In this document: piece after piece, positions 1 to 64,000 of the stretch
Position numbering within the stretch: the stretch's first letter is position 1
How the letters are laid out: each line of letters opens with the position of its first letter
Assembly (NCBI RefSeq): GCF_008831285.2
Contig: NC_045147.1
Span: 6,726,334-6,790,333 of the forward strand
Length of the DNA: 64,000 nucleotides
Direction of reading: 5' to 3'
Source of the DNA: Nymphaea colorata
Taxonomy: Eukaryota > Streptophyta > Magnoliopsida > Nymphaeales > Nymphaeaceae
The notes under the pieces: generated by a model
Told to the model about the DNA's origin: nothing
Database searches by the model: none
Seen by the model: only the letters and a program-made list of their open reading frames with translations
Program-made: the position numbers and the translations under genes

Positions 1-418
1 AGACATTATGGTTGTCTTAATGTAAATATCCTCTTAAGTGATTGCATTTTGGGATATTACGTCATTTTATATGGTATGAGATAATTTTGTAGTGTATAGA
101 TACCTGTACGTAATTACGGACTCTTTGATGGGTTGAATCCGTAATTGCCCATAATATAAAATGGTAGTGGTCCCTATGGTCGTGCAACGGTTGCTTGAAA
201 CATTGGTTTCTAGGGTTGTCTCTTCCCCATCTGAGAGAGACTGCATGTGCTCCGCACAGACTCTGAAAGATCCTACTACGATCTACCGTCTGTGCACTTC
301 ACATGGATTCAGGTACGCTTCCGCTACACTTAAGGTTTTGTTTCAATTATTTAACATGAACATGATCCTATTTAGGGCATATCGTTTTTTGTATATGCAT
401 GAGGGAAATCTCCCATCA
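1..418 (+). repeat. Truncated Copia LTR, same family as the LTRs at 28928 and 33875
   Basis: The sequence aligns by eye along its whole length to the 462-bp LTRs of the Copia element at 28928-34336, starting at about LTR position 45, so the first ~44 bases lie beyond the left edge. Shared landmarks are the ATTACG blocks near 115, the GGTCGTGCAA block near 178 and the CTGAGAGAGA block near 230. It ends with a degenerate terminus near 418 (TCCCATCA instead of ATCCCAACA). The following bases do not form a clean tRNA-Met primer site, so it may be a 3' LTR, a solo LTR or a decayed 5' LTR. Confidence 0.8.
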
Positions 419-836
419 TGATCAAGACTCCATGAGTAGGTCCTATGAGCAAACAAGTGAAGAAGCCCACGATGAATGCGATGATGACTATGAGGGTCAG
501 TCCGATGACTCTCACCACTCGAGCCATGGAAACACTTGGGCTAAAATGAAAGTGCAATATTACTTTAATAGCTACTCCTCATTGAGGGATACAAACTAGA
601 GTAGACAAGATCCTTATCCCAGTGAGGTTCGGCCAGTCATAGACAAGAACTGTCAGCCCAAGCTAATCAAGTTTCCAAAAAGCCTGCAAAAAGCCCCAAG
701 TGGCGATCTGAGGCAAATAGCAAGAAGACCCAGCAGTAGACGGTAGAAACCTGCACATACCCTTCAAACTCAGTTCACCAAAGGTGCCAATAAGGGCTGT
801 AGTGTTTCACAAAACAAAATCAAGAAGCCTAAACGG

Positions 837-1688
837 ATGGAAGGACAATCTCTTGCCAAGAACAAGAAGCGTAATTTCCTTATGGCCTTTGGAGACGATA
901 TAACTCTTGACCAGCCAGAGTTCAAGGAAGCTTGGGGTACCTTTAACCAAGGCTACAAGGGGCTGGAATGGCACAAGATGACTGATCCAATGGATGACCT
1001 GATGTCTTCAAGGACTCCCAAAGAAAAGCATCACCACAATCCTGCAATAGGTGGTGTAGGTGGGCAATCAAAGGGAAGACGTAGAGAATCTTCTACCGAC
1101 GGACATGCCAAAGAGACACAAGTCTATCCAAAATCGTTAAAAGCCAAGAAACCAAAACCCGAGCATGAGTTTGAAGAGGGCACCTCGCAGCAAGTGGTAG
1201 AAGAGCCACGAGGTAGTCAGAAGAGGACTGCAAATGGCAGGCCACCCCGGGCAACCATCGGCGCCAAAACAGGCTATTGTATTTCTAAATTCAAGATAAA
1301 AAAGCCTAAGGCATACCAGCAGGTATATGCGGATAAAGGAGCCTACAAGGCTGAACGGCGACCTAATGAGAAGTTTCTAATTGGTTGCGTCACTCAACTA
1401 TTATCAATATTAGCTGTCCCAAGACCGGCTATACCAAGTAAACAGCCCGAACTAAGGAAAAAAGGTGGCCAACAAGTCGGCAATCTTGAGTCATTGCCCA
1501 ATAAAGAGCTAAGTGGGGAAAGCATGACAAGCCATCAAGACCTAGTCAAAATGGGGACAAGATTAGAAAGTGAAGGCAATCCTGAACCGCAACAAGGAAG
1601 GGAGCCAGATCGCACCCTTCAGGATAAGGCACATCCTAAGGAGGGTGGCTGCAGCCAGTCCAAAAAGAGACCCGCTCTAAAAGCTTGA
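837..1688 (+). CDS. Hypothetical ORF, 283 aa, lysine-rich, family not recognised
   Basis: This open frame encodes a very hydrophilic, Lys/Arg/Glu-rich protein with no hydrophobic segment and no zinc knuckle, protease or polymerase motif that I can recognise. The frame stays open upstream of the first Met for at least 15 codons, so the start is uncertain. The reading continues in another frame from 1685 with similar composition, which looks like a frameshift rather than a natural end. It lies between a Copia LTR and a candidate long LTR (2768-3582), so it is probably retroelement-derived, for example a diverged gag or the extra ORF of a Gypsy-type element. No function is assigned. Confidence 0.3.
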   Translation: MEGQSLAKNKKRNFLMAFGDDITLDQPEFKEAWGTFNQGYKGLEWHKMTDPMDDLMSSRTPKEKHHHNPAIGGVGGQSKGRRRESSTDGHAKETQVYPKSLKAKKPKPEHEFEEGTSQQVVEEPRGSQKRTANGRPPRATIGAKTGYCISKFKIKKPKAYQQVYADKGAYKAERRPNEKFLIGCVTQLLSILAVPRPAIPSKQPELRKKGGQQVGNLESLPNKELSGESMTSHQDLVKMGTRLESEGNPEPQQGREPDRTLQDKAHPKEGGCSQSKKRPALKA

Positions 1689-2647
1689 GGGAAAATTTTC
1701 AAAGACAAGCGATTAAGGAGTTTACCGATAACTCTCTCAAGATGAAAGGCATAAACCCCATGGATAAAAAGAAACAAAATGATGTGTTGACCAAGAGATC
1801 CAAGATACCAAGGCTATTTCCAACACCTTGGATAGAGCCTGAACTCATAGCCCTAAAAGAAATACTACTGGCAACTCTCAAGACAGCCGAAGGGTACCTT
1901 GCAAAAAGAGAAAGGCCACCTAGGGGGACGATAGTAGAGCTACCCCACTATGCCACCCCGGAATACAAAGCAAAGCTTAAGGAGGGTGGCTATGACAAGT
2001 GTAAAGAGTGGTACAAACCCCCGGTCATGAGCCCAAGGACAGATCTCTGAATCCTAACAGCTCATATACTTAGTGGTATCACCCCTGAAATAGAAACTGT
2101 GCTCAGCCAAGAACAAGAAGGGCAAGATCCAAGGCTGAAAAGGTCACAGCAAACACATGGCTGTGAGGATAGATGTGCAGCGAAAGCGTGGGCAAAAATA
2201 GAAGACAAAAAGCCCCATTGGTTACCCCTCGAGGCCCAAAGTGAGGCTCGAGCAAATACTCAGGTATGGCAGACCCACGACAGAGGTAAAAGACAAAACC
2301 AGCTAGACTGCCCTGAAGTTTTCCAACAGCCGTTAGAACAACAAAGGTCATTGCTAAAGCAGTTACCCCGTGATTATGGACCAAGACCGATGCCTTATAG
2401 CCAAGAAATGGCCGGAGGTAGCACTACAAGGATCATAACACAAGGATATTCTAAAGGTCCAAGGCTAGGGTTCCTTCAACATAAGACCTTGTTGGAATTT
2501 CTACCTCGTGACTATGGACCAAATCCAACACAGGACGATCAAGCAATGATAAGAGGCAAACCAACAAAGGTCATAACACAAGTCTATCACAAAGAGCAAA
2601 GACGAATATGTCCTCAAGGGAAGACCTCCTTGGAATTTTTTGCCTAG
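1685..2647 (+). pseudogene. Continuation ORF with a single in-frame TGA, unrecognised family
   Basis: One frame is open from 1685 to 2647 except for a TGA at 2048-2050. The product is basic and hydrophilic like the upstream ORF, so the two probably were one reading frame broken near 1680. Its C-terminal part contains repeats ending in PRDYGP (see the repeat at 2341-2668), the last of which is reached only after a frame change near 2640. The short sequence AAGGAGGGTGG occurs at about 1638, 1978 and 2751 in this block. I do not recognise the family. Confidence 0.35.
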
Positions 2648-2668
2648 AGACTATGGGCCCGAATGTAG
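2341..2668 (+). repeat. Three tandem copies of a ~138-bp coding repeat (PRDYGP motif)
   Basis: The anchor GAYTATGG occurs at 2372, 2510 and 2649, spacing 138 and 139 bp. Flanking blocks also repeat: the segment ATCATAACACAAG / GTCATAACACAAG and the lead-in encoding LLEFLPRDYGP or LEFFA-RDYGP. A 46-codon unit is therefore tandemly duplicated inside the ORF; the extra base before the third copy shifts the frame. The copies are diverged, so the duplication is old. Confidence 0.7.
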
Positions 2669-2767
2669 GTGCAACAACCTTAGAGAGAGTAAAGTGGAAA
2701 ATCTGATCACCCTAGGACATAACCTCGCTCAAGCTTGGGGGCAAGCTCATTTTAAGGAGGGTGGTTC

Positions 2768-3582
2768 TGATGCGAGCCTAAATCTATCCCAGCTGAGATG
2801 GCCGAGGGAGAGGCTGAGGCCAGGCCAAAGGCTTGTAACAAAGGCGTAAGCCTAGGCAAGGCAGGCCGAAAGTTGGCTGCCGATCAAGAACTGTCAAGGC
2901 CAAAGGAAAATCTGGCCCATCGTGCGGCCGTGGAAGGGCGCCAGCCGAAGAAAAGAAGCGCCGATGTGGCCGACAAGGTCAAAGCATACTTGGCCAAGAT
3001 GGGACGAGCTTGTAGGAGTCACGCCAAGATGGAGATGTTGGTCGTGAGCAGCCAGGAACCTAAGGATAATATCTCCCAAGGCTCAAGGAGACCGAATGTA
3101 GTGACAGAAGGATTCGAGCTTAGGATGGTTAACAGAGTACTTGGAGGTGCTACAGTGGGCGGAGCACCGAACGACCAAGTATGGGCTGAGTAGAGACAAA
3201 CTTGAAGATGGGCACGGCACAGAGAAAGGACCTAGATCCAGTAGAGGTAAAGTCGAACCTAGTGTCGTGTCTAAACCCAGGTCAAATGGAGAAGTCTAGG
3301 CCCGAACCTAGACAAGTTACCCCTCGGGCGCACAAAGCCCGAGTCTTTATCGAACCATGAGGCATCTCGTCTTGATTTCCCTTTATGCACTTTGCTTATG
3401 TTGAGTCATTTTTTATGTTTAGTCTTTAGTGTCTCGGTTCATTCCTAGAACCGGTTCTTTGTAAGCTATATAAGCTCGTTTGTAAGTTGTTTTCCAGAAT
3501 GCTGAATATGAATTAAGAAAGTTTGGAACGAGTGTTTCTCCTTCCCCGTGTGGGAACCCATCTTCTTCCTCTTGCCCCTTCA
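2768..3582 (+). mobile_element. Candidate long LTR (~815 bp) of a Gypsy-like element
   Basis: The purine run AAGGAGGGTGG precedes a TG at 2768, as a polypurine tract would, and the segment ends TTCA at 3582 followed by TGGTGGCGACCGG, which has the form of a primer-binding site. Near the right end are a TATA-like CTATATAAG (about 3464), a T-rich block and AATATGAATTAAG, which resemble promoter and polyadenylation parts of a plant LTR. No second copy exists in the window to prove the boundaries. An ORF at 2798-3193 (Ala/Lys/Arg-rich) lies inside and has no recognisable domain. Confidence 0.35.
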
Positions 3583-4690
3583 TGGTGGCGACCGGAAATT
3601 CCCAACAAATCAGCCTGTGGTTCTGGCCAATTTGAGAAAAGGTTTGGCTTCGATCCTTCGAGGTCACCGGAATCCTCCTTGGGCGACTTCAGCCTACGCG
3701 CAATTTTCCCCGACCAGCGTGCTCCTTCTTCACGATGCAATCTTCCTCATACCCAGAGGAGGACTAGAGGCCGGCTTAGAGAAAACTAGCGGAAATCGGC
3801 TAGTACCACCGGTGGAGAAGACCAGTCGAGAGGCTGGACTAGTACCCTCGGGCGAGAAGACCACCTAGTAGCTGGTTAGTACTTGAGCATCGACTCCGGC
3901 TGCAAGAGATGAGGTAGGTGCCATTAAATCTCCTGGCTCCTTCCCTACTCGAGCAGAGCAAAGGACATATTGAAATCGTCCCTAGTAGGCCTCATAATCT
4001 CTGCCAAAAACAGAGAGAGAGATCACCGGAAAGGAGGATAGACGTCGGTTCTTCTTTGAGAGATATGCCAGAACCCATAGGTAGACGGCCAGTCGGGTTC
4101 TTGTGAATTAATCGGTGGAATTGCTTGAAAAACCTGTTCACGGCAGCAGCAATCTATCTCAAATTGAATCGTGAAATTGTTGTCGCAAGAGGAGAGCAAA
4201 TCCCCCTTCAGTCGATCCCAAAATCGAGCAAAATTGTCTCATGGCTTATAGGAATCAAATCATCATTTGGGTAGAAGGTTCGAAGGAATCTGAAGCAACC
4301 TAGGGCGAAATTCACTCTCTCATTGGTTCAGTTAGGTCTCCCAGGCCTCAACATCATTCTGGCCAAATCTCAGCTCAATCGGACTACAGGAGGTTGAGAA
4401 ATCGCATCTGCCGGAATCCTCATTTCAGGCATTGTTAAACCGATAGAACATGCGGAAGTTTCAGGTGAACGCAGCAGCAACCTGTAGCAGACGGCCAGAT
4501 CTCTACTACATCCCGGCCAATTTTCAGGGGAATCCAAACTCCCACGGCAAAGAATGAGCTCTCGGTCGGAAATCAGTCACGAGCGTTGAAATTCTGATCG
4601 CTGCACTCTTTCCAGCAGAAACTCGATCGGCTCCACTCTTTTCCGCTAGTCCCCATTGTGCCCATGGTAGAATTAATTTCATATTAAAGT
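3583..4690. other. Gene-free stretch, probable retroelement leader and flank
   Basis: No supported gene. It begins at the candidate primer-binding site and holds moderately GC-rich sequence with short self-similar phrases (the word CTAGTACC with flanking CGG at about 3800 and 3840). Short open frames in several phases (for example 3523-3868) contradict one another and have no recognisable motif. It ends where hAT transposase homology begins. Confidence 0.4.
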
Positions 4691-4702
4691 TAGATTTAAT
4701 TA

Positions 4703-6402
4703 TCAAGGGCATCTTTTAGTTCCTCTCATAAAAGTAGTAGCATCACTTTCAACATCTTTATTTAAACCGTCAATTTTTGCAGTGTAGCTGTTATAAAGTT
4801 CTTGCATTGTACTTCTTACTAATGTCATATGTTCTTCTTTTTCTTCTATTTGACAAAAAGTCTTTGAAAAGACAAAGTCTGTTAAACTTAACTTTATCCT
4901 TGGACCTAGTATCGAAGCAATAGCCATCAATATGTTGTAGGAACTCCAATACTTATCAAATTTTTCCTTCATTTTGAATGCCATTCTCTTCATAAAGCTA
5001 GACCCATTTGTAACTCCTTGTAATAATTATTGAACCCCCCAAATTTCTAAGAAAAATAGGTTTGTTGTAGGATACTTCGACCCTGAAAAAAGAATAGAAA
5101 CATTATAAAATGCTTGAAGAAAAGAACATATTTTTGTACTCTCCCATTCTTCTGCATCCAACAACCAAGTAAAACCAACATCTTCCATAACATATCTATC
5201 AAAAACATGTCTGTACATAAGTGCAACTTCCAATATCAAGTAAGTAGAATTTCATCTAGTTGGAACATCTAGCACCAACTTCTTTTGACCATGCATTTCA
5301 AATTCATCTACTATAACCTGAAAGTTGTAAAGTCTTGATGGGGAACATTTTATGTATTTGACAGCTTCTCTGATCTTACCAAGTTCATCTCTAATTGCAA
5401 ACAAACCATCTTGCACCATTAGATTTAAGTTATGTGCACAACAACGGACATGAAAAAATTTACCGCCTTGGTATAGACTTATACCACTTTCTCTAAAATT
5501 TCTTTCAATGTTCTTACAAGAACATCATTAGAAGAAGCATTATCAACCATAATTGAGATGATCTTCTTTTTTATTTTCCATTCTTGAATATTTTTAGCAA
5601 TCACATTTGCTAGATTCTTCCCTGTATGAGGTGGTTCGACTTGGCTAAAACCAATTATACGCTTTTGAAGTGTCCAAGAATGATCTATGAAGTGAGCTGT
5701 AATGGAAATATACCCAATTTGTTGGTTAGACGTCCACATATCTGTTGTCAAAGTAATGGAAGGAACTCCTTTAAAATATTCCTTCAACTTCTTTTTTTCG
5801 ACTTCATATAATTTTGTGACATCTCTTTTCACTGTTGTCCTTGAAATGAATACCCAATTTGGAAAAGCAAGCTTCATTAAAAATCTAAACCAGCAATGTT
5901 CAACCATATTGAATGCATACTCATGACAAATTACCATCTTTGCTATTATTATCTCTCTTATCTTTTCAGGATCAAGTTTGGAACCCTTACTCATTGCTTC
6001 CTTTGTAAGGCCTGAAACTTCACTAATCCCAAAGCTCAAAGTATTTTGCCTCAAACTACTAGGATGCATAAGACACTTATATCTTTTCATCGATGATGTA
6101 CTCCCTCCTGAACTTATAACAAATGTTGTTTTACAATACTTGCATCTACCTTTTTTGACACCACCCACAATTACTTCTTCAAAATCATTCCAAACTGAAG
6201 AAGTTCTTGCCCTTTGTCTTTTCAGACCACCCACAGTTACATTCTCATTTTCAACAAACCTTGTATTAGTAGGATCTAAACTGTCATGAGTTATAGATTG
6301 TTGTGTAGAGCTTCCTACATTACGTGGTTCTGTTGAACATGCTCCTGAACTGCATAGTACTTGTTTGTCTTTACTAATAATATTTTCTCTCGGTGAAGAC
6401 AT
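4703..6402 (-). pseudogene. hAT-family transposase (BED zinc finger, RICESLEEPER-like), broken
   Basis: Read on the minus strand, the first 307 codons (6402-5479) hold a BED-type zinc finger (SSVWNDFEEV...CKYC) and the start of the hAT catalytic region (TLTTDMWTSNQQIGYISITAHFI, then MVDNASSND). Homology resumes in another frame after a frameshift near 5478 with HVRCCAHNLNLMVQDGL. The conserved TRWNSTY motif carries TGG to TGA at 5252-5254, and another in-frame stop lies near 5027. The linker region continues to about 4703. The C-terminal hAT dimerisation domain is absent, so the copy is truncated as well as interrupted. I could not identify its terminal inverted repeats or an 8-bp target duplication. 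A functional product is excluded. Confidence 0.88.
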
Positions 6403-6948
6403 TCTTCTTCTGTAGATAAAAGGACTAATCTGTAATACAATAATTACCTAAAGTTATACAGTGCATTTCTTAAATTTACAATGCTTCTTTCATAAAAACA
6501 AATTAAAATAAGAAGGAATTAAAGACATGCAACCAACAACAATGGGGAGACCTACAAATAGATGGTTTTCCATGCTCAAACTTGACAAGCCAGGTTTGAG
6601 GTCGGCATATTCACATGCATTTTGATTTTCCTTGATAAATATACCCAACAACTAGGGTAATATGATACTAGAGAAGAACAAAAAGGATAGAGAAAACATG
6701 CAAGACAAGATAGGAAATAAAATCTGAGCTTGTTAACAATAATTCTAAAGCAAACGTGTTTTTTATTTCTAAAGTAAACTCATGGTGTGAACTCTTTGAA
6801 ATTTATTTCTGCTATTGGAAAATGCAAACCACACGACACAGGTCAGTAAACTGGCTTTTCCTGTGAAAATATCAACAGAGGGTGTTTCCTTCTCTATAAA
6901 TTAAGTGGATGCTTGCCATCCTTAACTCCTCACACTCTCTCTCTCTCT

Positions 6949-6987
<39 letters not shown>

Positions 6988-7687
6988 TACAAAACATGTA
7001 GGGCTTCAATCGTATCTTATATGATCTATTTACCATGTTAGTAGTTTACTAGGGAAGTTTTACAAAACGTGTTTTGTCTATCATTAAGTTACTTGTGTCA
7101 TTTGATTTTTTCACTACTGAAAGCCTTAAACATTCATATTTAGGCAAAAATAGACAACACTGAGCTTAATATTTTTTCCACTGAGTAATAAGAGATGATG
7201 TTATTAAGCAATATACAACCATATCTCACAAGCAAAAGTATGTAGCACTTCTACATTTCAAAGAGGTCTGGAGTTGGACCAATGAAGCATAAATTTTCTA
7301 GACTCTGTCTCGCCGAAAAATAAAGAACAATTTAACAGTTTAAATGTCATGCTTTTTCAAGAAGGCACACATGATCATCCTCTGACAGTTTTATTTTAAA
7401 AGGCTCACAAGTCACAACCCCTAACCCTAAGCTGGATGATTGTAATGTTTCTTTATCAGTCTCAAACTCATGTCCTTTCCCCCTCTCTAAACCAAGAACT
7501 TTTCCCAGAACTGTCCCTCCACACAACCACAAATGGCTGCTCCCTCTATTTAATACTCAAGAGTACCAGAATTTAGTTGCAGAGACAGCTTCAGAGCTAT
7601 GTAATCAAATGCATTAAGCAAGCCAAAACCAGTAAAAAGAAGAAACATAAATGACAAGGAATGGTATGGCAAAACTAGCTACATCAG
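6403..7687. other. AT-rich intergenic stretch
   Basis: No supported gene. It contains a CT/TA microsatellite (6936-6982) and AT-rich sequence. A 61-codon minus-strand frame at 7347-7532 has no recognisable feature. Confidence 0.5.
6936..6982. repeat. Compound microsatellite (CT)n(TA)n
   Basis: A run of alternating CT is directly followed by an uninterrupted run of alternating TA. Confidence 0.95.
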
Positions 7688-8564
7688 TCTTACGGCTGTC
7701 TGTTCTTCCTTTGGGCATTATATTGTTTAGAATCGTGCTTCTTGCTACCTTTCCCCTTCTCTCGCTGCTGCTGCCTCACAGCCTCAGAGGCGTCCCTCTC
7801 GCTCTTGCTGGACTCCTGCTCCCGCCTTCACGCCAGTTACCCCTTCAGCCTTTCTTTATTCTTCCCCTTGGTTGTTCTTCTTCTTCCTCCTCCTCCCAAC
7901 TGATTTTGCCCAAATGCCGCCAGAAATCATTGCTGCTGCTTGCTGCCTTCTCTTACCACTGTTGCCTCAGACGCCATCAATGCTTGCATTTCATATCCAG
8001 TACGTTTTCATTCCTTCCTTTATATCATATGTGTGGAGGCTTAAGCATGTCCAAGTTGAGGCTTCTTCATAGCAGTGGTTTTAATGATTTTTTAACCTTG
8101 AATTGTGTAGAATATGATGAACTATTCTCCCTTCGAGCTGCTAACACAATTCAAGGTTAAAAAATCATTAAAACCACTGCTATGAAGAAGCCTCAACTTG
8201 GACATGCTTAAGCCTCCACACATATGATATAAAGGAAGGAATGAAAACGTACTGGATATGAAATGCAAGCGTTGATGGCGTCTGAGGCAACAGTGGTAAG
8301 AGAAGGCAGCAAGCAGCAGCAATGATTTCTGGTGGCATTTGGGCAAAATCAGTTGGGAGGAGGAGGAAGAAGAAGAACAACCAAGGGGAAGAATAAAGAA
8401 AGGCTGAAGGGGTAACTGGCGTGAAGGCGGGAGCAGGAGTCCAGCAAGAGCGAGAGGGACGCCTCTGAGGCTGTGAGGCAGCAGCAGCGAGAGAAGGGGA
8501 AAGGTAGCAAGAAGCACGATTCTAAACAATATAATGCCCAAAGGAAGAACAGACAGCCGTAAGA
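7688..8564. repeat. Near-perfect inverted repeat, 421-bp arms, 35-nt spacer
   Basis: The left arm 7688-8108 and the right arm 8144-8564 are reverse complements with only two mismatches found by eye (the CAATGC/CAACGC and CCGCCAG/CCACCAG positions), about 99.5% identity. The spacer is 8109-8143. Because of the palindrome each arm shows the same open frame on opposite strands (7651-8160 + and 8122-8541 -), rich in Leu and Ser; these are one sequence seen twice, not two genes. The right arm is continuous with the flanking sequence to 9241, which looks like a transposon end, so the right arm may be the source and the left arm the inverted duplicate. A transcript through it could form a long hairpin. 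Confidence 0.95.
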
Positions 8565-8640
8565 AAATCTACAAATCCACCAAAAAATCTCAAAAGATCG
8601 ACACTACAATAAAAACATTTTACTTGGTTCCTAGCGTGAA

Positions 8641-8960
8641 GGGAGCAGGTGCGTCGCAGCGTTTGAGGCAGCAGTAGCGAGAGAGGGCAGCAACGGCGGT
8701 CCAGCAGAAGCGGCGAGAGCAGCAGTCCAGCAGAAGAGAGAAAGCAAACGGCAAGAGAGGGCAGCAACTGTGGTCCAGACTCCAGCGGAAGTGGTGAGAG
8801 CAGCAGTCCAGCGGAAGAGAGAGAGCAGACGGTGGTCCAGCGGAAGCGGTGAGAGAGGGCAGCAACGGCTGTCCAGCGGCAGCGGAAGGGGTGAGACCGT
8901 GAGAGGCTGAGAGCAGCAGTCCAGCAGAAGAGAGAGAGCAGACGGTGAGTGAGTGAAGAC
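8641..8960. repeat. Degenerate purine-rich short tandem repeats
   Basis: Variants of GCAGCAGTCCAGC(A/G)GAAG and GCGAGAGAGGGCAGCAAC recur many times, giving Ser/Leu-rich frames on the minus strand (8522-9034) that I do not regard as a gene. The words resemble parts of the adjacent inverted-repeat arm. Confidence 0.7.
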
Positions 8961-8989
8961 CGAATGGTGCTTGGCGCGCGGAATGAAAA

Positions 8990-9241
8990 AATTTTAACCC
9001 TAAACCGGTGAACCGGTTCCTCGAACCAGTTCACCGGTTCAATTCAATTGATTTATTTTATACCGAGTTGATTCGAGTTTAAACGAGTCGAGTTCTTGCA
9101 ACTCAAACTCGACTCGTTTATTGACTCGAGTTTAACTTTAAGCTCGAACTCGAATCATTTATAAATGAGTCAAGCTCGAGCCGAGCTTTGTCAAGCGAGT
9201 ACGAGTCGAGCCTGAGTTGGCTCGACTCGTTGTGCATCCCT
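8990..9241 (-). repeat. Probable transposon terminus rich in GAGTCGAGC-type words
   Basis: The sequence has ACCGGTTC repeats near 9005-9040 followed by many variants of ACTCGAGTTY and GAGTCGAGC, ending GTGCATCCCTA. Read on the minus strand it begins TAGGGATGCAC, the form of many plant hAT-like termini. The other end and a target duplication were not located, so the class is a suggestion. Similar words occur at 36301-36760. Confidence 0.45.
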
Positions 9242-12200
9242 ACTTAACACACACCAATACATAAGGTGTTGGTGACCTGAGCTAAGACCCCCAAGCAATT
9301 CCAAAATCTTTTGAATGCCATCAAGCTGATAGCTTGATGCCGCATTGTATCATCACAAAATAATTGATTGACCATTGATCCAGCCTAACAACACTATCAT
9401 GAAAATTATTACATATAAAATTAGGATAGTGGATTTGTCTAAAAGACATTTACAAGTTGATTCTAACCAATCAACCATCCATTTAACAAAAGTAATTCCT
9501 AGAACAACTTCCCAGTTTTGTCCACTTCTTATGGTTGTTTAGAAGTCACACATGCTTGACTGAATCATCTTCAAAACAAACAATTTGGTTTCCTATTTAT
9601 TTCAACCAGTCCATTACTTTGCTTGGTTCATCCCATGTTTTCTTGACTAGTACTGCAAACTAGGGCTGCAAATGTTTTGAATCTCGTATGCCCTTCTCAG
9701 TTTTACTGAGCCAAACAAGAGCAGCGAATGTGGAAAATGGAGATGTCCACACATAGTTTCCTGCTTTTCTAGGAATTCACTTCTCCGAAATCTAATGATT
9801 CATTTTCCACTTTAAGGTCCAGCTTACTCAAATCCTATATGTTATTATAGTTTAGAACACCCCCCCCCCAGCTTTCCCTCCCTGTTATGCTTTGGGTTGC
9901 TCTGTTTTACCATGTTATCACCTTGTTTAGAAGAAACATTCTTCATGAGAAACCTCCAGATGAAAAGTTGGTCTACATTTAGGTATAGTGGTCAATACTC
10001 TTGTTGAGGTTGCAGAGTAATCTAAATATGTAACTAAAATATTAAATTAAGTAGACTTATTCATTTATTAGTATCCCAATAAACTTAATGATTATTAGTG
10101 TAAAATAAAGCTAATGAACCTTACTCTAAAATAAAGTTGAGGTTCTTGAAATCGTTAAGCCTTGAATGTTAGTTGTGAAGGATCAAGATAAAGAGTTATT
10201 CTAGAAGTTGGAAAGGAAACAACAAATAAAATCCAGTCATTGTTCTGTTTAGAAAGAACAAAAAAATGTTTTACAAACTCTCGGCTTCTTGTAGTCCCTT
10301 GTAGGCACAGGCTTTTATTATAATTATCCACAACACCGAGTTACAACAGATATTATCCCTTCTACTTTGAAGTAATTCATTAATTTCCATCTTCAAGTTT
10401 GTACTCAGCTACCATGTGATTGAAGGGTTTTATCTTTTGTTTTAGTTATGTAATGAGGAAGAGTGGATACCTCAAACTCTAGTTTATCTATGCCATTGTT
10501 GAGTGCTTTAGCCTTTTCTATTGCCTTGTCTTTTTCATCCTCCCAGACATCTTCATACAAAAGACACAAATGTGGTATGTAGGCTCTAATCAATGCACCA
10601 ATAATTTTAGAAGATGTTACATGTTTCATAAGTAGTGAACATAGAGAGTTTCTTAAATACTTTGATTATCGCAGGCACTTTTCTTATTGAAAGCACATAG
10701 AAAGGATTTCAGCCACGTTACAGAAACAGAAAAGGATTCTACATAGTTTTAGACATAAGCTTTAAGAATACATGGACTTTATTGCACAAGGACAATGTGA
10801 AATTAGGACAATGAAAAAGTGCTTATCATGGTCTATCGTCTATGGGACATGACCTTTCAACTCTAATGTTTTTGCCAAAAAAACTCATGTTTGTTTAGTT
10901 TGATTTACATATACGCTACAAAACCTATAGGAACTTCATTTGTATGCACATAGCTGTAGAGTCTTGAAACATGTATTAGGTATTAGAGCATTTAAGAGTC
11001 TACTGGATATGCAGTTAATTGCTTAGTTAACAATTTAGTTTAAAGAAGGAGGTGTTGACCGCAAAAGACTAGATAAGCATCAACGACCAAGGTAGATGGT
11101 AATAGTGGCCACCCCAAACACGGACAACGTTTAGTCTATTTTACCCTACATTTTTTAGATGGAAAATATTTAGCAACCTAACCATCTGATAAGTAAAACT
11201 ACAAAACTATCCAAATTGGCTCAAACAATGAAAGTACAAGTTCTTTACCAAATGGATATGAATATGAGCAGGCCTTTCTTAGGCCTAATGTGAAAAGGCA
11301 ATTTAGAAAACAATTAGTTATGACTAGTAGTTGGGGCTAGGAGAATTGGCATTTAGTAGTATGAAGAGTCTTGCATACACCTAATAATAAAAAAAAAAAA
11401 GAGAAAGGAAAGAAATCAATAAAAAATTGAGGCAATTAAAAGTAAAGTGTTGTGCTAGTTAATAAAATCTTGAAAGCATTAACATATGCATGCACAATTC
11501 TTCAGTTAGCGAATTGTAGTTGCATGCTTATTCTATTTTATCTCAATGCATGACCCAAAGAAAATAACATAATACCCAAGAAATTGGCGTTACACTGAAG
11601 CGAGCCTCAATGCTATTAAGATGGAGCCAAAGAAAAAGGCAGGCCCAAAAGTGCTTTTTCCCTTCCTGTTTATTGTTTATGCCTACTTCAACACTATTCC
11701 TTTTGAAAAGCTTGTCAGCTTAAATGATTGATGACATCCATGACTTATAAATTGTGGTGGCCTTAGAGCATCTCCATTGAATGATAAATGATGGTCTAGG
11801 GTAACTTGTAAGTATTCTTTTTAATTTTACTATTCTTTTGTCTGTATTGATCTCTAGTCTTTATCTAATTAGTGGAATTCTAGTCAAATACAACAACAAT
11901 TTCTGTTTCCTATTTTAGATCTACTAGCTTATCATACTTAAGGAGCATAAGATTTTTCCATCTTGCTTCTCATTGATTTCCTAAGATATGACAGATGGAG
12001 TGAATGAACATAAACATATTATAACAAAGATCTTGGAAAAAATGAATATACATATATATAAAGAATAAGACTTTGCAAAAAAGACCATGCATGTAGACCG
12101 GGGTTGGTGACCTGTGGATCACCAGAGGAATGCAAGGATAGACAGAGTCATAGATAAATATATAAATAGACTTATGGGGAGGGAAAATCTTTAGAGGACT

Positions 12201-12639
12201 CATGTCCATATATAATTAGCACGTTGAAGAGGAAGAGGAGGAGGAAGAAGAAAATATTTTTTTTCTTCTTTTTCTTCTCCATTGTTGCTTATTACCTATC
12301 TTGGATTCGTTTATGATAATTTTTTTTGGCTAGCAACATCTATTCTTTATCATGTGAATGTTTTAGAGTGCAAATTTTGATAGAAATTCACTATGTATGT
12401 GCGGGAGATATTCAGGGCTTGTTATGATATCCATGACTTGTTTCCTAATTCACAAATTTTTATATTAATGAGTTTTTTTTTACCAGTTGGATATTATATC
12501 TTAAAGAGAAGTGATTGTCGCAGATGAGAGATCGAAGTTGGATACAAAAAGAAAAGTAACTATTCATTTATTTTACTACAATATATGAATTTTTTATTGA
12601 TTTCAAGATTTGTTATAAATATTATTTTTTTTTTTCAAA
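9242..12639. other. AT-rich intergenic stretch without recognised genes
   Basis: No protein family, RNA gene or clear repeat was recognised. There are a C8-10 run near 9863, an A-run near 11390, and scattered short frames. One minus-strand frame is listed separately at 10405-10629. Confidence 0.5.
10405..10629 (-). CDS. Small hypothetical ORF, 74 aa
   Basis: A 74-codon frame with an acidic/basic helical stretch (DEKDKAIEKAKALNN) and no frame partner on either side. It could be a fossil exon or chance. No function is suggested. Confidence 0.15.
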   Translation of the reverse strand: MKHVTSSKIIGALIRAYIPHLCLLYEDVWEDEKDKAIEKAKALNNGIDKLEFEVSTLPHYITKTKDKTLQSHGS

Positions 12640-13540
12640 ACAAGCCATGAACATGTAAAGGTAGTTGAAGTTTTCATCAATTTTGTCACGACAAACAGTG
12701 TGGCAGTCAATGGAAAAATAAAATGTCCATGTATAAGGTGCAACAATTGTTTATATCAATCAATAAGAGATGCTTTTAATCTCATGGTATGGTTTGGACT
12801 TGTTCAAAACTTTATACATTGACATTATCATTGTGAGTTGGTGTTGCGATATCAAAGTGAGCATGATGAGATTGTAGAAGGTGAGGAAGATAGCATGGAT
12901 GAGTTGATTAGAGATGCATTTAGAGTACATTTAGAAGATATGACTAAGGAAGATGTACATGCAGATGACAACATGGAAGATGAAGGTTTACAAAATAATG
13001 AATATACAAGTATGCTAAATGATGTTAAACACGAACTATATCCTAGATGTAAGAAATTGTAGACATTGTTTTTTACATTCAGTTATATTACATAAAATGT
13101 TTGTGTGATAGAACAATAAATCATTTGATATGATATTAGGGTTATTAGAAGAAGCGTTTCCTAAAGGCATGCAAATACCAGTCATTTTATGAAATGAAAA
13201 AACTTGTTCGAGCATTGGGTATGGCCTATGAAAAGATAAATGCATGTCCTCACAGTTGTATGCTGTTTTGGAAAGAATCTGATATTTGTGGTGCTTCAAG
13301 ATTGATAGAAAATGTAGAACAAAGAAATAATAGTTTTAATGAAACTACAAATAAACCTAGAAAATTTGCTGCTCAAACATTGCATCACTTTCTATTAATA
13401 CCAAGGCTTCAGAGGTTGTATCTATCTTCAACAATTGCTTCAAAAATGAGATGGCATACTAAAGGATGTGTTAAAGATGGTATACTATGACATCCTACTG
13501 GTTCATTACCTTGGAAGTCTTTCAATGAATTACATCCGTT
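12640..13540 (+). pseudogene. CACTA (En/Spm) TNP2-type transposase, N-terminal fragment, broken
   Basis: The translation shows the transposase-associated domain around KIKCPCIRCNN (about 12715-12750), followed by an acidic linker (12838-13062). After several stops comes NKSFDMILGLLEEAFPKG (about 13110-13165), then LVRALGMAYEKINACPHSCMLFWKE (13205-13275) and RLQRLYLSSTIASKMRWH (13410-13460). These are the successive landmarks of the TNP2 protein of CACTA transposons. The catalytic C-terminal part is missing; homology stops near 13540, exactly where minus-strand Copia sequence begins. Stops and frame changes between 13062 and 13193 exclude function. Confidence 0.82.
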
Positions 13541-14115
13541 AGCTACTTCTAATAAATGTCTATTTTTCTTTCAGACATGCCATTTTGTTGAGGTGTGTCA
13601 ACACAAATCGTTTGATGTTGTATGCCATGCTTGTCTAAGAAGATTTTAAAAGTAGAATTTTAAACTCAATACCATGTTCAGACCTGAAGCATTTTATTTT
13701 GTGATTATATTGAACTTCAACTATCTTATAAAAAGTTTGAAAGAGAGATAGTACTTTTGATTTATTTTTTCATGAAATAAACCCAAGTGGATCTAGAAAA
13801 ACCATCAATAAACATAACATAGTATCTAAATCTATCTGATGAATCTAAAAACACAGGCCCCAAATGAGATCAAAAGGTTGTTCACTATAGAATCTGATAA
13901 AGAGAAATTCAGTCTGGTCATTCTAATAAACTTGCAAATATCACATGCATGATTATCAAAATAATGCTTGGGAAATAAATAATTTAAAATCTAAGAAGAC
14001 AGATGTCCCATCCGTTGTTGCCAATCTCTCCCTCATTCAAGGTAGTCACATTCAAGGCTTGGTCAAGAGCTTTTAATTTGGTAGAGTCCATTAACTAGGG
14101 ATCCCTCACCAATCA

Positions 14116-15500
14116 TCATCTGAGCCTTCTAATCCTAAAATACAATGTTAATAGCAAAAAAACCACAATGCAGTCCAATTCTTTGGTAATTTTGGCTACC
14201 AAAAATAGGTCAGACTTAAGTTCAGGTGTTATAAGGACCTCACTAGTATAATTTTTGTTAAAGAAATTCAATCCTCCTTTTCCTTTGACAGCAATGGGTG
14301 CACCGTTGGCTGCAGCAACTGGTCCAATGCCGTCAATAGAATGAAGGGAATTGAGATGAGCAAACCGATTAGCCATATGATTAGTGGCTCCTGAATCGAC
14401 TATCCAATGAGTGCAACAATTAAAAAAAGTAGTGTAGGCCATACCTTTAGCTTGATCAGAAGTGTTGATGGAGATACCTGCAGTCTTTTCTACTTGGAGA
14501 CCCTTTATCATTTTACCAAAAGCCTCCAAAGTGATAGGATTGTCTGACTAAGAGGCCATAAGGCTGGTCTGATTGTTCTCCTTTTTAATAGTCCCTTTCG
14601 AAATGGTCTTGGTGGCATGATTCATCCCTTCCTCAGGTTTTCCATCAAGGAACCAGCAAGTTTCACGTGAGTGGCCAATTATTTTTACAATGAGTGCACT
14701 TAGGTTTTCTGCCCTCATCACGTTTGGCCCTGAAGTTCCTGCCATCAGTACCTTGAATGTTCATAGCAAAGGCCACCTTTTCATCGTTAGATACTTCTTG
14801 ACTGTTGTAGTCGAGAGTGCCCATAGCTTTTCAACTGACTCTTCTCACATAAGAAGAGCACAAACTGAACTTAGTCATGTGCTATGAGAATTTGACTACG
14901 CAGATTCTAATAGTCATTGGGAAGCACAGCAAGAATCTCAAAATTGCGCTCTTGCTCATGTTGCTTCTTGGCTTTAGCAAGATCAGTAGTCAAAGGAGCA
15001 TGAACATCCATCTCCTCCCAAATTCCTTGAAGGTATCAATATATTCACTAATAGGAATAGTCCCTTTCTTTAAACTTCCTTTAATTTGAGATAACTAGTA
15101 CATACAAGCAGTATTATATTGCTCACCACAAAGGTCTTTGGTGGCTTGCCATACCTTCTCTGTGGTGTCTAAAAAATTAAAACAAGATGTTATATTGGGC
15201 TTCATCGAATTGATGAGCCAAGACACAATGGTGTCATTGGTTGATCGCCACTCACCATATTTCGGATCATTGAGAGGTGGTCTCTTTGTGGTACCATCAA
15301 TGTACCCGAGTTCAGATTAAGGAATCGGGTGACTGCCTTATACCAACGTAAATAATCGAGGGCATCAGGCAGGGTGTTGGTAATCTTAAGATGGGGGTTA
15401 CCTTGCTCGTGTATGAGAAGCTTGTGCAATGATCCATCACTACTTTGTATGATGGTGTGTTGTTCATTGTCGTGTCTTGCTCCCCCTCCTGCTCCATAAG
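14116..15500 (-). pseudogene. Copia gag-protease remnant
   Basis: Gag fragments include the segment ALDYLRWYKAVTRFL near 15350. A damaged zinc knuckle with KIIGHSRETCWFLDGKP lies near 14650 and an aspartic protease core HWIVDSGATNHM near 14395. The pieces lie in different frames with stops between them. Gag would form the virus-like particle and the protease would process the polyprotein; neither can be made from this copy. Confidence 0.8.
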
Positions 15501-15559
15501 TTCCTACTGCTTAGAATTGATTTACTGCCTCAGGATGAATGTTTACTGCTCAGATACCA

Positions 15560-15861
15560 TGTTTGATTGAGCTAGAAACAGAGTACGAGCGGAACAAGGT
15601 GAGAGAGAGAGAGGACAATTTTATGAGGTTCAGCTATTAGATGCCTACATTCACAAACAGAGTGATTGATCTTTTCTTGATTCTTTTCGGTAGAATTACA
15701 ATGCGTTCTCTTCTATATACAATAGAGGCTAAAGGCGTAAAGCCAAAGAAGAGTACAACAGTTGCCTAGAATAAAGAGAACATTTGTTCAACGTTCAAAA
15801 GCTTATTGATGCTCCTTCCTTATTCATTCAATTAATGAATAAGGCAATCAATCTCTCAACA
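15560..15861 (-). repeat. 5' LTR (302 bp) of the truncated Copia element
   Basis: On the minus strand the segment runs from TGTTGAGAG to TCAAACA and is followed directly by the tRNA-Met-type primer site. A TATA-like TATATAGAAG block lies centrally. The outer boundary is inferred from the TG...CA rule only, since no second LTR remains. Confidence 0.65.
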
Positions 15862-18800
15862 GCCATTTTATATTTTTATCATCACCGCCTACTAGCTCGT
15901 GCTCTTTCCAGCCACTACCCGATGGTTGACCTTCCATGCTATTCCCGGTTCATGCTCTCACCCCTACTTTTCTTCTTCTCTCCCTTCTTCTTGCCGTCTT
16001 ATTCCTCCTCAGTTTCTTTTTCTTCCATTCTTCCCCAAGCCACATGCTACCTCCATTTTTCCTCTTCGTCTTCCACCCGCACCCTGACCACCATGTCCTC
16101 ATCCTTCTCTTCTTCCTTTACTGGCCTCTCCCCATTTTTCTCCTTTGTTTTTTCCTTTGCACCAGTCATAGCAAAAGAATTCCCCAGCATTCGATGACCA
16201 TCTCTTACATCATAATCCACAGTGGCATCGACCAGCCTCTGCTGTTTGATCAGCCACCGTCTGCTCCAATGATTACGCGACTACATCCCCTCGCCATCGC
16301 CTCCATCGCCAATCACTTGAGAAGCATTTCCATGACTCTTGTCCATCATTTTTCAGATGAGGTGTTGTCGCGAAGAGGGCTAGTTGCTGAACACCTTCCA
16401 TTGGAAACTAGTGTACTGCTATCGCCAGCAACTCTCAGAATAGATAACACTTGCACTATGCAAAAATTGACATGACCCAGCATAGCCAGTTGGGGGACTC
16501 TGTATGTTTGTCAATGAAGGCAATGCACTCAGCAGAGAGTTAGACTGGCATTTCCAATATGCAGTAGCAATAGACTTTAGATGCTTGTTGTGCCCAAAGG
16601 TAGACCTTCCAAGAGTTGTAAGAAAGTAGAAATAGGAAATACGAGAACTTTTGATTGTTCAATTCCTCTCAACAATGAAACTTCATAGTGAATGCAGCCT
16701 ACATATAATTCCTCTACTGATTAAGAAATGTAAAAACAGATAAATTCATGATAAAAAGGTCCGCAAAACATGTGACATCCACATATAGATACCTACATGT
16801 ATATTCAACATACACTATTGTAAACTAACTAGCAAGTGCTTGAGAACATGCTTCAATGGGCAACCACACCTACTTCTAAATATTTTATGGAAACACCAAC
16901 TCACTCATAAGTTAAGGGAATGTTCATACCATTTGTAACGTCAGCCCTAAGAAGAGGACTTCCATGAGTAACAACACCAAAAAGACTCTGAACAATAGTC
17001 AAATCAATTTAGATTTTGCTTAGTGGGCTCAAGCCTACTAAACATAACACTAAAGCTATTAGTTTGACTAGCTCGAACAACTGAATCCAAATTCTTAAAA
17101 CCAATTGCAGTTTGACCCGACCTGTCTAATCTCAGTCAATTGAGCCTAGACCAAACTCAGATTCTCAATCCAGATTAATGATTTGGCTTCTTAATTTGTT
17201 ACCCAACATCAATTTTAGATCTCTCTAAATCTGAATCTCTACTTCATATCATGATCCAAATCTTCAATGTAGTATTTTATATAAAATTGAAATCCAAATA
17301 TCTTTTCAAAATTCATATCTCCAAATCTAGATCTAGATGTTTCCACATGTCAGTGGAACAGATCCTGGCTATCCAAGTCAGGGTTTTTAATTTTGATAAA
17401 ATCATAAAAGTAGCAGGAGGTGGTGCCACCCCTACTGGAAACTACAATACTACCACCCGAGGAGTCTATAAGCTGAGCCACAAGGGGATGTCCCAGACTT
17501 AGAGATTTTTCAGGTAGGCCCTCTCTCTTGTACTTCTTGTTCTGATCCCTTTCTGACTTAAGTAAATTTTCGGGTTTTAGAGAAGAGCTTTAGCAGTTGC
17601 TGCCCGCATCTGGAGGAGGCTTCTAGTTTGTGTTCAAGAGGGAGAAGGAATAAGAGGAAATAGAAGAGGATGTCCCCTCTAGGCTTCTCCAAAGTTGATG
17701 AAAGCCAGCATCAGGTTGGTATTCTTCTACTCTTTCTCTTGCATGCATGAAATCTCCCTACATGGCACCACCTACTCCCTACAAAGACTAGTGAAGGCTT
17801 CTTGCATGGGCTTTACAATGTCGTAGCAAGAGATCCAGCCCATTCAATCCTAAGCCCATGTTAGGCATATCTAGGTTTCAATGTTTTCCTAGTGTCTTCT
17901 ATGTTTTTATATGATTCTTATGTGATTATAGTCAATTCGAAAAAGTTTCTATCCATCCATTTTATGGATAGACTTTCCAAATAAGGTCAATGCCAATGCT
18001 TAAACATTGTTCCATCGAATGCATGCTGGTTAAGGTCATTTTTATTCGATATTCATTATGTCAATCTTGAAATTCACATGTGCATACACATAATAGTTTT
18101 CTAAGTTTTAGGTTTTCTTGGGAAGGCGCTTTCTGTCTTATAGAAATTATATCTATCTTTCTAGCACATGAACTCTCACTACGGGAGGAGCTTCTTAATG
18201 TTTAAAAAGGCATTGGAATCATTAAGATGTCTAATTACATTTGGCATTGTTTTTTATGTAATTTCAAATTCATTTGCCTTCTCTATTATAATAAATAAAG
18301 AAACCTATTTTTTGTAATTTTTGTATAAAAAAATTGGGTCTCAAAATTTTGTCAAACTTTGTGGCTTCATTGCTCACAGAAGGGGTGAATCTCTCGATCC
18401 CAGGAAAGTCAAAGTTGTTTGTTTATTTTTTTAGTTTCTCAACAAGCTCAGTATTGTGTTTTGGATGTCATTTGATCGCTTTTGTAGTTAGATTATTGGA
18501 ACCTGATTTCTGCAATCCAACTTTTTATAGAAAAACAAACATTAAGAACTCATATGTCTTCTCGATGTTATATGGTTGGGATCTTGACATCATCTTTCAA
18601 GTCCATTGCATAGCTTCATCTACATGTTGAGAGTCGTCTCTCCAAGTTTTGCTAAGTTTGGTGATGGTGTAGTTGCATGTTTGCTTTTCCATTTGTGATT
18701 TGGTTTTGTCATGTTTTGTTTTGTAGTTCTTGTAATTTAAGCAAATCTCTAACTTTTGAATCCTCTAGATTTCAAGGTGCAACATTTCTCAGAAAACTAC

Positions 18801-18993
18801 AGCGTGAAATCCCATGGCTCAATGTTGAGAGTCTACACACTCTTTTTTCACTATGTTGGTATCTGTTAGAATAGTTAACTAGTTGTCCAAGTTGGTCAAC
18901 ATATTTTTTGTTTTCCTGTGCTTATAGATTTATCAAACCTAGACCTTATCAGTCTTGGCTCAGGTAGTATATTAAGAAATTATGAAGTCTATC
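15862..18993. other. Intergenic stretch, pyrimidine-rich then AT-rich
   Basis: The first part (about 15950-16170) is a strongly pyrimidine-rich tract (TTC/CTT-rich) that produces overlapping Phe/Ser/Leu-rich frames in all three phases, the mark of low complexity rather than a gene. The rest has isolated frames (17251-17502, 18334-18874) with no recognisable motif. Confidence 0.5.
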
Positions 18994-18998
18994 TAGTT

Positions 18999-19349
18999 TG
19001 TAAGATTTTGGGTGTCAAAGTATAACCCACGTTCAGATTCAGCAAAGGAAAGATAAGAGAGAGAACAAGAAAAGAGAAATGAGGATGGGAGGTCAGATTT
19101 TACATTCTCACACAACCCATTTATATAGTGATTCCTCTACACAATTTACAAGAATCTAGAATGAAACAATCACAATAATCTAGAGCCTAGAGTGAAGCAA
19201 CACAATAACCTAGAGTCTAGAATAAAACAATTATAGAAATTGCAATCATAACCTTGCCTAGATAAATGCATTCAGACATGGTTAGACGTGTTGGATCTGA
19301 ATCAGTAGATGTGTTGGATCTGGATCAGATCAGATCCAATGTCTTATCA
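18999..19349 (-). repeat. 3' LTR of Copia 18999-23525 (351 bp)
   Basis: It begins TGTAAG and ends TTATCA in plus orientation. It is 23 bp longer than its partner because of a partial tandem duplication of the TGTTGGATCTG block near 19287-19325. Confidence 0.92.
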
Positions 19350-21823
19350 TCCACCCTCAAGTTGTATATGGTTTGCACCACGTACAACTTCCTTTTTAGA
19401 AACCAGAATTGTTGCTTCGTTAGTCCTTTTGTCAATAAGTCTACAACTTTTTCATCTGTACAAACATAAATAGGCTGAATCTCATTGTCATCCACCTTTT
19501 GTCTCATAAATTGTTGATCAATCTCAATGTTCTTTGTTCAACCATGTTGTATGGTATTAAAAGCAATGTTAATAGCACTTTGATTATCGCACGTTTGAAT
19601 CTTTTCGCCAATGTCTTCTAGCAAATGTCTAACCCATGTAACTTTAGCAGCACCTGCAGCCATGCATTTGTATTCAGCTTCAGTGCTGAATCTTTCCACT
19701 GTCTTTTGCTTTCAACAACTCCAAGACACAAAATTACGTCCAATGAAAATACAAAAACAAGAAATGAACTTTCTTTGATCGGGATCTCCATCCCAATATG
19801 CATCTATGAATGTCATAAGTTGATGTCCAGCAGTTATATTTCCACTCTTACCATAAACTAAGTCATCTCCTACTGTCCCTTTTAGATATCTTAATATTCT
19901 TTTGACAGCATCCATGTGAGTATCTCTAGGTGCATGCATAAATTGAGATACTTGGTTCATAGCATATATAATATTTAGTCTAGTGAATGTAAGATATTGA
20001 AGTCCCCCAACAATACTTCGATATTGTGTAGGATCTTCATACAAGTCCCCATCCTGAGCACTTACTTTTTGATTTAGAACACTAGGAGTTCCAACAGGCT
20101 TACAGTCAGACATACCTGTCTTTTTCAGCAGATTCAACGTGTATTTCTGTCGTGTCAATATGAGGCGATTATTGTGCCTATCAATCTCCACTCCAAGAAA
20201 GAATTGTAAATCACCAAGCTCTTTCATTTTAAAGTTTTGCATCATCAAAGCTTTAGTGTCTTCTATGTGTTTTTCAAAATTGTTTGTGATAACAATATCA
20301 TCAACATATATAAGAAGTAAAGAAAATATGTTTTCCTTTCAATAAATGAAAAAAGAGTGATTTAGTGGACATCTCTGAAAACAACATTCTTGAATCTTGC
20401 ATGAGAAACTGTCAAACTATGAGCGTGAGGCTTGTTTGAGTTCATAAATAGATTTTCTTAGTTTACAAACTCATGCATGAGAGTCTCCTTTTGTATATCC
20501 TAGAGGTTGTTCCATGTATACTTCCTCCCTCAAATAACCATGAAGAAAAGCATTTTTCACGTCCATTTGATGTAGTCTCCATCCATATTCAACTACCAAT
20601 GATATAATCTCATGGATCGTTCCCATTTTGTTCACAGGGCTGAATGTCTCATAATAATCTTTTCGATATTATTGTGTTAAGCCTCGTGCCACCAATCTTG
20701 CCTTGTATCTTTCCACACTGCCATCAGGTTTATATTTAACTTTATAAATCCATTTTGATCCTACTACATTCTTTTCTTTGGGTCTAGGAACAACTTTCCA
20801 TGTCCCACATTCATGTAATGCATCTATTTCTTCATTCATTGCCTTGATCTAATTCGACGACTTGGATGCTTCCTCAAAAGAAGTAGGTTCATCTTGTTTT
20901 ATCACTTGAGATATAAAAAGCTGAAAATCTAAGGAAAGATTATCATAACTTACCCATCTATGAATGGGGTGTCGCACTTGCACAGATCTTCTAATAGGCT
21001 GATCATAGACTTCAACATGGGAAGAGGTCGGATTGCCATCTATCCTTCTTTTCTGACGAGTGTAAACATGTCCTGAAAATCGACATGAAGCATTGTTTTC
21101 TCCTTCTTTCATAGCTGGAACAAGTTCTTTGTTTCCTTCTATTTGTGTGATATGTGAAGATCCTATCTTATCATGTGGATGGGATTCTAGACTGCCTCTT
21201 GCAAATAACTCAGCACTTACCCAGGGATCATATGATTCCAGTGGTTGACTTTTTCAGTAGAAATGTTAAAGTTGTGTTGGTCAAACACAACTTTTCTGAT
21301 ACTTTGATGTGTCTGGTTGTAGGGTCATAACATCTAAAACCTTTGTATTCATCTGTATAGCCAATGAACTTGCACTACACTGCTTTACTCTGAAATTTAT
21401 TTCTCAATGACGAGTCAATGTGAACATAGCACACACATATGAAAACCCTTAAATCATTATAGTTTGGATTTCAACCAAAAGGAGTGAAGTAAGGAGATTT
21501 TGAATGTAAAACTGACCATGCCATAAATTTGACTTACTGATGTCTGATTGGAGACAGCTAGAACTTGGAATTTGTGAAGGTGCATTGGAAGGAAAGCATG
21601 TCAATTGAGTTGGACTTGAAAAGGAATATAAGAAATAAGGATTTTCCTTGAAGACACACATATTTCCTTGGGTTTCCCCTTTAGCGAATATTTTCTTCGT
21701 TAGAAGATCCTTGACATACACAGAAGAAGAAGTAAATTCAACAGATGAGTTTGTATCATCTACAAGTTTAGAAATGGAAATAATATTCTTTTTGATATTT
21801 GGAGCAAGGGCAACATTTGACAA
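19350..21823 (-). pseudogene. Copia pol remnant (RT and RNase H; integrase core deleted)
   Basis: From 21823 the minus strand reads the pre-integrase region up to SNLWHGQF and then passes directly to the post-integrase FIGYTDEYKGFRCYDP region near 21350. The catalytic integrase core is therefore deleted. Reverse transcriptase follows (WIYKVKYKPDGSVERYKARL near 20730, DVKNAFLHG near 20560, YVDDIVIT near 20300, then 20248-19712 FFLGVEIDRHNNRL). RNase H ends it (STEAEYKCMAAG near 19670, DLLTKGLTKQQF near 19410). Several stops interrupt it. The YVDD polymerase motif is present but the protein cannot be made whole. Confidence 0.88.
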
Positions 21824-21943
21824 AGATAGTGGAAATGGTGATGTTGGAAGAGAAATTTGTGCATTTCTAATATGTGTGATAGGATAAAAACTTCTGTCAC
21901 ATGTAACTACATTACTTTTACCAAAATAAGGAAAAATGTCATG

Positions 21944-22979
21944 TCACTTACTAGCATTTCCAGTTACATGAGTAGCAACACATGAATCCAAATACCATTC
22001 ACCTTGATCATTTTGTTTCACTGTCATCTTGGAGAGGGTAGTCATAAGTATTTGTTGTACATCAGCTGGTGGGAGTTCGATATTCTGTTCAACTTCAGGT
22101 TTATTGCCTCTGTTTTGTGGATTGAACCAGCAATTTGCTTTGATGTGACCCTTCTTGTTACATTGGAAACATGTTGGCACCTTTTTTATTGTATTAGTTT
22201 GAAATCTTCTTGTAACACTTGGTGTTGGCAGAATACCTTTGCCATTTTGTTCATCATTCCCACGATTCATGCCTCCTTTAAGCCCCATTTCCTTTTCTAT
22301 GACTTGTCGCAGCTTCCATAACTAAACCATTGTGAGCATTACCTTGGTTTGTTCCTCCCATCAGTTGTTTCACGTTCATTTCATGTTGAAGCAGCTTACC
22401 CTGAAGTTCATTGAAGGTGGGCAAGATAGGCAAAACTTCAAGAGCATTAGTGAAGGCATAAAAATCTGATCCAAGGCCGCTAAGAGTCTATTGGACTTTT
22501 TCTTTGTCGGAAACAACATATCCAGCAACTCCCAACTGATCAACTATCCCTTTAAAACGTCCCAAATATTCCATAATCGACATTGACCCTTTGCTGAGAT
22601 TCTGAAATTCTTTCTTCAAATATAGAATACGTGCCTCTAAAATTTGAGAATAGGTTTCAGCAAGACTGATCCATAACTATCCTGTTGTACAGTCACCAGA
22701 AAGTGAAATCAACACTTCTTGAGATAGCATTGATGTGATATACGCAATAAGACTTTGATCTTGTTTCATCCATGTTATAAATTGTGGGTTACGAATTTCC
22801 TGAGTGGAAATTGTCTCTCTTGTCTCATTCTTAACCTCTTGTTAAATGAACTGTGGTGGGATTGGAATGGAGCCAACAAGATGCCCGTACAGATCCTGAC
22901 TCCTTATGAAAGGAATGATCTGCTTTTTCCAGGTAAGGTAGTTGGAGTGGTTCAGTTTTTCAAAAATAAGGTGTGGTAA
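21944..22979 (-). pseudogene. Copia gag with CCHC knuckle and protease start, broken
   Basis: The minus strand encodes UBN2-type gag fragments (for example SIMEYLGRFKGIVDQLG near 22560), then a zinc knuckle CFQCNKKGHIKANC (22288-21944 frame). The protease site reads WYLDSCVATHVT, in which the expected Asp-Ser-Gly of the active site is DSC, so the catalytic motif itself is altered. Stops interrupt the frame near 22325 and 22490. Confidence 0.82.
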
Positions 22980-23197
22980 GAAGTTGGAGGACATGCTGGA
23001 TTGAGAGAGAATATCCATGATAAATTATATATCTATCAATGTAGATATATACTAACAAAAATATAAAAGTGTTGCCAAGATAGATGAAGGATTAGGAGCA
23101 GAATGTTAGAAGGGGTATAAGAGAAAACCAACCAGAACATTTCAAGTGTGTGCAAACATTCTCCTTGGTAGACCCAGCCAAACCTGGCTCTAAACCA

Positions 23198-23525
23198 TGT
23201 AAGGTTTTGGGTGTTGAAGTATAACCACATTCAGATTCAGCAAAGGAAAGATAAGAGAGAGAACATGAAAAGAGAACTGAGGAAGGGAGGTGAGATTTTA
23301 CATTATCACACAACTCATTCATATAGTGATTCCTCTACACATTTTACAAGAATCTATAATGAAACAATCACAATAATCTAGAGCCTAGAGTGAAGCAGCA
23401 CAATAACCTAGAGTCTAGAATAAAATAATTACAGAACTTACAATCATAACCCTGCCTAGATAAATGTGTTCAGACATGGTTAGACGTGTTGGATTTGGAT
23501 CAGATTTAGATCCAACATGTTATCA
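23198..23525 (-). repeat. 5' LTR of Copia 18999-23525 (328 bp)
   Basis: It matches the other LTR along its length and is followed by TAGTT, the right target duplication. Confidence 0.92.
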
Positions 23526-23530
23526 TAGTT

Positions 23531-25274
23531 GACCCTATACCAATTATTGCCCTAGCAATTTTTAGCACAAACTGAGGTGTCTTTGGGTCCCTCTTTTTTC
23601 ATCCAAATTTGTCTGTTGGATCACAAGTGTGTTCCTACATACTACAAAATACAATTTTATATCTCAACTTCCGTGACATCTAGGAAAAGTTCCAGCCATG
23701 ATTTTTCAATTATGTCACTCCAATGTGTTAAGTAGACATATGTAGATGTCATTTGTCCAATTTTTTTGTAAATTCAATGTTGTTCGATTTGTTCTAAATT
23801 AGATAGTTTTTGCAATGTCAATTATGTTTTCTGCTAAACTAGAACTTTTAATTCTACTTAAATGAGAAGTTTTAAACCGAATAGGTTTGTTGAATCTATC
23901 ACTTTCACATGTCTCCTTGGAATGTCTAGAAGTTGTGATCCAAGTTTTGCTTCAATTGAAGTCTGTTTGGGGTGTTACCATGTCCAAAGTTTCAGCTTGT
24001 TTTATGACTTCAATAGTCATGTTTCCCACCCAAATTAAGATTTTAGTTTGCTTTGTCTCCTCATAGTTTGAGTTCCAGCCATCATTTTATCTTCTTGTGA
24101 CTTCATCTAGTTTCTCTTAAACATCTAGAATGTGTCCATCTAGAACCATGCCCGATGTTGGTTGCATGGTTAAGAGATTAGGTAGTCCTAGTACAGTTAA
24201 TTGTCATGTGTAGGTCTAGTCATGCTAGTGATTTGATTCCAATGGACTCACCTCACATTGCATACATGTTTGCCGTTGTGTGTTTCATGTTTTGTTTGGT
24301 AGCATGATTCTAATTTAATTTCCCACTTTTCATGCACTAGCTAGGTTTGCATTCACATATAGTTTGTTTTATTCATTAGCATGCATGAAATAGTTTGTCA
24401 TGTATCCACATACACTAATTTCATGTTTTTACATGTTAGGTTAACACAAATGCCGTCACATAAAAGACATTGTCCTCTTAGAAACTTAACATTTTTGGCA
24501 TAACATGTACCATTGTCTACAATTGCAATGAATGGATGGTCAAGTGTCTTGGCCTTGGCATCCTTTAGGACGCACTTTCAAATTTGCATCATCATTTTAA
24601 AACATCTTTTTCAATCTATCTTCAAATGTAATTTCAAAATTATCTTTCACAATCAATTTTTAATCCCATTCTCAATCTAAAATTTCAATTAGATTTCTTA
24701 AAAATTAGCATGCATCATGTAGAGTAGGACTGTTTCACAACCTTATGATGAAAGGGCATTTTGGACTTTTTATGGCCAACACCTTTGAGGGTTGCCCTAA
24801 TTTTCTTGCAGTCCGATAGGTTGGAAGCTTAACATTTAGTTGTTTAGGCATGAAGCCAGCTAGTTTGGACCCTTGGATTAATTACCGTTAGTTAAAGCAT
24901 GATGAAACCAATCCTTGTAGTAATGGGACAACTATCATCTTTTGTTCCTTGGAACAAAGGTGAGTGATTATTTTCTATCAAGGTTACACGCAAAGTTTCC
25001 AAATTTTTTTGTGTCAATAGATATTCCTCGTGATCATATTGAATGACACTATAAAATGAATAAGGTTTAAGATTGACTTCTTCTACATATAGTAGCATGC
25101 ATTTTACCACTCTTCACAACACATTATCTCCTTTATTTGAAATGACTATTTGAGTCAGATGGCGTCAAAAGTATGTTCTCATGTCCATCACTCAACTTGT
25201 CAATGTAGTTGTATATATATCTTGGAGCAATACCAGCATACAATCTCTCCAATCGTATCATACATGTGTGTTAT
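23531..25274. other. AT-rich intergenic stretch
   Basis: No supported feature. Short frames such as 24892-25110 (-) carry no recognisable motif. Confidence 0.5.
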
Positions 25275-25600
25275 CTTTAGGTGTAGCCTCAACATGTAGG
25301 CAATAGTAGGAGAAGCCATGGGGTAATTGTGCTTATCTATGAATTTCCTTAAAAAAAGCATTGTTTGAGTGTCTCTTTATCACCATCCTTGCACTATATT
25401 GGCACATTAAAGACCTCATGTGGATTATTTGGTTTTGCTTTCCTTTGGCCATCCCTTTTTTAAACATACACAACTCCTTGTCACAACAATCCTTGTTCGA
25501 CATGACTACCATTTGTCACAGTAAACATGTTGTGTAATGCATAATTATCGTAAAATTTGAATGCATCTTCTTCATCATTAAATTTTTTCATTCATACACC
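25275..25600 (-). pseudogene. FAR1/MULE-type DNA-binding domain remnant
   Basis: On the minus strand the translation shows FNDEEDAFKFYDNYALHNMF near 25590-25530, then after stops and frame changes a piece with SARMVIKRH and LPHGF. This order resembles the FAR1 DNA-binding domain found in MULE transposases and in FHY3/FAR1 proteins. There are several stops and the zinc-coordinating cysteines are only partly visible, so the assignment is tentative. Confidence 0.45.
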
Positions 25601-28600
25601 CTATCAATGATGGAGGATCTTTCGCATTGTGTTTATGGATGCATGTGTTTGCTGAAACATTTTACTATACCCTACGCGCATCAGGTTGGTTGCTCAAGTA
25701 TGGATGAATACATAGGATTGTTAGCCACTACATCAATTGAGCTTTTAGTTACTGCACCATAAAAAGTTGTTCGTAATTTGCATTTCATTAACATCTTTGA
25801 CCAATTGGTCCATGTCTATCATTTCTTCCAACTCATTGTCACTAACATTTACAATTGTATTTATAAGCTTTCTAGTGACTATTCTACATCAAGTGCTGAT
25901 ATAGTAGAATTACATGTAATGTCTTATATCTTTCTACCAATCAAGTTCTTCACCTACATATAATAAACCAAATGACATAACTTGAGTCAAACTAAATGTT
26001 TCAGGCATTAAAACTTTGTTGGTCACAAATTATTTGCATTTCATCTACAAAACTGTTGACTTTGCCTTCACAGGCCATAATAAGCTTTCAACAAGTCACA
26101 AAGCACTAGTTAACTAAAGTTGCATTTGCCATTGTGAAATACTTGCAATGCAAGACACTCACATCACATTGGCTATTGCTCGATATTGTTGTTAGAAGTA
26201 CAAGTTTATGAGACATTTTTTGCATGTACTTGTTTACGAGACCTTGATTTTATCTTATTGAAATATTAGTGCCCTTTCCTTTTCCAATTCTATGAATCTT
26301 GCATTTTACCACTGTCTTATAGCTGACTACTTTTTATTTATGACTTGCCATGGTCATCTAGTTACCTTTTGCTACAATTGATAATGTAGTTTTTGTAACC
26401 CAACATTCAAGTCACTAGCCTTTTTTTAAAATGTTGCTCATAAGCATTTAAATTACTTTCAAACACAAAACAACATATTATACATCACAAGCACTAAACA
26501 AATGAGTTTTGCTTGCTCAAGGCATTTTCTTCTTTTTGTATATACCTACCATATAATTTCATAAGTTATAAATAATGAACATATATCAATTATTTAAAAA
26601 TATTTCAATTGTTATACAATGAATGATATCAAATTTTTGTTATTTATCAAGAAAATGAACTTCAATTATGCTCACATTCCAATGTACTACACATAAGATT
26701 ATGCTATTTGGGCCATACACCTTAGCTCAAAAACATGCTTTGGCAGTGAGGCACATGCTTTAGGGCATGCTGCACCTCACCCTATGCTTCAAGGCATTTT
26801 TGTGAAAGAATCATCACAAATATTGTGCTCCAAGGCATGAAGCATATGCCTTTTTAGGCATGCTTGTGAACAATCTGTGACTCATGCATCATTTAAAATA
26901 AACTTTATCAACATGTCATAGCTGTGCTGTTGGAACATTGAGAGGAGTATGAAGTATCTTTACTTCTCACCATGATTGATGAAGGTGCAAGATATTTTAC
27001 AAGAAACATAGTTGATGGGGTTTTCCCTTTTTGATGGAGGTTTCCAAAGCCTTATAATAAAAGCTTGCTTTAACCAAGGAGAGATAAGTATGTTTTGACC
27101 AAAAAGAGACTACCATTTACTTGCATAGGATCTATCCCACTATAGGTATATGTGGAAATTGATGAGTAATTGTTTGGTATGCATAACACATCGTTCTAAG
27201 GACACCCTGTTCTTGGAAGCAGATGATTGTCACCAAATGTTCTAAGTGCCCAAGTGTCTTTGGAGAACAGAAAAATTGTATTTACCTATAACACCCCTAC
27301 CCTTGGAACACGATTCTAGATCCTCTCTCGAAACCCTCTCAAAACTCACTCTCTCCCTCCATTGATGGCTCTCTCTCTTTTGATCACAAGCTGCACTCTC
27401 ATGCAAGCAATCATTCATCTCTCGCTCTCTCTTTCTTGTCACCATTCCCCTTTGGTGGAAGGGAGAGCATCTCTCTTCGGTGCTTCTTCTTCTTGGTTTG
27501 CCCTTTCTCCCCCTCCCTCACTTTTTCTTAATTTACCATTTTTTTTGCCAGCAGGAGTTGCTAGGAATCCAATTGACTTTCACCTTCCACTCTCCTTCTC
27601 TCGTCCACCTTCTTTCATAGACACTGGTATGCATCATCTTCTTCATTGTCAATCATATATACTATATATTTTTGTGCCTTTGTCAATCATGTATAATGTT
27701 TACCTAGTTATAGTTAATGTACACCAAGTATTTGTCAGAAAATCACATAAGAGAAAGTCATTCATCATTGCTGACCAAGTATCATTAGGGCATAATTTGC
27801 AGATGTTAAGTTTCATAACTTTGTGCTGCATTTTCCAGAAATGATTCAGAAAATAAGATAGATTTGGTTCACTTTTAGACCAGCTAATTGATTTTTAAGG
27901 CCGTAAATTGAAAAAAAAAAAGTTTAGGAAGCAATGTGCAAAACTAAGTTTGAAATACAGTTTCAGCTCAAAAACAATGTGCCCTCTTATCTATATTGTC
28001 TTTAGAGAGCACATGCAGACAATATGCACTCTCTTCATTGATTCGCTTGAATTTGTGTCCTTGCATGGATCATAACAATTTTTAACACCTTATTGTGAAT
28101 GAACTTTTTTTTCATACTCTTATCCATATTGCTGCTGGTTGAAGGCTGCTAAATGTTTTAGATTGTAGGTCTGTAAGTACCCACTGAGCTACCTGGCCTG
28201 CTGAAAATTTCCTAACAGGCTTCTTTTTGTTCATGCAAGCTACCATGTTAAAAAACTGCAAAAGGTTCATACTTTTTGTTGGCAATAGAACTTTCGAATA
28301 TGGGCAAAGTGTTGTTTCTATTTACTTATTCTTTTCTTGGTTTTCTTTCCATCTTGAATGCAATTTCTCTTGATGTATCTTCTCATCCTTCTAATGTTTG
28401 TTTGGTATGCTATCAATTCTCACACAGATCAATTCAATTGTTGAAGGATGACTTGAGGTACATCCAGGTGAATATTTCTTATCTAAGCATCTTATTACGG
28501 GCATTGCTTTGAGAGTGGAATGACTCTGGAGGATGCCTCTCTTAAGCTTTTAGCTTACCTTCATTTATGAGTCTTGCATGATGGTGTTGATTGGAAGCAA

Positions 28601-28922
28601 TAATTGACACTCTAAAAAGAAATGAAGGTAAGGGGTCACTGGCCTTTATGGGTGTGTGTGTTTGGGTCATTGAATGGAGCGTAGATGCAGGTCACGCATG
28701 TTAGTATGATGCACTATTATCTATATTTCTGCACATGTTGTCTTATGTAAGTGAAATACATAAATAATGTTCTATGAAAAGATACACTCTATCTTCTTTT
28801 CTATATTATCTACAGGTGTTTGATGTGGTCAAGGCTACAACCTAACTAGGAACAAAGTGTTAGTACGACCACTACTGCTACACAGATTGGGTTCAAGTTG
28901 TTTGATTTAGCTCTAGCTAAAG
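25601..28922. other. Intergenic stretch without recognised genes
   Basis: Between about 26710 and 26870 variants of AGGCATGC and GGCATGAAGCAT recur in both orientations, suggesting a small decayed repeat. The frame at 27362-27844 (+) is Ser/Leu/Pro-rich from a CT-rich tract and has no conserved motif. Nothing else is supported. Confidence 0.45.
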
Positions 28923-28927
28923 ATAAC

Positions 28928-29389
28928 TGTAAGATCATTTGGTGGGCCGACATATGTCTATGAGGAATTTCAGACATTATGATTGTCTTAATATAAATAT
29001 TCACTTAAGTGATTGCATTTTGGGATATTACGTCATTTTAGATGGTATGGGGTAATTTTGAAATGTATAGATACCTGTACGTAATTACGGACTCTTTGAT
29101 GGGTTGAATCCGTAATTGCTCTTAATATAAAATTGTAGTGGTCCCTGGGGTCGTGCAATGGTGGCTTGAAACGTTGGTTTCTAGGGTTGTCTCTTCCCCA
29201 TCTGAGAGAGACCTCACGTGCGCCGTAAAGACCTTGGAAGATCCTACCACGATCTACCGTCCAGTTCTTCAGATGGATTCAGGTACGCTTCCGCTACAGT
29301 TAAGATTTTGTTTTTCAATGATTTAGCATGAACATGATCATGTTTAGGGCATATTCGTTTTGTGTATGCATGAGGGAGAAATCCCAACA
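28928..29389 (+). repeat. 5' LTR (462 bp)
   Basis: Bounded by TGTAAGATC and ATCCCAACA and followed by the tRNA-Met primer site. Confidence 0.95.
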
Positions 29390-29391
29390 AT

Positions 29392-29404
29392 TGGTATCAG
29401 AGCC
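29392..29404 (+). other. Primer-binding site (initiator tRNA-Met)
   Basis: TGGTATCAGAGCC lies two bases inside the 5' LTR and complements the 3' end of plant initiator tRNA-Met, as is usual for Copia elements. Confidence 0.9.
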
Positions 29405-30784
29405 CTACGTTCATTGTTAAATCGTTGAAAATTTTTGGATGATTTTTCTGCGCGTTCTTCCTTTTCCAATCTTCTTCTTCTTCGTTTGCAACAAAAAGAA
29501 AATCTGGAAAGGGGGTGATGGCTTGCATCGCAGAGGGCATGGGCGATGGAAGCCATCGGCTTCCGTTGCAGAAGGGACCGTGTGACCCACCGGCCGTCGG
29601 ACCTCCGTTGTGAGCGATGGAAGCCATTGGGCTTCAGTCACAGCCAGAACAAAAGAACAAGGAGAGGGAAAGGGGAAGGCGATGGAAGGCGTTGGCCTTC
29701 CGTTGATGGGCGACGGTAGGGAAGGGAGGCCACCAGCGGGTTCGTCGCCGCCGGACGGCACCGTGCGACCCACCTGCGCCCACCCAAGTCATTCAGAGCC
29801 CTGCCGGCGCAGATATGTCGTACGGTCTGCCGTTTGGTTTTTGGTTGATCGAGCGGCAGTCTCGCTGCAAGAAACCGCGCAGGCGGCGAGGGGCAACGGC
29901 CGGGGCTGGCCATTATGATAGCACGGCGGACAGCAACCGTCGGTTCGGGCGACAGCCGGCGCCTAGCCACCTCCATCCCGCTCGTTTTCTCTTTCGGATT
30001 CTGAAGGAACAGGTAGAGGAGCGGGAGAAAAGGGCTTCGCCCACCTCCGTCCGGCCACCTCCAGCCTCGTCAGGGAGTTCACCGTCACCGGACGGCACCG
30101 TGCAACGCACTGGTGCCCACCCACAGCCTGCCAGTGGCTTTTGGCCGCCGCTTCAGCTGCCCAAATCCTTGAAAGGGGGCAGATTTGCAATCAGGAGATG
30201 ACCGGCCTATTCTGGCCGGTTTTCGGCGGGCGACGGCCGGCCATCGTGGCGGGCGACGGCCGGCCATCGTGGCGGGTGACGGCCGGCCGTCCTGGCGGCA
30301 GCCGCTGGCGACCACCCACGGAGTTGGGTGGCCTGCCGGTGGAAGACCACCGTAGTGGGGGCGACGCTCGCGCGGTCGAGCGATCAAGGGTTGGACTGGG
30401 TCGGGTCTTGACACACCCGATCTGGATTCATCGGTTTCAAAAAAAATACCGCCCCGCGTTAAGTTTTTCTAGATGGGGTCGGGTCCGTCAGGACCCGACC
30501 CATATCCATACGGTCTGGTTTTAAAACAGAACCGGTTCATTCAGTTTTAGAATCGTTTCGGACATTTTGGAACCGATTCGAACCCTTTTCAAACCAATTC
30601 AGGGCTTTTCAGACCGGTTCGTTCAGTTTTGAAACCTATTTTAGCCATTTTCTAACCGGTTCAGTGGGTTTTGGAATCGATACGGTCTAATTGTGAACGG
30701 TTCGTCTATTTTTTAAACAGGTTCAGTTCTATTTAGGTCTATGTGGTTCGTCTAATTTTTGTACAGTGAGTTCTGCCTACAAAT
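29405..30784 (+). other. Unusually long GC-rich leader of the Copia element
   Basis: About 1.4 kb separates the primer site from gag. The segment 29510-30420 is far richer in GC than its surroundings and holds a 23-bp tandem repeat (GGCGGGCGACGGCCGGCCATCGT; start points 30225, 30248 and 30271). It also shows open frames on both strands, an effect of the base composition. From 30525 to 30770 variants of ACCGGTTCG recur. No gene is supported; captured host sequence is possible. Confidence 0.55.
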
Positions 30785-31585
30785 TTGAGTACTATTCCTG
30801 AGTTAAATGGTTTGAATTTTAAGGACTGGAAGGAAACAGTCATGATTGTTCTGGGTTGTATGGATCTAGACCTTGCATTTAGGCAGCCGTGCCCACCTCA
30901 TCCAATAGATCAAAGTTCCCATAAGGATAAGCGGCACTTTGAACGGTGGGAACGCTCAAACCGCATGTGTCTGATGATCATGAAGAGATCAATCCCAGAA
31001 AATTTTAGTGGCTCTATTACTAAAAAGGCTAGTGCCAAGGCATTCCTTGAAGAGATTGAAAAGCATTTTGCTAAAAATGAAAAGGCTGAAACAAGCACTC
31101 TTTTGAGTAAACTTGTGACGCTGAAGTATAAAGGCAAGGGGAACATACGGGAGCACATTATGGAAATGTCTCATCTTGCTTCAAAATTACAGGCACTAGG
31201 TTTGAGGTTACCTGAAGACTTTATAGTGCATATGGTTCTCCTTTATCTTCCACCACAGTTTGGACAGTTTAAAGTTAGTTATAACTGTCAGAAGGAGAAA
31301 TGGACTCTTAATGAGCTCATTTTGCACTGTGTGGAAGAAGATGAGAGATTGAAGCATGATAGGATGGAAAGTGCTCACTTGGCTACTACGCCTAAAAGTA
31401 AGAAAAGAAATACCGTTAAGGAAGTTACAGTTGATCAATCATCCATTAAGAAACATAAAAAGCATAAGAAAGACAAATCAAGCTGCTTCTTTTGCAAGGA
31501 TGAAGGTCATATGAAGAAGGATTGTACTAAGTATCACGCAAGGCGTGAAAAGAAAGGTACGATTCTCACTTTGGTTTTGTTCTGA
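30785..31585 (+). CDS. Copia gag polyprotein, intact frame but TTG at the start
   Basis: A 266-codon open frame reads STIPELNGLNFKDWKE at its N-terminus, then a UBN2-type gag domain (residues ~60-190) and a Lys-rich tail. It ends with a CCHC zinc knuckle, CFFCKDEGHMKKDC (residues ~236-249). Gag forms the retrotransposon particle and the knuckle binds its RNA. The family's usual first codon falls on TTG at 30785, so the ATG seems lost by one substitution; the first in-frame ATG is at about 30842, inside the domain. The rest of the element is degenerate, so this is a surviving gag frame in a dead copy. Confidence 0.82.
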   Translation: MSTIPELNGLNFKDWKETVMIVLGCMDLDLAFRQPCPPHPIDQSSHKDKRHFERWERSNRMCLMIMKRSIPENFSGSITKKASAKAFLEEIEKHFAKNEKAETSTLLSKLVTLKYKGKGNIREHIMEMSHLASKLQALGLRLPEDFIVHMVLLYLPPQFGQFKVSYNCQKEKWTLNELILHCVEEDERLKHDRMESAHLATTPKSKKRNTVKEVTVDQSSIKKHKKHKKDKSSCFFCKDEGHMKKDCTKYHARREKKGTILTLVLF

Positions 31586-33538
31586 GGTTAATTTAATTTC
31601 AGTACTAAGACACACTTGGTGGGTAGATTCGGTTGCTACTACTTACATAAGTGTTTCTATGCAGAGTTGCTTAAATTGTCGGACGCCAATTGATACTGAA
31701 ATATTCATCGAAGGCGAAGGCTGAAGCCATAGCAGATTTTTGGTTATTGTTAAAGACTAGTTGTTATTTGAATTTAACAGAAACTGATGTAGTACTGTCT
31801 TTTAGACGGAATTTGATTTTTTATTTCCTTACTGGACAAATTTGGTTATTATTGTTCATTTGGAGGAAGTAAATTTAAGTTGTTTTTGCATTCAAATTTG
31901 ATTTATACGGGTTTTTTGTCTGGCAGCAATAACCCCTATTTGTTTGATACGATTGCTTCATATCATGAAACCTTACATGTTACGTCTAGTGGTACTAAAA
32001 GAAAATTAGCCAATGAGAATTCTACTATATTGTGGCATAGGCGCTTAGGACATATCTCTGAAAAGAGGATTAAAAGGCTTATGTCGAATGAATTCTTAAA
32101 TCCCTTGATTTTGCAAACTTTAATGTTTGTATTAAATGTATAAAGAGAAAATGAACAAACATTAAGAGGTTATAAGTTTTATAATCCATCCAGTAAGTCT
32201 TTCTTTGAAATGGAAAATACCCATTTCTTTGAGGATATTGAGTTTGGGAAGGTGATCAGGTTAAACGCATTGTCTTTGAAGAGGGACTTGAGTCCACTCA
32301 TACGGATGTTGTAAGCAATAGTCAGGTATTCATTCCTGATATTGTTCCATCAACATATTCAGAATAAGGCAATAATGTTGATCTCCCTACTAAAAAACAA
32401 ACTCAACAACCTCAAGAAAATAAAGTAGAGGTGTCACTGAGGAAATCCATCTATGGGCTAAAGTAAGCTTCCCGTCAGCGGTATTACAAATTTTATCAAG
32501 TTTTTCATTTGGTTTCGAGACTAATATGGTTGATGAATGTGTATACCAAAAGTTCAGTGAGGGTAAATTTATCTTTTTGGTTTTATATGTCGATGATATA
32601 TTGCTGGCAAGTAATGGTGAGGGCACATTGCATGAAACTAAGAAATTTTGTCAACAAAATTTGACATGAAGGATCTTGGTGATACATCTTTTGCATTGGG
32701 GATCCAAATATTTCGATATCGTTCTCGGGGTATTCTTGGATTATAGCAAAAGACCTATATTGATAAGGTGCTTCAGCGATACGGCATGAAGGATTGCAAA
32801 CCAGGAGATACTCCAATTGTTAGAGGAGACAAATTTAGTCTCAAACAGTGCCCTAAAAGTGAAATCGAATATAAGAAAATGGAAATGATTCCCTATTCGT
32901 ATGTTGTGGGAAACCTTATGTATACTCAGGTTTGTACTTGTCTGAATATAGCATTTATCATTGAAATATTAAGCAGATTCTTAAGTGATCCTGGTATGGA
33001 TCATTGGAAAGCAACAAAAAAGGGTATGGAGGTACTTACAAAGAATAAAAGAGTTTATGATCACATACATGAAGTCAGATCAGTTGGAGATCATTGGGTA
33101 TTCCGATTCTGACTTTGCTGGGTGCCGATAAAGTAGCATAGCATATTACGAGGCATCCAATCATGCTTTGTGGTTGCGGAATTTTATCATGGGGCTGCGC
33201 ATTGTGAATGGTGTAGAAAGACCACTAAGGTTATTGTGTGACAGTAATTCAGCAATCATGTACTCTAATAACAGCCGCAGTTTGTCAAAGTCGAAGCACA
33301 TCGACATTAAGTTTTTTTGGGTTGTTAAAGAGATGATACAAAATGGTGAGGTGTCTTTAGAGTATATTGGGACAAACTCTATGATTGCAGATCTGCTTAC
33401 CAAGGGTTTAACACCTAAAGTCTTTCATGAACACGTTGTTCATATGGGGGTGTTACCTTTGGATGATGTGCGATTTAGTGGGATTTTGTATTTTGTTTGC
33501 TCTTATGTATGGACACATATTCAGTTTTCTGCAGAATA
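31586..33538 (+). pseudogene. Copia pol remnant (protease, pre-integrase, RT part, RNase H)
   Basis: The protease region is recognisable as TWWVDSVATTYIS near 31615-31660 (Gly of DSG replaced). The pre-integrase ILWHRRLGHISEKRIKRLM (32030-32090) then passes within about 70 bases to the post-integrase LRGYKFYNPSSKSFF (32163), so the integrase core is deleted. The N-terminal part of RT is also missing; it resumes at SLRKSIYGLK (32440), with LYVDDILLAS near 32585 and YGMKDCKPGDTP at 32780. RNase H ends it with SKHIDIKFFWVVKEMI and ADLLTKGLTPKVFHEH (33290-33430). Many stops and frame changes are present. Confidence 0.88.
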
Positions 33539-33874
33539 AAGTTTAAGTTCTTTAGTTTCATTCTGTGTTTGTGTTTTTTATCTCCATAAGAATTTTTAAA
33601 GTTGGACCAGTTGAGAATAGACATGTCGTAATCACATTACATATAATTCTCATGCTATACATCCATATCGGATCTATGTCATTGATTATGTTAACATTCG
33701 TGATTATTGAAGGTTTAGCTAATTTTATTATAGCGAAAACTGCTTTGGTCCTACGTTGATATGATCATGGACGAGACTGGTGAAAATGAGGTTTAATAAG
33801 ATAGCAATTATGAGCTCTTAAGGTTTTATGTAATGTTTGAATGTATAAAGACATATTTGGCTCAAGTGGGAGAT

Positions 33875-34336
33875 TGTAAGATGATTTGGTGGGCCGACAT
33901 ATGTCTATGAGGAATTTTAGACATTATGGCTGTCTTAATGTAAATATCCGCTTAAGTGATTGCATTTTGGGATATTACATCATTTTAGATGGTATGGGGT
34001 AATTTTAAAATGTATAGATACATGTACGTAATTACGGACTCTTTGATGAGTGGAATCCGTAATTGCATTTAATATAAATTGGTAGTGGTCCCTAGGGTCG
34101 TGCAATGGTTGCTTGAAACGTTTGTTTCTAGGGTTGTCTCTTCCCCATCTGAGAGAGACCTCACGTGCACCGCAAAGACCCTGGAAGATCCTACCGCAAT
34201 CTACTGTCCAGTTCTTCATATGGATTCAGGTACGCTTCCGCTACAGTTAAGATTTTGTTTTTCAATGATTTAGCATGAACATGATTCTGTTTAGGGCATA
34301 TTCATTTTGTGTATGCATGAGGGAGAAATCCCAACA
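33875..34336 (+). repeat. 3' LTR (462 bp)
   Basis: Preceded by a purine tract and followed by GTAAC, the near-matching target duplication. Confidence 0.95.
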
Positions 34337-35235
34337 GTAACATCTTAGAGCTTTTGAGGACACTGAAAGTAAGGATTTTGAATTAAGATTATCTATAAAG
34401 TGATTCAAAGTTTTGAATCTTATGTGGCAGGAATTGGATCTGCATCCACAGGCCATTAAGATTCTGCATTTTAATAGAAGTTTGTGGATGAAGTGAACCT
34501 AACGTTGGGGCCTTACAAGGCATCATATGCATTGCATCGGACGTAATAAAGTGTTTACAAAGAGTCACTAGTTTTACTATTGATATAAATGGTTCTGTTT
34601 TTTTGACTTCGTTTCAACCTCATTACATACTAGTGGAAAATGATGAAATACTCCAGATATTTCCACAACCTTTGTACTGTGAGTGTGGGGCTGTGGGCCA
34701 TAGTTGTTATTTCATCATACTTGTGCTGGTGAGATTCTGAATGTTATTGTATCATAAAAACCATGTTAATGGAAAATGGATAAGAACATATTCCAGAGGG
34801 TTCTATTTGTGGACATCAATCAGAAATTTAGAAGATGCATCATAAAATTGAGACTTATAAGTTATCAGTGTAACACGTTTTAAAAACATTGAGTGGGTAT
34901 CTTCCAAATCAATTTTATGTTTCAAATCAAAATTGAGTGTGTATGTTGATTTGTTTTGATCAGAAAGCCTACTGCAGCTTTATTTATGATGCACTGCCAT
35001 TAAGTGCGAACCTTGTAATAAGAATGTGTCCAATAGCTGCAATTTTAGGGGGGTTTTGTAAAACAATCCCGTAGCGGTGTAAACTATAACCATATAGATG
35101 ACGGTGACAGGGCCGCTAGCGTAACTTACACCTGCCACATCGTCTTGCAAATCTAACGCCAGCGGCAGGAAAAATCAGGTGTAGACTTTTATTTATTGGC
35201 TTATATTTATTGTACATGGTTTAATATTTTGATGG

Positions 35236-35640
35236 TTTATTTCATTAAACCTAGATTTGAGATCATTTATAAAGAGGGAGAGAGCATTTTAATTTCCTTA
35301 TATTTTTATGTATGTTTTATTAGCTGCTTTTTTTTATTGAATATGGATTTTATGTAGTTTATATGCATATATAGAGAGACAGAGGGGGAGAGAAGGATAG
35401 CTTAATTTTGTTGCCTTATATTTTCTTACATGTTTTTATCAAGTATTTATTTCATTGTATCTAAATTTTAGGCCATTTATATATGTAGTGAGGGGAAGAC
35501 AAAGCAAAAAGAGGAAGCATTCTCATTTCTCCATATGTTTTTTTTTCCATGTTTTATCAGGTGTTTTATTTTATTATTTGTGGATTTTGTGCAGTATGGA
35601 TGTTTAGAAAGAGAAAGAGAGAAAAAAAGAAGAAGAAAAA
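35236..35640. repeat. Diverged tandem repeat, about four units of ~118 bp
   Basis: Units start near 35236, 35328, 35446 and 35564 with TTTATTTCATT-like words. Each continues with ATATGGATTTT-like words, a purine block (AGAGRGAGAG), and TTATATTTTTYTACATGTTTT-like words. The first unit is shorter (92 bp) and the last is partial. Confidence 0.7.
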
Positions 35641-36300
35641 TATAAAAAACATGCATTAAGCATTTTGGACCTATGGTTTTCCCAAACACTTGACAAGAAG
35701 ATGAATTGGATATTGTCTCTTTACATCTATGCATGTGTCTTCTTGGACAAGAACTCTTTGTTCTGAAGAGACATGTTGTTCCTACTGCCAAGAGGTATGT
35801 TAAGGAATTGATCAAAATATTGTGAAATGAGAAACAAAAACATTTTAAAAATTCAATAAAAGTATCTATCATGTTCAACACACCCGAACATTATAATCAA
35901 TGGCCTAATCCAACATTCACAACTAGAGTTAGGTATTGGGCTGGGTTGCATTGACTCAAGACTCGACAAAGCCATGCTTGGGTAGGCCCAAAGCCGTTGC
36001 CAGAAGCTTGAACTCTGCCCCATTTGTCTAGGTTGACCTGGCCTGACTCAATCTAGAGAGAAAGAGAGGCAGAGGGGAAGCTGAAGGCGATCCACAAGTG
36101 GCCGTTGGCTGTCCCATCAATGTGCAAGCTGTGACGGATGATTGGTCAGGGACACTGGAACAAGAGAAAACGTGAGAGAGAGAGATGCAGGAGATATTTT
36201 AGTATGTATCGGGCCAAGTCGGTTCCCCAGTATATCGTCTTGGCTGGCCCGACTTGTACTACACTTTTATTGATGAAAAATTTGGGCATGTGGGCAAAGG

Positions 36301-36760
36301 ATATTTAATGAGTCAAACCAACTTCAGCTCAACTTGAACTTAGCTGAACTTGAATCGAACTCAATTCATTCAATAAATGAGTCGAGTTCAAGTTAAGAAA
36401 TACACTCACTTAAAAAGAGCTCGACCTAAGCAAGCTCGACTGGTTTAAACTTGAAGAAAGAAAATATATAAAAGCATCATACAATGTTGTCACAAAAAAA
36501 AATGGGCACAATCGAGTACCTTTACAAAAAGCAAGTATCAGGTCGTGAATTCATCAGGTCGTGAATTCAAACCTGAGCGTTTTCCTTTCATGGTCAACCC
36601 AAGCCAGATATCAGCTTGAGCTTAACCTAGCCAAGAACGAGCCTTCTTTAAGCTCGAATCGAGTCGAGCCAAGCTCCAGCTGCGTACTTCAGCTCAACTC
36701 AAGCCGAATTCGAGCTAGCCTAGCTCCGCTCCAATCCGGCTGGTGAACATCCCCCTGTAC
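36301..36760. repeat. GAGTCGAGC-type repeat, possible transposon relic
   Basis: Many AGCTCGA, GAGTCGAG and TCAAGTT words recur, and the block ends GTGAACATCCCC. It resembles 9055-9241 in word content. No inverted ends or target duplication were found. Confidence 0.4.
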
Positions 36761-36900
36761 CCGTGGGCCACACTTGCAGCCGGGCCCAGCCCATTCCGGG
36801 CAGGGTACCGGCTGCCCATGAGGTGCGGGGCCATGTGCCCTGCCTAGCCGGAAGTAGACTGGGCGGAAGGAGACGAGATTAAAGGGGTCTGCCCTGTTAA

Positions 36901-36924
36901 GCCTGTGCTTCGTGCCCGTCCGCG

Positions 36925-36981
<57 letters not shown>

Positions 36982-37002
36982 TGTGCTTCGTGCCCGTCCG
37001 CG

Positions 37003-37034
<32 letters not shown>

Positions 37035-37204
37035 GAGAGCGAGAGAGAGAGAGACGATAAAATGGGAATATGAGAGAGAGAGAGAGAGAGCGTGAGGTTG
37101 GGCTTCCTGCGAGTTCCAATCGATCGAGCTCTTCGCCGCTTCCGACTGACGTCTTCCGATCATGACTGAAGTTCTCTCTCTCTCTCTCTCTCTCATTCTC
37201 TCTC
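36901..37204. repeat. GA/CT microsatellites around the ZOP1 start, with duplicated 30-bp unit
   Basis: GCCTGTGCTTCGTGCCCGTC followed by CGCGGAGAGAG occurs at 36901 and again at 36979, each followed by a long GA run. Another GA run lies near 37072-37092, and a CT run starts right after exon 1 (37175-37204). GA repeats near plant transcription starts can bind BBR/BPC factors, so a promoter or 5' leader role is possible but not shown. Confidence 0.85.
37162..37170 (+). CDS. ZOP1: ZOP1 exon 1 (MTE)
   Basis: ATGACTGAA followed by GT at 37171. Tiny first exon ending in phase 0; start chosen because family members begin MTEYWVSQ. Confidence 0.8.
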
Positions 37205-40200
37205 CCTTTCCCTCTCTTTTTCTGTCCGTCCGCCCTCTTCCCCATCCCCCTCTCTCTTCCTTCCCTTCCTCTCATGCGTGTATATTTCATTTTGTCCGCT
37301 ATTGCAGAAAGCCTCTTCTTTAAGTTACAATTTATAATTTTTAGAGAAATAGAGAACCTGAGCTTGTGTACATGGTGGAGTTGGGAGTCTTTCTAGATTT
37401 TGGGCGTTGACCGTTTGGCTTAAGGGGAGATAGTCACTGTTAACCTCTTCGTTTTCCTATTATGGCATCCACTTTATTCTTCTTTGTGTTTTAATTGGAT
37501 GATTCCCAATTGTTGATTGTCTTGTCGGGATCATGTATTATTACATCTTATGATTTTCTTATTGGAACTCATTGCTGCAATGTTGGTGTTAAAAGGGCAT
37601 ATGTGTTTGCCACTCTGATTTGTGGTGCTTTCTTTCCTTTCAGTATTGGGTGAGCCAGGGGAATAAGTGGTGCGATTTCTGCAAAATTTACATAGCCAAC
37701 AACCCCTTGAGTATTAGGACTCATGAATTGGGCCAGAGGCATAAGGACAATGTGGCAAAAAGGCTTTCTGCAATGCGGAAGGAAAATGCTGCGAAGGAGA
37801 AGGAGAAAAAGGACGCAGAGCGGGCTCTTGAGCACATAGAAGCTGTAAGATGGTTTTCACTCCATTCTCGCTTTCTGCTGTTACCTAAAGTGTTATATGT
37901 AATGCACTTTATTTTTTTCACTTTTGCTCTACTATACTCAGATTTTAGAGAGGACATTTGCAATTGACAGTTTTACTGACCGCAGTTGCATGAATTAGCG
38001 TCGAATTTGACCACATAGTAAACTTTCAGTAAAGTTTGGTCTTGAGCTTGCCGACTGCCTGGTCAAGGATTTTGTGCTTGTTCTATTCTGTTGTATTGTC
38101 CGACTCGTGTTGAAGCAGATGAGTTTGAAACGGCCTTTTGGAAGTTGGAATTAGCATATAATTAATAATTCGAAAGACATTATTTGTAGTCATCAAATAA
38201 ATCTTTGAGTTAACCCTTCAAATTATGACTTGTATGATCACTCAAGGAGTTCTCAGATGGTTCGAACAATTCAGGGGGCATTTAGTCACTTCATACGTGA
38301 AATTGCAGTGTAAGATTTGGATAGGGATGGTACCAGATGAAATATTTTCTCAAATGCAAGAAATGTTTTTCTTAACTACAGGACCTCACATCATCTGATG
38401 TAAGATCTAAAAAGTAAACAGAAAGTTCACTAACCGTCAGACTTAGGAAGAAAGAGTCAGGGTTGAGGCAAAGAGTTAGATAGAGGTGGCTTTGCTTTTG
38501 GTTCCATCTTTCTATTTTCTTTCTTTTTCATCAAAGTTAAATTTTGTATGCATTTCAAAATTACAAAATTTAGGACGGGAGGTTTCATATTCTAAAACCC
38601 TTAACTGATGCAAGGTAGAAAGATGCACCGTAGGTTTCTTGAAGAAAACATCATGAAGGAAGGAGGGGTTTATGTGTTGCAATTAAATGAACACAAAAAT
38701 AGCTTTAGAATTCATAGGTAATTGTATCTGAATAGTGAACCACAAAATAATCTTTGGACCTCTTCGGAGTTTTTAACATCTGAAAAATTTAGCTTTTTTT
38801 TTTAACCTTTAGAGTGTATGTATGATAGCGGTTGCTTAATCCTACTCACACACCCGAGAGAAGCCCAGCTTCAACAAGTCATTGTATTTCACATTTGGGT
38901 TTTCAGTCCCCATTAAGCTCAGTATATATCCCTTAAACAGGGTATCGGGTCTTATTAGTTGCTACTACTTACCTGACCCACTACTGACTACACAGGGTGA
39001 CAGCCACTTGTCCTAAGTCCAAACAGAATCTTGGAAATGAAATGAAATGTGATAAAAGGGGAAAACAGTTCGAGGGTTTTGGGTCCAGCTCTAACAACTT
39101 GTCCTCCCTTCTCTGACACCTTGTCCTCAAGGTGCGAAATCTGGGAATCTTTGCTGAATGTCTTCAGCCCGTTCCCAGGTAGCAGGGATATCGTCGTGAT
39201 GGTTCCGTTCTATGAGCCATTCTTCTTCTGCTCCCCTATTACTCCTGATTTTCCTGAGTCACAGTCGCCTTTAGGGATACATGGAAGGATGTTAGTCCAG
39301 AACTGGGGCTGTGGGGGCCTGCTTTTTAGCAATAGAGGCAGGACAAGGTTTAAGCTTAGATACATGAAAGACTGGGTGTATGGCACTGGCCTCTGGAAGC
39401 TGCAGTTCATATGCCAAGGGTCATATCCTGCACTTAATCCGATAAGGTTCGACGAAGTGTGGGGCGAGCTTGTTGTACCCCCTAGGTAGGTAGAATCCTG
39501 CTGCTTGGGTTGGTCTGCGCAAGTAGACCGAGTCTCCAGCATTGTATTGCTGGTCTTTATGCTTTCGATTGTATTGTATCACCATACGGTTCCGAGCAGC
39601 TGATAAATGCTCCTTGAGATCCTTAAGCACAACATCACAACACCTCAGGCGCATGTCTACTTCTTCCTCTCTTGCTTAACCAGGCTGGTACCTGCGAACA
39701 GCTGGGAGTGGCTTCCCATACACAACTTCAAATGGAGACATACCTGTAGAAGAATGCCAATGTGTGTTGTAGGCTAGCTTTGCCCACGACAAATAATCTG
39801 TCCACAACCTTGGTCGCTGACCTGCTCATTTGCAACTCGGTGCCCTGTAGCTGAAAATATTCCTTCCAAAATGCACTTAGGAAGAGGGGGTGACGGTCAT
39901 TACTGATGGAGCGTGGCATTCCATGCATTTGTCCAATGTAGTCTTGGAAGGACTGGCCACAAATTTGGCTGTGTATGGGTGGGCTGGGGGCACAAAATGG
40001 GCATACTTCGAAACACAATCTACCACCACCATAATCACTACCTTTCCCTGTGAGAAAGAGGTGGGGTTGGGGGGGGGGAGTCCTTCTATGAAATCCATAA
40101 AGAGGTCCTCCCAAATCTGCTCCGGAATTGGTCGTGGCTGCAGCAAACCAGCTGTTTCCATAGTTTCATATTTATTGCGTTGGCATAAGTCGCAGTTCCT

Positions 40201-43200
40201 AACATATTCTCTAATGGCTCTCTTCATGCCTAGCCAAAAGAAGGTGGGGTGCAGCTTGCGATACGTTCCTTCAGCCCCTTCATGTCCCGTTGCATTAACA
40301 ATATGGAAATGATCCAGGAGTATCGCTGGCAGGTCAGTTTCAAGAGGGATAAATATACTTCTGTTGTGATAGAGGTAGGGATGCTTCCATTCATCCCCAT
40401 ACGTCTGGTGAGGGGATGACTGTAATTGATCTTTGATGCACTGAACTGAGGAAGCACGCTGGTGAGATGCCCTAATTTGTTCCCACATGTCCAATTGAAC
40501 CCTTGACAAGGCTAGCAGGGTAGTTTCAGCTTGCTGTTCTGCTGCCCGTGACAGGCTATTGGCAGCACCATTGTCCTTTCCCTTATAAAACTGCACTTCA
40601 AAGTCGAAGCCCATCAGTTTGAAGATCTATCGCTAGAGAACAGGTGAGAGGGTTCACTATTGGAGGCAGAATCTTAAACTGTTGTGGTCGGTCGGCACTA
40701 TGAATTTTCGTCCCATTAAGTAGTGTTAGAATGTATGTATCCCATATGTATACATATATACATTTATATATATCACATATATTAGTCATCTAATATATGC
40801 TTTATATATATATATATATATTTTATATTTTGGGTACTTAGGACACCTATGTAATTTTCACTTTCTTTATGTATTTTTTCTTTATGTATTATTTTCTGTT
40901 TTCCCCTTTTATCCCTCTCCTTTTTCTATTTTTCATAGAGGGAGACTAGTCCCAACGGCTAGATTTCTAGCCGTTGGGACTGCCTCCTCCTTCTTCTCTT
41001 TGGCCCTCTCCTCTATAAATAGGGCAGCTCTCCCATTGTTTTAGGTATGGCTTTTTAGCCTACTTGTATCTCTTTGTGTGATTAATTTAAGTTCTTCTTC
41101 ACCTCTTGTTTGAGGGTTTGTGAGATTGACTTGTTGGTGAAAGCTTCAAGGCTGATATTACTTGAAGAGGTTGCTTCTTTGGGCCTGATTTACATGGTAT
41201 CAGAGCCTCGTCTTTGGCTCTTTGTATTGCTGCCATTCAAGATTGAAGGTTCAGTTTTTATTCTTGCGTTGGAGCTGTGAAGCACTCCAAGTGTTCGAGA
41301 TATTGCTTGCTGCAGTTTTACACAAGAAGAAGAGTGTTTTTGCTGGCTTCTTTTTGGTGATTTCTTGACGAAATCTAGCTCCCTTGGTGGTGAGCTCGTG
41401 GCTGTTGAAAGGGTGACTGGTTTCTATCATTGTTGAGTTTTTATCCTTGCCGTGGACTTCTTTTCACGTGGCTGCCATCTTCTTCATAACTTGTAAGTGG
41501 ATCTACCTTGTTGATTGTGCCCATGGATGACAAAGTCTCTTCTCTTCCTTTTCCCAAACTCTCATCAACAAATTACATACAATGAGCTAGAACTATGGAA
41601 CACTTTATTCGTAGTAAAAGCCTTTGGGGACTAGTTGATGAGACAAAACTTGAACCACAACTAGTCCTTACGAAAGTTGTTGATGGAAGGGCTATGGAAT
41701 TGGATGCAACCGAAAAAGAGAAGGTAATGGCTGAATACAACAAAAAATGGGAAGAATGGAGTGTTGGTCATCACAAAATCATTACTTGGATCTTGACTTG
41801 TGTTGACAATGCTACTAGCGGGCAAATCTCTAAATTAAATTCTGCCCTAGAAGCTTGGGAATATCTAAAGAAAACTCATACCATGAGAGATGTTGCTTAT
41901 ATGCATCATGTTCAACTCAAAATTCACAATCTTCAACAAGGAGATAGATCCATTAAAGATTATGTGGCTGAAATGGATCAATTGTATGATGAATTGAGTA
42001 TTTTTGAACCACATTGGACACAAGATCTTATTCTTAGAGAAAAGCAAATACAACGTGAGAAGTTTTACAAGTTTATCATAGGTCTTAGACCGGAATTTGA
42101 TGGTGTCAAAACCGCTTTACTTCATCGTTCTAAAACACCATCTATGAATGAGGCTATTGCGGAACTTCAAATGGAGGAAAATCGTCTTTGTCTTGATAAA
42201 GAGAAAGTCAACAATGTGCTTGCCACATCTAGGCCGGGGGCCCACTTGAGACCTTATAGACCTCCTCACTTCAATCGTACAAATGAAGGAACAAGGAGAA
42301 AAATTATTTGCTATCATTGTCAAGAAGAAGGACATACCAAGCCAAGATGTCCAAAACTTAGAATTTTTGATAAAAGAAGCAATGTTGCGGCTCAAATTCA
42401 AGAAGAGAAGAAAGAAGCAAGTTCATTCCAACTTGAGCAACTCATAAATGCTCTTCAACCTTTTCTAAAAGGAGGAAGCACACCTTCGACTTTGGGAGCG
42501 ACCGTGGCATCTACTTCTTCAAGTAAGTACTCTTGGATTATTGATTCGGGTGCATCTTTTCATATGACTCCTTATTCCCCTTCTCACTGAATGCACTAAA
42601 AATGATTCTTATTCCTTTGTGAAAACGGTGGATGGTACCTCTCTTGAAATTGATTTTATTGGAAATCTTGACCTAGCTTTTGGATCCAAAATTTTAAAAG
42701 TACCTCAAGTAAGACATATTCCTAAATTAAACTTAAATTTATTGTCCGTTTCTCAAATAGCCGACCTTGGTTTTGATGTAATCTTCTCACAATCCAAATG
42801 TTTGATACAGGATCGGATATCCAAGAAGATGATTGGGGAAGGTTTTAGAACAAATAATCTCTACTACATAGACTTTTTGGACCTTTCAAGACCATCTTGC
42901 AATATCTCCAAAGAATGTGACATTCAAACTTGGCATCAAAGACTTGGACATTCCAATATAGAAAAAATGTCTCATCTTCCATTCATGGAGAATTTTTGTC
43001 AAAAGAACTTTGATTGTAATGATTGTATTAAGGCTAAAATGAAAGCCTTACCTTTTGATAATAGAAATTTTATTGCCCAAAAATCTTTTGATTTGGTGCA
43101 TTCGGATGTGTGGGGACCCGCTCCTATTATGTCAAAAGGAGGATTATTGTACTATGTGATCTTTATTGATGATTATTCTAGGCATACTTGGGTTTATTTT

Positions 43201-46200
43201 CTCAAGCACAAATCGGAAGTATTCACAAACTTTAAGAATTTCTACAACATGATCTATACCCAATTTGGCTCAAATATCAAAGTCTTTAGAAGTGATTCGG
43301 GAGGAGAATTTATGTCAAATGAATTTCAACAATTTCTAAAAGAAAAAGGCATTGTTCATCAAAGATCTTGTCCTAACACTCCACAACAAAACGGAGTGGC
43401 CGAACGTAAACATAGGCACATTATTGAAACTACTAGAGCCCTTCTTTTATCTAAAAATGTTCCCAAAAACTTTTGGGCCGAGGCTGTTTTGACTTCAACC
43501 TATTTAATTAATAGAATGCCTACCAAACTTTTGAAACATATTTCTCCTTTTGAAAGACTTCATTATGTTAAACCTAATTACAATAGACTTAAAGTCTTTG
43601 GTTGCAAATGTTTTGTGTTAAGTGACAAAGACGATAAGCTTTCCTCCAAAGCTATTTGTTGTGTTTTTATTAGGTATTCCGAAACTCAAAAGGGTTATAG
43701 ATGTTATGATATTAAAAAAGATAAAGTTTATGTTTCTAGAAATGTGATTTTTTTAGAAAATGAAGATGGTTTCAAAGATGAACCCAAGAAACTAGAAGAT
43801 TATACTTTTCTTTGGACTAATGATATTGATGATGATGATGATATTGATGATGATTAACCCGATAAAGGTATAGAGGTACCAATTGAAGAAGTCAACAATG
43901 ATAATTCTACTCATATCATCCCTCCAAAAGAGATCTTAGTTTATAGAAGAAGAGACCCCCAAAATCAAGAAACTAATCAATCTCTTCCTAGGAGATCCCA
44001 AAGGCACATTAGGCCTCCTCAAAGATTTGTCTCTTATGAGTCTTTTTCTCCAAAATTTCGAGCTTGTATTATGGCACATCATTCTTTTCATGAGCCATCT
44101 TCTTACCTTGAAGCTAAAGAAGATCCCAATTGGATTGAAGCCATGAATCTTGAGCTTAAAGCTCTTGAAAGCAATGAAACTTGGGATATTGTGCCTCTAC
44201 CAACGGGGAAAAAGACTATTGGTTGTAGATGGATCTATAAAATCAAAACTAGAAGTGATGAAACCTTAGAAAGATATAAGGCCAGACTTGTTGCCAAGGG
44301 ATATGCTCAAGAATATGAGATTGATTATGAAGAAACCTTTGCTCCTGTTGCTCGCATGACTTCTGTTAGAACCCTTATTGCCATTGCCTCTGTTAAACAT
44401 TGGACTATTTTTCAAATGGATGTTAAAAATGCTTTCTTAAATGGTCACCTACAAGAAGAAGTTTTCATGAGTGCTCCCCCTGGTTTTGATCTACCCCAAA
44501 ACAAAGTTTTACGCCTTAAGAAAGCTCTTTATGGTTTAAAACAAGCTCCCAAAGCCTGGTTTGACAAGTTTAGTAGTGTCATGTTTAATCAAGGTTTTAA
44601 ATCTTGCTACTCTGATACTGCCATGTTTGTAAAAACTACCTCCGTAGGTGTAATTGTTTTATTACTGTATGTTGATGATATGGTTATTACTGGGAGTGAT
44701 GATGAAGGGATTATAGAGGTAAAACATTTTATTAGCAAATGTTTTCAAATGACTGATTTGGGAAGACTAACTTATTTTCTTGGAATTGAAGTTGCTTATA
44801 GCAAACAAGGTTATCTTTTTTCTCAAATGAAGTTTGCTAGTGAATTAGTTGACAGAACAGGTATCTCAGATGACAAAGTTGTGGATACTCCAACAGCACT
44901 GGGAGTAAAAATGAAAATTGATGATGGAGAGATATTGGAGAATCCCACTCCTTTTCGGCAAATAGTTGGCGCTCTCTCTTATCTCTCCATCACCAGACCT
45001 GACATTGCTCATGCTGTGCATGTGATAAGCCAATTTCAACAAAGACCCACCTCAGTACATATGGGAGCGGCAATGCGGATTGTCCGTTATGTGAAAAACA
45101 CTATCAACAAAGGACTATTTCTGTCTTCTTCTTCTATATTAGAATTAGTTGCGTATACAGATGCTGATTGGGGTGGAGATCCCAATAATAGGCACTCCAC
45201 CACTGGTTTTTGTGTGTTTTTAGGTGACTCCTTAATTTCCTGGCGATGCAAGAAACAGAATAAGGTATCGCTATCATCAACAGAAGCTGAATATCGAGCA
45301 ATGGCAACTACAACAATGGAGATAGTGTGGCTCAAAAGCTTACTGAAAGATATGGGAATTCATATTACGAATCCTGTCAAGCTTTGTTGCGACAACAAAA
45401 GTGCAATCTATATTGCTAGCAACCACACATTCCATGAAAGAACAAAGCATATAGAGATGGACTGCCATTATGTTCGTGAAGAGTTCCAACTTCCTTCAGA
45501 AAAACATAGATCTCTCCTACGTCCAATCAGAGTATCAACTTGGCGATTTCTTCACTAAAGCTCTCGCTGCTACCAGATTTAATTTTCTCTTTGGCAAACT
45601 TTCGGTTATCACACCGTAAGTTTGAGGGGGGGTGTTAGAATGTATGTATCCCATATGTATACATATATACATTTATATATATCACATATATTAGTCATCT
45701 AATATATGCTTTATATATATATATATATATTTTATATTTTGGGTACTTAGGACACCTATGTAATTTTCACTTTCTTTATGTATTATTTTCTGTTTTCCCC
45801 TTTTATCCCTCTCCTTTTTCTATTTTTCATAGAGGGAGACTAGTCCCAACGGCTAGATTTCTAGCCGTTGGGACTGCCTCCTCCTTCTTCTCTTTGGCCC
45901 TCTCCTCTATAAATAGGGCAGCTCTCCCATTGTTTTAGGTATGGCTTTTTAGCCTACTTCTTGTATCTCTTTGTGTGATTAATTTAAGTTCTTCTTCACC
46001 TCTTGTTTGAGGGTTTGTGAGATTGACTTGTTGGTGAAAGCTTCAAGGCTGATATTACTTGAAGAGGTTGTTTCTTTGGGCCTGATTTACAAGTAGTGCC
46101 TCCACTTCATAACTGCCATAATGATGGCCATGAGTTCCCTTTCATAAGTCGATTTTGCACTGAAGGCAGCTCTCATGACCTTACTAAAAAAGGCTATCAG

Positions 46201-49200
46201 ATGTTTTTCTTGACTTAATACAACCCCTATTCCCACGTTTGAAGCGTCGGATTCTACCACAAATGGTAGCTGAAAATTTGGCATCTGTTCAATTTGGCAA
46301 AGGCTTCCTCAACCTTCTCATCCCACCTGAATTGCCCCTTTTTAGTGGGCACTGTTAATGGAGAGGCCATAATCCCATATCCACGCACAAACTTGCGGTA
46401 ATACCCCGCAAGTCCTAAAACATGCCCGCAGCTCTCTCACGGTTTTTGGGCTGTAGCCAGTCACGCACAACAGCTACTTTATTTTCTTCCATCCTCACCT
46501 GCCCTCGGCTGATCACATGCCCTTGGTAAGAGACCTGCATGGTGCCAAAGGTACACTTGGATATGTTAGCTTTCAACTGGTTTTGCTGCAACCTAGAGAG
46601 AACGGTGCGAAGGTGCTACAAGTGTTCTTCCTCCTCGCTGTATATCAAGATATCATAAAAAAAAAACTAATATAGACCTGCGGAGGTAAGGGCGAAAGAT
46701 GTCGTTCATCACAGGTTGGAACATTGCAGGTGCGTTGGTCTGTCCAAAGGGCATGACCACAAATTCATAATGCCTGTCATGGGTGAGGAATGCAGTCTTG
46801 GGCACATCATCAGCCACCAGTCGAATCTGGTGGTACCTTGAGCGCAGGTCTAACTTGGAAAAATAGACCCCTCCTTGCAGTTCGTCCAAGGGATCATTTA
46901 TAACTGGAATTGGGTAGCGATCCTTGACAGTTACAGCATTGAGTGCGCGGTAATCGACACAAAAGCACCAACTACCATCCTTTTTCTTGACCAGCAACGC
47001 AGGGGAGGCGAACGGACTGTGATTGGGCTGGATAATACTGCTACCCAACATCTCCTGCACCATACTCTCTAAGGCCTCCCGCTGCACTTGATTATAACTA
47101 TAAGGCGTTTGTTTTGATAGCAGCAGTACCAGGTAGCAAAATTATGCGATGATCGCTGTCCCTGCTTGGAGGCAGCCCTCTTGGAGCCCAGAACACCTCT
47201 TGGAACTCTTGCATTATCTGTTCAAATTTAACTCCATCGACTTCTGTCTGCTGTAACCAGTTATTAGGCTTACCCAGAGTTCGATTAATAGCTAGCACTA
47301 GTAGTAAGAACGTAGCTGACGTCTTTTTCATGAGTTTCAGCACTGATTCTTCTACAATTGGTTTCCGTGATGCTGCTTCTAGCGTGAACTATCCTTGGTC
47401 CCTGTCCCTAAAATGCATTCTCATCTTCACGAAGTCCTATATTACCTCACCTCTGTCTCAGCCATTGTATACCAAGTACCAAGTCGGCCCCTGCCATGGC
47501 CAATGTGTACAGCTCCATAGGAAAACAATGACCCTGAATTTTGCGATTGCACTTCCCTCTACACTTCAAGGTGCTCCCATCACCTACCACCACATGGAAC
47601 ATGGGTTGAGTCTCTACATCGCACCCTAACACCTTCGCCGATTTCTCTGATATGAAGATGTGGGTGGATCCTTTATCCACCAGTACACTCACCCTCCTCT
47701 CTCTCAGGCGGCCTTCCACACGCATTAGCTGGGGTGCCTCGTCATTAGCTAGCGTGTGCAATGAAATCTTTGGTGAGCCCTGCCCTGCTTCATTCAACGG
47801 ACCATCTTGCTCTTCTATTGTCCCAATGATATCGTCAGGGGTTTCTTCATCTTCCACCAGGTTGATGTGCAAACGCTTGCAAGCATGCCCCGACGTCCAT
47901 GGCTGATCACAGTGAAAGCATATACCTCGTCGCCTCTTTTCCTTAATTTGCTCAGGCGCTAACCGTCGAACGAATGGCTTGGGGATGATGGGCTTCATGT
48001 TGGGATTGGGGTTGCCAGCATTCTCCGTTTTCATGGGTCCCTTCGCAAACCCTCTATTCTCTTGCCATCCACGCCCTAAAACGTGGAGACATTTACATTT
48101 TTCCTCCGCTTTTCTTGCCTATTCGAAACACTTTGCTACGTTTCATGGTTTCTAGGCCTGCACCTCTATTCACAGCTCTTCCTTCAACCCCCCTACAAAA
48201 GCCCCCACCAAGGCTTCTATCGGCCACCCTTTAACCATATTGTCTACGCTTGCAAATCTCTCTTGGTATTCCATTACTGAACCCGTCTGCTTGATTTTGG
48301 AGATTTCAACGTTGTAATCCAAGTATGTAGAGGAACCAAAACGAGCAGTAGTGCTTCTACCAACGTCCCCCAACTCGGTTTCCCTTGATGGGCCAATATC
48401 CAATGGTACCACCTTATTGCTGGTCCTTCGAAGTCTATTGCTGCATGATTAACCCTCTTCCATCGATTCCTTGACACTCAAAAAATTGTTCTGGTTTGAA
48501 CACCCAGCTCAATGGATCTTCCCCAGAAAATTTGGGAAATTCCATTTTCATTGGTTTCCAGGGTGTTCCCATCGTGGTTGATGGTCCGCCTAGTTCCCTT
48601 CTGCGTCTATCCTCTGATTCAGTCTGCTCAGAACTGGGAGTCCGTAGATTACCTTGTTGGAGAGCCTCCCGCAACGTCGCTAAGGTTTGCTGCACACATT
48701 GAGTCGAGCATCGATGCCCTCCATTCGTTGTTCCATCCTTTGAAGCCTCCTGCCATAAGTCCCCAATGCCTCTTCCATTCTCACATAAGCCTCCGCCGCC
48801 ACCAAAGCTTCCCTCGTGGTTACCCTATCTCCCATGGCGATGCTTGATCTCTATCAAGGAGCTGAGGAACATTGGCTCTGATGCCTTGTGTTAGGCGCAA
48901 GTATTTCAGTTTCTTTTAATTTCTGTCTGTGTGTTTTTGCTTTAGTAATTTCTTTTGTACGGGTCGGGTCTAGTTAGAGTGTGCAACGCAACCCAACACG
49001 TCATGTACTTAAACCCTCTTAAGGGTAATCAAACCCTAATGAAGATTATTGTTGACGTGAAGAGGAGCTGGGCTTCCTACGGCTGTGTGTGTGAGTGCTG
49101 CAGTGAGCGGCTGTAGTGGTGGTTAGCCAAATCGAGGCTAACAAGGTATCAGAGCTCCAGCGAGTCAGCGACCATGGCGGAGAGAATCACTGCGCGCGAC

Positions 49201-52200
49201 GCCTTTGCAGCGGTGGAACAACACGAAAATCAAGTGGAAACAGCGCCGCCTGGAAGGGCGGATGCATGGGATGGATCGACGCCTGAACGCAGTGGACGCA
49301 TGGTTGGAGGCCATGATGGTGGAGCAGCAGGCGATGTCGGCGCTCTTGCGTGAAAGCCTGCGACAAGGCTCTCAGCAACAGTCGCTTGATTCCGATCAGA
49401 CCCAGTCGAAAGAGTGCAGGGAGCAGGGTTGGCCAGGGAACGGAGGCGCAACCTGGCGCCCAATGAAGATGGATTTTCCGCGGTTTTCCGGAGACGACCC
49501 CGTCAGTTGGGTATACCGCGCCGAACAGTACTTCGATTGCCAAGGGATTGTGGGCGACGAAAGAGTACGTCCAGCAGTAGTTTATTTTGAGGGTGCGGCG
49601 ATATGCTTGTACCGTTGGTTGGTGTCGCAGCAAGAAAGACCAGACTGGGCGACCTTGGAGAAAGAGCTCACGTCGCGCTTTGGGCTGCCGGCATATCTCG
49701 ACTACAATGTAGAGTTGTCGAGCATTAAACAATCGGGTACGGTGTTCGAATACCAGGAACATTTTGAGGCGTTGATGAATATGGTGCATGGATGGCCTCT
49801 TCCAGCCCTCATTGGCGCGTTCCTAGCAGGATTGAAGGATGAAATACGCATCGAAGTCCAAGCGATGAAGCCACGAACATTAATGGACTGCTTTGAATTA
49901 GCCGGCACGGTGGAGGAGAAAAACGAACAGCTGCACACGTTCAATCGGAGCACTTTTAGCAGGACGTGAGAACCAGCCCGCGCGAGACTTTCCATAAGGC
50001 GTGTTCAGATGCGAGGAACAACCCACAAGAGAAGTCGAAATCTGATGTTTTTCCACCTGCCCTAGGAAAAAATCAGAAGGGAAATGCGCCGCGCCAAGTT
50101 GTGAGACATTTGACGCTAGAGCAAATCAAGGAGAAGAGACGACTGAACCAATGTTTTCATTGTGATCAACCGTACGTTCCAGGCTATGTCACACGGGTAC
50201 GGGTACGATAAGGGTACGGGTACGCGGACACGACAATTTTCAAAATTTTAGGATACGCGGACATGACGAATTTTATATTCTAAAAAATTAAAAAGGATAA
50301 TAAAATAAAAAAACATTAAATTAATAATTCACTCTTACAATCTCATAAGTCATAAGAAAGAAAGTCTCAGACTCTCAAACAAAACATTGTTAATCACCAA
50401 TCTCATAAGTCATAAGAAAGAAAGTCTCAAACAAAACAAAGAATGTCAGTTAGTAAAGTGGTTTGGATCAGGTCTAACCCAGACCCGATCCAAAACGTAT
50501 CCTACCGTGTCCAAGTGTCGGAGTGTCGACACCGGTACGCGGCCCATTTTTGACATGTCCATGTGACATAGGTTCCAGGGCATAACTGTAGACGCCTCGA
50601 TATGTAGCTCGTCGAGGAGAGCAACAAACCACTAGAGGCCAATGCGGATCCGCCCTTGGCCATGGAACCAGAGGTGGTGGAAAACCAAACGGTCCCCGAA
50701 ATTTCCCTGCATGCGTTGGTTGAAGATGAGGTTCCGCATCTCATGCGTGTGGAAGGCAAGTTGCGAGGCCGGCCAGTCAGCGTGCTGATCGACACGGGCT
50801 CGACTCACAATTTCATTTGTGAGAAATCTGCCCGGGCCCTGGGTTGTCATATGGAGGTTCAACCCGCCTTTGACGTGGTGGTCGGAGACAGGAGTACCCT
50901 AAGGTGCAGGGGTCAGTGCCAGATGGAAAGGTTAGAGATCCAAGGTTTTCACTTTCCTGTAAAGTTATACATTTTAGCCGTGGCGAGAGCCGACCTGGTC
51001 TTAGGCATCCAGTGGTTGCGTGAATTGGGAGATGTGGTATGAGATTTCATGGGCATGAGATTGCAGTTTAGGGGCCCTGCGAACGAAAGATTTACGTTGG
51101 AGACGAGCCCCAAGCGACCTTGTTCAGAAGCACCAGCTGTCCGCCTGATGAAGGGACCGTCTGCTTCTTTTCTCCTGCTATCCACTCAAGTGCAGGCACA
51201 TACGAAAGAGAAAGAGATCCGATTCGGCTCCGAAGAGTTTAAGAAAACACTGCAGGAAATGCTACAGAAGTTTGGGTCAGTTTTTAGCACGCCTAAGACG
51301 TTGCCGCCAGAGAGGGGATATGAACATCGCATTGAATTACAACCGGGAGCCGAACCTATCAAATCTAGACCGTATCGCTACAGTCGAGTACAACGAGAAA
51401 CCCTCAAAGAACTTTGTGTAGGAAATGTTGGAAGCACAGGTGATTCAGCCAAGTCGGCAGTCCCTTTGCTTTGCCCGCCTTGCTTGTCAAAAAGAAGGAT
51501 GGAAGCTGGCATTTCTGCGTAGACTATCGTGCGTTGAACGCCATCACTATCAAAGACAGGTACCTGATCCCCATTGTGGAAGACTTACTAGATGAGTTGT
51601 ATGAGGGCTGCGTTTTCTCCAAACTAGACCTGCGCTCTGGGTATCATCAAATCCATGTGGTGAAGGATGACATTCCTAAGACCGCTTTCCACACGCACGA
51701 CGAGCACTGCGAGTTCACCGTCATGCCTTTCGGACTGACGAATGCGCCTTCCACCTTTCAGTCGCTAATGAACGATGTGTTTCGCCCCTTTTTGCGAAGG
51801 TTCGTATTGGTATTCTTTGACGACATTTTGATTTACAGCAAGGGGGAACGAGAACACCTCAACCACTTACGAATTGTTCTAGTGGCTTTGCAACGACATA
51901 AGCTACACGCCAAACTTTCTAAATGTGTTTTTGGCAATCCCAAGATCTCTTATCTAGGGCATGTGATAAGTCATAGGAAGGTGAGCATGGAACAAGAAAA
52001 AGTCCATGCAGTGAAGGGATGGAGGGAGTACACCTAAAAACGTACGAAAGTTGTGTGCATTCCTGGGGCTCATGGGTTACTGGTCGCAACGACTCTCACA
52101 GTGCTACTTAAGAAAGGTTGTTTTGCATGGAGTATTCAAGCCGAACAAGCATTCCAACAACTCAAAGAGGCGGTGACTACAACCCCGGTTTTACAGATGC

Positions 52201-55200
52201 CTAATTTTCAGCTTCCCTTTACCGTTGAGTCAGATGCATCCGATTTGGGGGTGGGAGTGGTCCTGAGCCAACAGCAACACCCAATTGCTTATTTCAACCG
52301 AGCAATGGGCTCGACATTTGCGAGTAAATCAGCATACGAAAGAGAAGCAATCGCCATAGTGCTTGCCGTCCTCAAATGGAAGCACTATCTTCTAGGGCAA
52401 CAATTTATTGTCTTAACCGATCATTGCAGCCTCAAGCATTGCCTGCAACAGCCCACCCTATCTTCATCACTGCAAAAGTGGATGCTGAAATGGATGAGCT
52501 TTGATTTCAAAATCCCCTATCGCAAGGGGAAAGAAAATGCGCCAGCGGACGGGCTGTCCCGATCCCACGACCAACAGGTTAGTAGCTTATTTTCAATTTC
52601 ACAAGTCCAGGCTCACTTGTGGGATGAGATTCGACAGGTGCAAGAAAGAACCAACTCGGTAAAGAAAATTAGGGAAGAGTTGGAGCGGAATTCCCTTAAG
52701 GTGTATGGGTATGAGTGGTGATCACCATACTTATATCGCAGCGGATGCATCTTCGTTCCACCCGAGTCCACCCTACCGCAAACCCTTATACAGCATTACC
52801 ACAATGAGCAGACGACTGGTCATGAAGGAGTGGAGAGCACTTACCGTCGGCTACGACCTACTTTTTATTGGCCGGGGATGAAAAGAGCCATCACCGATTT
52901 TGTAAGGAGATGCGACATCTGTCAATGGAACAAATATGAGACCATGAAGCCAGCTGGACTGCTTCAACCCCTTTCCACACCTGAGCTTATATGGGAAGAC
53001 ATATCACTGGATTTCATAGAAGGCCTACCCTCATCCCAAGGAAAGTCTGTTATTTAGGTAGTGGTGGACCGCCTATCAAAATATGCACATTTCGTGCCAT
53101 TGTCGCATCCATATTCAGCAAAGACGGTAGCCCGGGCCTTCCAAGATCATATTGGGAAGCTACATGGAATGCCCAGGTCGATAACCAGCGATAGAGATCC
53201 CATCTTTATCAGTGTTTTCTGGAGGGAATATTTTCAATTACAGGGCATCAAGTTGCAGTTGAGCACAATGTACCATCACAAATGGCCAAACAGAGGTAGT
53301 AAACATGTGCCTCGAAACTTACTTACGTTGTTTTGCAGGGCAACGCCCATGCTTTTGGGCAGATTATTTGTCATGGGCTGAATTCTCATACAACACAAGT
53401 TGACATTCCTCTACCGGTGTCACACCATTTGAGGCGGTGTACGGGCGTCCTCCTCCTACTATACGTCACTACCAGCCTAACACAGCGAGAGAAGAGTCAG
53501 TGGGCACTCAACTCCGCTGCCGGGACACCATTTTGGGAGATCTCAAGACACATCTCGCAGTGGCACGCAACCGCAAACACCGGGACCAGCAGTACAACGT
53601 TGACGAGTGGGTGTACTTACGTAGGCCGACCCACGCAGCAGGGTATCGTCGGCCACGAGGGTACAAAATCATTAAAATTTAGTAAATAAAATAAATGAGA
53701 AACTAATATAAAAACATCAAAAAACTAACTAGATAAGCAAGAAATGAAAATTAGAAAATGGAAACTGGCACTCTAACAAATACCAAAAACACAGGTTATC
53801 TAATGGCTGAAGTGTCGGATGGGATGATTTTCTGGGTTTGCAGCAACCCTCACCTTCGACGCAGGTTATCACTCGTCACTCCTCAAACCCTCATACCCCA
53901 AACGCAGCTTCCTCACTTCTCAAACCCTTACCGAAGAGGCAGACACTTGGTAAAAGGTTAGGCGCAGCTGGAAGATGCAGCTTCCACTCTCTCGTCTCAC
54001 ACGAAAGGTAAAGTTAATAAACCCTATTCACTAAAAGTTAGAGTTAAGTACCCTTTGTGCCATTAAAAAGAAATTTCAGTTCAAAAAACACCCTTTGTTC
54101 TTTACTTTTAACACGTTAGACCCTTCTTTAACAAAAGAATTCATCACATGCAGTTTTTATGAATTAAAAATTTAAAACCGTGCGCAAGAACATATAGACA
54201 GCACAGAAGTTCAGTGGCGAAAAAAAACGATTTTATCGCGATAAATATTTTTTGCCAATATTTTCAAAATATCGCGATTTTTTGGCTTTTTTTTGTTTTC
54301 CTCTTTTTTAACATTTATATCGCGATATTTTTGAAAATATCGCGATATCTTTGACACTGTTGGTGCCTAGGCTGGCGCTTAGGCTCACCTAGGCTGGCCT
54401 AGGCATCAATACACCTAGTCCATGGGAAAGTGAAAAGTCACCTTTCCTTTCAATTAAAATTTCTTAATTGAGTATATATTGTTGTGTACGTTATTTTGTT
54501 TTGATTACGTATTTTTATGTATTGTTATGTTGATTATGTTGTTACATGTATACTGTTATATGTCTATACTGTTAGTCATTTAATCGATTATATAGTATTG
54601 TGATAACTCATACCTGTTATATGTATACATTAGTACGGTTATATCACGTGCTTATATCATATAGTTATATGCATTGTTAATTTGTTATACCTGTTATACA
54701 CTTATATGTATATACTATTATGTTAAATTGTATGGTCATACAGTTTGTTATTCCTGTTATATGTATTATAATACGTGTTATATGTATATATTGTTATGTA
54801 AGTCTGTTCTACCTGTAATATAGTATTGCATCAACCTCTTATATGCATATACTGTAAGCCTGTTATATAATATTTGTGGTGCCTGTTATATAATATGGTT
54901 ATGTACTTATATGTATTGTTACTGTTGTGTACTTATATGTATACTTTTATGTACTGTTAGTCTTTTTTGTTATATTGTCTTTCTTTAAGTACAGATGGAT
55001 TAAAGCCTTTTTGTGTATTTACATTCCTCCCTCTAGAGAATAGATTTTTTTTTTTGTTTCTTGTATTAGATTACATTTAATGAGTAATGTTAAATTTCTT
55101 CTATTGATTTTGCACATTCAATGAAGTCAACAATTATTTTTTTATTGTTTAAATTTATTATACTTGTTATATTACTACTCTCCACATTTCAAATATTAGT

Positions 55201-58200
55201 AATATTTAATCAAAATAACATGACATATTAACATAACTAAAAAAAAATTGGTCGCCTTTTTTGCCTAGGCTCGCCTAGGCCTGCCTAGGAGCTAGGCTCT
55301 CCTGCCTGGGTGCCTTGACAACATAGCTAAATCCCTAAAGCAATCCCACCAGAATGCTTGAAAAAAATTCAAATGAACATTAATGAACATCTAACTAGTG
55401 CTAAAAGAAATAAAAACATGAATCAAAATTAAGAATTGCCATGATCCATCTAAGATAATGCATGGAACAAAAGGCATGTAGAAACTCCTGCTGGGCAAAA
55501 CCCTAAATTCATGAATTCCCTTGAAGACACTTAATTTCAGTGTATCAAACATGATCCTAACATACTGGAATCTAGTCTGCAGCAAAACAATTTGTAACAT
55601 GACCTAGGACCTGCAATTGCTACAATATGGCACACTAAAAGAAAGGAAGCAAGATCCTTAACTGGCCAGCCAGTAGAGACTATTGACAACCCAAAACCCT
55701 AGCATACAATACCCAATCTTTAAGTTGCAGTTATACAGAAAATACAGAAGTACTGCGACACAAAAATGCCTAGGCCTTCTAAAACTCAGAACCGACACGT
55801 CATAGATCTACCTTAATCTAATTCTAAACTAAAGTTATCCAAACCCGCACAATAGCTAAGGAAATAGGAGCATCCAACTGGGTACCAACCACCAACGGGC
55901 TCTCTTCTTGAAGTTCCACCTTGTGCCTTTAAAACATAGATTTAAATACATGGAAAAATGTGTTAAAGCAGAGAACATGATTGGAGTTCCGATCTCATCA
56001 CTTAACCTAAATTGCCATTATGGGCTGTTTCTACACAGAAAGAAAACTGTTATGAAATTTCATTTATTACTTCAAGTTGTCAGGGTCTTTGGAATGGCCA
56101 ATCTAAGCAGGATATGGATGGAAAGTTTCCACAGTGACCTCTGTACATACTGTTCCTTCCATCTTATTAAGTACATTGCTCTTCTTGATGCAATATGTCT
56201 TGCAATATTGTTTTTTTAGAACTTTTTGAAGATATCCTTCATTTGTTCTCATCAGAGTTTACTATTTCTTCTATCCTTTGCTGATTAGCTACTAACACCA
56301 TAGCTCGAAATTCAGCTGCCAGGTATAAAAGGTTTTCAATTAATAATTAGCAACCAACGATGTATTTAGTGTAGTGCCATAAACAACACTAATTTTTTAA
56401 AAGATACCCAGTGTGGCGTAAACTAGACATGGCAGATAACTGTACCTCCTTGTAAGCCTTCTCAAGATAACAGAAGAAAGAAGCCATTGTGAAGTGAGTG
56501 GATGTTTGGTCCTTCTTATTTGATACATCTCTGAGGCAGCATGTTCTGTGCAGAGAATCATATTGCCGAAATATATTGGATTCTCCCATTGAACTTCATC
56601 CCTTGCTTTGGAATTCTGAAGCGCTGCCTGATGACCCAGCTATAGAGAAACGTGATTTTATTTTTTTAATTGATTATTATTATTATTATTATTATTATTA
56701 TTTTAACTTGTATTGGAGAAAACCAAGTTTTCTCAATCCATTATGCATGTCATTATCATGTTCCTCTTTGGCTGTCCCTGAATCTCTTGCTGGCCAGTTA
56801 GCAATCGCTTTAGCTTGCAGCAAGGCATGCATTCCATGGCTGATTCTAAAACACTAGCAGTTTTAAAACTTTCTCACCTAGTCAAGTGTTCCAGGCCAAG
56901 AATGGTACCTAGCACCAGGTATTGCATATTGTATGGGATGGGCTGATTAAAAGAACAGTTCGTTCTCAATGTTTGATGTCCAACTACAATGTCAGTACTT
57001 TAGAACTGTGCACTGCACCCCCATAAGGAGTGAGGTTATATTGTGTCAGAACTTGGTTCAATTAGAAAGTGCTGAACATCTTTTGAGTGCCTAATGATGT
57101 TGTTTCCAGTATTGGTTTAAATTTTACAATTAACATGATTTCAGATGTCTGAAGATCACAGGCAAAAAGAGCCCTGGATTTTCAAGTTCTAAGTTGGTTG
57201 CTAAGTATTTCTGAAAAGCATAGTTCTTCGAAGTTCTTGGTAAAATTTACATCCAAGTACGAACGGGTTTTGGAGTGGTTGCAGAAATCCCCTTTCTTTG
57301 GAAGAAAGTCTAGCTTGGACTTTTCCAGGTCACCAGTTTCATCAGAAGTAGTGAAAAAAATTGGCTTTCTGTGGATGCACTGAAATAATGAAATTAGTAG
57401 GATTTGTAGGTTTACATCCTTAATCTGTTACGAGCCATTAGGTTATGAATAGTGTGCTTGGAAACACATTGATTTCTTGGTTTCCTCTGGTTTTCTATTG
57501 TATTAGAATGGCATACATAAGAATACTGTGACTGCATCACAATTTCCAAAATTTAGCTTAGAATAACAACCTTTCTTGTTGAATTACTGCACCTCAGTGC
57601 ACTTTTCTGTCTCATGCACCCTAGTAATGATAACGTGCCACTTAACAATATGGCAGCCTTCTTTTTATTGAATGACTATAAGTTACTTGGAAGAGTGGCT
57701 ACTAACTGGTCCTTGGACTGCTTGTCAATCAGTTTGCAAAAAGAGAAAGAGAAAAGCGTATCATAGTTTGTTTGAAGTGTACTGAACATGATAAGCACTA
57801 GTCAAGTATTTAGTATTCTTTATCACTTTACATCCTTAATCTAGCTGTAAGTAGGTTCTGGACCTAATTCCTATGAATAATACACTTGGAAACATATTCA
57901 GGCATGCTGATTACTTGGGCCATCTATTATTCTACAGTATCAGAATGGCACACCGCACACAATCTCCTTTACCAAAAAATTAGCTTGAGATAACTAGTAT
58001 TCTTAGTGAGATTTTGTTGCATTTCTGTGGCAATGTGCTACCCAAAGATAATTGCTTATTCTTTAACTAAATGATTATGAATTCCTTCGAAGAGTGGCTC
58101 GTCAGAATAATCACAAGGTATAAAATTCAATATTTTCTATTGATTCTTGTTGAATGTTTGTACTGTATCTTTTTATTAAGTCTTTCAGATGTCTTGAACT

Positions 58201-59075
58201 TAACAATATCTTGTCACACCTGGAAAAAGTGCTGCGTTTTAGATTTTCATTTTTGCATTGAATGATGTGCTATAATACAATATTGTGGATGAATCTGGGC
58301 ACTTCTTTAACATCTTGAAAATTCTTCATCTTGACAATTCGTCTGTCTATTTGCCAGAAAGCTAAGCAAAGTTATCAAAAGGATTTAGCTTCTTTTCAAG
58401 GGGCAAGAAGGGAGACTGAGCTGAAAACTGCTCCACCAGGAGATGGTAATGATGACACCTAAAGCTATATCTATTAAACTGTTGAAAAGTTCCAGTCTGA
58501 TGCTATAATTGTCACAAATATTGTTCTTGGGTTTTTTATCGGTGATGTTTTTCTCAAAATTTAATGGGGAAATTTGTTTTTCCTTGGGAAAATCTTGAAG
58601 CTCAAAAGTAAAAAATATACATATATAAAAAATAATAGAAACAGATTATGAAGATTTGGGGTATTCTACTAATTTTCTTCCTACAATATTAGTCAAAATA
58701 CAGAATGCTTAATAATATATTGAAAACCTAAAAAAAGATTAGAGCACAGTGTAAACCAATTTTTCTTAGAAAAAGGAAAAAAATGTGACAGAAACACCTT
58801 ATTTCCATTTAGGCATTTTATAAAATATATTAGTTTTTTTCTATTTTATGACTTTCTTTATTTTCCACTTTTGTTTTACATTGCTTGAAAAAAAATGTCG
58901 AAATTTGTGACAGTGGACGTACCATCTAATCAAGTTAAGCACTTCTATTGTCACTTATGAATTGATTTTGGAATTACAGATTGGCAATACGATTCTTCTT
59001 CTGGCTATTACTTTAATCAGGCCTCAGGGTACTATTTTGATACAGATTCTGGTTTATACTACTCAGACAACATAG
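37162..59075 (+). CDS. ZOP1: ZOP1-like zinc finger and OCRE domain protein, 5' part of gene, exons 1-4
   Basis: Coding sequence joins 37162-37170, 37644-37844, 58358-58445 and 58980-59075 (394 nt, 131 codons plus one base). The protein begins [18 protein letters not shown] with a matrin/U1-type C2H2 zinc finger (Cys pair in WCDFC, His pair in HELGQRH). A charged coiled stretch follows ([17 protein letters not shown]), then a linker, and then the aromatic OCRE repeats ([21 protein letters not shown]). Order and content match plant ZOP1, a nuclear nucleic-acid-binding protein known in RNA-directed DNA methylation and splicing. All introns are GT...AG and phases agree. Intron 2 is 20,513 bp and TE-filled. 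The exon after 59075 (expected to continue HWVT-like) is not visible, so the C-terminus lies beyond the window or is lost. Confidence 0.9.
37644..37844 (+). CDS. ZOP1: ZOP1 exon 2 (zinc finger), 67 codons
   Basis: Preceded by CTTTCCTTTCAG and followed by GTAAGA. It encodes the whole zinc finger and the start of the coiled stretch. Read-through of the donor keeps a frame open to 37967, which would give a truncated protein if intron 2 were retained. Confidence 0.95.
37845..38814 (+). other. ZOP1 intron 2, left flank without recognised elements
   Basis: AT-rich intronic sequence from the donor at 37845 to the inferred edge of the Gypsy element. No other gene is seen. Confidence 0.6.
38815..39096 (-). 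repeat. Probable 3' LTR of the minus-strand Gypsy
   Basis: On the minus strand it begins TGTTAGAGC directly after the purine tract GAGAAGGGAGGACAAG. It contains TTTAAGGGATATATAC and CTGGGCTTC blocks that resemble the LTR at 48889-49143. The far end is set at a TG near 38815 by length analogy only. Confidence 0.5.
39097..40718 (-). pseudogene. Gypsy pol, RNase H end, integrase and chromodomain-like tail
   Basis: The segment 40614-39877 reads [20 protein letters not shown] (end of RNase H). It then shows the integrase HHCC zinc-binding part (HGxEG...[12 protein letters not shown]) and the first catalytic Asp ([12 protein letters not shown]) with [15 protein letters not shown]. Downstream, after frame changes, comes the region [20 protein letters not shown] near 39600 and a chromodomain-like [16 protein letters not shown] near 39150. 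Integrase inserts the cDNA; several frameshifts prevent a full product. Confidence 0.85.
40724..41194 (+). repeat. 5' LTR (471 bp), with perfect 34-nt palindrome and TATA box
   Basis: Starts TGTTAGAATG and ends GATTTACA. AGTCCCAACGGCTAGA and its exact complement form a hairpin at 40948-40981 with a TT loop. A TATA box (CTATAAATAG) follows at about 41013, so transcription should start shortly downstream. Confidence 0.95.
40948..40981. promoter_or_regulatory. Perfect palindrome in the Copia U3 region
   Basis: Two 16-nt arms with a 2-nt loop, conserved in both LTRs and about 33 bp upstream of the TATA box. It could bind a dimeric regulator as DNA or fold in a read-through RNA. Confidence 0.6.
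41195..41206 (+). other. Primer-binding site (initiator tRNA-Met)
   Basis: TGGTATCAGAGC directly follows the 5' LTR. Confidence 0.95.
41523..42590 (+). pseudogene. Copia gag-protease with an early TGA
   Basis: The family start is the ATG at 41523 ([15 protein letters not shown]). The codon for the conserved Trp after NYIQ is TGA at 41583-41585, and the frame is then open from 41586 to 42590. It shows a UBN2 gag domain (about residues 40-220), the zinc knuckle [14 protein letters not shown] and the protease site [12 protein letters not shown] frameshift near 42575 ends the frame at TGA 42588 while the protease/integrase linker continues in the next frame. One TGG-to-TGA change and one indel thus separate it from an intact gag. 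Confidence 0.93.
42619..43857 (+). pseudogene. Copia pol, integrase part
   Basis: A 412-codon frame includes the pre-integrase zinc-binding region ([13 protein letters not shown]...CNDC). The DDE catalytic core follows, with Asp in [11 protein letters not shown], Asp in [11 protein letters not shown] and Glu in [13 protein letters not shown], then the C-terminal [18 protein letters not shown] region. It ends in an Asp-rich run at TAA 43855-43857; the next frame segment (44071) is in the same phase, so this is a single nonsense codon in the polyprotein. All three catalytic residues are kept. Confidence 0.93.
44071..45558 (+). pseudogene. Copia pol, reverse transcriptase and RNase H
   Basis: The frame holds the RT blocks ([44 protein letters not shown] and the catalytic [13 protein letters not shown]). 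RNase H follows ([43 protein letters not shown]). Near 45500 a frameshift replaces the family C-terminus; the true ending ([18 protein letters not shown]) continues in another frame to about 45620. Coding in the same phase extends upstream to 43858. Confidence 0.93.
45633..46091 (+). repeat. 3' LTR (459 bp)
   Basis: Nearly identical to the 5' LTR. The 34-nt palindrome is at 45842-45875 and the TATA box at about 45907. Confidence 0.95.
46097..47344 (-). pseudogene. Gypsy pol, reverse transcriptase and start of RNase H
   Basis: Minus strand 47087-46653 encodes [35 protein letters not shown] and [16 protein letters not shown], the classic RT blocks (GLTNAP here GQTNAP). The YVDD region near 46650 is disrupted by an A-run frameshift (VFFL then YLDIQ). 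RNase H starts at 46284 with [18 protein letters not shown] and stops at WRHYL, where the Copia target duplication lies. Its continuation is at 40718 and lower. Confidence 0.87.
47447..48836 (-). pseudogene. Gypsy gag and aspartic protease, broken
   Basis: The gag region spans 48836-48080 in several frames (for example [40 protein letters not shown]). The frame 48034-47447 carries a CCHC-like knuckle [14 protein letters not shown] and the retropepsin site [15 protein letters not shown], where the usual DTGST reads DKGST. Stops lie within gag. It is related to, but clearly diverged from, the + strand Gypsy gag at 49174. Confidence 0.83.
48889..49143 (+). repeat. Single LTR (255 bp) between the two divergent Gypsy bodies
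   Basis: Starts TGTTAGG and ends GCTAACA, a near inverted pair of termini. The order of T-rich U3, TTAAACCCTCTTAAGGG and the GGGCTTCC block, and the adjacent primer site, put it in plus orientation. Confidence 0.75.
49174..50183 (+). pseudogene. Gypsy gag, frameshifted and cut by a MITE
   Basis: The likely start is the ATG at 49174 ([18 protein letters not shown]). A frameshift near 49230 moves to the frame open to 49969, which carries [40 protein letters not shown] and [19 protein letters not shown] of the gag domain. A further frame (49966-50183) reaches the zinc knuckle [11 protein letters not shown], which is interrupted at 50183 by the inserted MITE; the missing HNC part resumes at 50580. 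Confidence 0.87.
50184..50571. mobile_element. MITE, 388 bp, TIR CTATGTCACA, 8-bp TSD GTTCCAGG
   Basis: Termini CTATGTCACACGG and the complement of CCATGTGACATAG form an imperfect inverted repeat. The flanking octamers GTTCCAGG at 50176-50183 and 50572-50579 are identical. Removing the element and one octamer rejoins the Gypsy zinc-knuckle reading. Internally there are repeated GGGTACG words at the left, a ~50-bp tandem repeat (CTCATAAGTCATAAGAAAG at about 50342 and 50402), and a GTTTGGATC...GATCCAAAAC stem. The 8-bp duplication suggests the hAT superfamily. Confidence 0.92.
50580..51522 (+). pseudogene. Gypsy protease and RT leader
   Basis: After the MITE the frame carries the retropepsin site [20 protein letters not shown] (the active-site DTG is intact) and [16 protein letters not shown], with a TGA at 51042. 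It continues in phase through [20 protein letters not shown] and [15 protein letters not shown], then a frameshift near 51430 leads into RT. Confidence 0.87.
51471..52721 (+). pseudogene. Gypsy reverse transcriptase and RNase H
   Basis: RT blocks are well kept: [48 protein letters not shown] and the catalytic [14 protein letters not shown] (FDD). A short frameshifted connection follows 52037, then RNase H at 52180-52560 with [18 protein letters not shown], the YERE motif and [15 protein letters not shown]. The frame ends at TGA after YGYEW (52721). Confidence 0.92.
52722..53670 (+). pseudogene. Gypsy integrase, frameshifted and 3'-truncated
   Basis: The HHCC zinc-binding region is present ([12 protein letters not shown]...[12 protein letters not shown]), followed by [11 protein letters not shown] (first Asp), a stop at 53056, [14 protein letters not shown] and [12 protein letters not shown] (second Asp). 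The Glu motif TNGQTEVVN lies near 53280 in a shifted frame. The last recognisable piece is [20 protein letters not shown] to RRPRGYK at 53670, where unrelated AT-rich sequence starts. Confidence 0.88.
54236..54345. repeat. Cluster of four ATCGCGAT-type palindromes
   Basis: TCGCGA occurs at 54236, 54272, 54320 and 54340, three of them within ATATCGCGAT. The words AATATTTTCAAAATATCGCG and TATCGCGATATTTTTGAAAA pair as imperfect inverted repeats around an otherwise CpG-poor stretch. Confidence 0.85.
54362..55323. mobile_element. Possible small DNA element bounded by CCTAGGC arrays
   Basis: The left edge (54362-54421) and right edge (55258-55320) both carry clusters of GCCTAGGC and related words; the right edge ends GGTGCCTTGACAACA. 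Between them the DNA is very AT-rich, including a degenerate TGTTATATGTAT repeat at 54480-54970. The edges pair only loosely as inverted repeats and no target duplication was found. Confidence 0.4.
54480..54970. repeat. Degenerate short repeat of TGTTATATGTATA words
   Basis: Variants such as CTGTTATATG, TGTTATACCTG and TTATATGTATACTG recur more than a dozen times at irregular spacing. Confidence 0.7.
56672..56703. repeat. (ATT)n microsatellite
   Basis: An uninterrupted run of about ten ATT units. Confidence 0.95.
57411..58105. repeat. Diverged direct duplication inside ZOP1 intron 2 (offset ~416 bp)
   Basis: The left copy (about 57411-57700) and right copy (about 57827-58105) share, in order, TTTACATCCTTAATCT, TATGAATARTR-CTTGGAAACA, AGAATGGCAYAC, TTAGCTTRRGATAAC, TGTGCTACC/ACGTGCCACT and GGAAGAGTGGCT / CGAAGAGTGGCT. 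Divergence is considerable. Confidence 0.7.
58358..58445 (+). CDS. ZOP1: ZOP1 exon 3 (linker)
   Basis: Preceded by TATTTGCCAG and followed by GTAATG. Encodes [15 protein letters not shown] and a short linker ending GD, matching the segment after IEA in the family. Ends one base into a codon. Confidence 0.88.
58980..59075 (+). CDS. ZOP1: ZOP1 exon 4 (OCRE motif)
   Basis: Preceded by GGAATTACAG and followed by GTTAGT. The Asp codon split across exons 3/4 is restored, then [13 protein letters not shown] and [13 protein letters not shown] follow, the tyrosine-rich OCRE core. Ends one base into a codon (phase 1). Confidence 0.92.
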   Translation: MGNTILLLAITLIRPQGTILIQILVYTTQTT

Positions 59076-59456
59076 GTTAGTATATTCATAAGCTTGTGCA
59101 TGTCAAGTTAATTTAGCTACAGTTTTTGCTGCATCATGCAAAAGCTTGGTATGGAAATAGTAATGAATGCATGAACATGAACAAGGAAAATAATAGGAGG
59201 CTTCCTACTAGAGGTGAAACAAAAAAAAAGACCTTATATATATATATAGAGGTGGAACAAACAAAAAACCTTATATATATATATATATAATGAAGGAATT
59301 TTATAATATCAAACTTTGATTTAATGACCACAGTGTTAGTTAGCAGAAAACTTATGAAAAAGAGACACATATGTTGTCAAGGGATGGGCAGCAGCAGCAA
59401 ACACACCCTCAACCCTAATTTGTTAAATTGTTAAACATAACTATAAGCTAGATGGG
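59076..59456 (+). other. ZOP1 intron 4, first part
   Basis: AT-rich intronic DNA with two short TA runs (about 59236-59251 and 59271-59288), each following an ACCTTATATA word. No gene. Confidence 0.6.
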
Positions 59457-61049
59457 TGTCACGGGCTGACTTTTTCAAAGCCTTATTTGGCCCGCACGGC
59501 GCCGAGGGTTTCCCAAGCCTTCGGCCAGCCTTAACTCAATCGTAATGTAGCAGAAACTTTTATCAATCTTTTGGGACCGTGGACTAGACGAGGAGTGTTA
59601 AGCACTCGGTGCACCATCACCCAGGATTATCCCACAGTAGACCATCGGCATGCCGTGGCCATGATGCCATGTCAGAACAATGTCATTGCTCAAAGCACTT
59701 ATCTACTTCCATACGAAATCTGGGTGGGCGAAGACTTTCCTTTGGAGAAAGTCCTCAGCGGAAGCCAGTTGCCACTAGAGGTAATTAAGCAGGATGGCCG
59801 ACCATCGCCCTACTCGACGACGAGCTTTCACTTGCTCGCCCCCGCGTGACTCTACGCGGTTGTGGACGCGTCCATCGGGGGAATCAGCCCTAACCCACGC
59901 GCACCCCCGTGCACATCCAAACGCTACGCGTGAGGACTTACCGACGGACTTGCACATTTCAAAGGGACTGACAACCATTATGCACTTATACGCTTTGTCT
60001 TTGCACCACCGTGCTGCACATTCTAAGTGCATTACTTTCTGCTTGACTCAGCGTCCGATTGGATCCCACATGCTTCCCAAGCAATGCCCAAGATGACCAA
60101 GCAGCATCTGATACTGCTGGCTTGGCTGGGCCAGACATAGTCGGTCTGCAACATTCTCCCACCACCAAATCATCGATGTCCTTGGTGACTTGCCTCAGGC
60201 GAGGGAAACTCTACAGCCATACGTTTCATTTCATTCAATTGAGCCAACATTCGTCTGATTGACGCACCCATCATGTCTCAGCTACCTGTCTTATCGGGTG
60301 GATCGTCTCTAGTCCATCTTCGGTTCTTCCCACTTTTCTGTCACTTTTTGCACTTTTTCTTAGTAAAGTTTAGAACATATCCGACGACCACTAAGTATCA
60401 ACCCAAGATGTTTTGTCAACCAACATGCTCGCTTCCTCGAGCCATGTCAACAGTCAACACTAAGATCTCATGCTCTCCTGGACAATCCTTTTTCACGTTG
60501 GGCCTCTCACCCTGTCTGCCTCAGCGAGTAGCTCCTCCTTGGCCTTTCTGCTCTTGACACCTAGATACCATCTTCGGAACGTGTGATCTCCATCTGGCCA
60601 ACACCAATGCAGTCACTTGAACTAGTGTCCGACGAACATACCCAAACTATGGGCACCAACAACAAGCCAACGTTTTTCTGAACAACTTGTTGATTGTATT
60701 TTTTGCATCGTTGTCATCTTTCAAGTTCTTTTCGAGAAATCGTTATGCTTTGATACCACTTTGTCATGGGCTGACTTTTTCAAGCCTTATTTGGCCTGCA
60801 CGGCGCCGAGGGTTTCCCAAGCCTTCGGCCAACCCTATGTAAGCAAGTTGAAATTGTTTTCCTTTCTTAACTCCCTCGTGATGTACAAGCTTTCCAAGAG
60901 AAATACAGTACGAGTTTTCTTCATTCACACTTTGTGTTCTTTATGCACTTTGCTTTCCAAATGATCTCTACACCCATTTCAATGGTTTTAAGGCTGATGA
61001 CATAAGGTGCTTGTCGTGCCGCACAGACTGAAGTTGTCAGCCCGTGACA
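59457..61049 (-). mobile_element. Non-autonomous LTR element without gag-pol
   Basis: The right LTR (60762-61049, 288 bp) begins TGTCATGGGCTGAC and ends GTCAGCCCGTGACA, a clear inverted terminal pair. Next to it on the minus strand is TGGTATCAAAGC (60747-60758), a tRNA-Met-type primer site, so the element faces left. The left LTR begins TGTCACGGGCTGAC at 59457, matches for about 80 bp, then has a ~30-bp deletion and fades. The ~1.2-kb interior has no recognisable retroelement protein; frames such as 59794-60096 and 59986-60168 lack motifs. The flanking pentamers do not match. Confidence 0.7.
60762..61049 (-). repeat. 5' LTR of the non-autonomous element
   Basis: Bounded by the inverted pair TGTCAYGGGCTGAC and its complement, with the primer-binding site immediately to its left. 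Confidence 0.8.
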
Positions 61050-63157
61050 AAGAGTACCTTTATTAAATCAACAAATTAATGTCAAATGATTAAGTAAACA
61101 ATTTTGCACGTGTCCTATCTCAGGCATGGTCCATATTAAATGTGTTTGGATTTGGCCTCATTTGGATCCAGATACAAACACGACAGCTATTATATCTTAA
61201 CACCCTCTCTCACGTTGGTTGTGGTATTAGACCATGCACAACTTGTTCCTAAGTAGCCAGAATTGCTTTGCTAGTCCTTTGGTAAACAATTCAACAACAT
61301 GGTCTGCTGTCCGAATATGACATGGTTTGATCTCTTTGTTCTCCACCTTTTGTTTAATAAAAGGGTGGTCTATTTTAATGTACTTCGCGCATTGATGGAT
61401 AAAATTTAAAACAGTCTTCATGGTGCTCGGATTATCACATAACAGTAGAGATTGATAGACATCTTCCCCTATATCACCCAACAAATGTCGAATCCATGTG
61501 ACTTCAGCAGTTTCTGCTGCCATAGATCTATATTTAGCTTTTTCACTTGATCTTGCCACAAAATTTTTGTTTTCGCCTGCTCCATGATACAAGGTTGTGC
61601 CCAATAGGAATGCTATATCTAGAAACAGATCTGCTGTCATACACAATCTGAATATAGTCATGCTTTACGTAAACCAACCTATCACCTGCAGTCCCTTTCA
61701 AATACGCCAAGCTTCTATTTAGAACATCAATATATCCAACCCTTGGCATATGCACAAATTGAGATCTGATTAAAAGAATATCTGGCTTGGTAAAAGTGAG
61801 GTATTGAAGCATTCTAATTTCTAACTATACTTCAATGCTTAGTTGGGTCAACATATAAATCACCATCTTCAACATTTAATCATTAGTGCAACATATTATG
61901 AGTATTCACTGTTTTACAATTTGTCATCTCTTCCCTGCTTAAAAGATCAGGAGTATATTTCTATTGGAAAGTATCTCAACTATTGGAGGTCTTTCATCTT
62001 GAAAGTTTGCATCAACAAGTTTTTCACTTCTTGTATATGATTATCCGAATTGCCCATAATGACAATGTTATCCACATATATATGCAACAAAGTGACATTC
62101 CTTTCCTTGTAAATGAAAAGGGAATGGTCAAGAAGGTACATGCTAAAACTACAACTTTGAATCTTGAAGGGGGAAACTATGAAACCAAAAATGTGATGCC
62201 TATTTCAGTCCTTGGAGAAATTTTCTCAATTTGCATACCCAAGTGTTGGGGTCCTTCTTAATATGTCCAAAGATCTGCGTCATGTATACTTTTTCTTTTA
62301 GATCTCTATATGACAACACTTTTTACATCTAAATAACTTAATTTCCAACCATGATCTGTTGCCAAGGATATGATAGTACCTAAGTCACTGTGGTACGTGG
62401 GGGAACCCACGTACCCGTACCGGGACAAGGTTCGTTTGGATCGGTTTCGGGTCAGAACCGATCCAAACTACAAAAAAAAAAAAGAAAACATTGTCTTGGT
62501 CTGTTTATGTTTTTTTTTTCTATGAGATTATATGTAAGAACTATGAAAGGAACATTGTCTTAATAATGTGATGATATCAATTTTGTTTTTTATAATTAAA
62601 AATATGTAATTATCGCCATATTGCCATACCAAGATTGGCAAAAAACGCCATACCTGCACTCGTACCTATGTGAGATAGGATAGTACTCATCGTTCGCTCT
62701 TGATCATGTAGTCCTACACATATTGTTGTGTAAAACCTTGTGCCACAAGCCTTTCCTTATATTTTTAAATCTTCCATTAGGTTTATATTTAATCTTGTAA
62801 ACCCATTTGGAGCCCACAATAATTTCCCTTTAGGTCTAGGCATTACTTGTCAAGGCTAACATTCATGAATTTCATTTATAGCTTCTATCCATTGACGAGA
62901 CTTGATGGCTTGACTAAATTTAATGGGTTCATCGTGTTTTGCAATCAAAGACATAAGCAATTGAAAATCTAATAGAAGTTTTCATAACTAGCCCATCATT
63001 GAATTGGGTGAGTAACTCATATTTCCTTGTAGGCTAGCCAATTCCAACTTCTATATTATTTGGGGTAGTATCCTTTTCCCATCAGATATATGCTTGACTC
63101 GGAAAACGTTGAACCGTATTTTGACTGGCATCTTCTATAGTGGCTGCAGTTTCTTCT
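61050..63157 (-). mobile_element. Degenerate Copia element (LTR edge, RNase H, RT)
   Basis: On the minus strand, RT pieces run from about 62990 to 62200 (WVYKIKYKPNGRF near 62790, SLATDHGWKLSYLDVKS near 62350). RNase H follows from 61812 to 61227, with TWIRHLLGDIGEDVYQSLL, HIRTADHVVELFTKGLAKQF and KYIKIDHPFIKQKVENKEIK. A purine tract GTGAGAGAGGGTG then leads to an LTR edge TGTTAAGATATAA at 61202. The LTR's other end was not found; it may be cut by the neighbouring LTR element at 61049. Frameshifts and stops are frequent, and a MITE sits at 62380-62678. Confidence 0.8.
62380..62678. mobile_element. MITE, 299 bp, TIR CTAAGTCAC/CTATCTCAC, 8-bp TSD GATAGTAC
   Basis: The element lies between identical octamers GATAGTAC at 62372-62379 and 62679-62686 and interrupts Copia RT sequence. 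The termini CTAAGTCACTGTGG and CTATCTCACATAGG are decayed versions of those of the MITE at 50184. Both share a GTTTGGATC...GATCCAAAC inner stem and GTACG/GTACC words, which supports one family. Confidence 0.85.
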
Positions 63158-63385
63158 TGTAGAATAGTAACAAAGAAGGCGATCGTAACGTGGAAAACCC
63201 TTGACTTGAGGGATAAAAAACCACGGTGGAGAAGATCCGGCCCCCACTAGCTGCCGGTCTCTATCTCTCTCTTAATTTTCATTAACGACGTGAAATTCGG
63301 GTTACAAATGTTTAAATAGAGCTCAACATGAATAACAGGTCAGATAGGGTCCAGAGCCGGACCCAAACATACAAACACGCTAACA
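63158..63385 (-). repeat. Probable 3' LTR of the right-edge Copia
   Basis: The end at 63385 is fixed by the purine tract; the start at 63158 is inferred from a TGTAGAATAG word where the neighbouring Copia text stops. Confidence 0.5.
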
Positions 63386-64000
63386 CTCCCTCGCAAGTTG
63401 GACATACAAATCAAACATGTCCAACTTGGATACATTTCAATCAAATGAAGTTGATGACAAGGCCTTGGTCAGAGCATCAGTTGTCTAGTCTTCGGACTTC
63501 ATGTAAGGCAGAACAAATTCTTTAGCATCATTTCTTTCCCGAATGAAATGATGGTCAATCTCTACATGCTTCGTTCTATCATGTAATACCAGATTGTTGG
63601 CTAAGTTGATTGCAGACTTGTTATCACAATACATCTCCATTGGTCCCTCAGTTTTGATTCTAATGTCAGCCAATTGCACTTTCAGCCACAACAACTTAGA
63701 GACCCCTATGGACACAACTCTATATTCAGCCTCAGGACTAGAGCGAGAGCAAACGTTCTGTCTCTTACTTTTCTATACCATGAGATTTCCTCTCAAGTAA
63801 ATACAATAGCCTGAGGTGGATCTTTTAGTATCAACACATCCTGCCCAGTTAGCATTAGAATACTTTCAATCTCAAGAGAGTCTTGCTTAACGCACAAGAG
63901 GCCCTTGCCAGGACTCTTCTTCAAATAACATAAAATCCTGTCAACTGCTTTAAGTGAACATGTGTGGGTGCATGCATAAACTGATTCATCACATTCACAG
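63158..64000 (-). mobile_element. Copia element entering from the right edge (LTR and RNase H)
   Basis: A probable 3' LTR at about 63158-63385 (minus strand TGTTAGCG...TTCTACA) follows the purine tract GCGAGGGAG. To its right, in several frames of the minus strand, is RNase H: CDNKSAINLANNLVLHDRTK and HVEIDHHFIRERNDAKEFVL (63715-63485), with further RNase H/RT text to 64000. Stops are present. The rest lies outside the window. Confidence 0.82.

Follow-up and report, generated by a model that had tools for sequence, protein, structure and literature searches.

A 421-bp palindrome inside a 3'-truncated hAT transposon of Nymphaea colorata, probably a local inverted duplication beside captured DNA

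In the Mu killer locus of maize the 5' part of a DNA transposon is duplicated in inverted orientation, an arrangement from which a long hairpin RNA is possible in principle. Its description reports about 1.3 kb of duplicated mudrA and two TIRA ends carried, and in plants with effective Mu killer the 2012 study records short antisense RNAs incapable of forming large hairpins (PMC3440606). TIR transposons are also described as carriers of foreign DNA. In the animal single-copy Pack-TIRs a foreign fragment with a copy elsewhere in the genome lies within a TIR transposon and is joined to it by short overlaps, 56.9% of Pack-TIRs lying less than 15 kb from their source (PMC8277862), and the transposon transduplication described for grapevine likewise combines a foreign fragment in a TIR transposon with another genomic copy (PMC2528002). 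Template switching accounts for inverted insertions in which a reverse-strand copy lies between two switch points, as well as for spacer inversion (PMC8604942; PMC7954356); in yeast it is described to homogenise the arms of inverted repeats and to invert their spacers (PMC8604942). Here we describe a palindrome in the genome of Nymphaea colorata that resembles each of these systems in part. The palindrome is real and its history is readable, and it is a new instance of known processes, namely capture by a TIR transposon and inverted duplication of the template-switch type.

The window, that is, the whole 64-kb stretch analysed (contig C10 6,726,334-6,790,333), contains no N bases and was compared with a genome of 408 Mb in 783 contigs. 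On its plus strand a 421-nt left arm (7688-8108), the inverted copy of 8144-8564, is followed by a 35-nt spacer (8109-8143) and by the right arm (8144-8564). A sequence-only reading had claimed a near-perfect 421-bp inverted repeat with about two differences and a 35-nt loop, which is what we find: the arms match at 419 of 421 positions, with exactly two mismatches (7919/8333 and 7981/8271), both of which become G.U pairs in a plus-strand transcript. The predicted RNA fold is a continuous stem with a minimum free energy of -871.7 kcal/mol against a shuffle mean of -263.3 (sd 9.9; n=20; z -61.6). A blastn search of the window for inverted repeats (E<=1e-10, length >=100 nt, low-complexity filter on) recovered 7688-8564 as the sole near-identical pair, together with three further inverted pairs of 66-75% identity in frames that look retrotransposon-like by eye. 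The fold z-score and this search rule out a chance origin. The whole window returned no Rfam family at the gathering threshold.

The right arm is continuous with the 5' leader of a hAT element on the minus strand (8182-9242), which ends in the 5' terminal inverted repeat TAGGGATGCAC (9232-9242, starting at 9242). This motif is one base off the TAGGGCTGCAC ends of two-ended hAT relatives, which bear TAGGGCTGCAC...GTGCAGCCCTA at their two ends. Abutting it is a candidate 8-bp target duplication, CTTAACAC (9243-9250, plus strand), with no partner found, as the 3' end is lost. On the other side of the palindrome, 4718-6542 (minus strand) is a remnant of the 5' part of the transposase, which is 90-95% identical to the regions L011, L012, L017 and L028 over 1.3-1.8 kb and 73-95% identical to further copies. 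Protein matches of this surviving part are named RICESLEEPER or AC transposase, and 40% of its longest open frame (5479-6447) aligns at 95% identity with a Nymphaea thermarum protein named 'putative AC transposase'. Pfam gave no match at E<=1e-3 for two transposase pieces of the window, a BED finger in the same frame falling below the cut-off at E 0.035; the hAT dimerisation region PF05699 was detected in the relative L028 (E 1.4e-29), and the corresponding part is absent from the window copy.

The search for intact elements that the sequence-only reading proposed recovered two-ended relatives with perfect 8-bp target site duplications in L012 (5,944 bp, CAAATTAG) and L028 (5,497 bp, CTAGGGGG). 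In all, both ends were seen in 5 of 20 related 10-kb regions, the others being L014 (3,491 bp, duplication with one mismatch) and L013 and L015 (two mismatches each). The L012 element aligns to the window over 9242-8951, both arms and 6542-4718. Beyond 4718 the 3' half of the element is absent, and neither the 3' end nor its terminus or target duplication was found in the 12.7 kb left of 4718, which comprise the first 4.7 kb of the window and 8 kb to its left. Hence, of the "transposon-like ends" claimed earlier one stands, TAGGGATGCAC at 9242-9232, and a second was not found in that interval. Since leader, terminus and transposase homology occur without the 3' half, the window appears to hold the 5' part of a broken hAT with the palindrome between leader and transposase; judged by these homologies, the host of the palindrome is a defunct, 3'-truncated hAT on the minus strand. 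Within the leader GA/CAG-rich tandem repeats with units of 29-81 nt occupy 8668-8956. The leader also lacks a 299-nt stretch of L009 at about 8207, an intron-like gap that raised the question of a spliced (cDNA) origin of the arms; its ends share AG, a 2-nt overlap, and are not GT-AG, so that a small-overlap deletion is likelier than an intron, and we rejected the cDNA origin.

The genome search for the arm that had been called for returned at least 88 matching stretches at at least 40 places among the best 40 of 80 candidates scored. Both orientations are present in only one of these 40 places, the window itself, and palindrome-like arms were seen in none of the 20 fetched related regions; short terminal inverted blocks, 68-74% alike, occur in L017 and L028. 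As the searches rest on the best 40 of 80 and the best 40 of 120 candidates, the size of this hAT family is a lower bound. In L009 (95%) and L010 (91%) the leader runs in right-arm order through to the 5' end without a palindrome, which argues that the right arm is the original and the left arm the copy; further loci carry arm units of about 170-260 nt in tandem. L009 also contains other inverted blocks (3359-5343 versus 6010-9533), which lie within its transposase part and further on, measure 1,227, 545, 217 and 189 nt and are about 97-98% alike. Ten of the 20 regions (L018-L027) have hAT leader units, equivalent to about 330-1254 of the L012 element, at about 700-1570 in hAT orientation. These loci have no hAT end motif and represent another repeat family with hAT leader units inside, four compared pairs being similar over about 2.8-10 kb at 96-98%.

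Between the transposase and the leader lies DNA of non-hAT origin. The captured fragment H1 (6543-7689) is colinear with a locus on another chromosome, C1, over two blocks and 7657-7689; the sole further match of the two blocks, 93% and 95% alike, is at C1:23.835-23.836 Mb (best 40 of 120 candidates), with 36 substitutions in 795 aligned sites (4.5%). The interval between the blocks, about 6746-7053, aligns poorly to C1, and a 95-nt C1 stretch is missing from H1. The other hAT copies compared lack most of 6543-7687, the exceptions being TA-repeat matches near 6930-6990. The fragment extends into the palindrome: its edge is J, the innermost 38 nt of the right arm (8144-8181, plus strand), which equal c1 5152-5189 (coordinates of region L037, C1:23832300-23840299, reversed), and only two places, the window and C1, were recovered with a 131-nt probe that spans the spacer and the inner parts of the arms. 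In window orientation C1 shows H1 up to c1 5102, then 13-14 nt, the spacer as its reverse complement (c1 5117-5151) and J, and past c1 5190 it departs from the window, which continues as hAT leader. In the window H1 is followed by leader (8564 back to 8182), J and spacer, all three inverted, and then by J and leader once more, the C1 resemblance of the left side ending at 7689, with the spacer thus inverted relative to the right arm as compared with C1.

At the 6542 join the 8 nt CATTGTTG are common to C1, L015 and L017 and partial in L009, L011 and L012, so that the short overlap is not full in three of the five relatives shown; the join of J and leader at 8181/8182 has no overlap by eye. Like a Pack-TIR the window copy contains a captured fragment with hAT sequence on both sides and a second genomic copy, and of the two termini and target duplication that mark Pack-TIRs it retains a 5' terminus. 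It differs from those described in the available sections of the Pack-TIR report in this single surviving end, in the location of the second copy on another chromosome and in the later inverted duplication (PMC8277862). Compared with Pack-TIRs and transduplication, moreover, the coding content of the captured fragment is not established here. Pfam returned nothing at E<=1 for four open frames taken from the C1 locus. For one of these frames, a search of solved structures with part of it likewise gave no hit at E<=1, and none of 5 candidate proteins was homologous at E<=1e-3. These Pfam, structure and protein searches do not support derivation from a known gene, nor do they mark the fragment as non-coding. 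L037 also includes a stretch 86% like window 19003-20591, copia-like by eye, which starts about 1.2 kb past the end of the captured-fragment homology.

The C1 copy makes both breakpoints, the spacer inversion and a small loss readable. Because the left flank, the oppositely oriented spacer and J are nearly contiguous in C1, the palindrome points to a local inverted duplication with inversion of the spacer and loss of 13-16 nt, the outcome expected of two short-range template switches. We propose that about 1.3 kb of non-hAT sequence was first gained between the 5' leader and the transposase, copied from or shared with C1. This acquisition is evident from the comparison; its direction, from C1 to the window, is suggested by hAT sequence flanking the fragment at both edges and by the lack of the fragment in the compared relatives. 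Synthesis proceeding rightward through H1 would then have jumped to the other strand at 8564 and run back across leader, J and spacer, until a second switch returned it to J and onward. Such a path would duplicate 421 nt in reverse, invert the 35-nt spacer and lose 13-16 nt, depending on how the overlaps are assigned. The breakpoints can be read directly, and template switching is the mechanism that we infer from them. The overlaps at the palindrome joins, TC (2 nt) at 7688-7689 and A (1 nt) at 8144, are short enough to be due to chance. The resulting structure resembles template-switch inverted insertions in its reverse-strand copy between two switch points and its inverted spacer (PMC8604942; PMC7954356), and differs from the yeast spacer inversions, described as substitutions of 2-5 bp, in that about 456 nt were copied (PMC8604942). 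Earlier the palindrome had been interpreted as an inverted duplication of the 5' part of a transposon, and the colinearity of the right arm with the leader of L009 and L010 agrees with this; the transposase remnant on the other side, the captured 38 nt and spacer within the palindrome, and the inversion of the spacer relative to C1 had not been foreseen.

The arms differ at 2 of 421 sites (0.5%), and H1 and C1 at 36 of 795 (4.5%); the leader part of the right arm differs from L009 at 12 of 353 sites and from L010 at 18 of 351. The Poisson probability of two or fewer differences is about 1e-6 at the H1-C1 divergence and 7e-5 at that of L009. Hence, either the palindrome event is younger than the capture or the arms were homogenised, the same pair of options, recent origin or gene conversion, that the near-identity of the arms had suggested from the start. 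At substitution rates of 7e-9 to 1.3e-8 per site per year, two differences correspond to about 0.18-0.34 My (limits 0.02-1.2 My). Both differences are C-to-T changes at CpG on the plus strand, one per arm, and were gained since the duplication; they are as expected for methylated repeat DNA, which this DNA may well be. As to polarity, the aligned stretches of the 20 regions, some of which overlap in tandem units, carry G at 7919 in 34 of 47 and A in 2, and C at 7981 in 10 of 13 and T in 3.

A different route to the same structure would be fold-back (snap-back) synthesis with a later flip of the spacer, through template switching or recombination between the arms, or an older palindrome whose arms gene conversion has kept similar, in which case the age contrast vanishes and the palindrome may be older. 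Homogenisation of arms and inversion of spacers through template switching are both reported (PMC8604942), and the two private CpG changes are compatible with conversion. However, this route requires one extra step, and no palindrome with an uninverted spacer was seen, the 131-nt probe placing the spacer in the window and at C1 only; we regard it as rather unlikely. We favour, with good though not full confidence, a local inverted duplication inside the defunct 3'-truncated hAT, most likely without a selected role. Taken as a purely structural feature, it is a clean case of the birth of a transposon hairpin, and one that can be dated roughly.

If transcribed, the palindrome would give a nearly perfect hairpin of 421 bp, on which Dicer could act and whose targets would be hAT leaders. 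A silencer of the Mu killer type would be transcribed rightward from the captured fragment or leftward from the hAT 5' end, diced, and directed in trans against hAT leaders. The near-perfect stem of the RNA fold is consistent with this, as are the exact matches of 187 of the 401 left-arm 21-mers to one or more of 27 other loci (at 26 places, L035 lying within L017), with 150 shared by L009 and 110 by L010, and, weakly, a TATA-like TATTTAAT some 135 nt upstream of the left arm (7547-7554, plus strand). On the other hand, five of the 27 loci (L030-L034, compared with 1.5-kb flanks only) share no 21-mer, and the structure is single, apparently young and without sign of selection. The Mu killer precedent invoked earlier extends to the inverted duplication of a 5' part. 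It does not extend to the content of the arms, which in the available account of Mu killer include terminus and transposase (PMC3440606); here they are leader repeats plus 38 nt of captured DNA that end 678 nt from the terminus, the transposase homology (4718-6542) lying outside them. As the arms thus lack terminus and transposase, we rate trans-silencing by the palindrome as possible but unlikely, and a silencer of this design as quite improbable. It is highly doubtful that a hairpin locus built by template switching in a DNA-capturing hAT silences, through small RNAs, both the hAT family and the second repeat family with the same leader units, as an independent origin of a Mu killer-type system. 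If transcribed, the locus would provide a test case for hairpin-triggered silencing from a non-coding transposon leader in an early lineage of flowering plants.

Assembly is known to go wrong at palindromes, and a folded-back read could have produced one. The N. colorata genome (409 Mb) was assembled with Canu from PacBio RSII reads, public under BioProject PRJNA565347, and the available part of its description states libraries of about 20 kb, ample for an 877-bp structure, and removal of chimaeras (PMC7015852). A fold-back read would, however, mirror everything outward from one apex; here the arms end in different sequence (the left at C1-like DNA, the right in sequence that reaches the hAT terminus), the spacer has the orientation opposite to that in C1, and both arm differences are CpG transitions. 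An artefact is thus very improbable. The long inverted arms and short spacer might suggest a separate foldback element or MITE, which can be dismissed given the lack of a second palindromic copy in the 40 scored places (best 40 of 80) or the 20 fetched regions and the position of the arm ends inside larger homologous sequence. Elsewhere, a 463-nt direct repeat, 92% alike, lies at offsets -6187 to -5725 and -44 to 418 relative to the window (L042, 8 kb to its left), and its copies are possibly the two LTRs of an element across the left edge of the window. Window 41586-45558 contains three long adjoining frames of copia type by eye (gag, integrase and reverse transcriptase).

Follow-up and report, generated by a model that had tools for sequence, protein, structure and literature searches.

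The water lily Nymphaea colorata carries a ZOP1-like gene in which 257 codons are spread over 49,965 bp. We consider it likely that this gene is intact, that its introns have been swollen by passenger LTR retrotransposons, and that its transcript would be spliced normally under protection of the IBM2/EDM2 type. The 64,000-bp stretch of DNA analysed here (the window) holds the first four exons, and the fifth lies behind intron 4 to the right, where the preliminary description had proposed to seek it (Table 1); we located it with a C-terminal plant ZOP1 query (53% identity). The five exons give a 774-nt coding sequence with a start and a stop, all four introns are bordered by GT-AG, and the exon phases are compatible. 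Indeed, the proper borders and matching phase by which exons 2 and 3 had been joined across 20,513 bp proved exact to the base. The call of exon 1 depends on the MTE start, followed by a weak donor, but a scan of both strands of the 92-kb stretch covering the gene finds the motif ATGAC[N]GA[AG]GT at a single site. Plant ZOP1 proteins presumably start with MTEYW and have a basic C-terminus ending in LLGLYR, as the water-lily protein does.

Table 1. Features of the ZOP1-like gene and of its long introns (window positions unless stated otherwise)
Feature	Position	Strand	Remarks
ZOP1 exon 1, coding part (MTE) ATGACTGAA	37162..37170	+	weak donor gttctc beside TC repeat
ZOP1 exon 2, zf-U1 zinc finger	37644..37844	+	
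ZOP1 intron 2	37845..58357	+	20,513 bp; donor gtaag, acceptor ttgccag, phase fits
Antisense Gypsy-type element	38815..48840	-	approximate ends; split by Copia; Integrase_H2C2, RVT_1 and RVP_2 on minus strand
Sense Copia nested in Gypsy-type element	40724..46091	+	TSD AGTAG; multi-copy family
Sense Gypsy-type element	49142..53670	+	gag, RT, RNase H; approximate ends
Short MITE-like element, inverted ends	54369..55298	.	about 930 bp; 37-nt ends, 76% complementary
Right-hand remainder of intron 2	55311..58330	+	genome match is itself alone
ZOP1 exon 3	58358..58445	+	
ZOP1 intron 3	58446..58979	+	534 bp
ZOP1 exon 4, most of OCRE domain	58980..59075	+	
ZOP1 intron 4, first part within window	59076..64000	+	whole intron 27,671 bp, ends 22,746 bp past window
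Outer Copia A	63158-85466 in continued coordinates (63158..64000 inside window)	-	TSD CTTCT
ZOP1 exon 5	contig positions 6813080-6813459	+	outside window, behind intron 4

The identity of the gene as ZOP1-like, claimed earlier, is supported by the domains of the joined protein. A profile match to zf-U1 (PF06220, E 6.7e-9) covers residues 11-43, and C-terminal to it a match to OCRE (PF17780, E 1.8e-13) covers residues 99-141 and spans the intron-4 join at residue 132. This order of zf-U1 then OCRE in a single protein is that of plant ZOP1, here encoded by a gene that spans 50 kb. In addition, residues 1-82 align to WW domain-binding protein 4 (WBP4, chain 5o9z_Q; E 1.5e-16) with no gap, running through the joins of exon 1 to exon 2 and of exon 2 to exon 3. 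Judged by its frame, splice sites and both domains, the gene looks intact.

Assemblies tend to fail at long repeat stacks, and many annotation programs would split a gene like this. Exons 1-2, 3-4 and 5 could thus be separate units, or repeats could have been misassembled between them. We regard this as very improbable, since the exons lie on the same strand and in order, are each found once only, and have fitting phases and continuous homology at both long joins, while perfect target site duplications (TSDs) surround all five Copia elements. A scaffolding gap behind the long introns was ruled out, as the 92-kb stretch contains no N characters. The preliminary description had also raised the prospect of an intact ZOP1 elsewhere in the genome. 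Using exons 2-4 and the C-terminal query, we found no convincing second copy or retrocopy in an assembly where one might still lie in masked or absent sequence; the next-best matches to exons 2-4 had E values of 0.003, on a small contig, and then 0.3. Water-lily ZOP1 is thus apparently single-copy.

Two Gypsy-type and five Copia elements lie across introns 2 and 4, which contain about 37-40 kb of transposon in all. Transposon makes up 72-77% of intron 2 (72% by arithmetic, 77% using the border of the preliminary description) and 81-86% of intron 4, and without recognised elements the two introns would measure 4.7 kb and 3.8 kb. Intron 2 had been read as a Gypsy element with a nested Copia, a second Gypsy and a MITE. 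The nesting of the Copia stands: it has gag, integrase before RVT_2, a 5-bp TSD and a pair of LTRs (40724-41194 and 45633-46091). Its two neighbours are Gypsy-type by their domains. The antisense one shows RVT_1 followed by the H2C2 integrase, with no RNase H profile match among the ORFs scanned; its left border at 38815 is taken from the preliminary description, and our own homology evidence begins at 39473. In the sense copy, gag, RVT_1 and RNase H were matched by ORFs lying outside its integrase part. Self-comparison, which lost or strongly diverged LTRs would escape, revealed no LTR pair for either element, and we therefore call them Gypsy-type and consider both probably decayed. The short element is MITE-like only. 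In intron 4, Copia A contains Copia B (TSD CAACC), which has Copia C (TSD GCTAT) inside it, and Copia D (TSD ACTTG).

The 5-bp TSDs of the five Copia elements are perfect and the nesting order is consistent, and independent, nested insertions of LTR retrotransposons would have brought introns 2 and 4 to 20.5 and 27.7 kb. The LTR pairs of three of the five are nearly identical, with 1 substitution in 456 aligned sites (18 gap columns) for the Copia of intron 2, 0/430 for C and 0/246 for D; B differs at 8/213 sites and A, the oldest dated element, at 31/230 (K2P 0.152). The present size of the gene is thus geologically new, and may differ from plant to plant. Such young insertions also make a damaged haplotype possible, in which one or more of them lower or abolish full-length ZOP1, so that the sequenced haplotype would be a hypomorph or null with decay still to come. 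Three of the dated elements, with 0-1 LTR substitutions, would be too young for visible exon decay, of the large elements, two out of three in intron 2 and one out of four in intron 4 stand in sense orientation, and the donor of exon 1 is weak. We nevertheless judge this reading unlikely, given the intact frame, splice sites and domains and the lack of another ZOP1 copy to take over; moreover, the divergence of the Copia A LTRs indicates that insertion into intron 4 has long been tolerated.

If the gene is indeed an intact one with passenger elements, RNA polymerase II would transcribe all 50 kb, ordinary splicing would remove the long introns, the elements would be methylated, and an IBM2/EDM2-type pathway would stop intronic polyadenylation from truncating the transcript. 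Retention of intron 2 leads to an in-frame stop at 37965-37967, close to the end near 37970 foreseen in the preliminary description, and cuts the protein to 110 codons; read-through into intron 4 gives 132 codons, ending inside OCRE. Least probable of the readings considered is that the long introns serve mainly as a timer, holding back ZOP1 mRNA for as long as transcription of 50 kb takes; 49,965 bp for 257 codons would suit it, but nothing points to an importance of timing for ZOP1, and a large part of the gene length is recent and possibly variable.

In the Copia A LTR pair of intron 4, a small sample of one pair in which sites in both LTRs were counted, transitions affect 10/38 CG cytosines vs 13/161 others (Fisher p = 0.0037), with no CHG signal (0/32). 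This excess is an indirect hint of methylation, for intron 4 and not for intron 2. The non-transposon gene body has CG observed/expected ratios of 0.00-0.51 to the left and to the right of the elements, compared with 0.84 over the 1 kb that precedes the ATG, a weak hint compatible with a long-transcribed, body-methylated gene; the argument is soft, since ratios farther upstream (0.53-0.58) and in the youngest elements (as low as 0.37) are depleted as well. Plant poly(A) signals are degenerate, and AATAAA follows no single pattern (7 sense vs 22 antisense in intron 2, 20 sense vs 12 antisense in intron 4), so we draw no inference on polyadenylation from it. No RNA family was matched, and scanning for promoters of bacterial type yielded none, with two terminator-like sites vs 1.2 expected. 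We also looked for IBM2 via the BAH family, which has 21 matches, and examined three loci holding four of them. One is ORC1-like (PHD, BAH, AAA) and one chromomethylase-like (BAH, DNA methylase), the third has no RRM among the 10 ORFs scanned, and a gene combining BAH and RRM was found in none of the three (10 ORFs per locus, picked by position on the BAH strand).

The roles in splicing and RNA-directed DNA methylation (RdDM) that the preliminary description ascribed to ZOP1 are those described for the Arabidopsis protein (PMC4085605; PMC12406697). Could the intronic elements therefore make ZOP1 output depend on how well silencing and splicing work, much as proposed for IBM1? ZOP1 transcripts would then be polyadenylated within introns, or retain them, more often once RdDM or splicing capacity is lost, and read-through into either long intron does shorten the protein. 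IBM1 orthologues are proposed to sense through a methylated intron, which in T. cacao is 27.2 kb long (PMC11265718), and they share with ZOP1 a chromatin-related function and a very long, possibly heterochromatic intron; in the water-lily gene methylation and a sensor role are hypothetical, and three of the five dated insertions are very young. We consider such a feedback sensor improbable. Ordinary passenger insertion explains the structure, three of the five dated insertions are so recent that the present design is not a conserved device, and the genes with retained introns in Arabidopsis zop1 are reported not to include those for RdDM components (PMC4085605), so that no precedent is seen there. 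The parallel with IBM1 drawn earlier is thus apt for the general process, but not for an old regulatory device. By the same estimate, it is improbable that the introns work as an active, lineage-specific readout of how well transposons are silenced, with fresh retrotransposon insertions placing ZOP1 under the processes it serves. Were this true, carrier and non-carrier plants, which may coexist given the almost unmutated LTR pairs of three insertions, would form a natural allelic series of a self-sensing gene.

The reading of an intact gene with passenger elements would place ZOP1 among known cases. Intronic heterochromatin is described in about 11% of rice gene models, many of them transcribed, and OsIBM2 blocks intronic polyadenylation there (PMC7145194). 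The OsIBM2-dependent genes resemble ZOP1 as otherwise ordinary genes with long transposon-bearing introns, although their chromatin state and transcription are reported as measured (PMC7145194). RPP7 with COPIA-R7 likewise has an intronic Copia retrotransposon and possible premature polyadenylation at its LTR; it is, however, an immune-receptor gene with one named element and demonstrated EDM2 control (PMC7529245), whereas ZOP1 is a splicing factor gene with two Gypsy-type and five Copia elements. LTR elements are also described as a main cause of long introns in Chloranthus and magnoliids, where such introns are widespread (PMC8626473, PMC8626421). By contrast, ZOP1 is an outlier in its own genome: among the matches listed for four gene families, 0/169 introns reach 10 kb, and the medians per family range from 89 to 625 bp. 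These counts take exons as adjacent when at most 8 unseen profile positions lie between them, and exclude gaps above 60 kb or outside domain order, small-contig matches, five isolated chromosomal rows for kinesin, three single-exon genes and five isolated rows for Piwi, and three single-exon genes and three isolated rows for adaptin.

The long transposon-filled introns of ZOP1 are a striking case of a known plant tolerance and do not amount to a system of a new type. Gene prediction with introns capped at about 20 kb would fragment this gene, an extreme case in which a small, apparently single-copy gene tolerates about 37-40 kb of intronic transposon. Since its product is linked to both RNA-directed DNA methylation and splicing, and since several of the insertions are very recent, ZOP1 may help to probe the limits of splicing across heterochromatin, and to learn whether insertion alleles differ in output.

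The preliminary description had placed exons 2 and 3 of this ZOP1-like gene 20,513 bp apart with proper splice borders and matching phase, and indeed the interval is a GT-AG intron whose flanking exons join in an open frame. The suggestion to look rightward for exon 5 was also borne out, the exon lying beyond a 27,671-bp intron 4 (positions beyond 64,000 number the sequence that follows the window on its right). The five joined exons yield a 774-base frame (257 codons plus stop) with an ATG-to-stop span of 49,965 bp and introns 1-4 of 473, 20,513, 534 and 27,671 bp, all GT-AG. Two domains were recognized in the encoded protein, zf-U1 (E 6.7e-9) and OCRE (E 1.8e-13). Homology supports both long joins. 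At intron 2 it comes from WW domain-binding protein 4 (WBP4, which we take to be the human protein), whose ungapped alignment to residues 1-82 also runs through the exon 1/2 join; at intron 4 it comes from the OCRE match, which extends to both sides of the join. Exon 1 is short with a weak donor (gttctc), and its start motif is present a single time in the 92-kb stretch, counting both strands. A TC repeat directly adjoins this donor (37162-37223) and may have overgrown a better one. Upstream of the ATG, probably in the 5' leader or promoter, lies a GA repeat (36900-37090) that includes a direct duplication of 79 bp at 96% identity.

Features of the ZOP1 gene and its two long introns
Feature	Position	Strand	Remarks
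Exon 1	37162-37170	+	part of joined frame
Exon 2	37644-37844	+	part of joined frame
Exon 3	58358-58445	+	part of joined frame
Exon 4	58980-59075	+	part of joined frame
Exon 5	86747-87126 (right of window)	+	part of joined frame
Antisense Gypsy-type element, intron 2	38815-48837 (approximate; border 38815 from preliminary description)	-	Pfam integrase H2C2, RT, protease
Intron-2 Copia	40724-46091	+	target duplication AGTAG; splits antisense Gypsy-type element
Second Gypsy-type element, intron 2	49142 to about 53,670	+	homology/domain evidence
930-bp element, intron 2	54369-55298		inverted ends
Copia A (outer), intron 4	63158-85466	antisense	target duplication CTTCT; contains B and D
Copia B, intron 4	65853-75973	antisense	target duplication CAACC; inside A, contains C
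Copia C, intron 4	69093-74477	antisense	target duplication GCTAT; inside B; unusual TA...CA ends
Copia D, intron 4	78961-84108	sense	target duplication ACTTG; inside A

An intact ZOP1 elsewhere had been raised as a challenge to this copy, and searches of the whole assembly (407,766,735 bases, 783 contigs; passages of PMC7015852 describe the Nymphaea colorata genome as 409 Mb in 14 pseudo-chromosomes) found no convincing second one. Exons 2-4 gave five matches at E <= 1, three being these exons and the others having E 0.003 and 0.3, and the C-terminus, at a limit of E <= 10, matched exon 5 alone.

The Gypsy, nested Copia, second Gypsy and MITE described earlier in intron 2 were recovered as two Gypsy-type elements, whose LTRs were sought and not found, a Copia with target duplication and an element with inverted ends. 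Transposons fill 72% of this intron when only stretches with their own homology, domain or inverted-end evidence are taken (39473-48837, 49142-53666 and 54369-55298), or 77% from border 38815; what remains of the intron on the right (55311-58330) has no genome-wide match except itself. The four-Copia nest occupies 81% of intron 4, or 86% with an additional repeat at 59457-61050; without their guests, Copia A and Copia B measure 7,030 and 4,731 bp. The additional repeat has 71-bp internal direct copies (95.8%) and, by eye, oppositely oriented GTCACGGGCTGAC-like ends. Related segments lie at the two ends of intron 4 (59285-59452 and 86306-86470, 75%; 61085-61203 and 86490-86606, 70%) and are probably part of the older intron, since a genome search with the right-hand copy gave only three places: itself, its intron-4 partner and a 61-base match on chromosome C5. 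Elsewhere in the window are an LTR-like pair flanking a Copia-type gag (28928-34336, 93.7% identical), its relative at 1-406 (88-89%), and a ~307-bp repeat pair (18999-23503, 92%) flanking a minus-strand RVT_2 fragment (19712-20338).

LTR pairs were dated with 1.3e-8 or 7e-9 substitutions per site and year, with the caveat that gene conversion between LTRs could make ages appear too young. Copia A (31/230 substitutions) would be 6-11 million years old, Copia B (8/213) 1.5-2.8, and the intron-2 Copia (1/456, plus 18 gap columns) about 0.1-0.2; the ages of Copia C (0/430) and D (0/246) can only be capped, at about 0.3 and 0.5 million years with the faster rate. Copia C looks recently inserted because, besides identical LTRs, it has a 1,170-residue open frame (6329-9838 of the rightward continuation L001, or 70329-73838) with gag, integrase and RT matches. 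The intron-2 Copia and Copia C families have many close copies, at least 77 and at least 80 matching pieces, short internal matches included (40 of 475 and 40 of 244 candidates scored). Judged by their near-identical LTRs, the three insertions (intron-2 Copia, C and D) are so recent that they could be polymorphic, and ZOP1 has its current length only since recently.

CG observed/expected was 0.51 in 37845-38814, 0.25 both in 55311-58357 (25 vs 99.7) and across exons 3-4 plus intron 3, 0 in 59076-59450 (0 vs 8.8), 0.26 in 85472-86746, and 0.34 in both exon 5 and the whole CDS. It was 0.84 in 36160-37161 and 0.80 in 87627-89500; farther out it fell to 0.53-0.58 on the upstream side and 0.48 on the downstream side, and transposons ranged from 0.37 to 0.87. 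The non-transposon gene body is CG-depleted. At sites taken in both LTRs, transitions affected 10/38 CG cytosines vs 13/161 others in Copia A (p = 0.0037), and 1/7 vs 4/138 in Copia B. These weak proxies are consistent with CG methylation of the gene body and Copia A. CHG transitions were absent from both pairs (0/32 in A, 0/8 in B), which speaks against, or at any rate fails to support, a simple picture of CHG-methylated heterochromatin.

Most likely, polymerase II would transcribe the whole ~50-kb gene and ordinary splicing would take out the long introns. According to passages of PMC7145194 and PMC7529245, IBM2 and EDM2 prevent the use of poly(A) sites inside heterochromatic introns of rice and Arabidopsis. 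Should protection of this type fail in intron 2, the transcript would encode 110 codons; in intron 4, 132 codons with an immediate stop inside OCRE. IBM2 was not found among three BAH-domain loci examined (4 of 21 BAH matches), of which one is ORC1-like and one chromomethylase-like. A putative feedback, with the intronic transposons as a sensor of the splicing and silencing that ZOP1 serves, is attractive because passages of PMC4085605 and PMC12406697 connect ZOP1 to splicing and RdDM; however, the youth of three of the insertions speaks against a conserved sensor.

How unusual such introns are was gauged on chromosomes C1-C14 by matching four multi-exon families exon by exon and measuring the gaps between neighboring exons, a sample of introns within conserved domains. 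Adjacent gaps (at most eight profile positions unseen) had medians of 112.5 bp in kinesin (n = 36), 99 bp in myosin (68), 89 bp in Piwi (27) and 624.5 bp in adaptin (38); 0/169 reached 10 kb and 2/169 reached 5 kb. When all 217 ordered gaps were counted, possible hidden exons included, a single gap of 11.8 kb was longer than 10 kb and none was longer than 20 kb; two of the four ZOP1 introns exceed 20 kb. On small contigs (e.g. C288, C464, C159, C87 and C223), some kinesin, myosin and Piwi matches run uninterrupted where chromosomal copies have many exons, and may derive from contaminants or from sequence with few introns. Isolated kinesin fragments of about 117 bp (C4:27691138, C10:21024031, C1:35090989 and C641:25314), with the same 39 profile positions and score, and similar ones on C1:13157639 and C537, may represent a gene fragment that a repeat carries along.

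Open-licence PMC full texts yielded nothing on ZOP1 in Nymphaea, and for ZOP1 with intron, transposable element and retrotransposon only a wheat vernalization paper. Such long introns are already known from other plants: passages of PMC8626473 and PMC8626421 report that Chloranthus commonly has long genes and LTR-filled introns and that magnoliids have long introns, and in PMC11265718 a T. cacao IBM1 orthologue has a methylated intron of 27.2 kb. ZOP1 here is an extreme case of an already known kind of plant gene, one with long transposon-filled introns.
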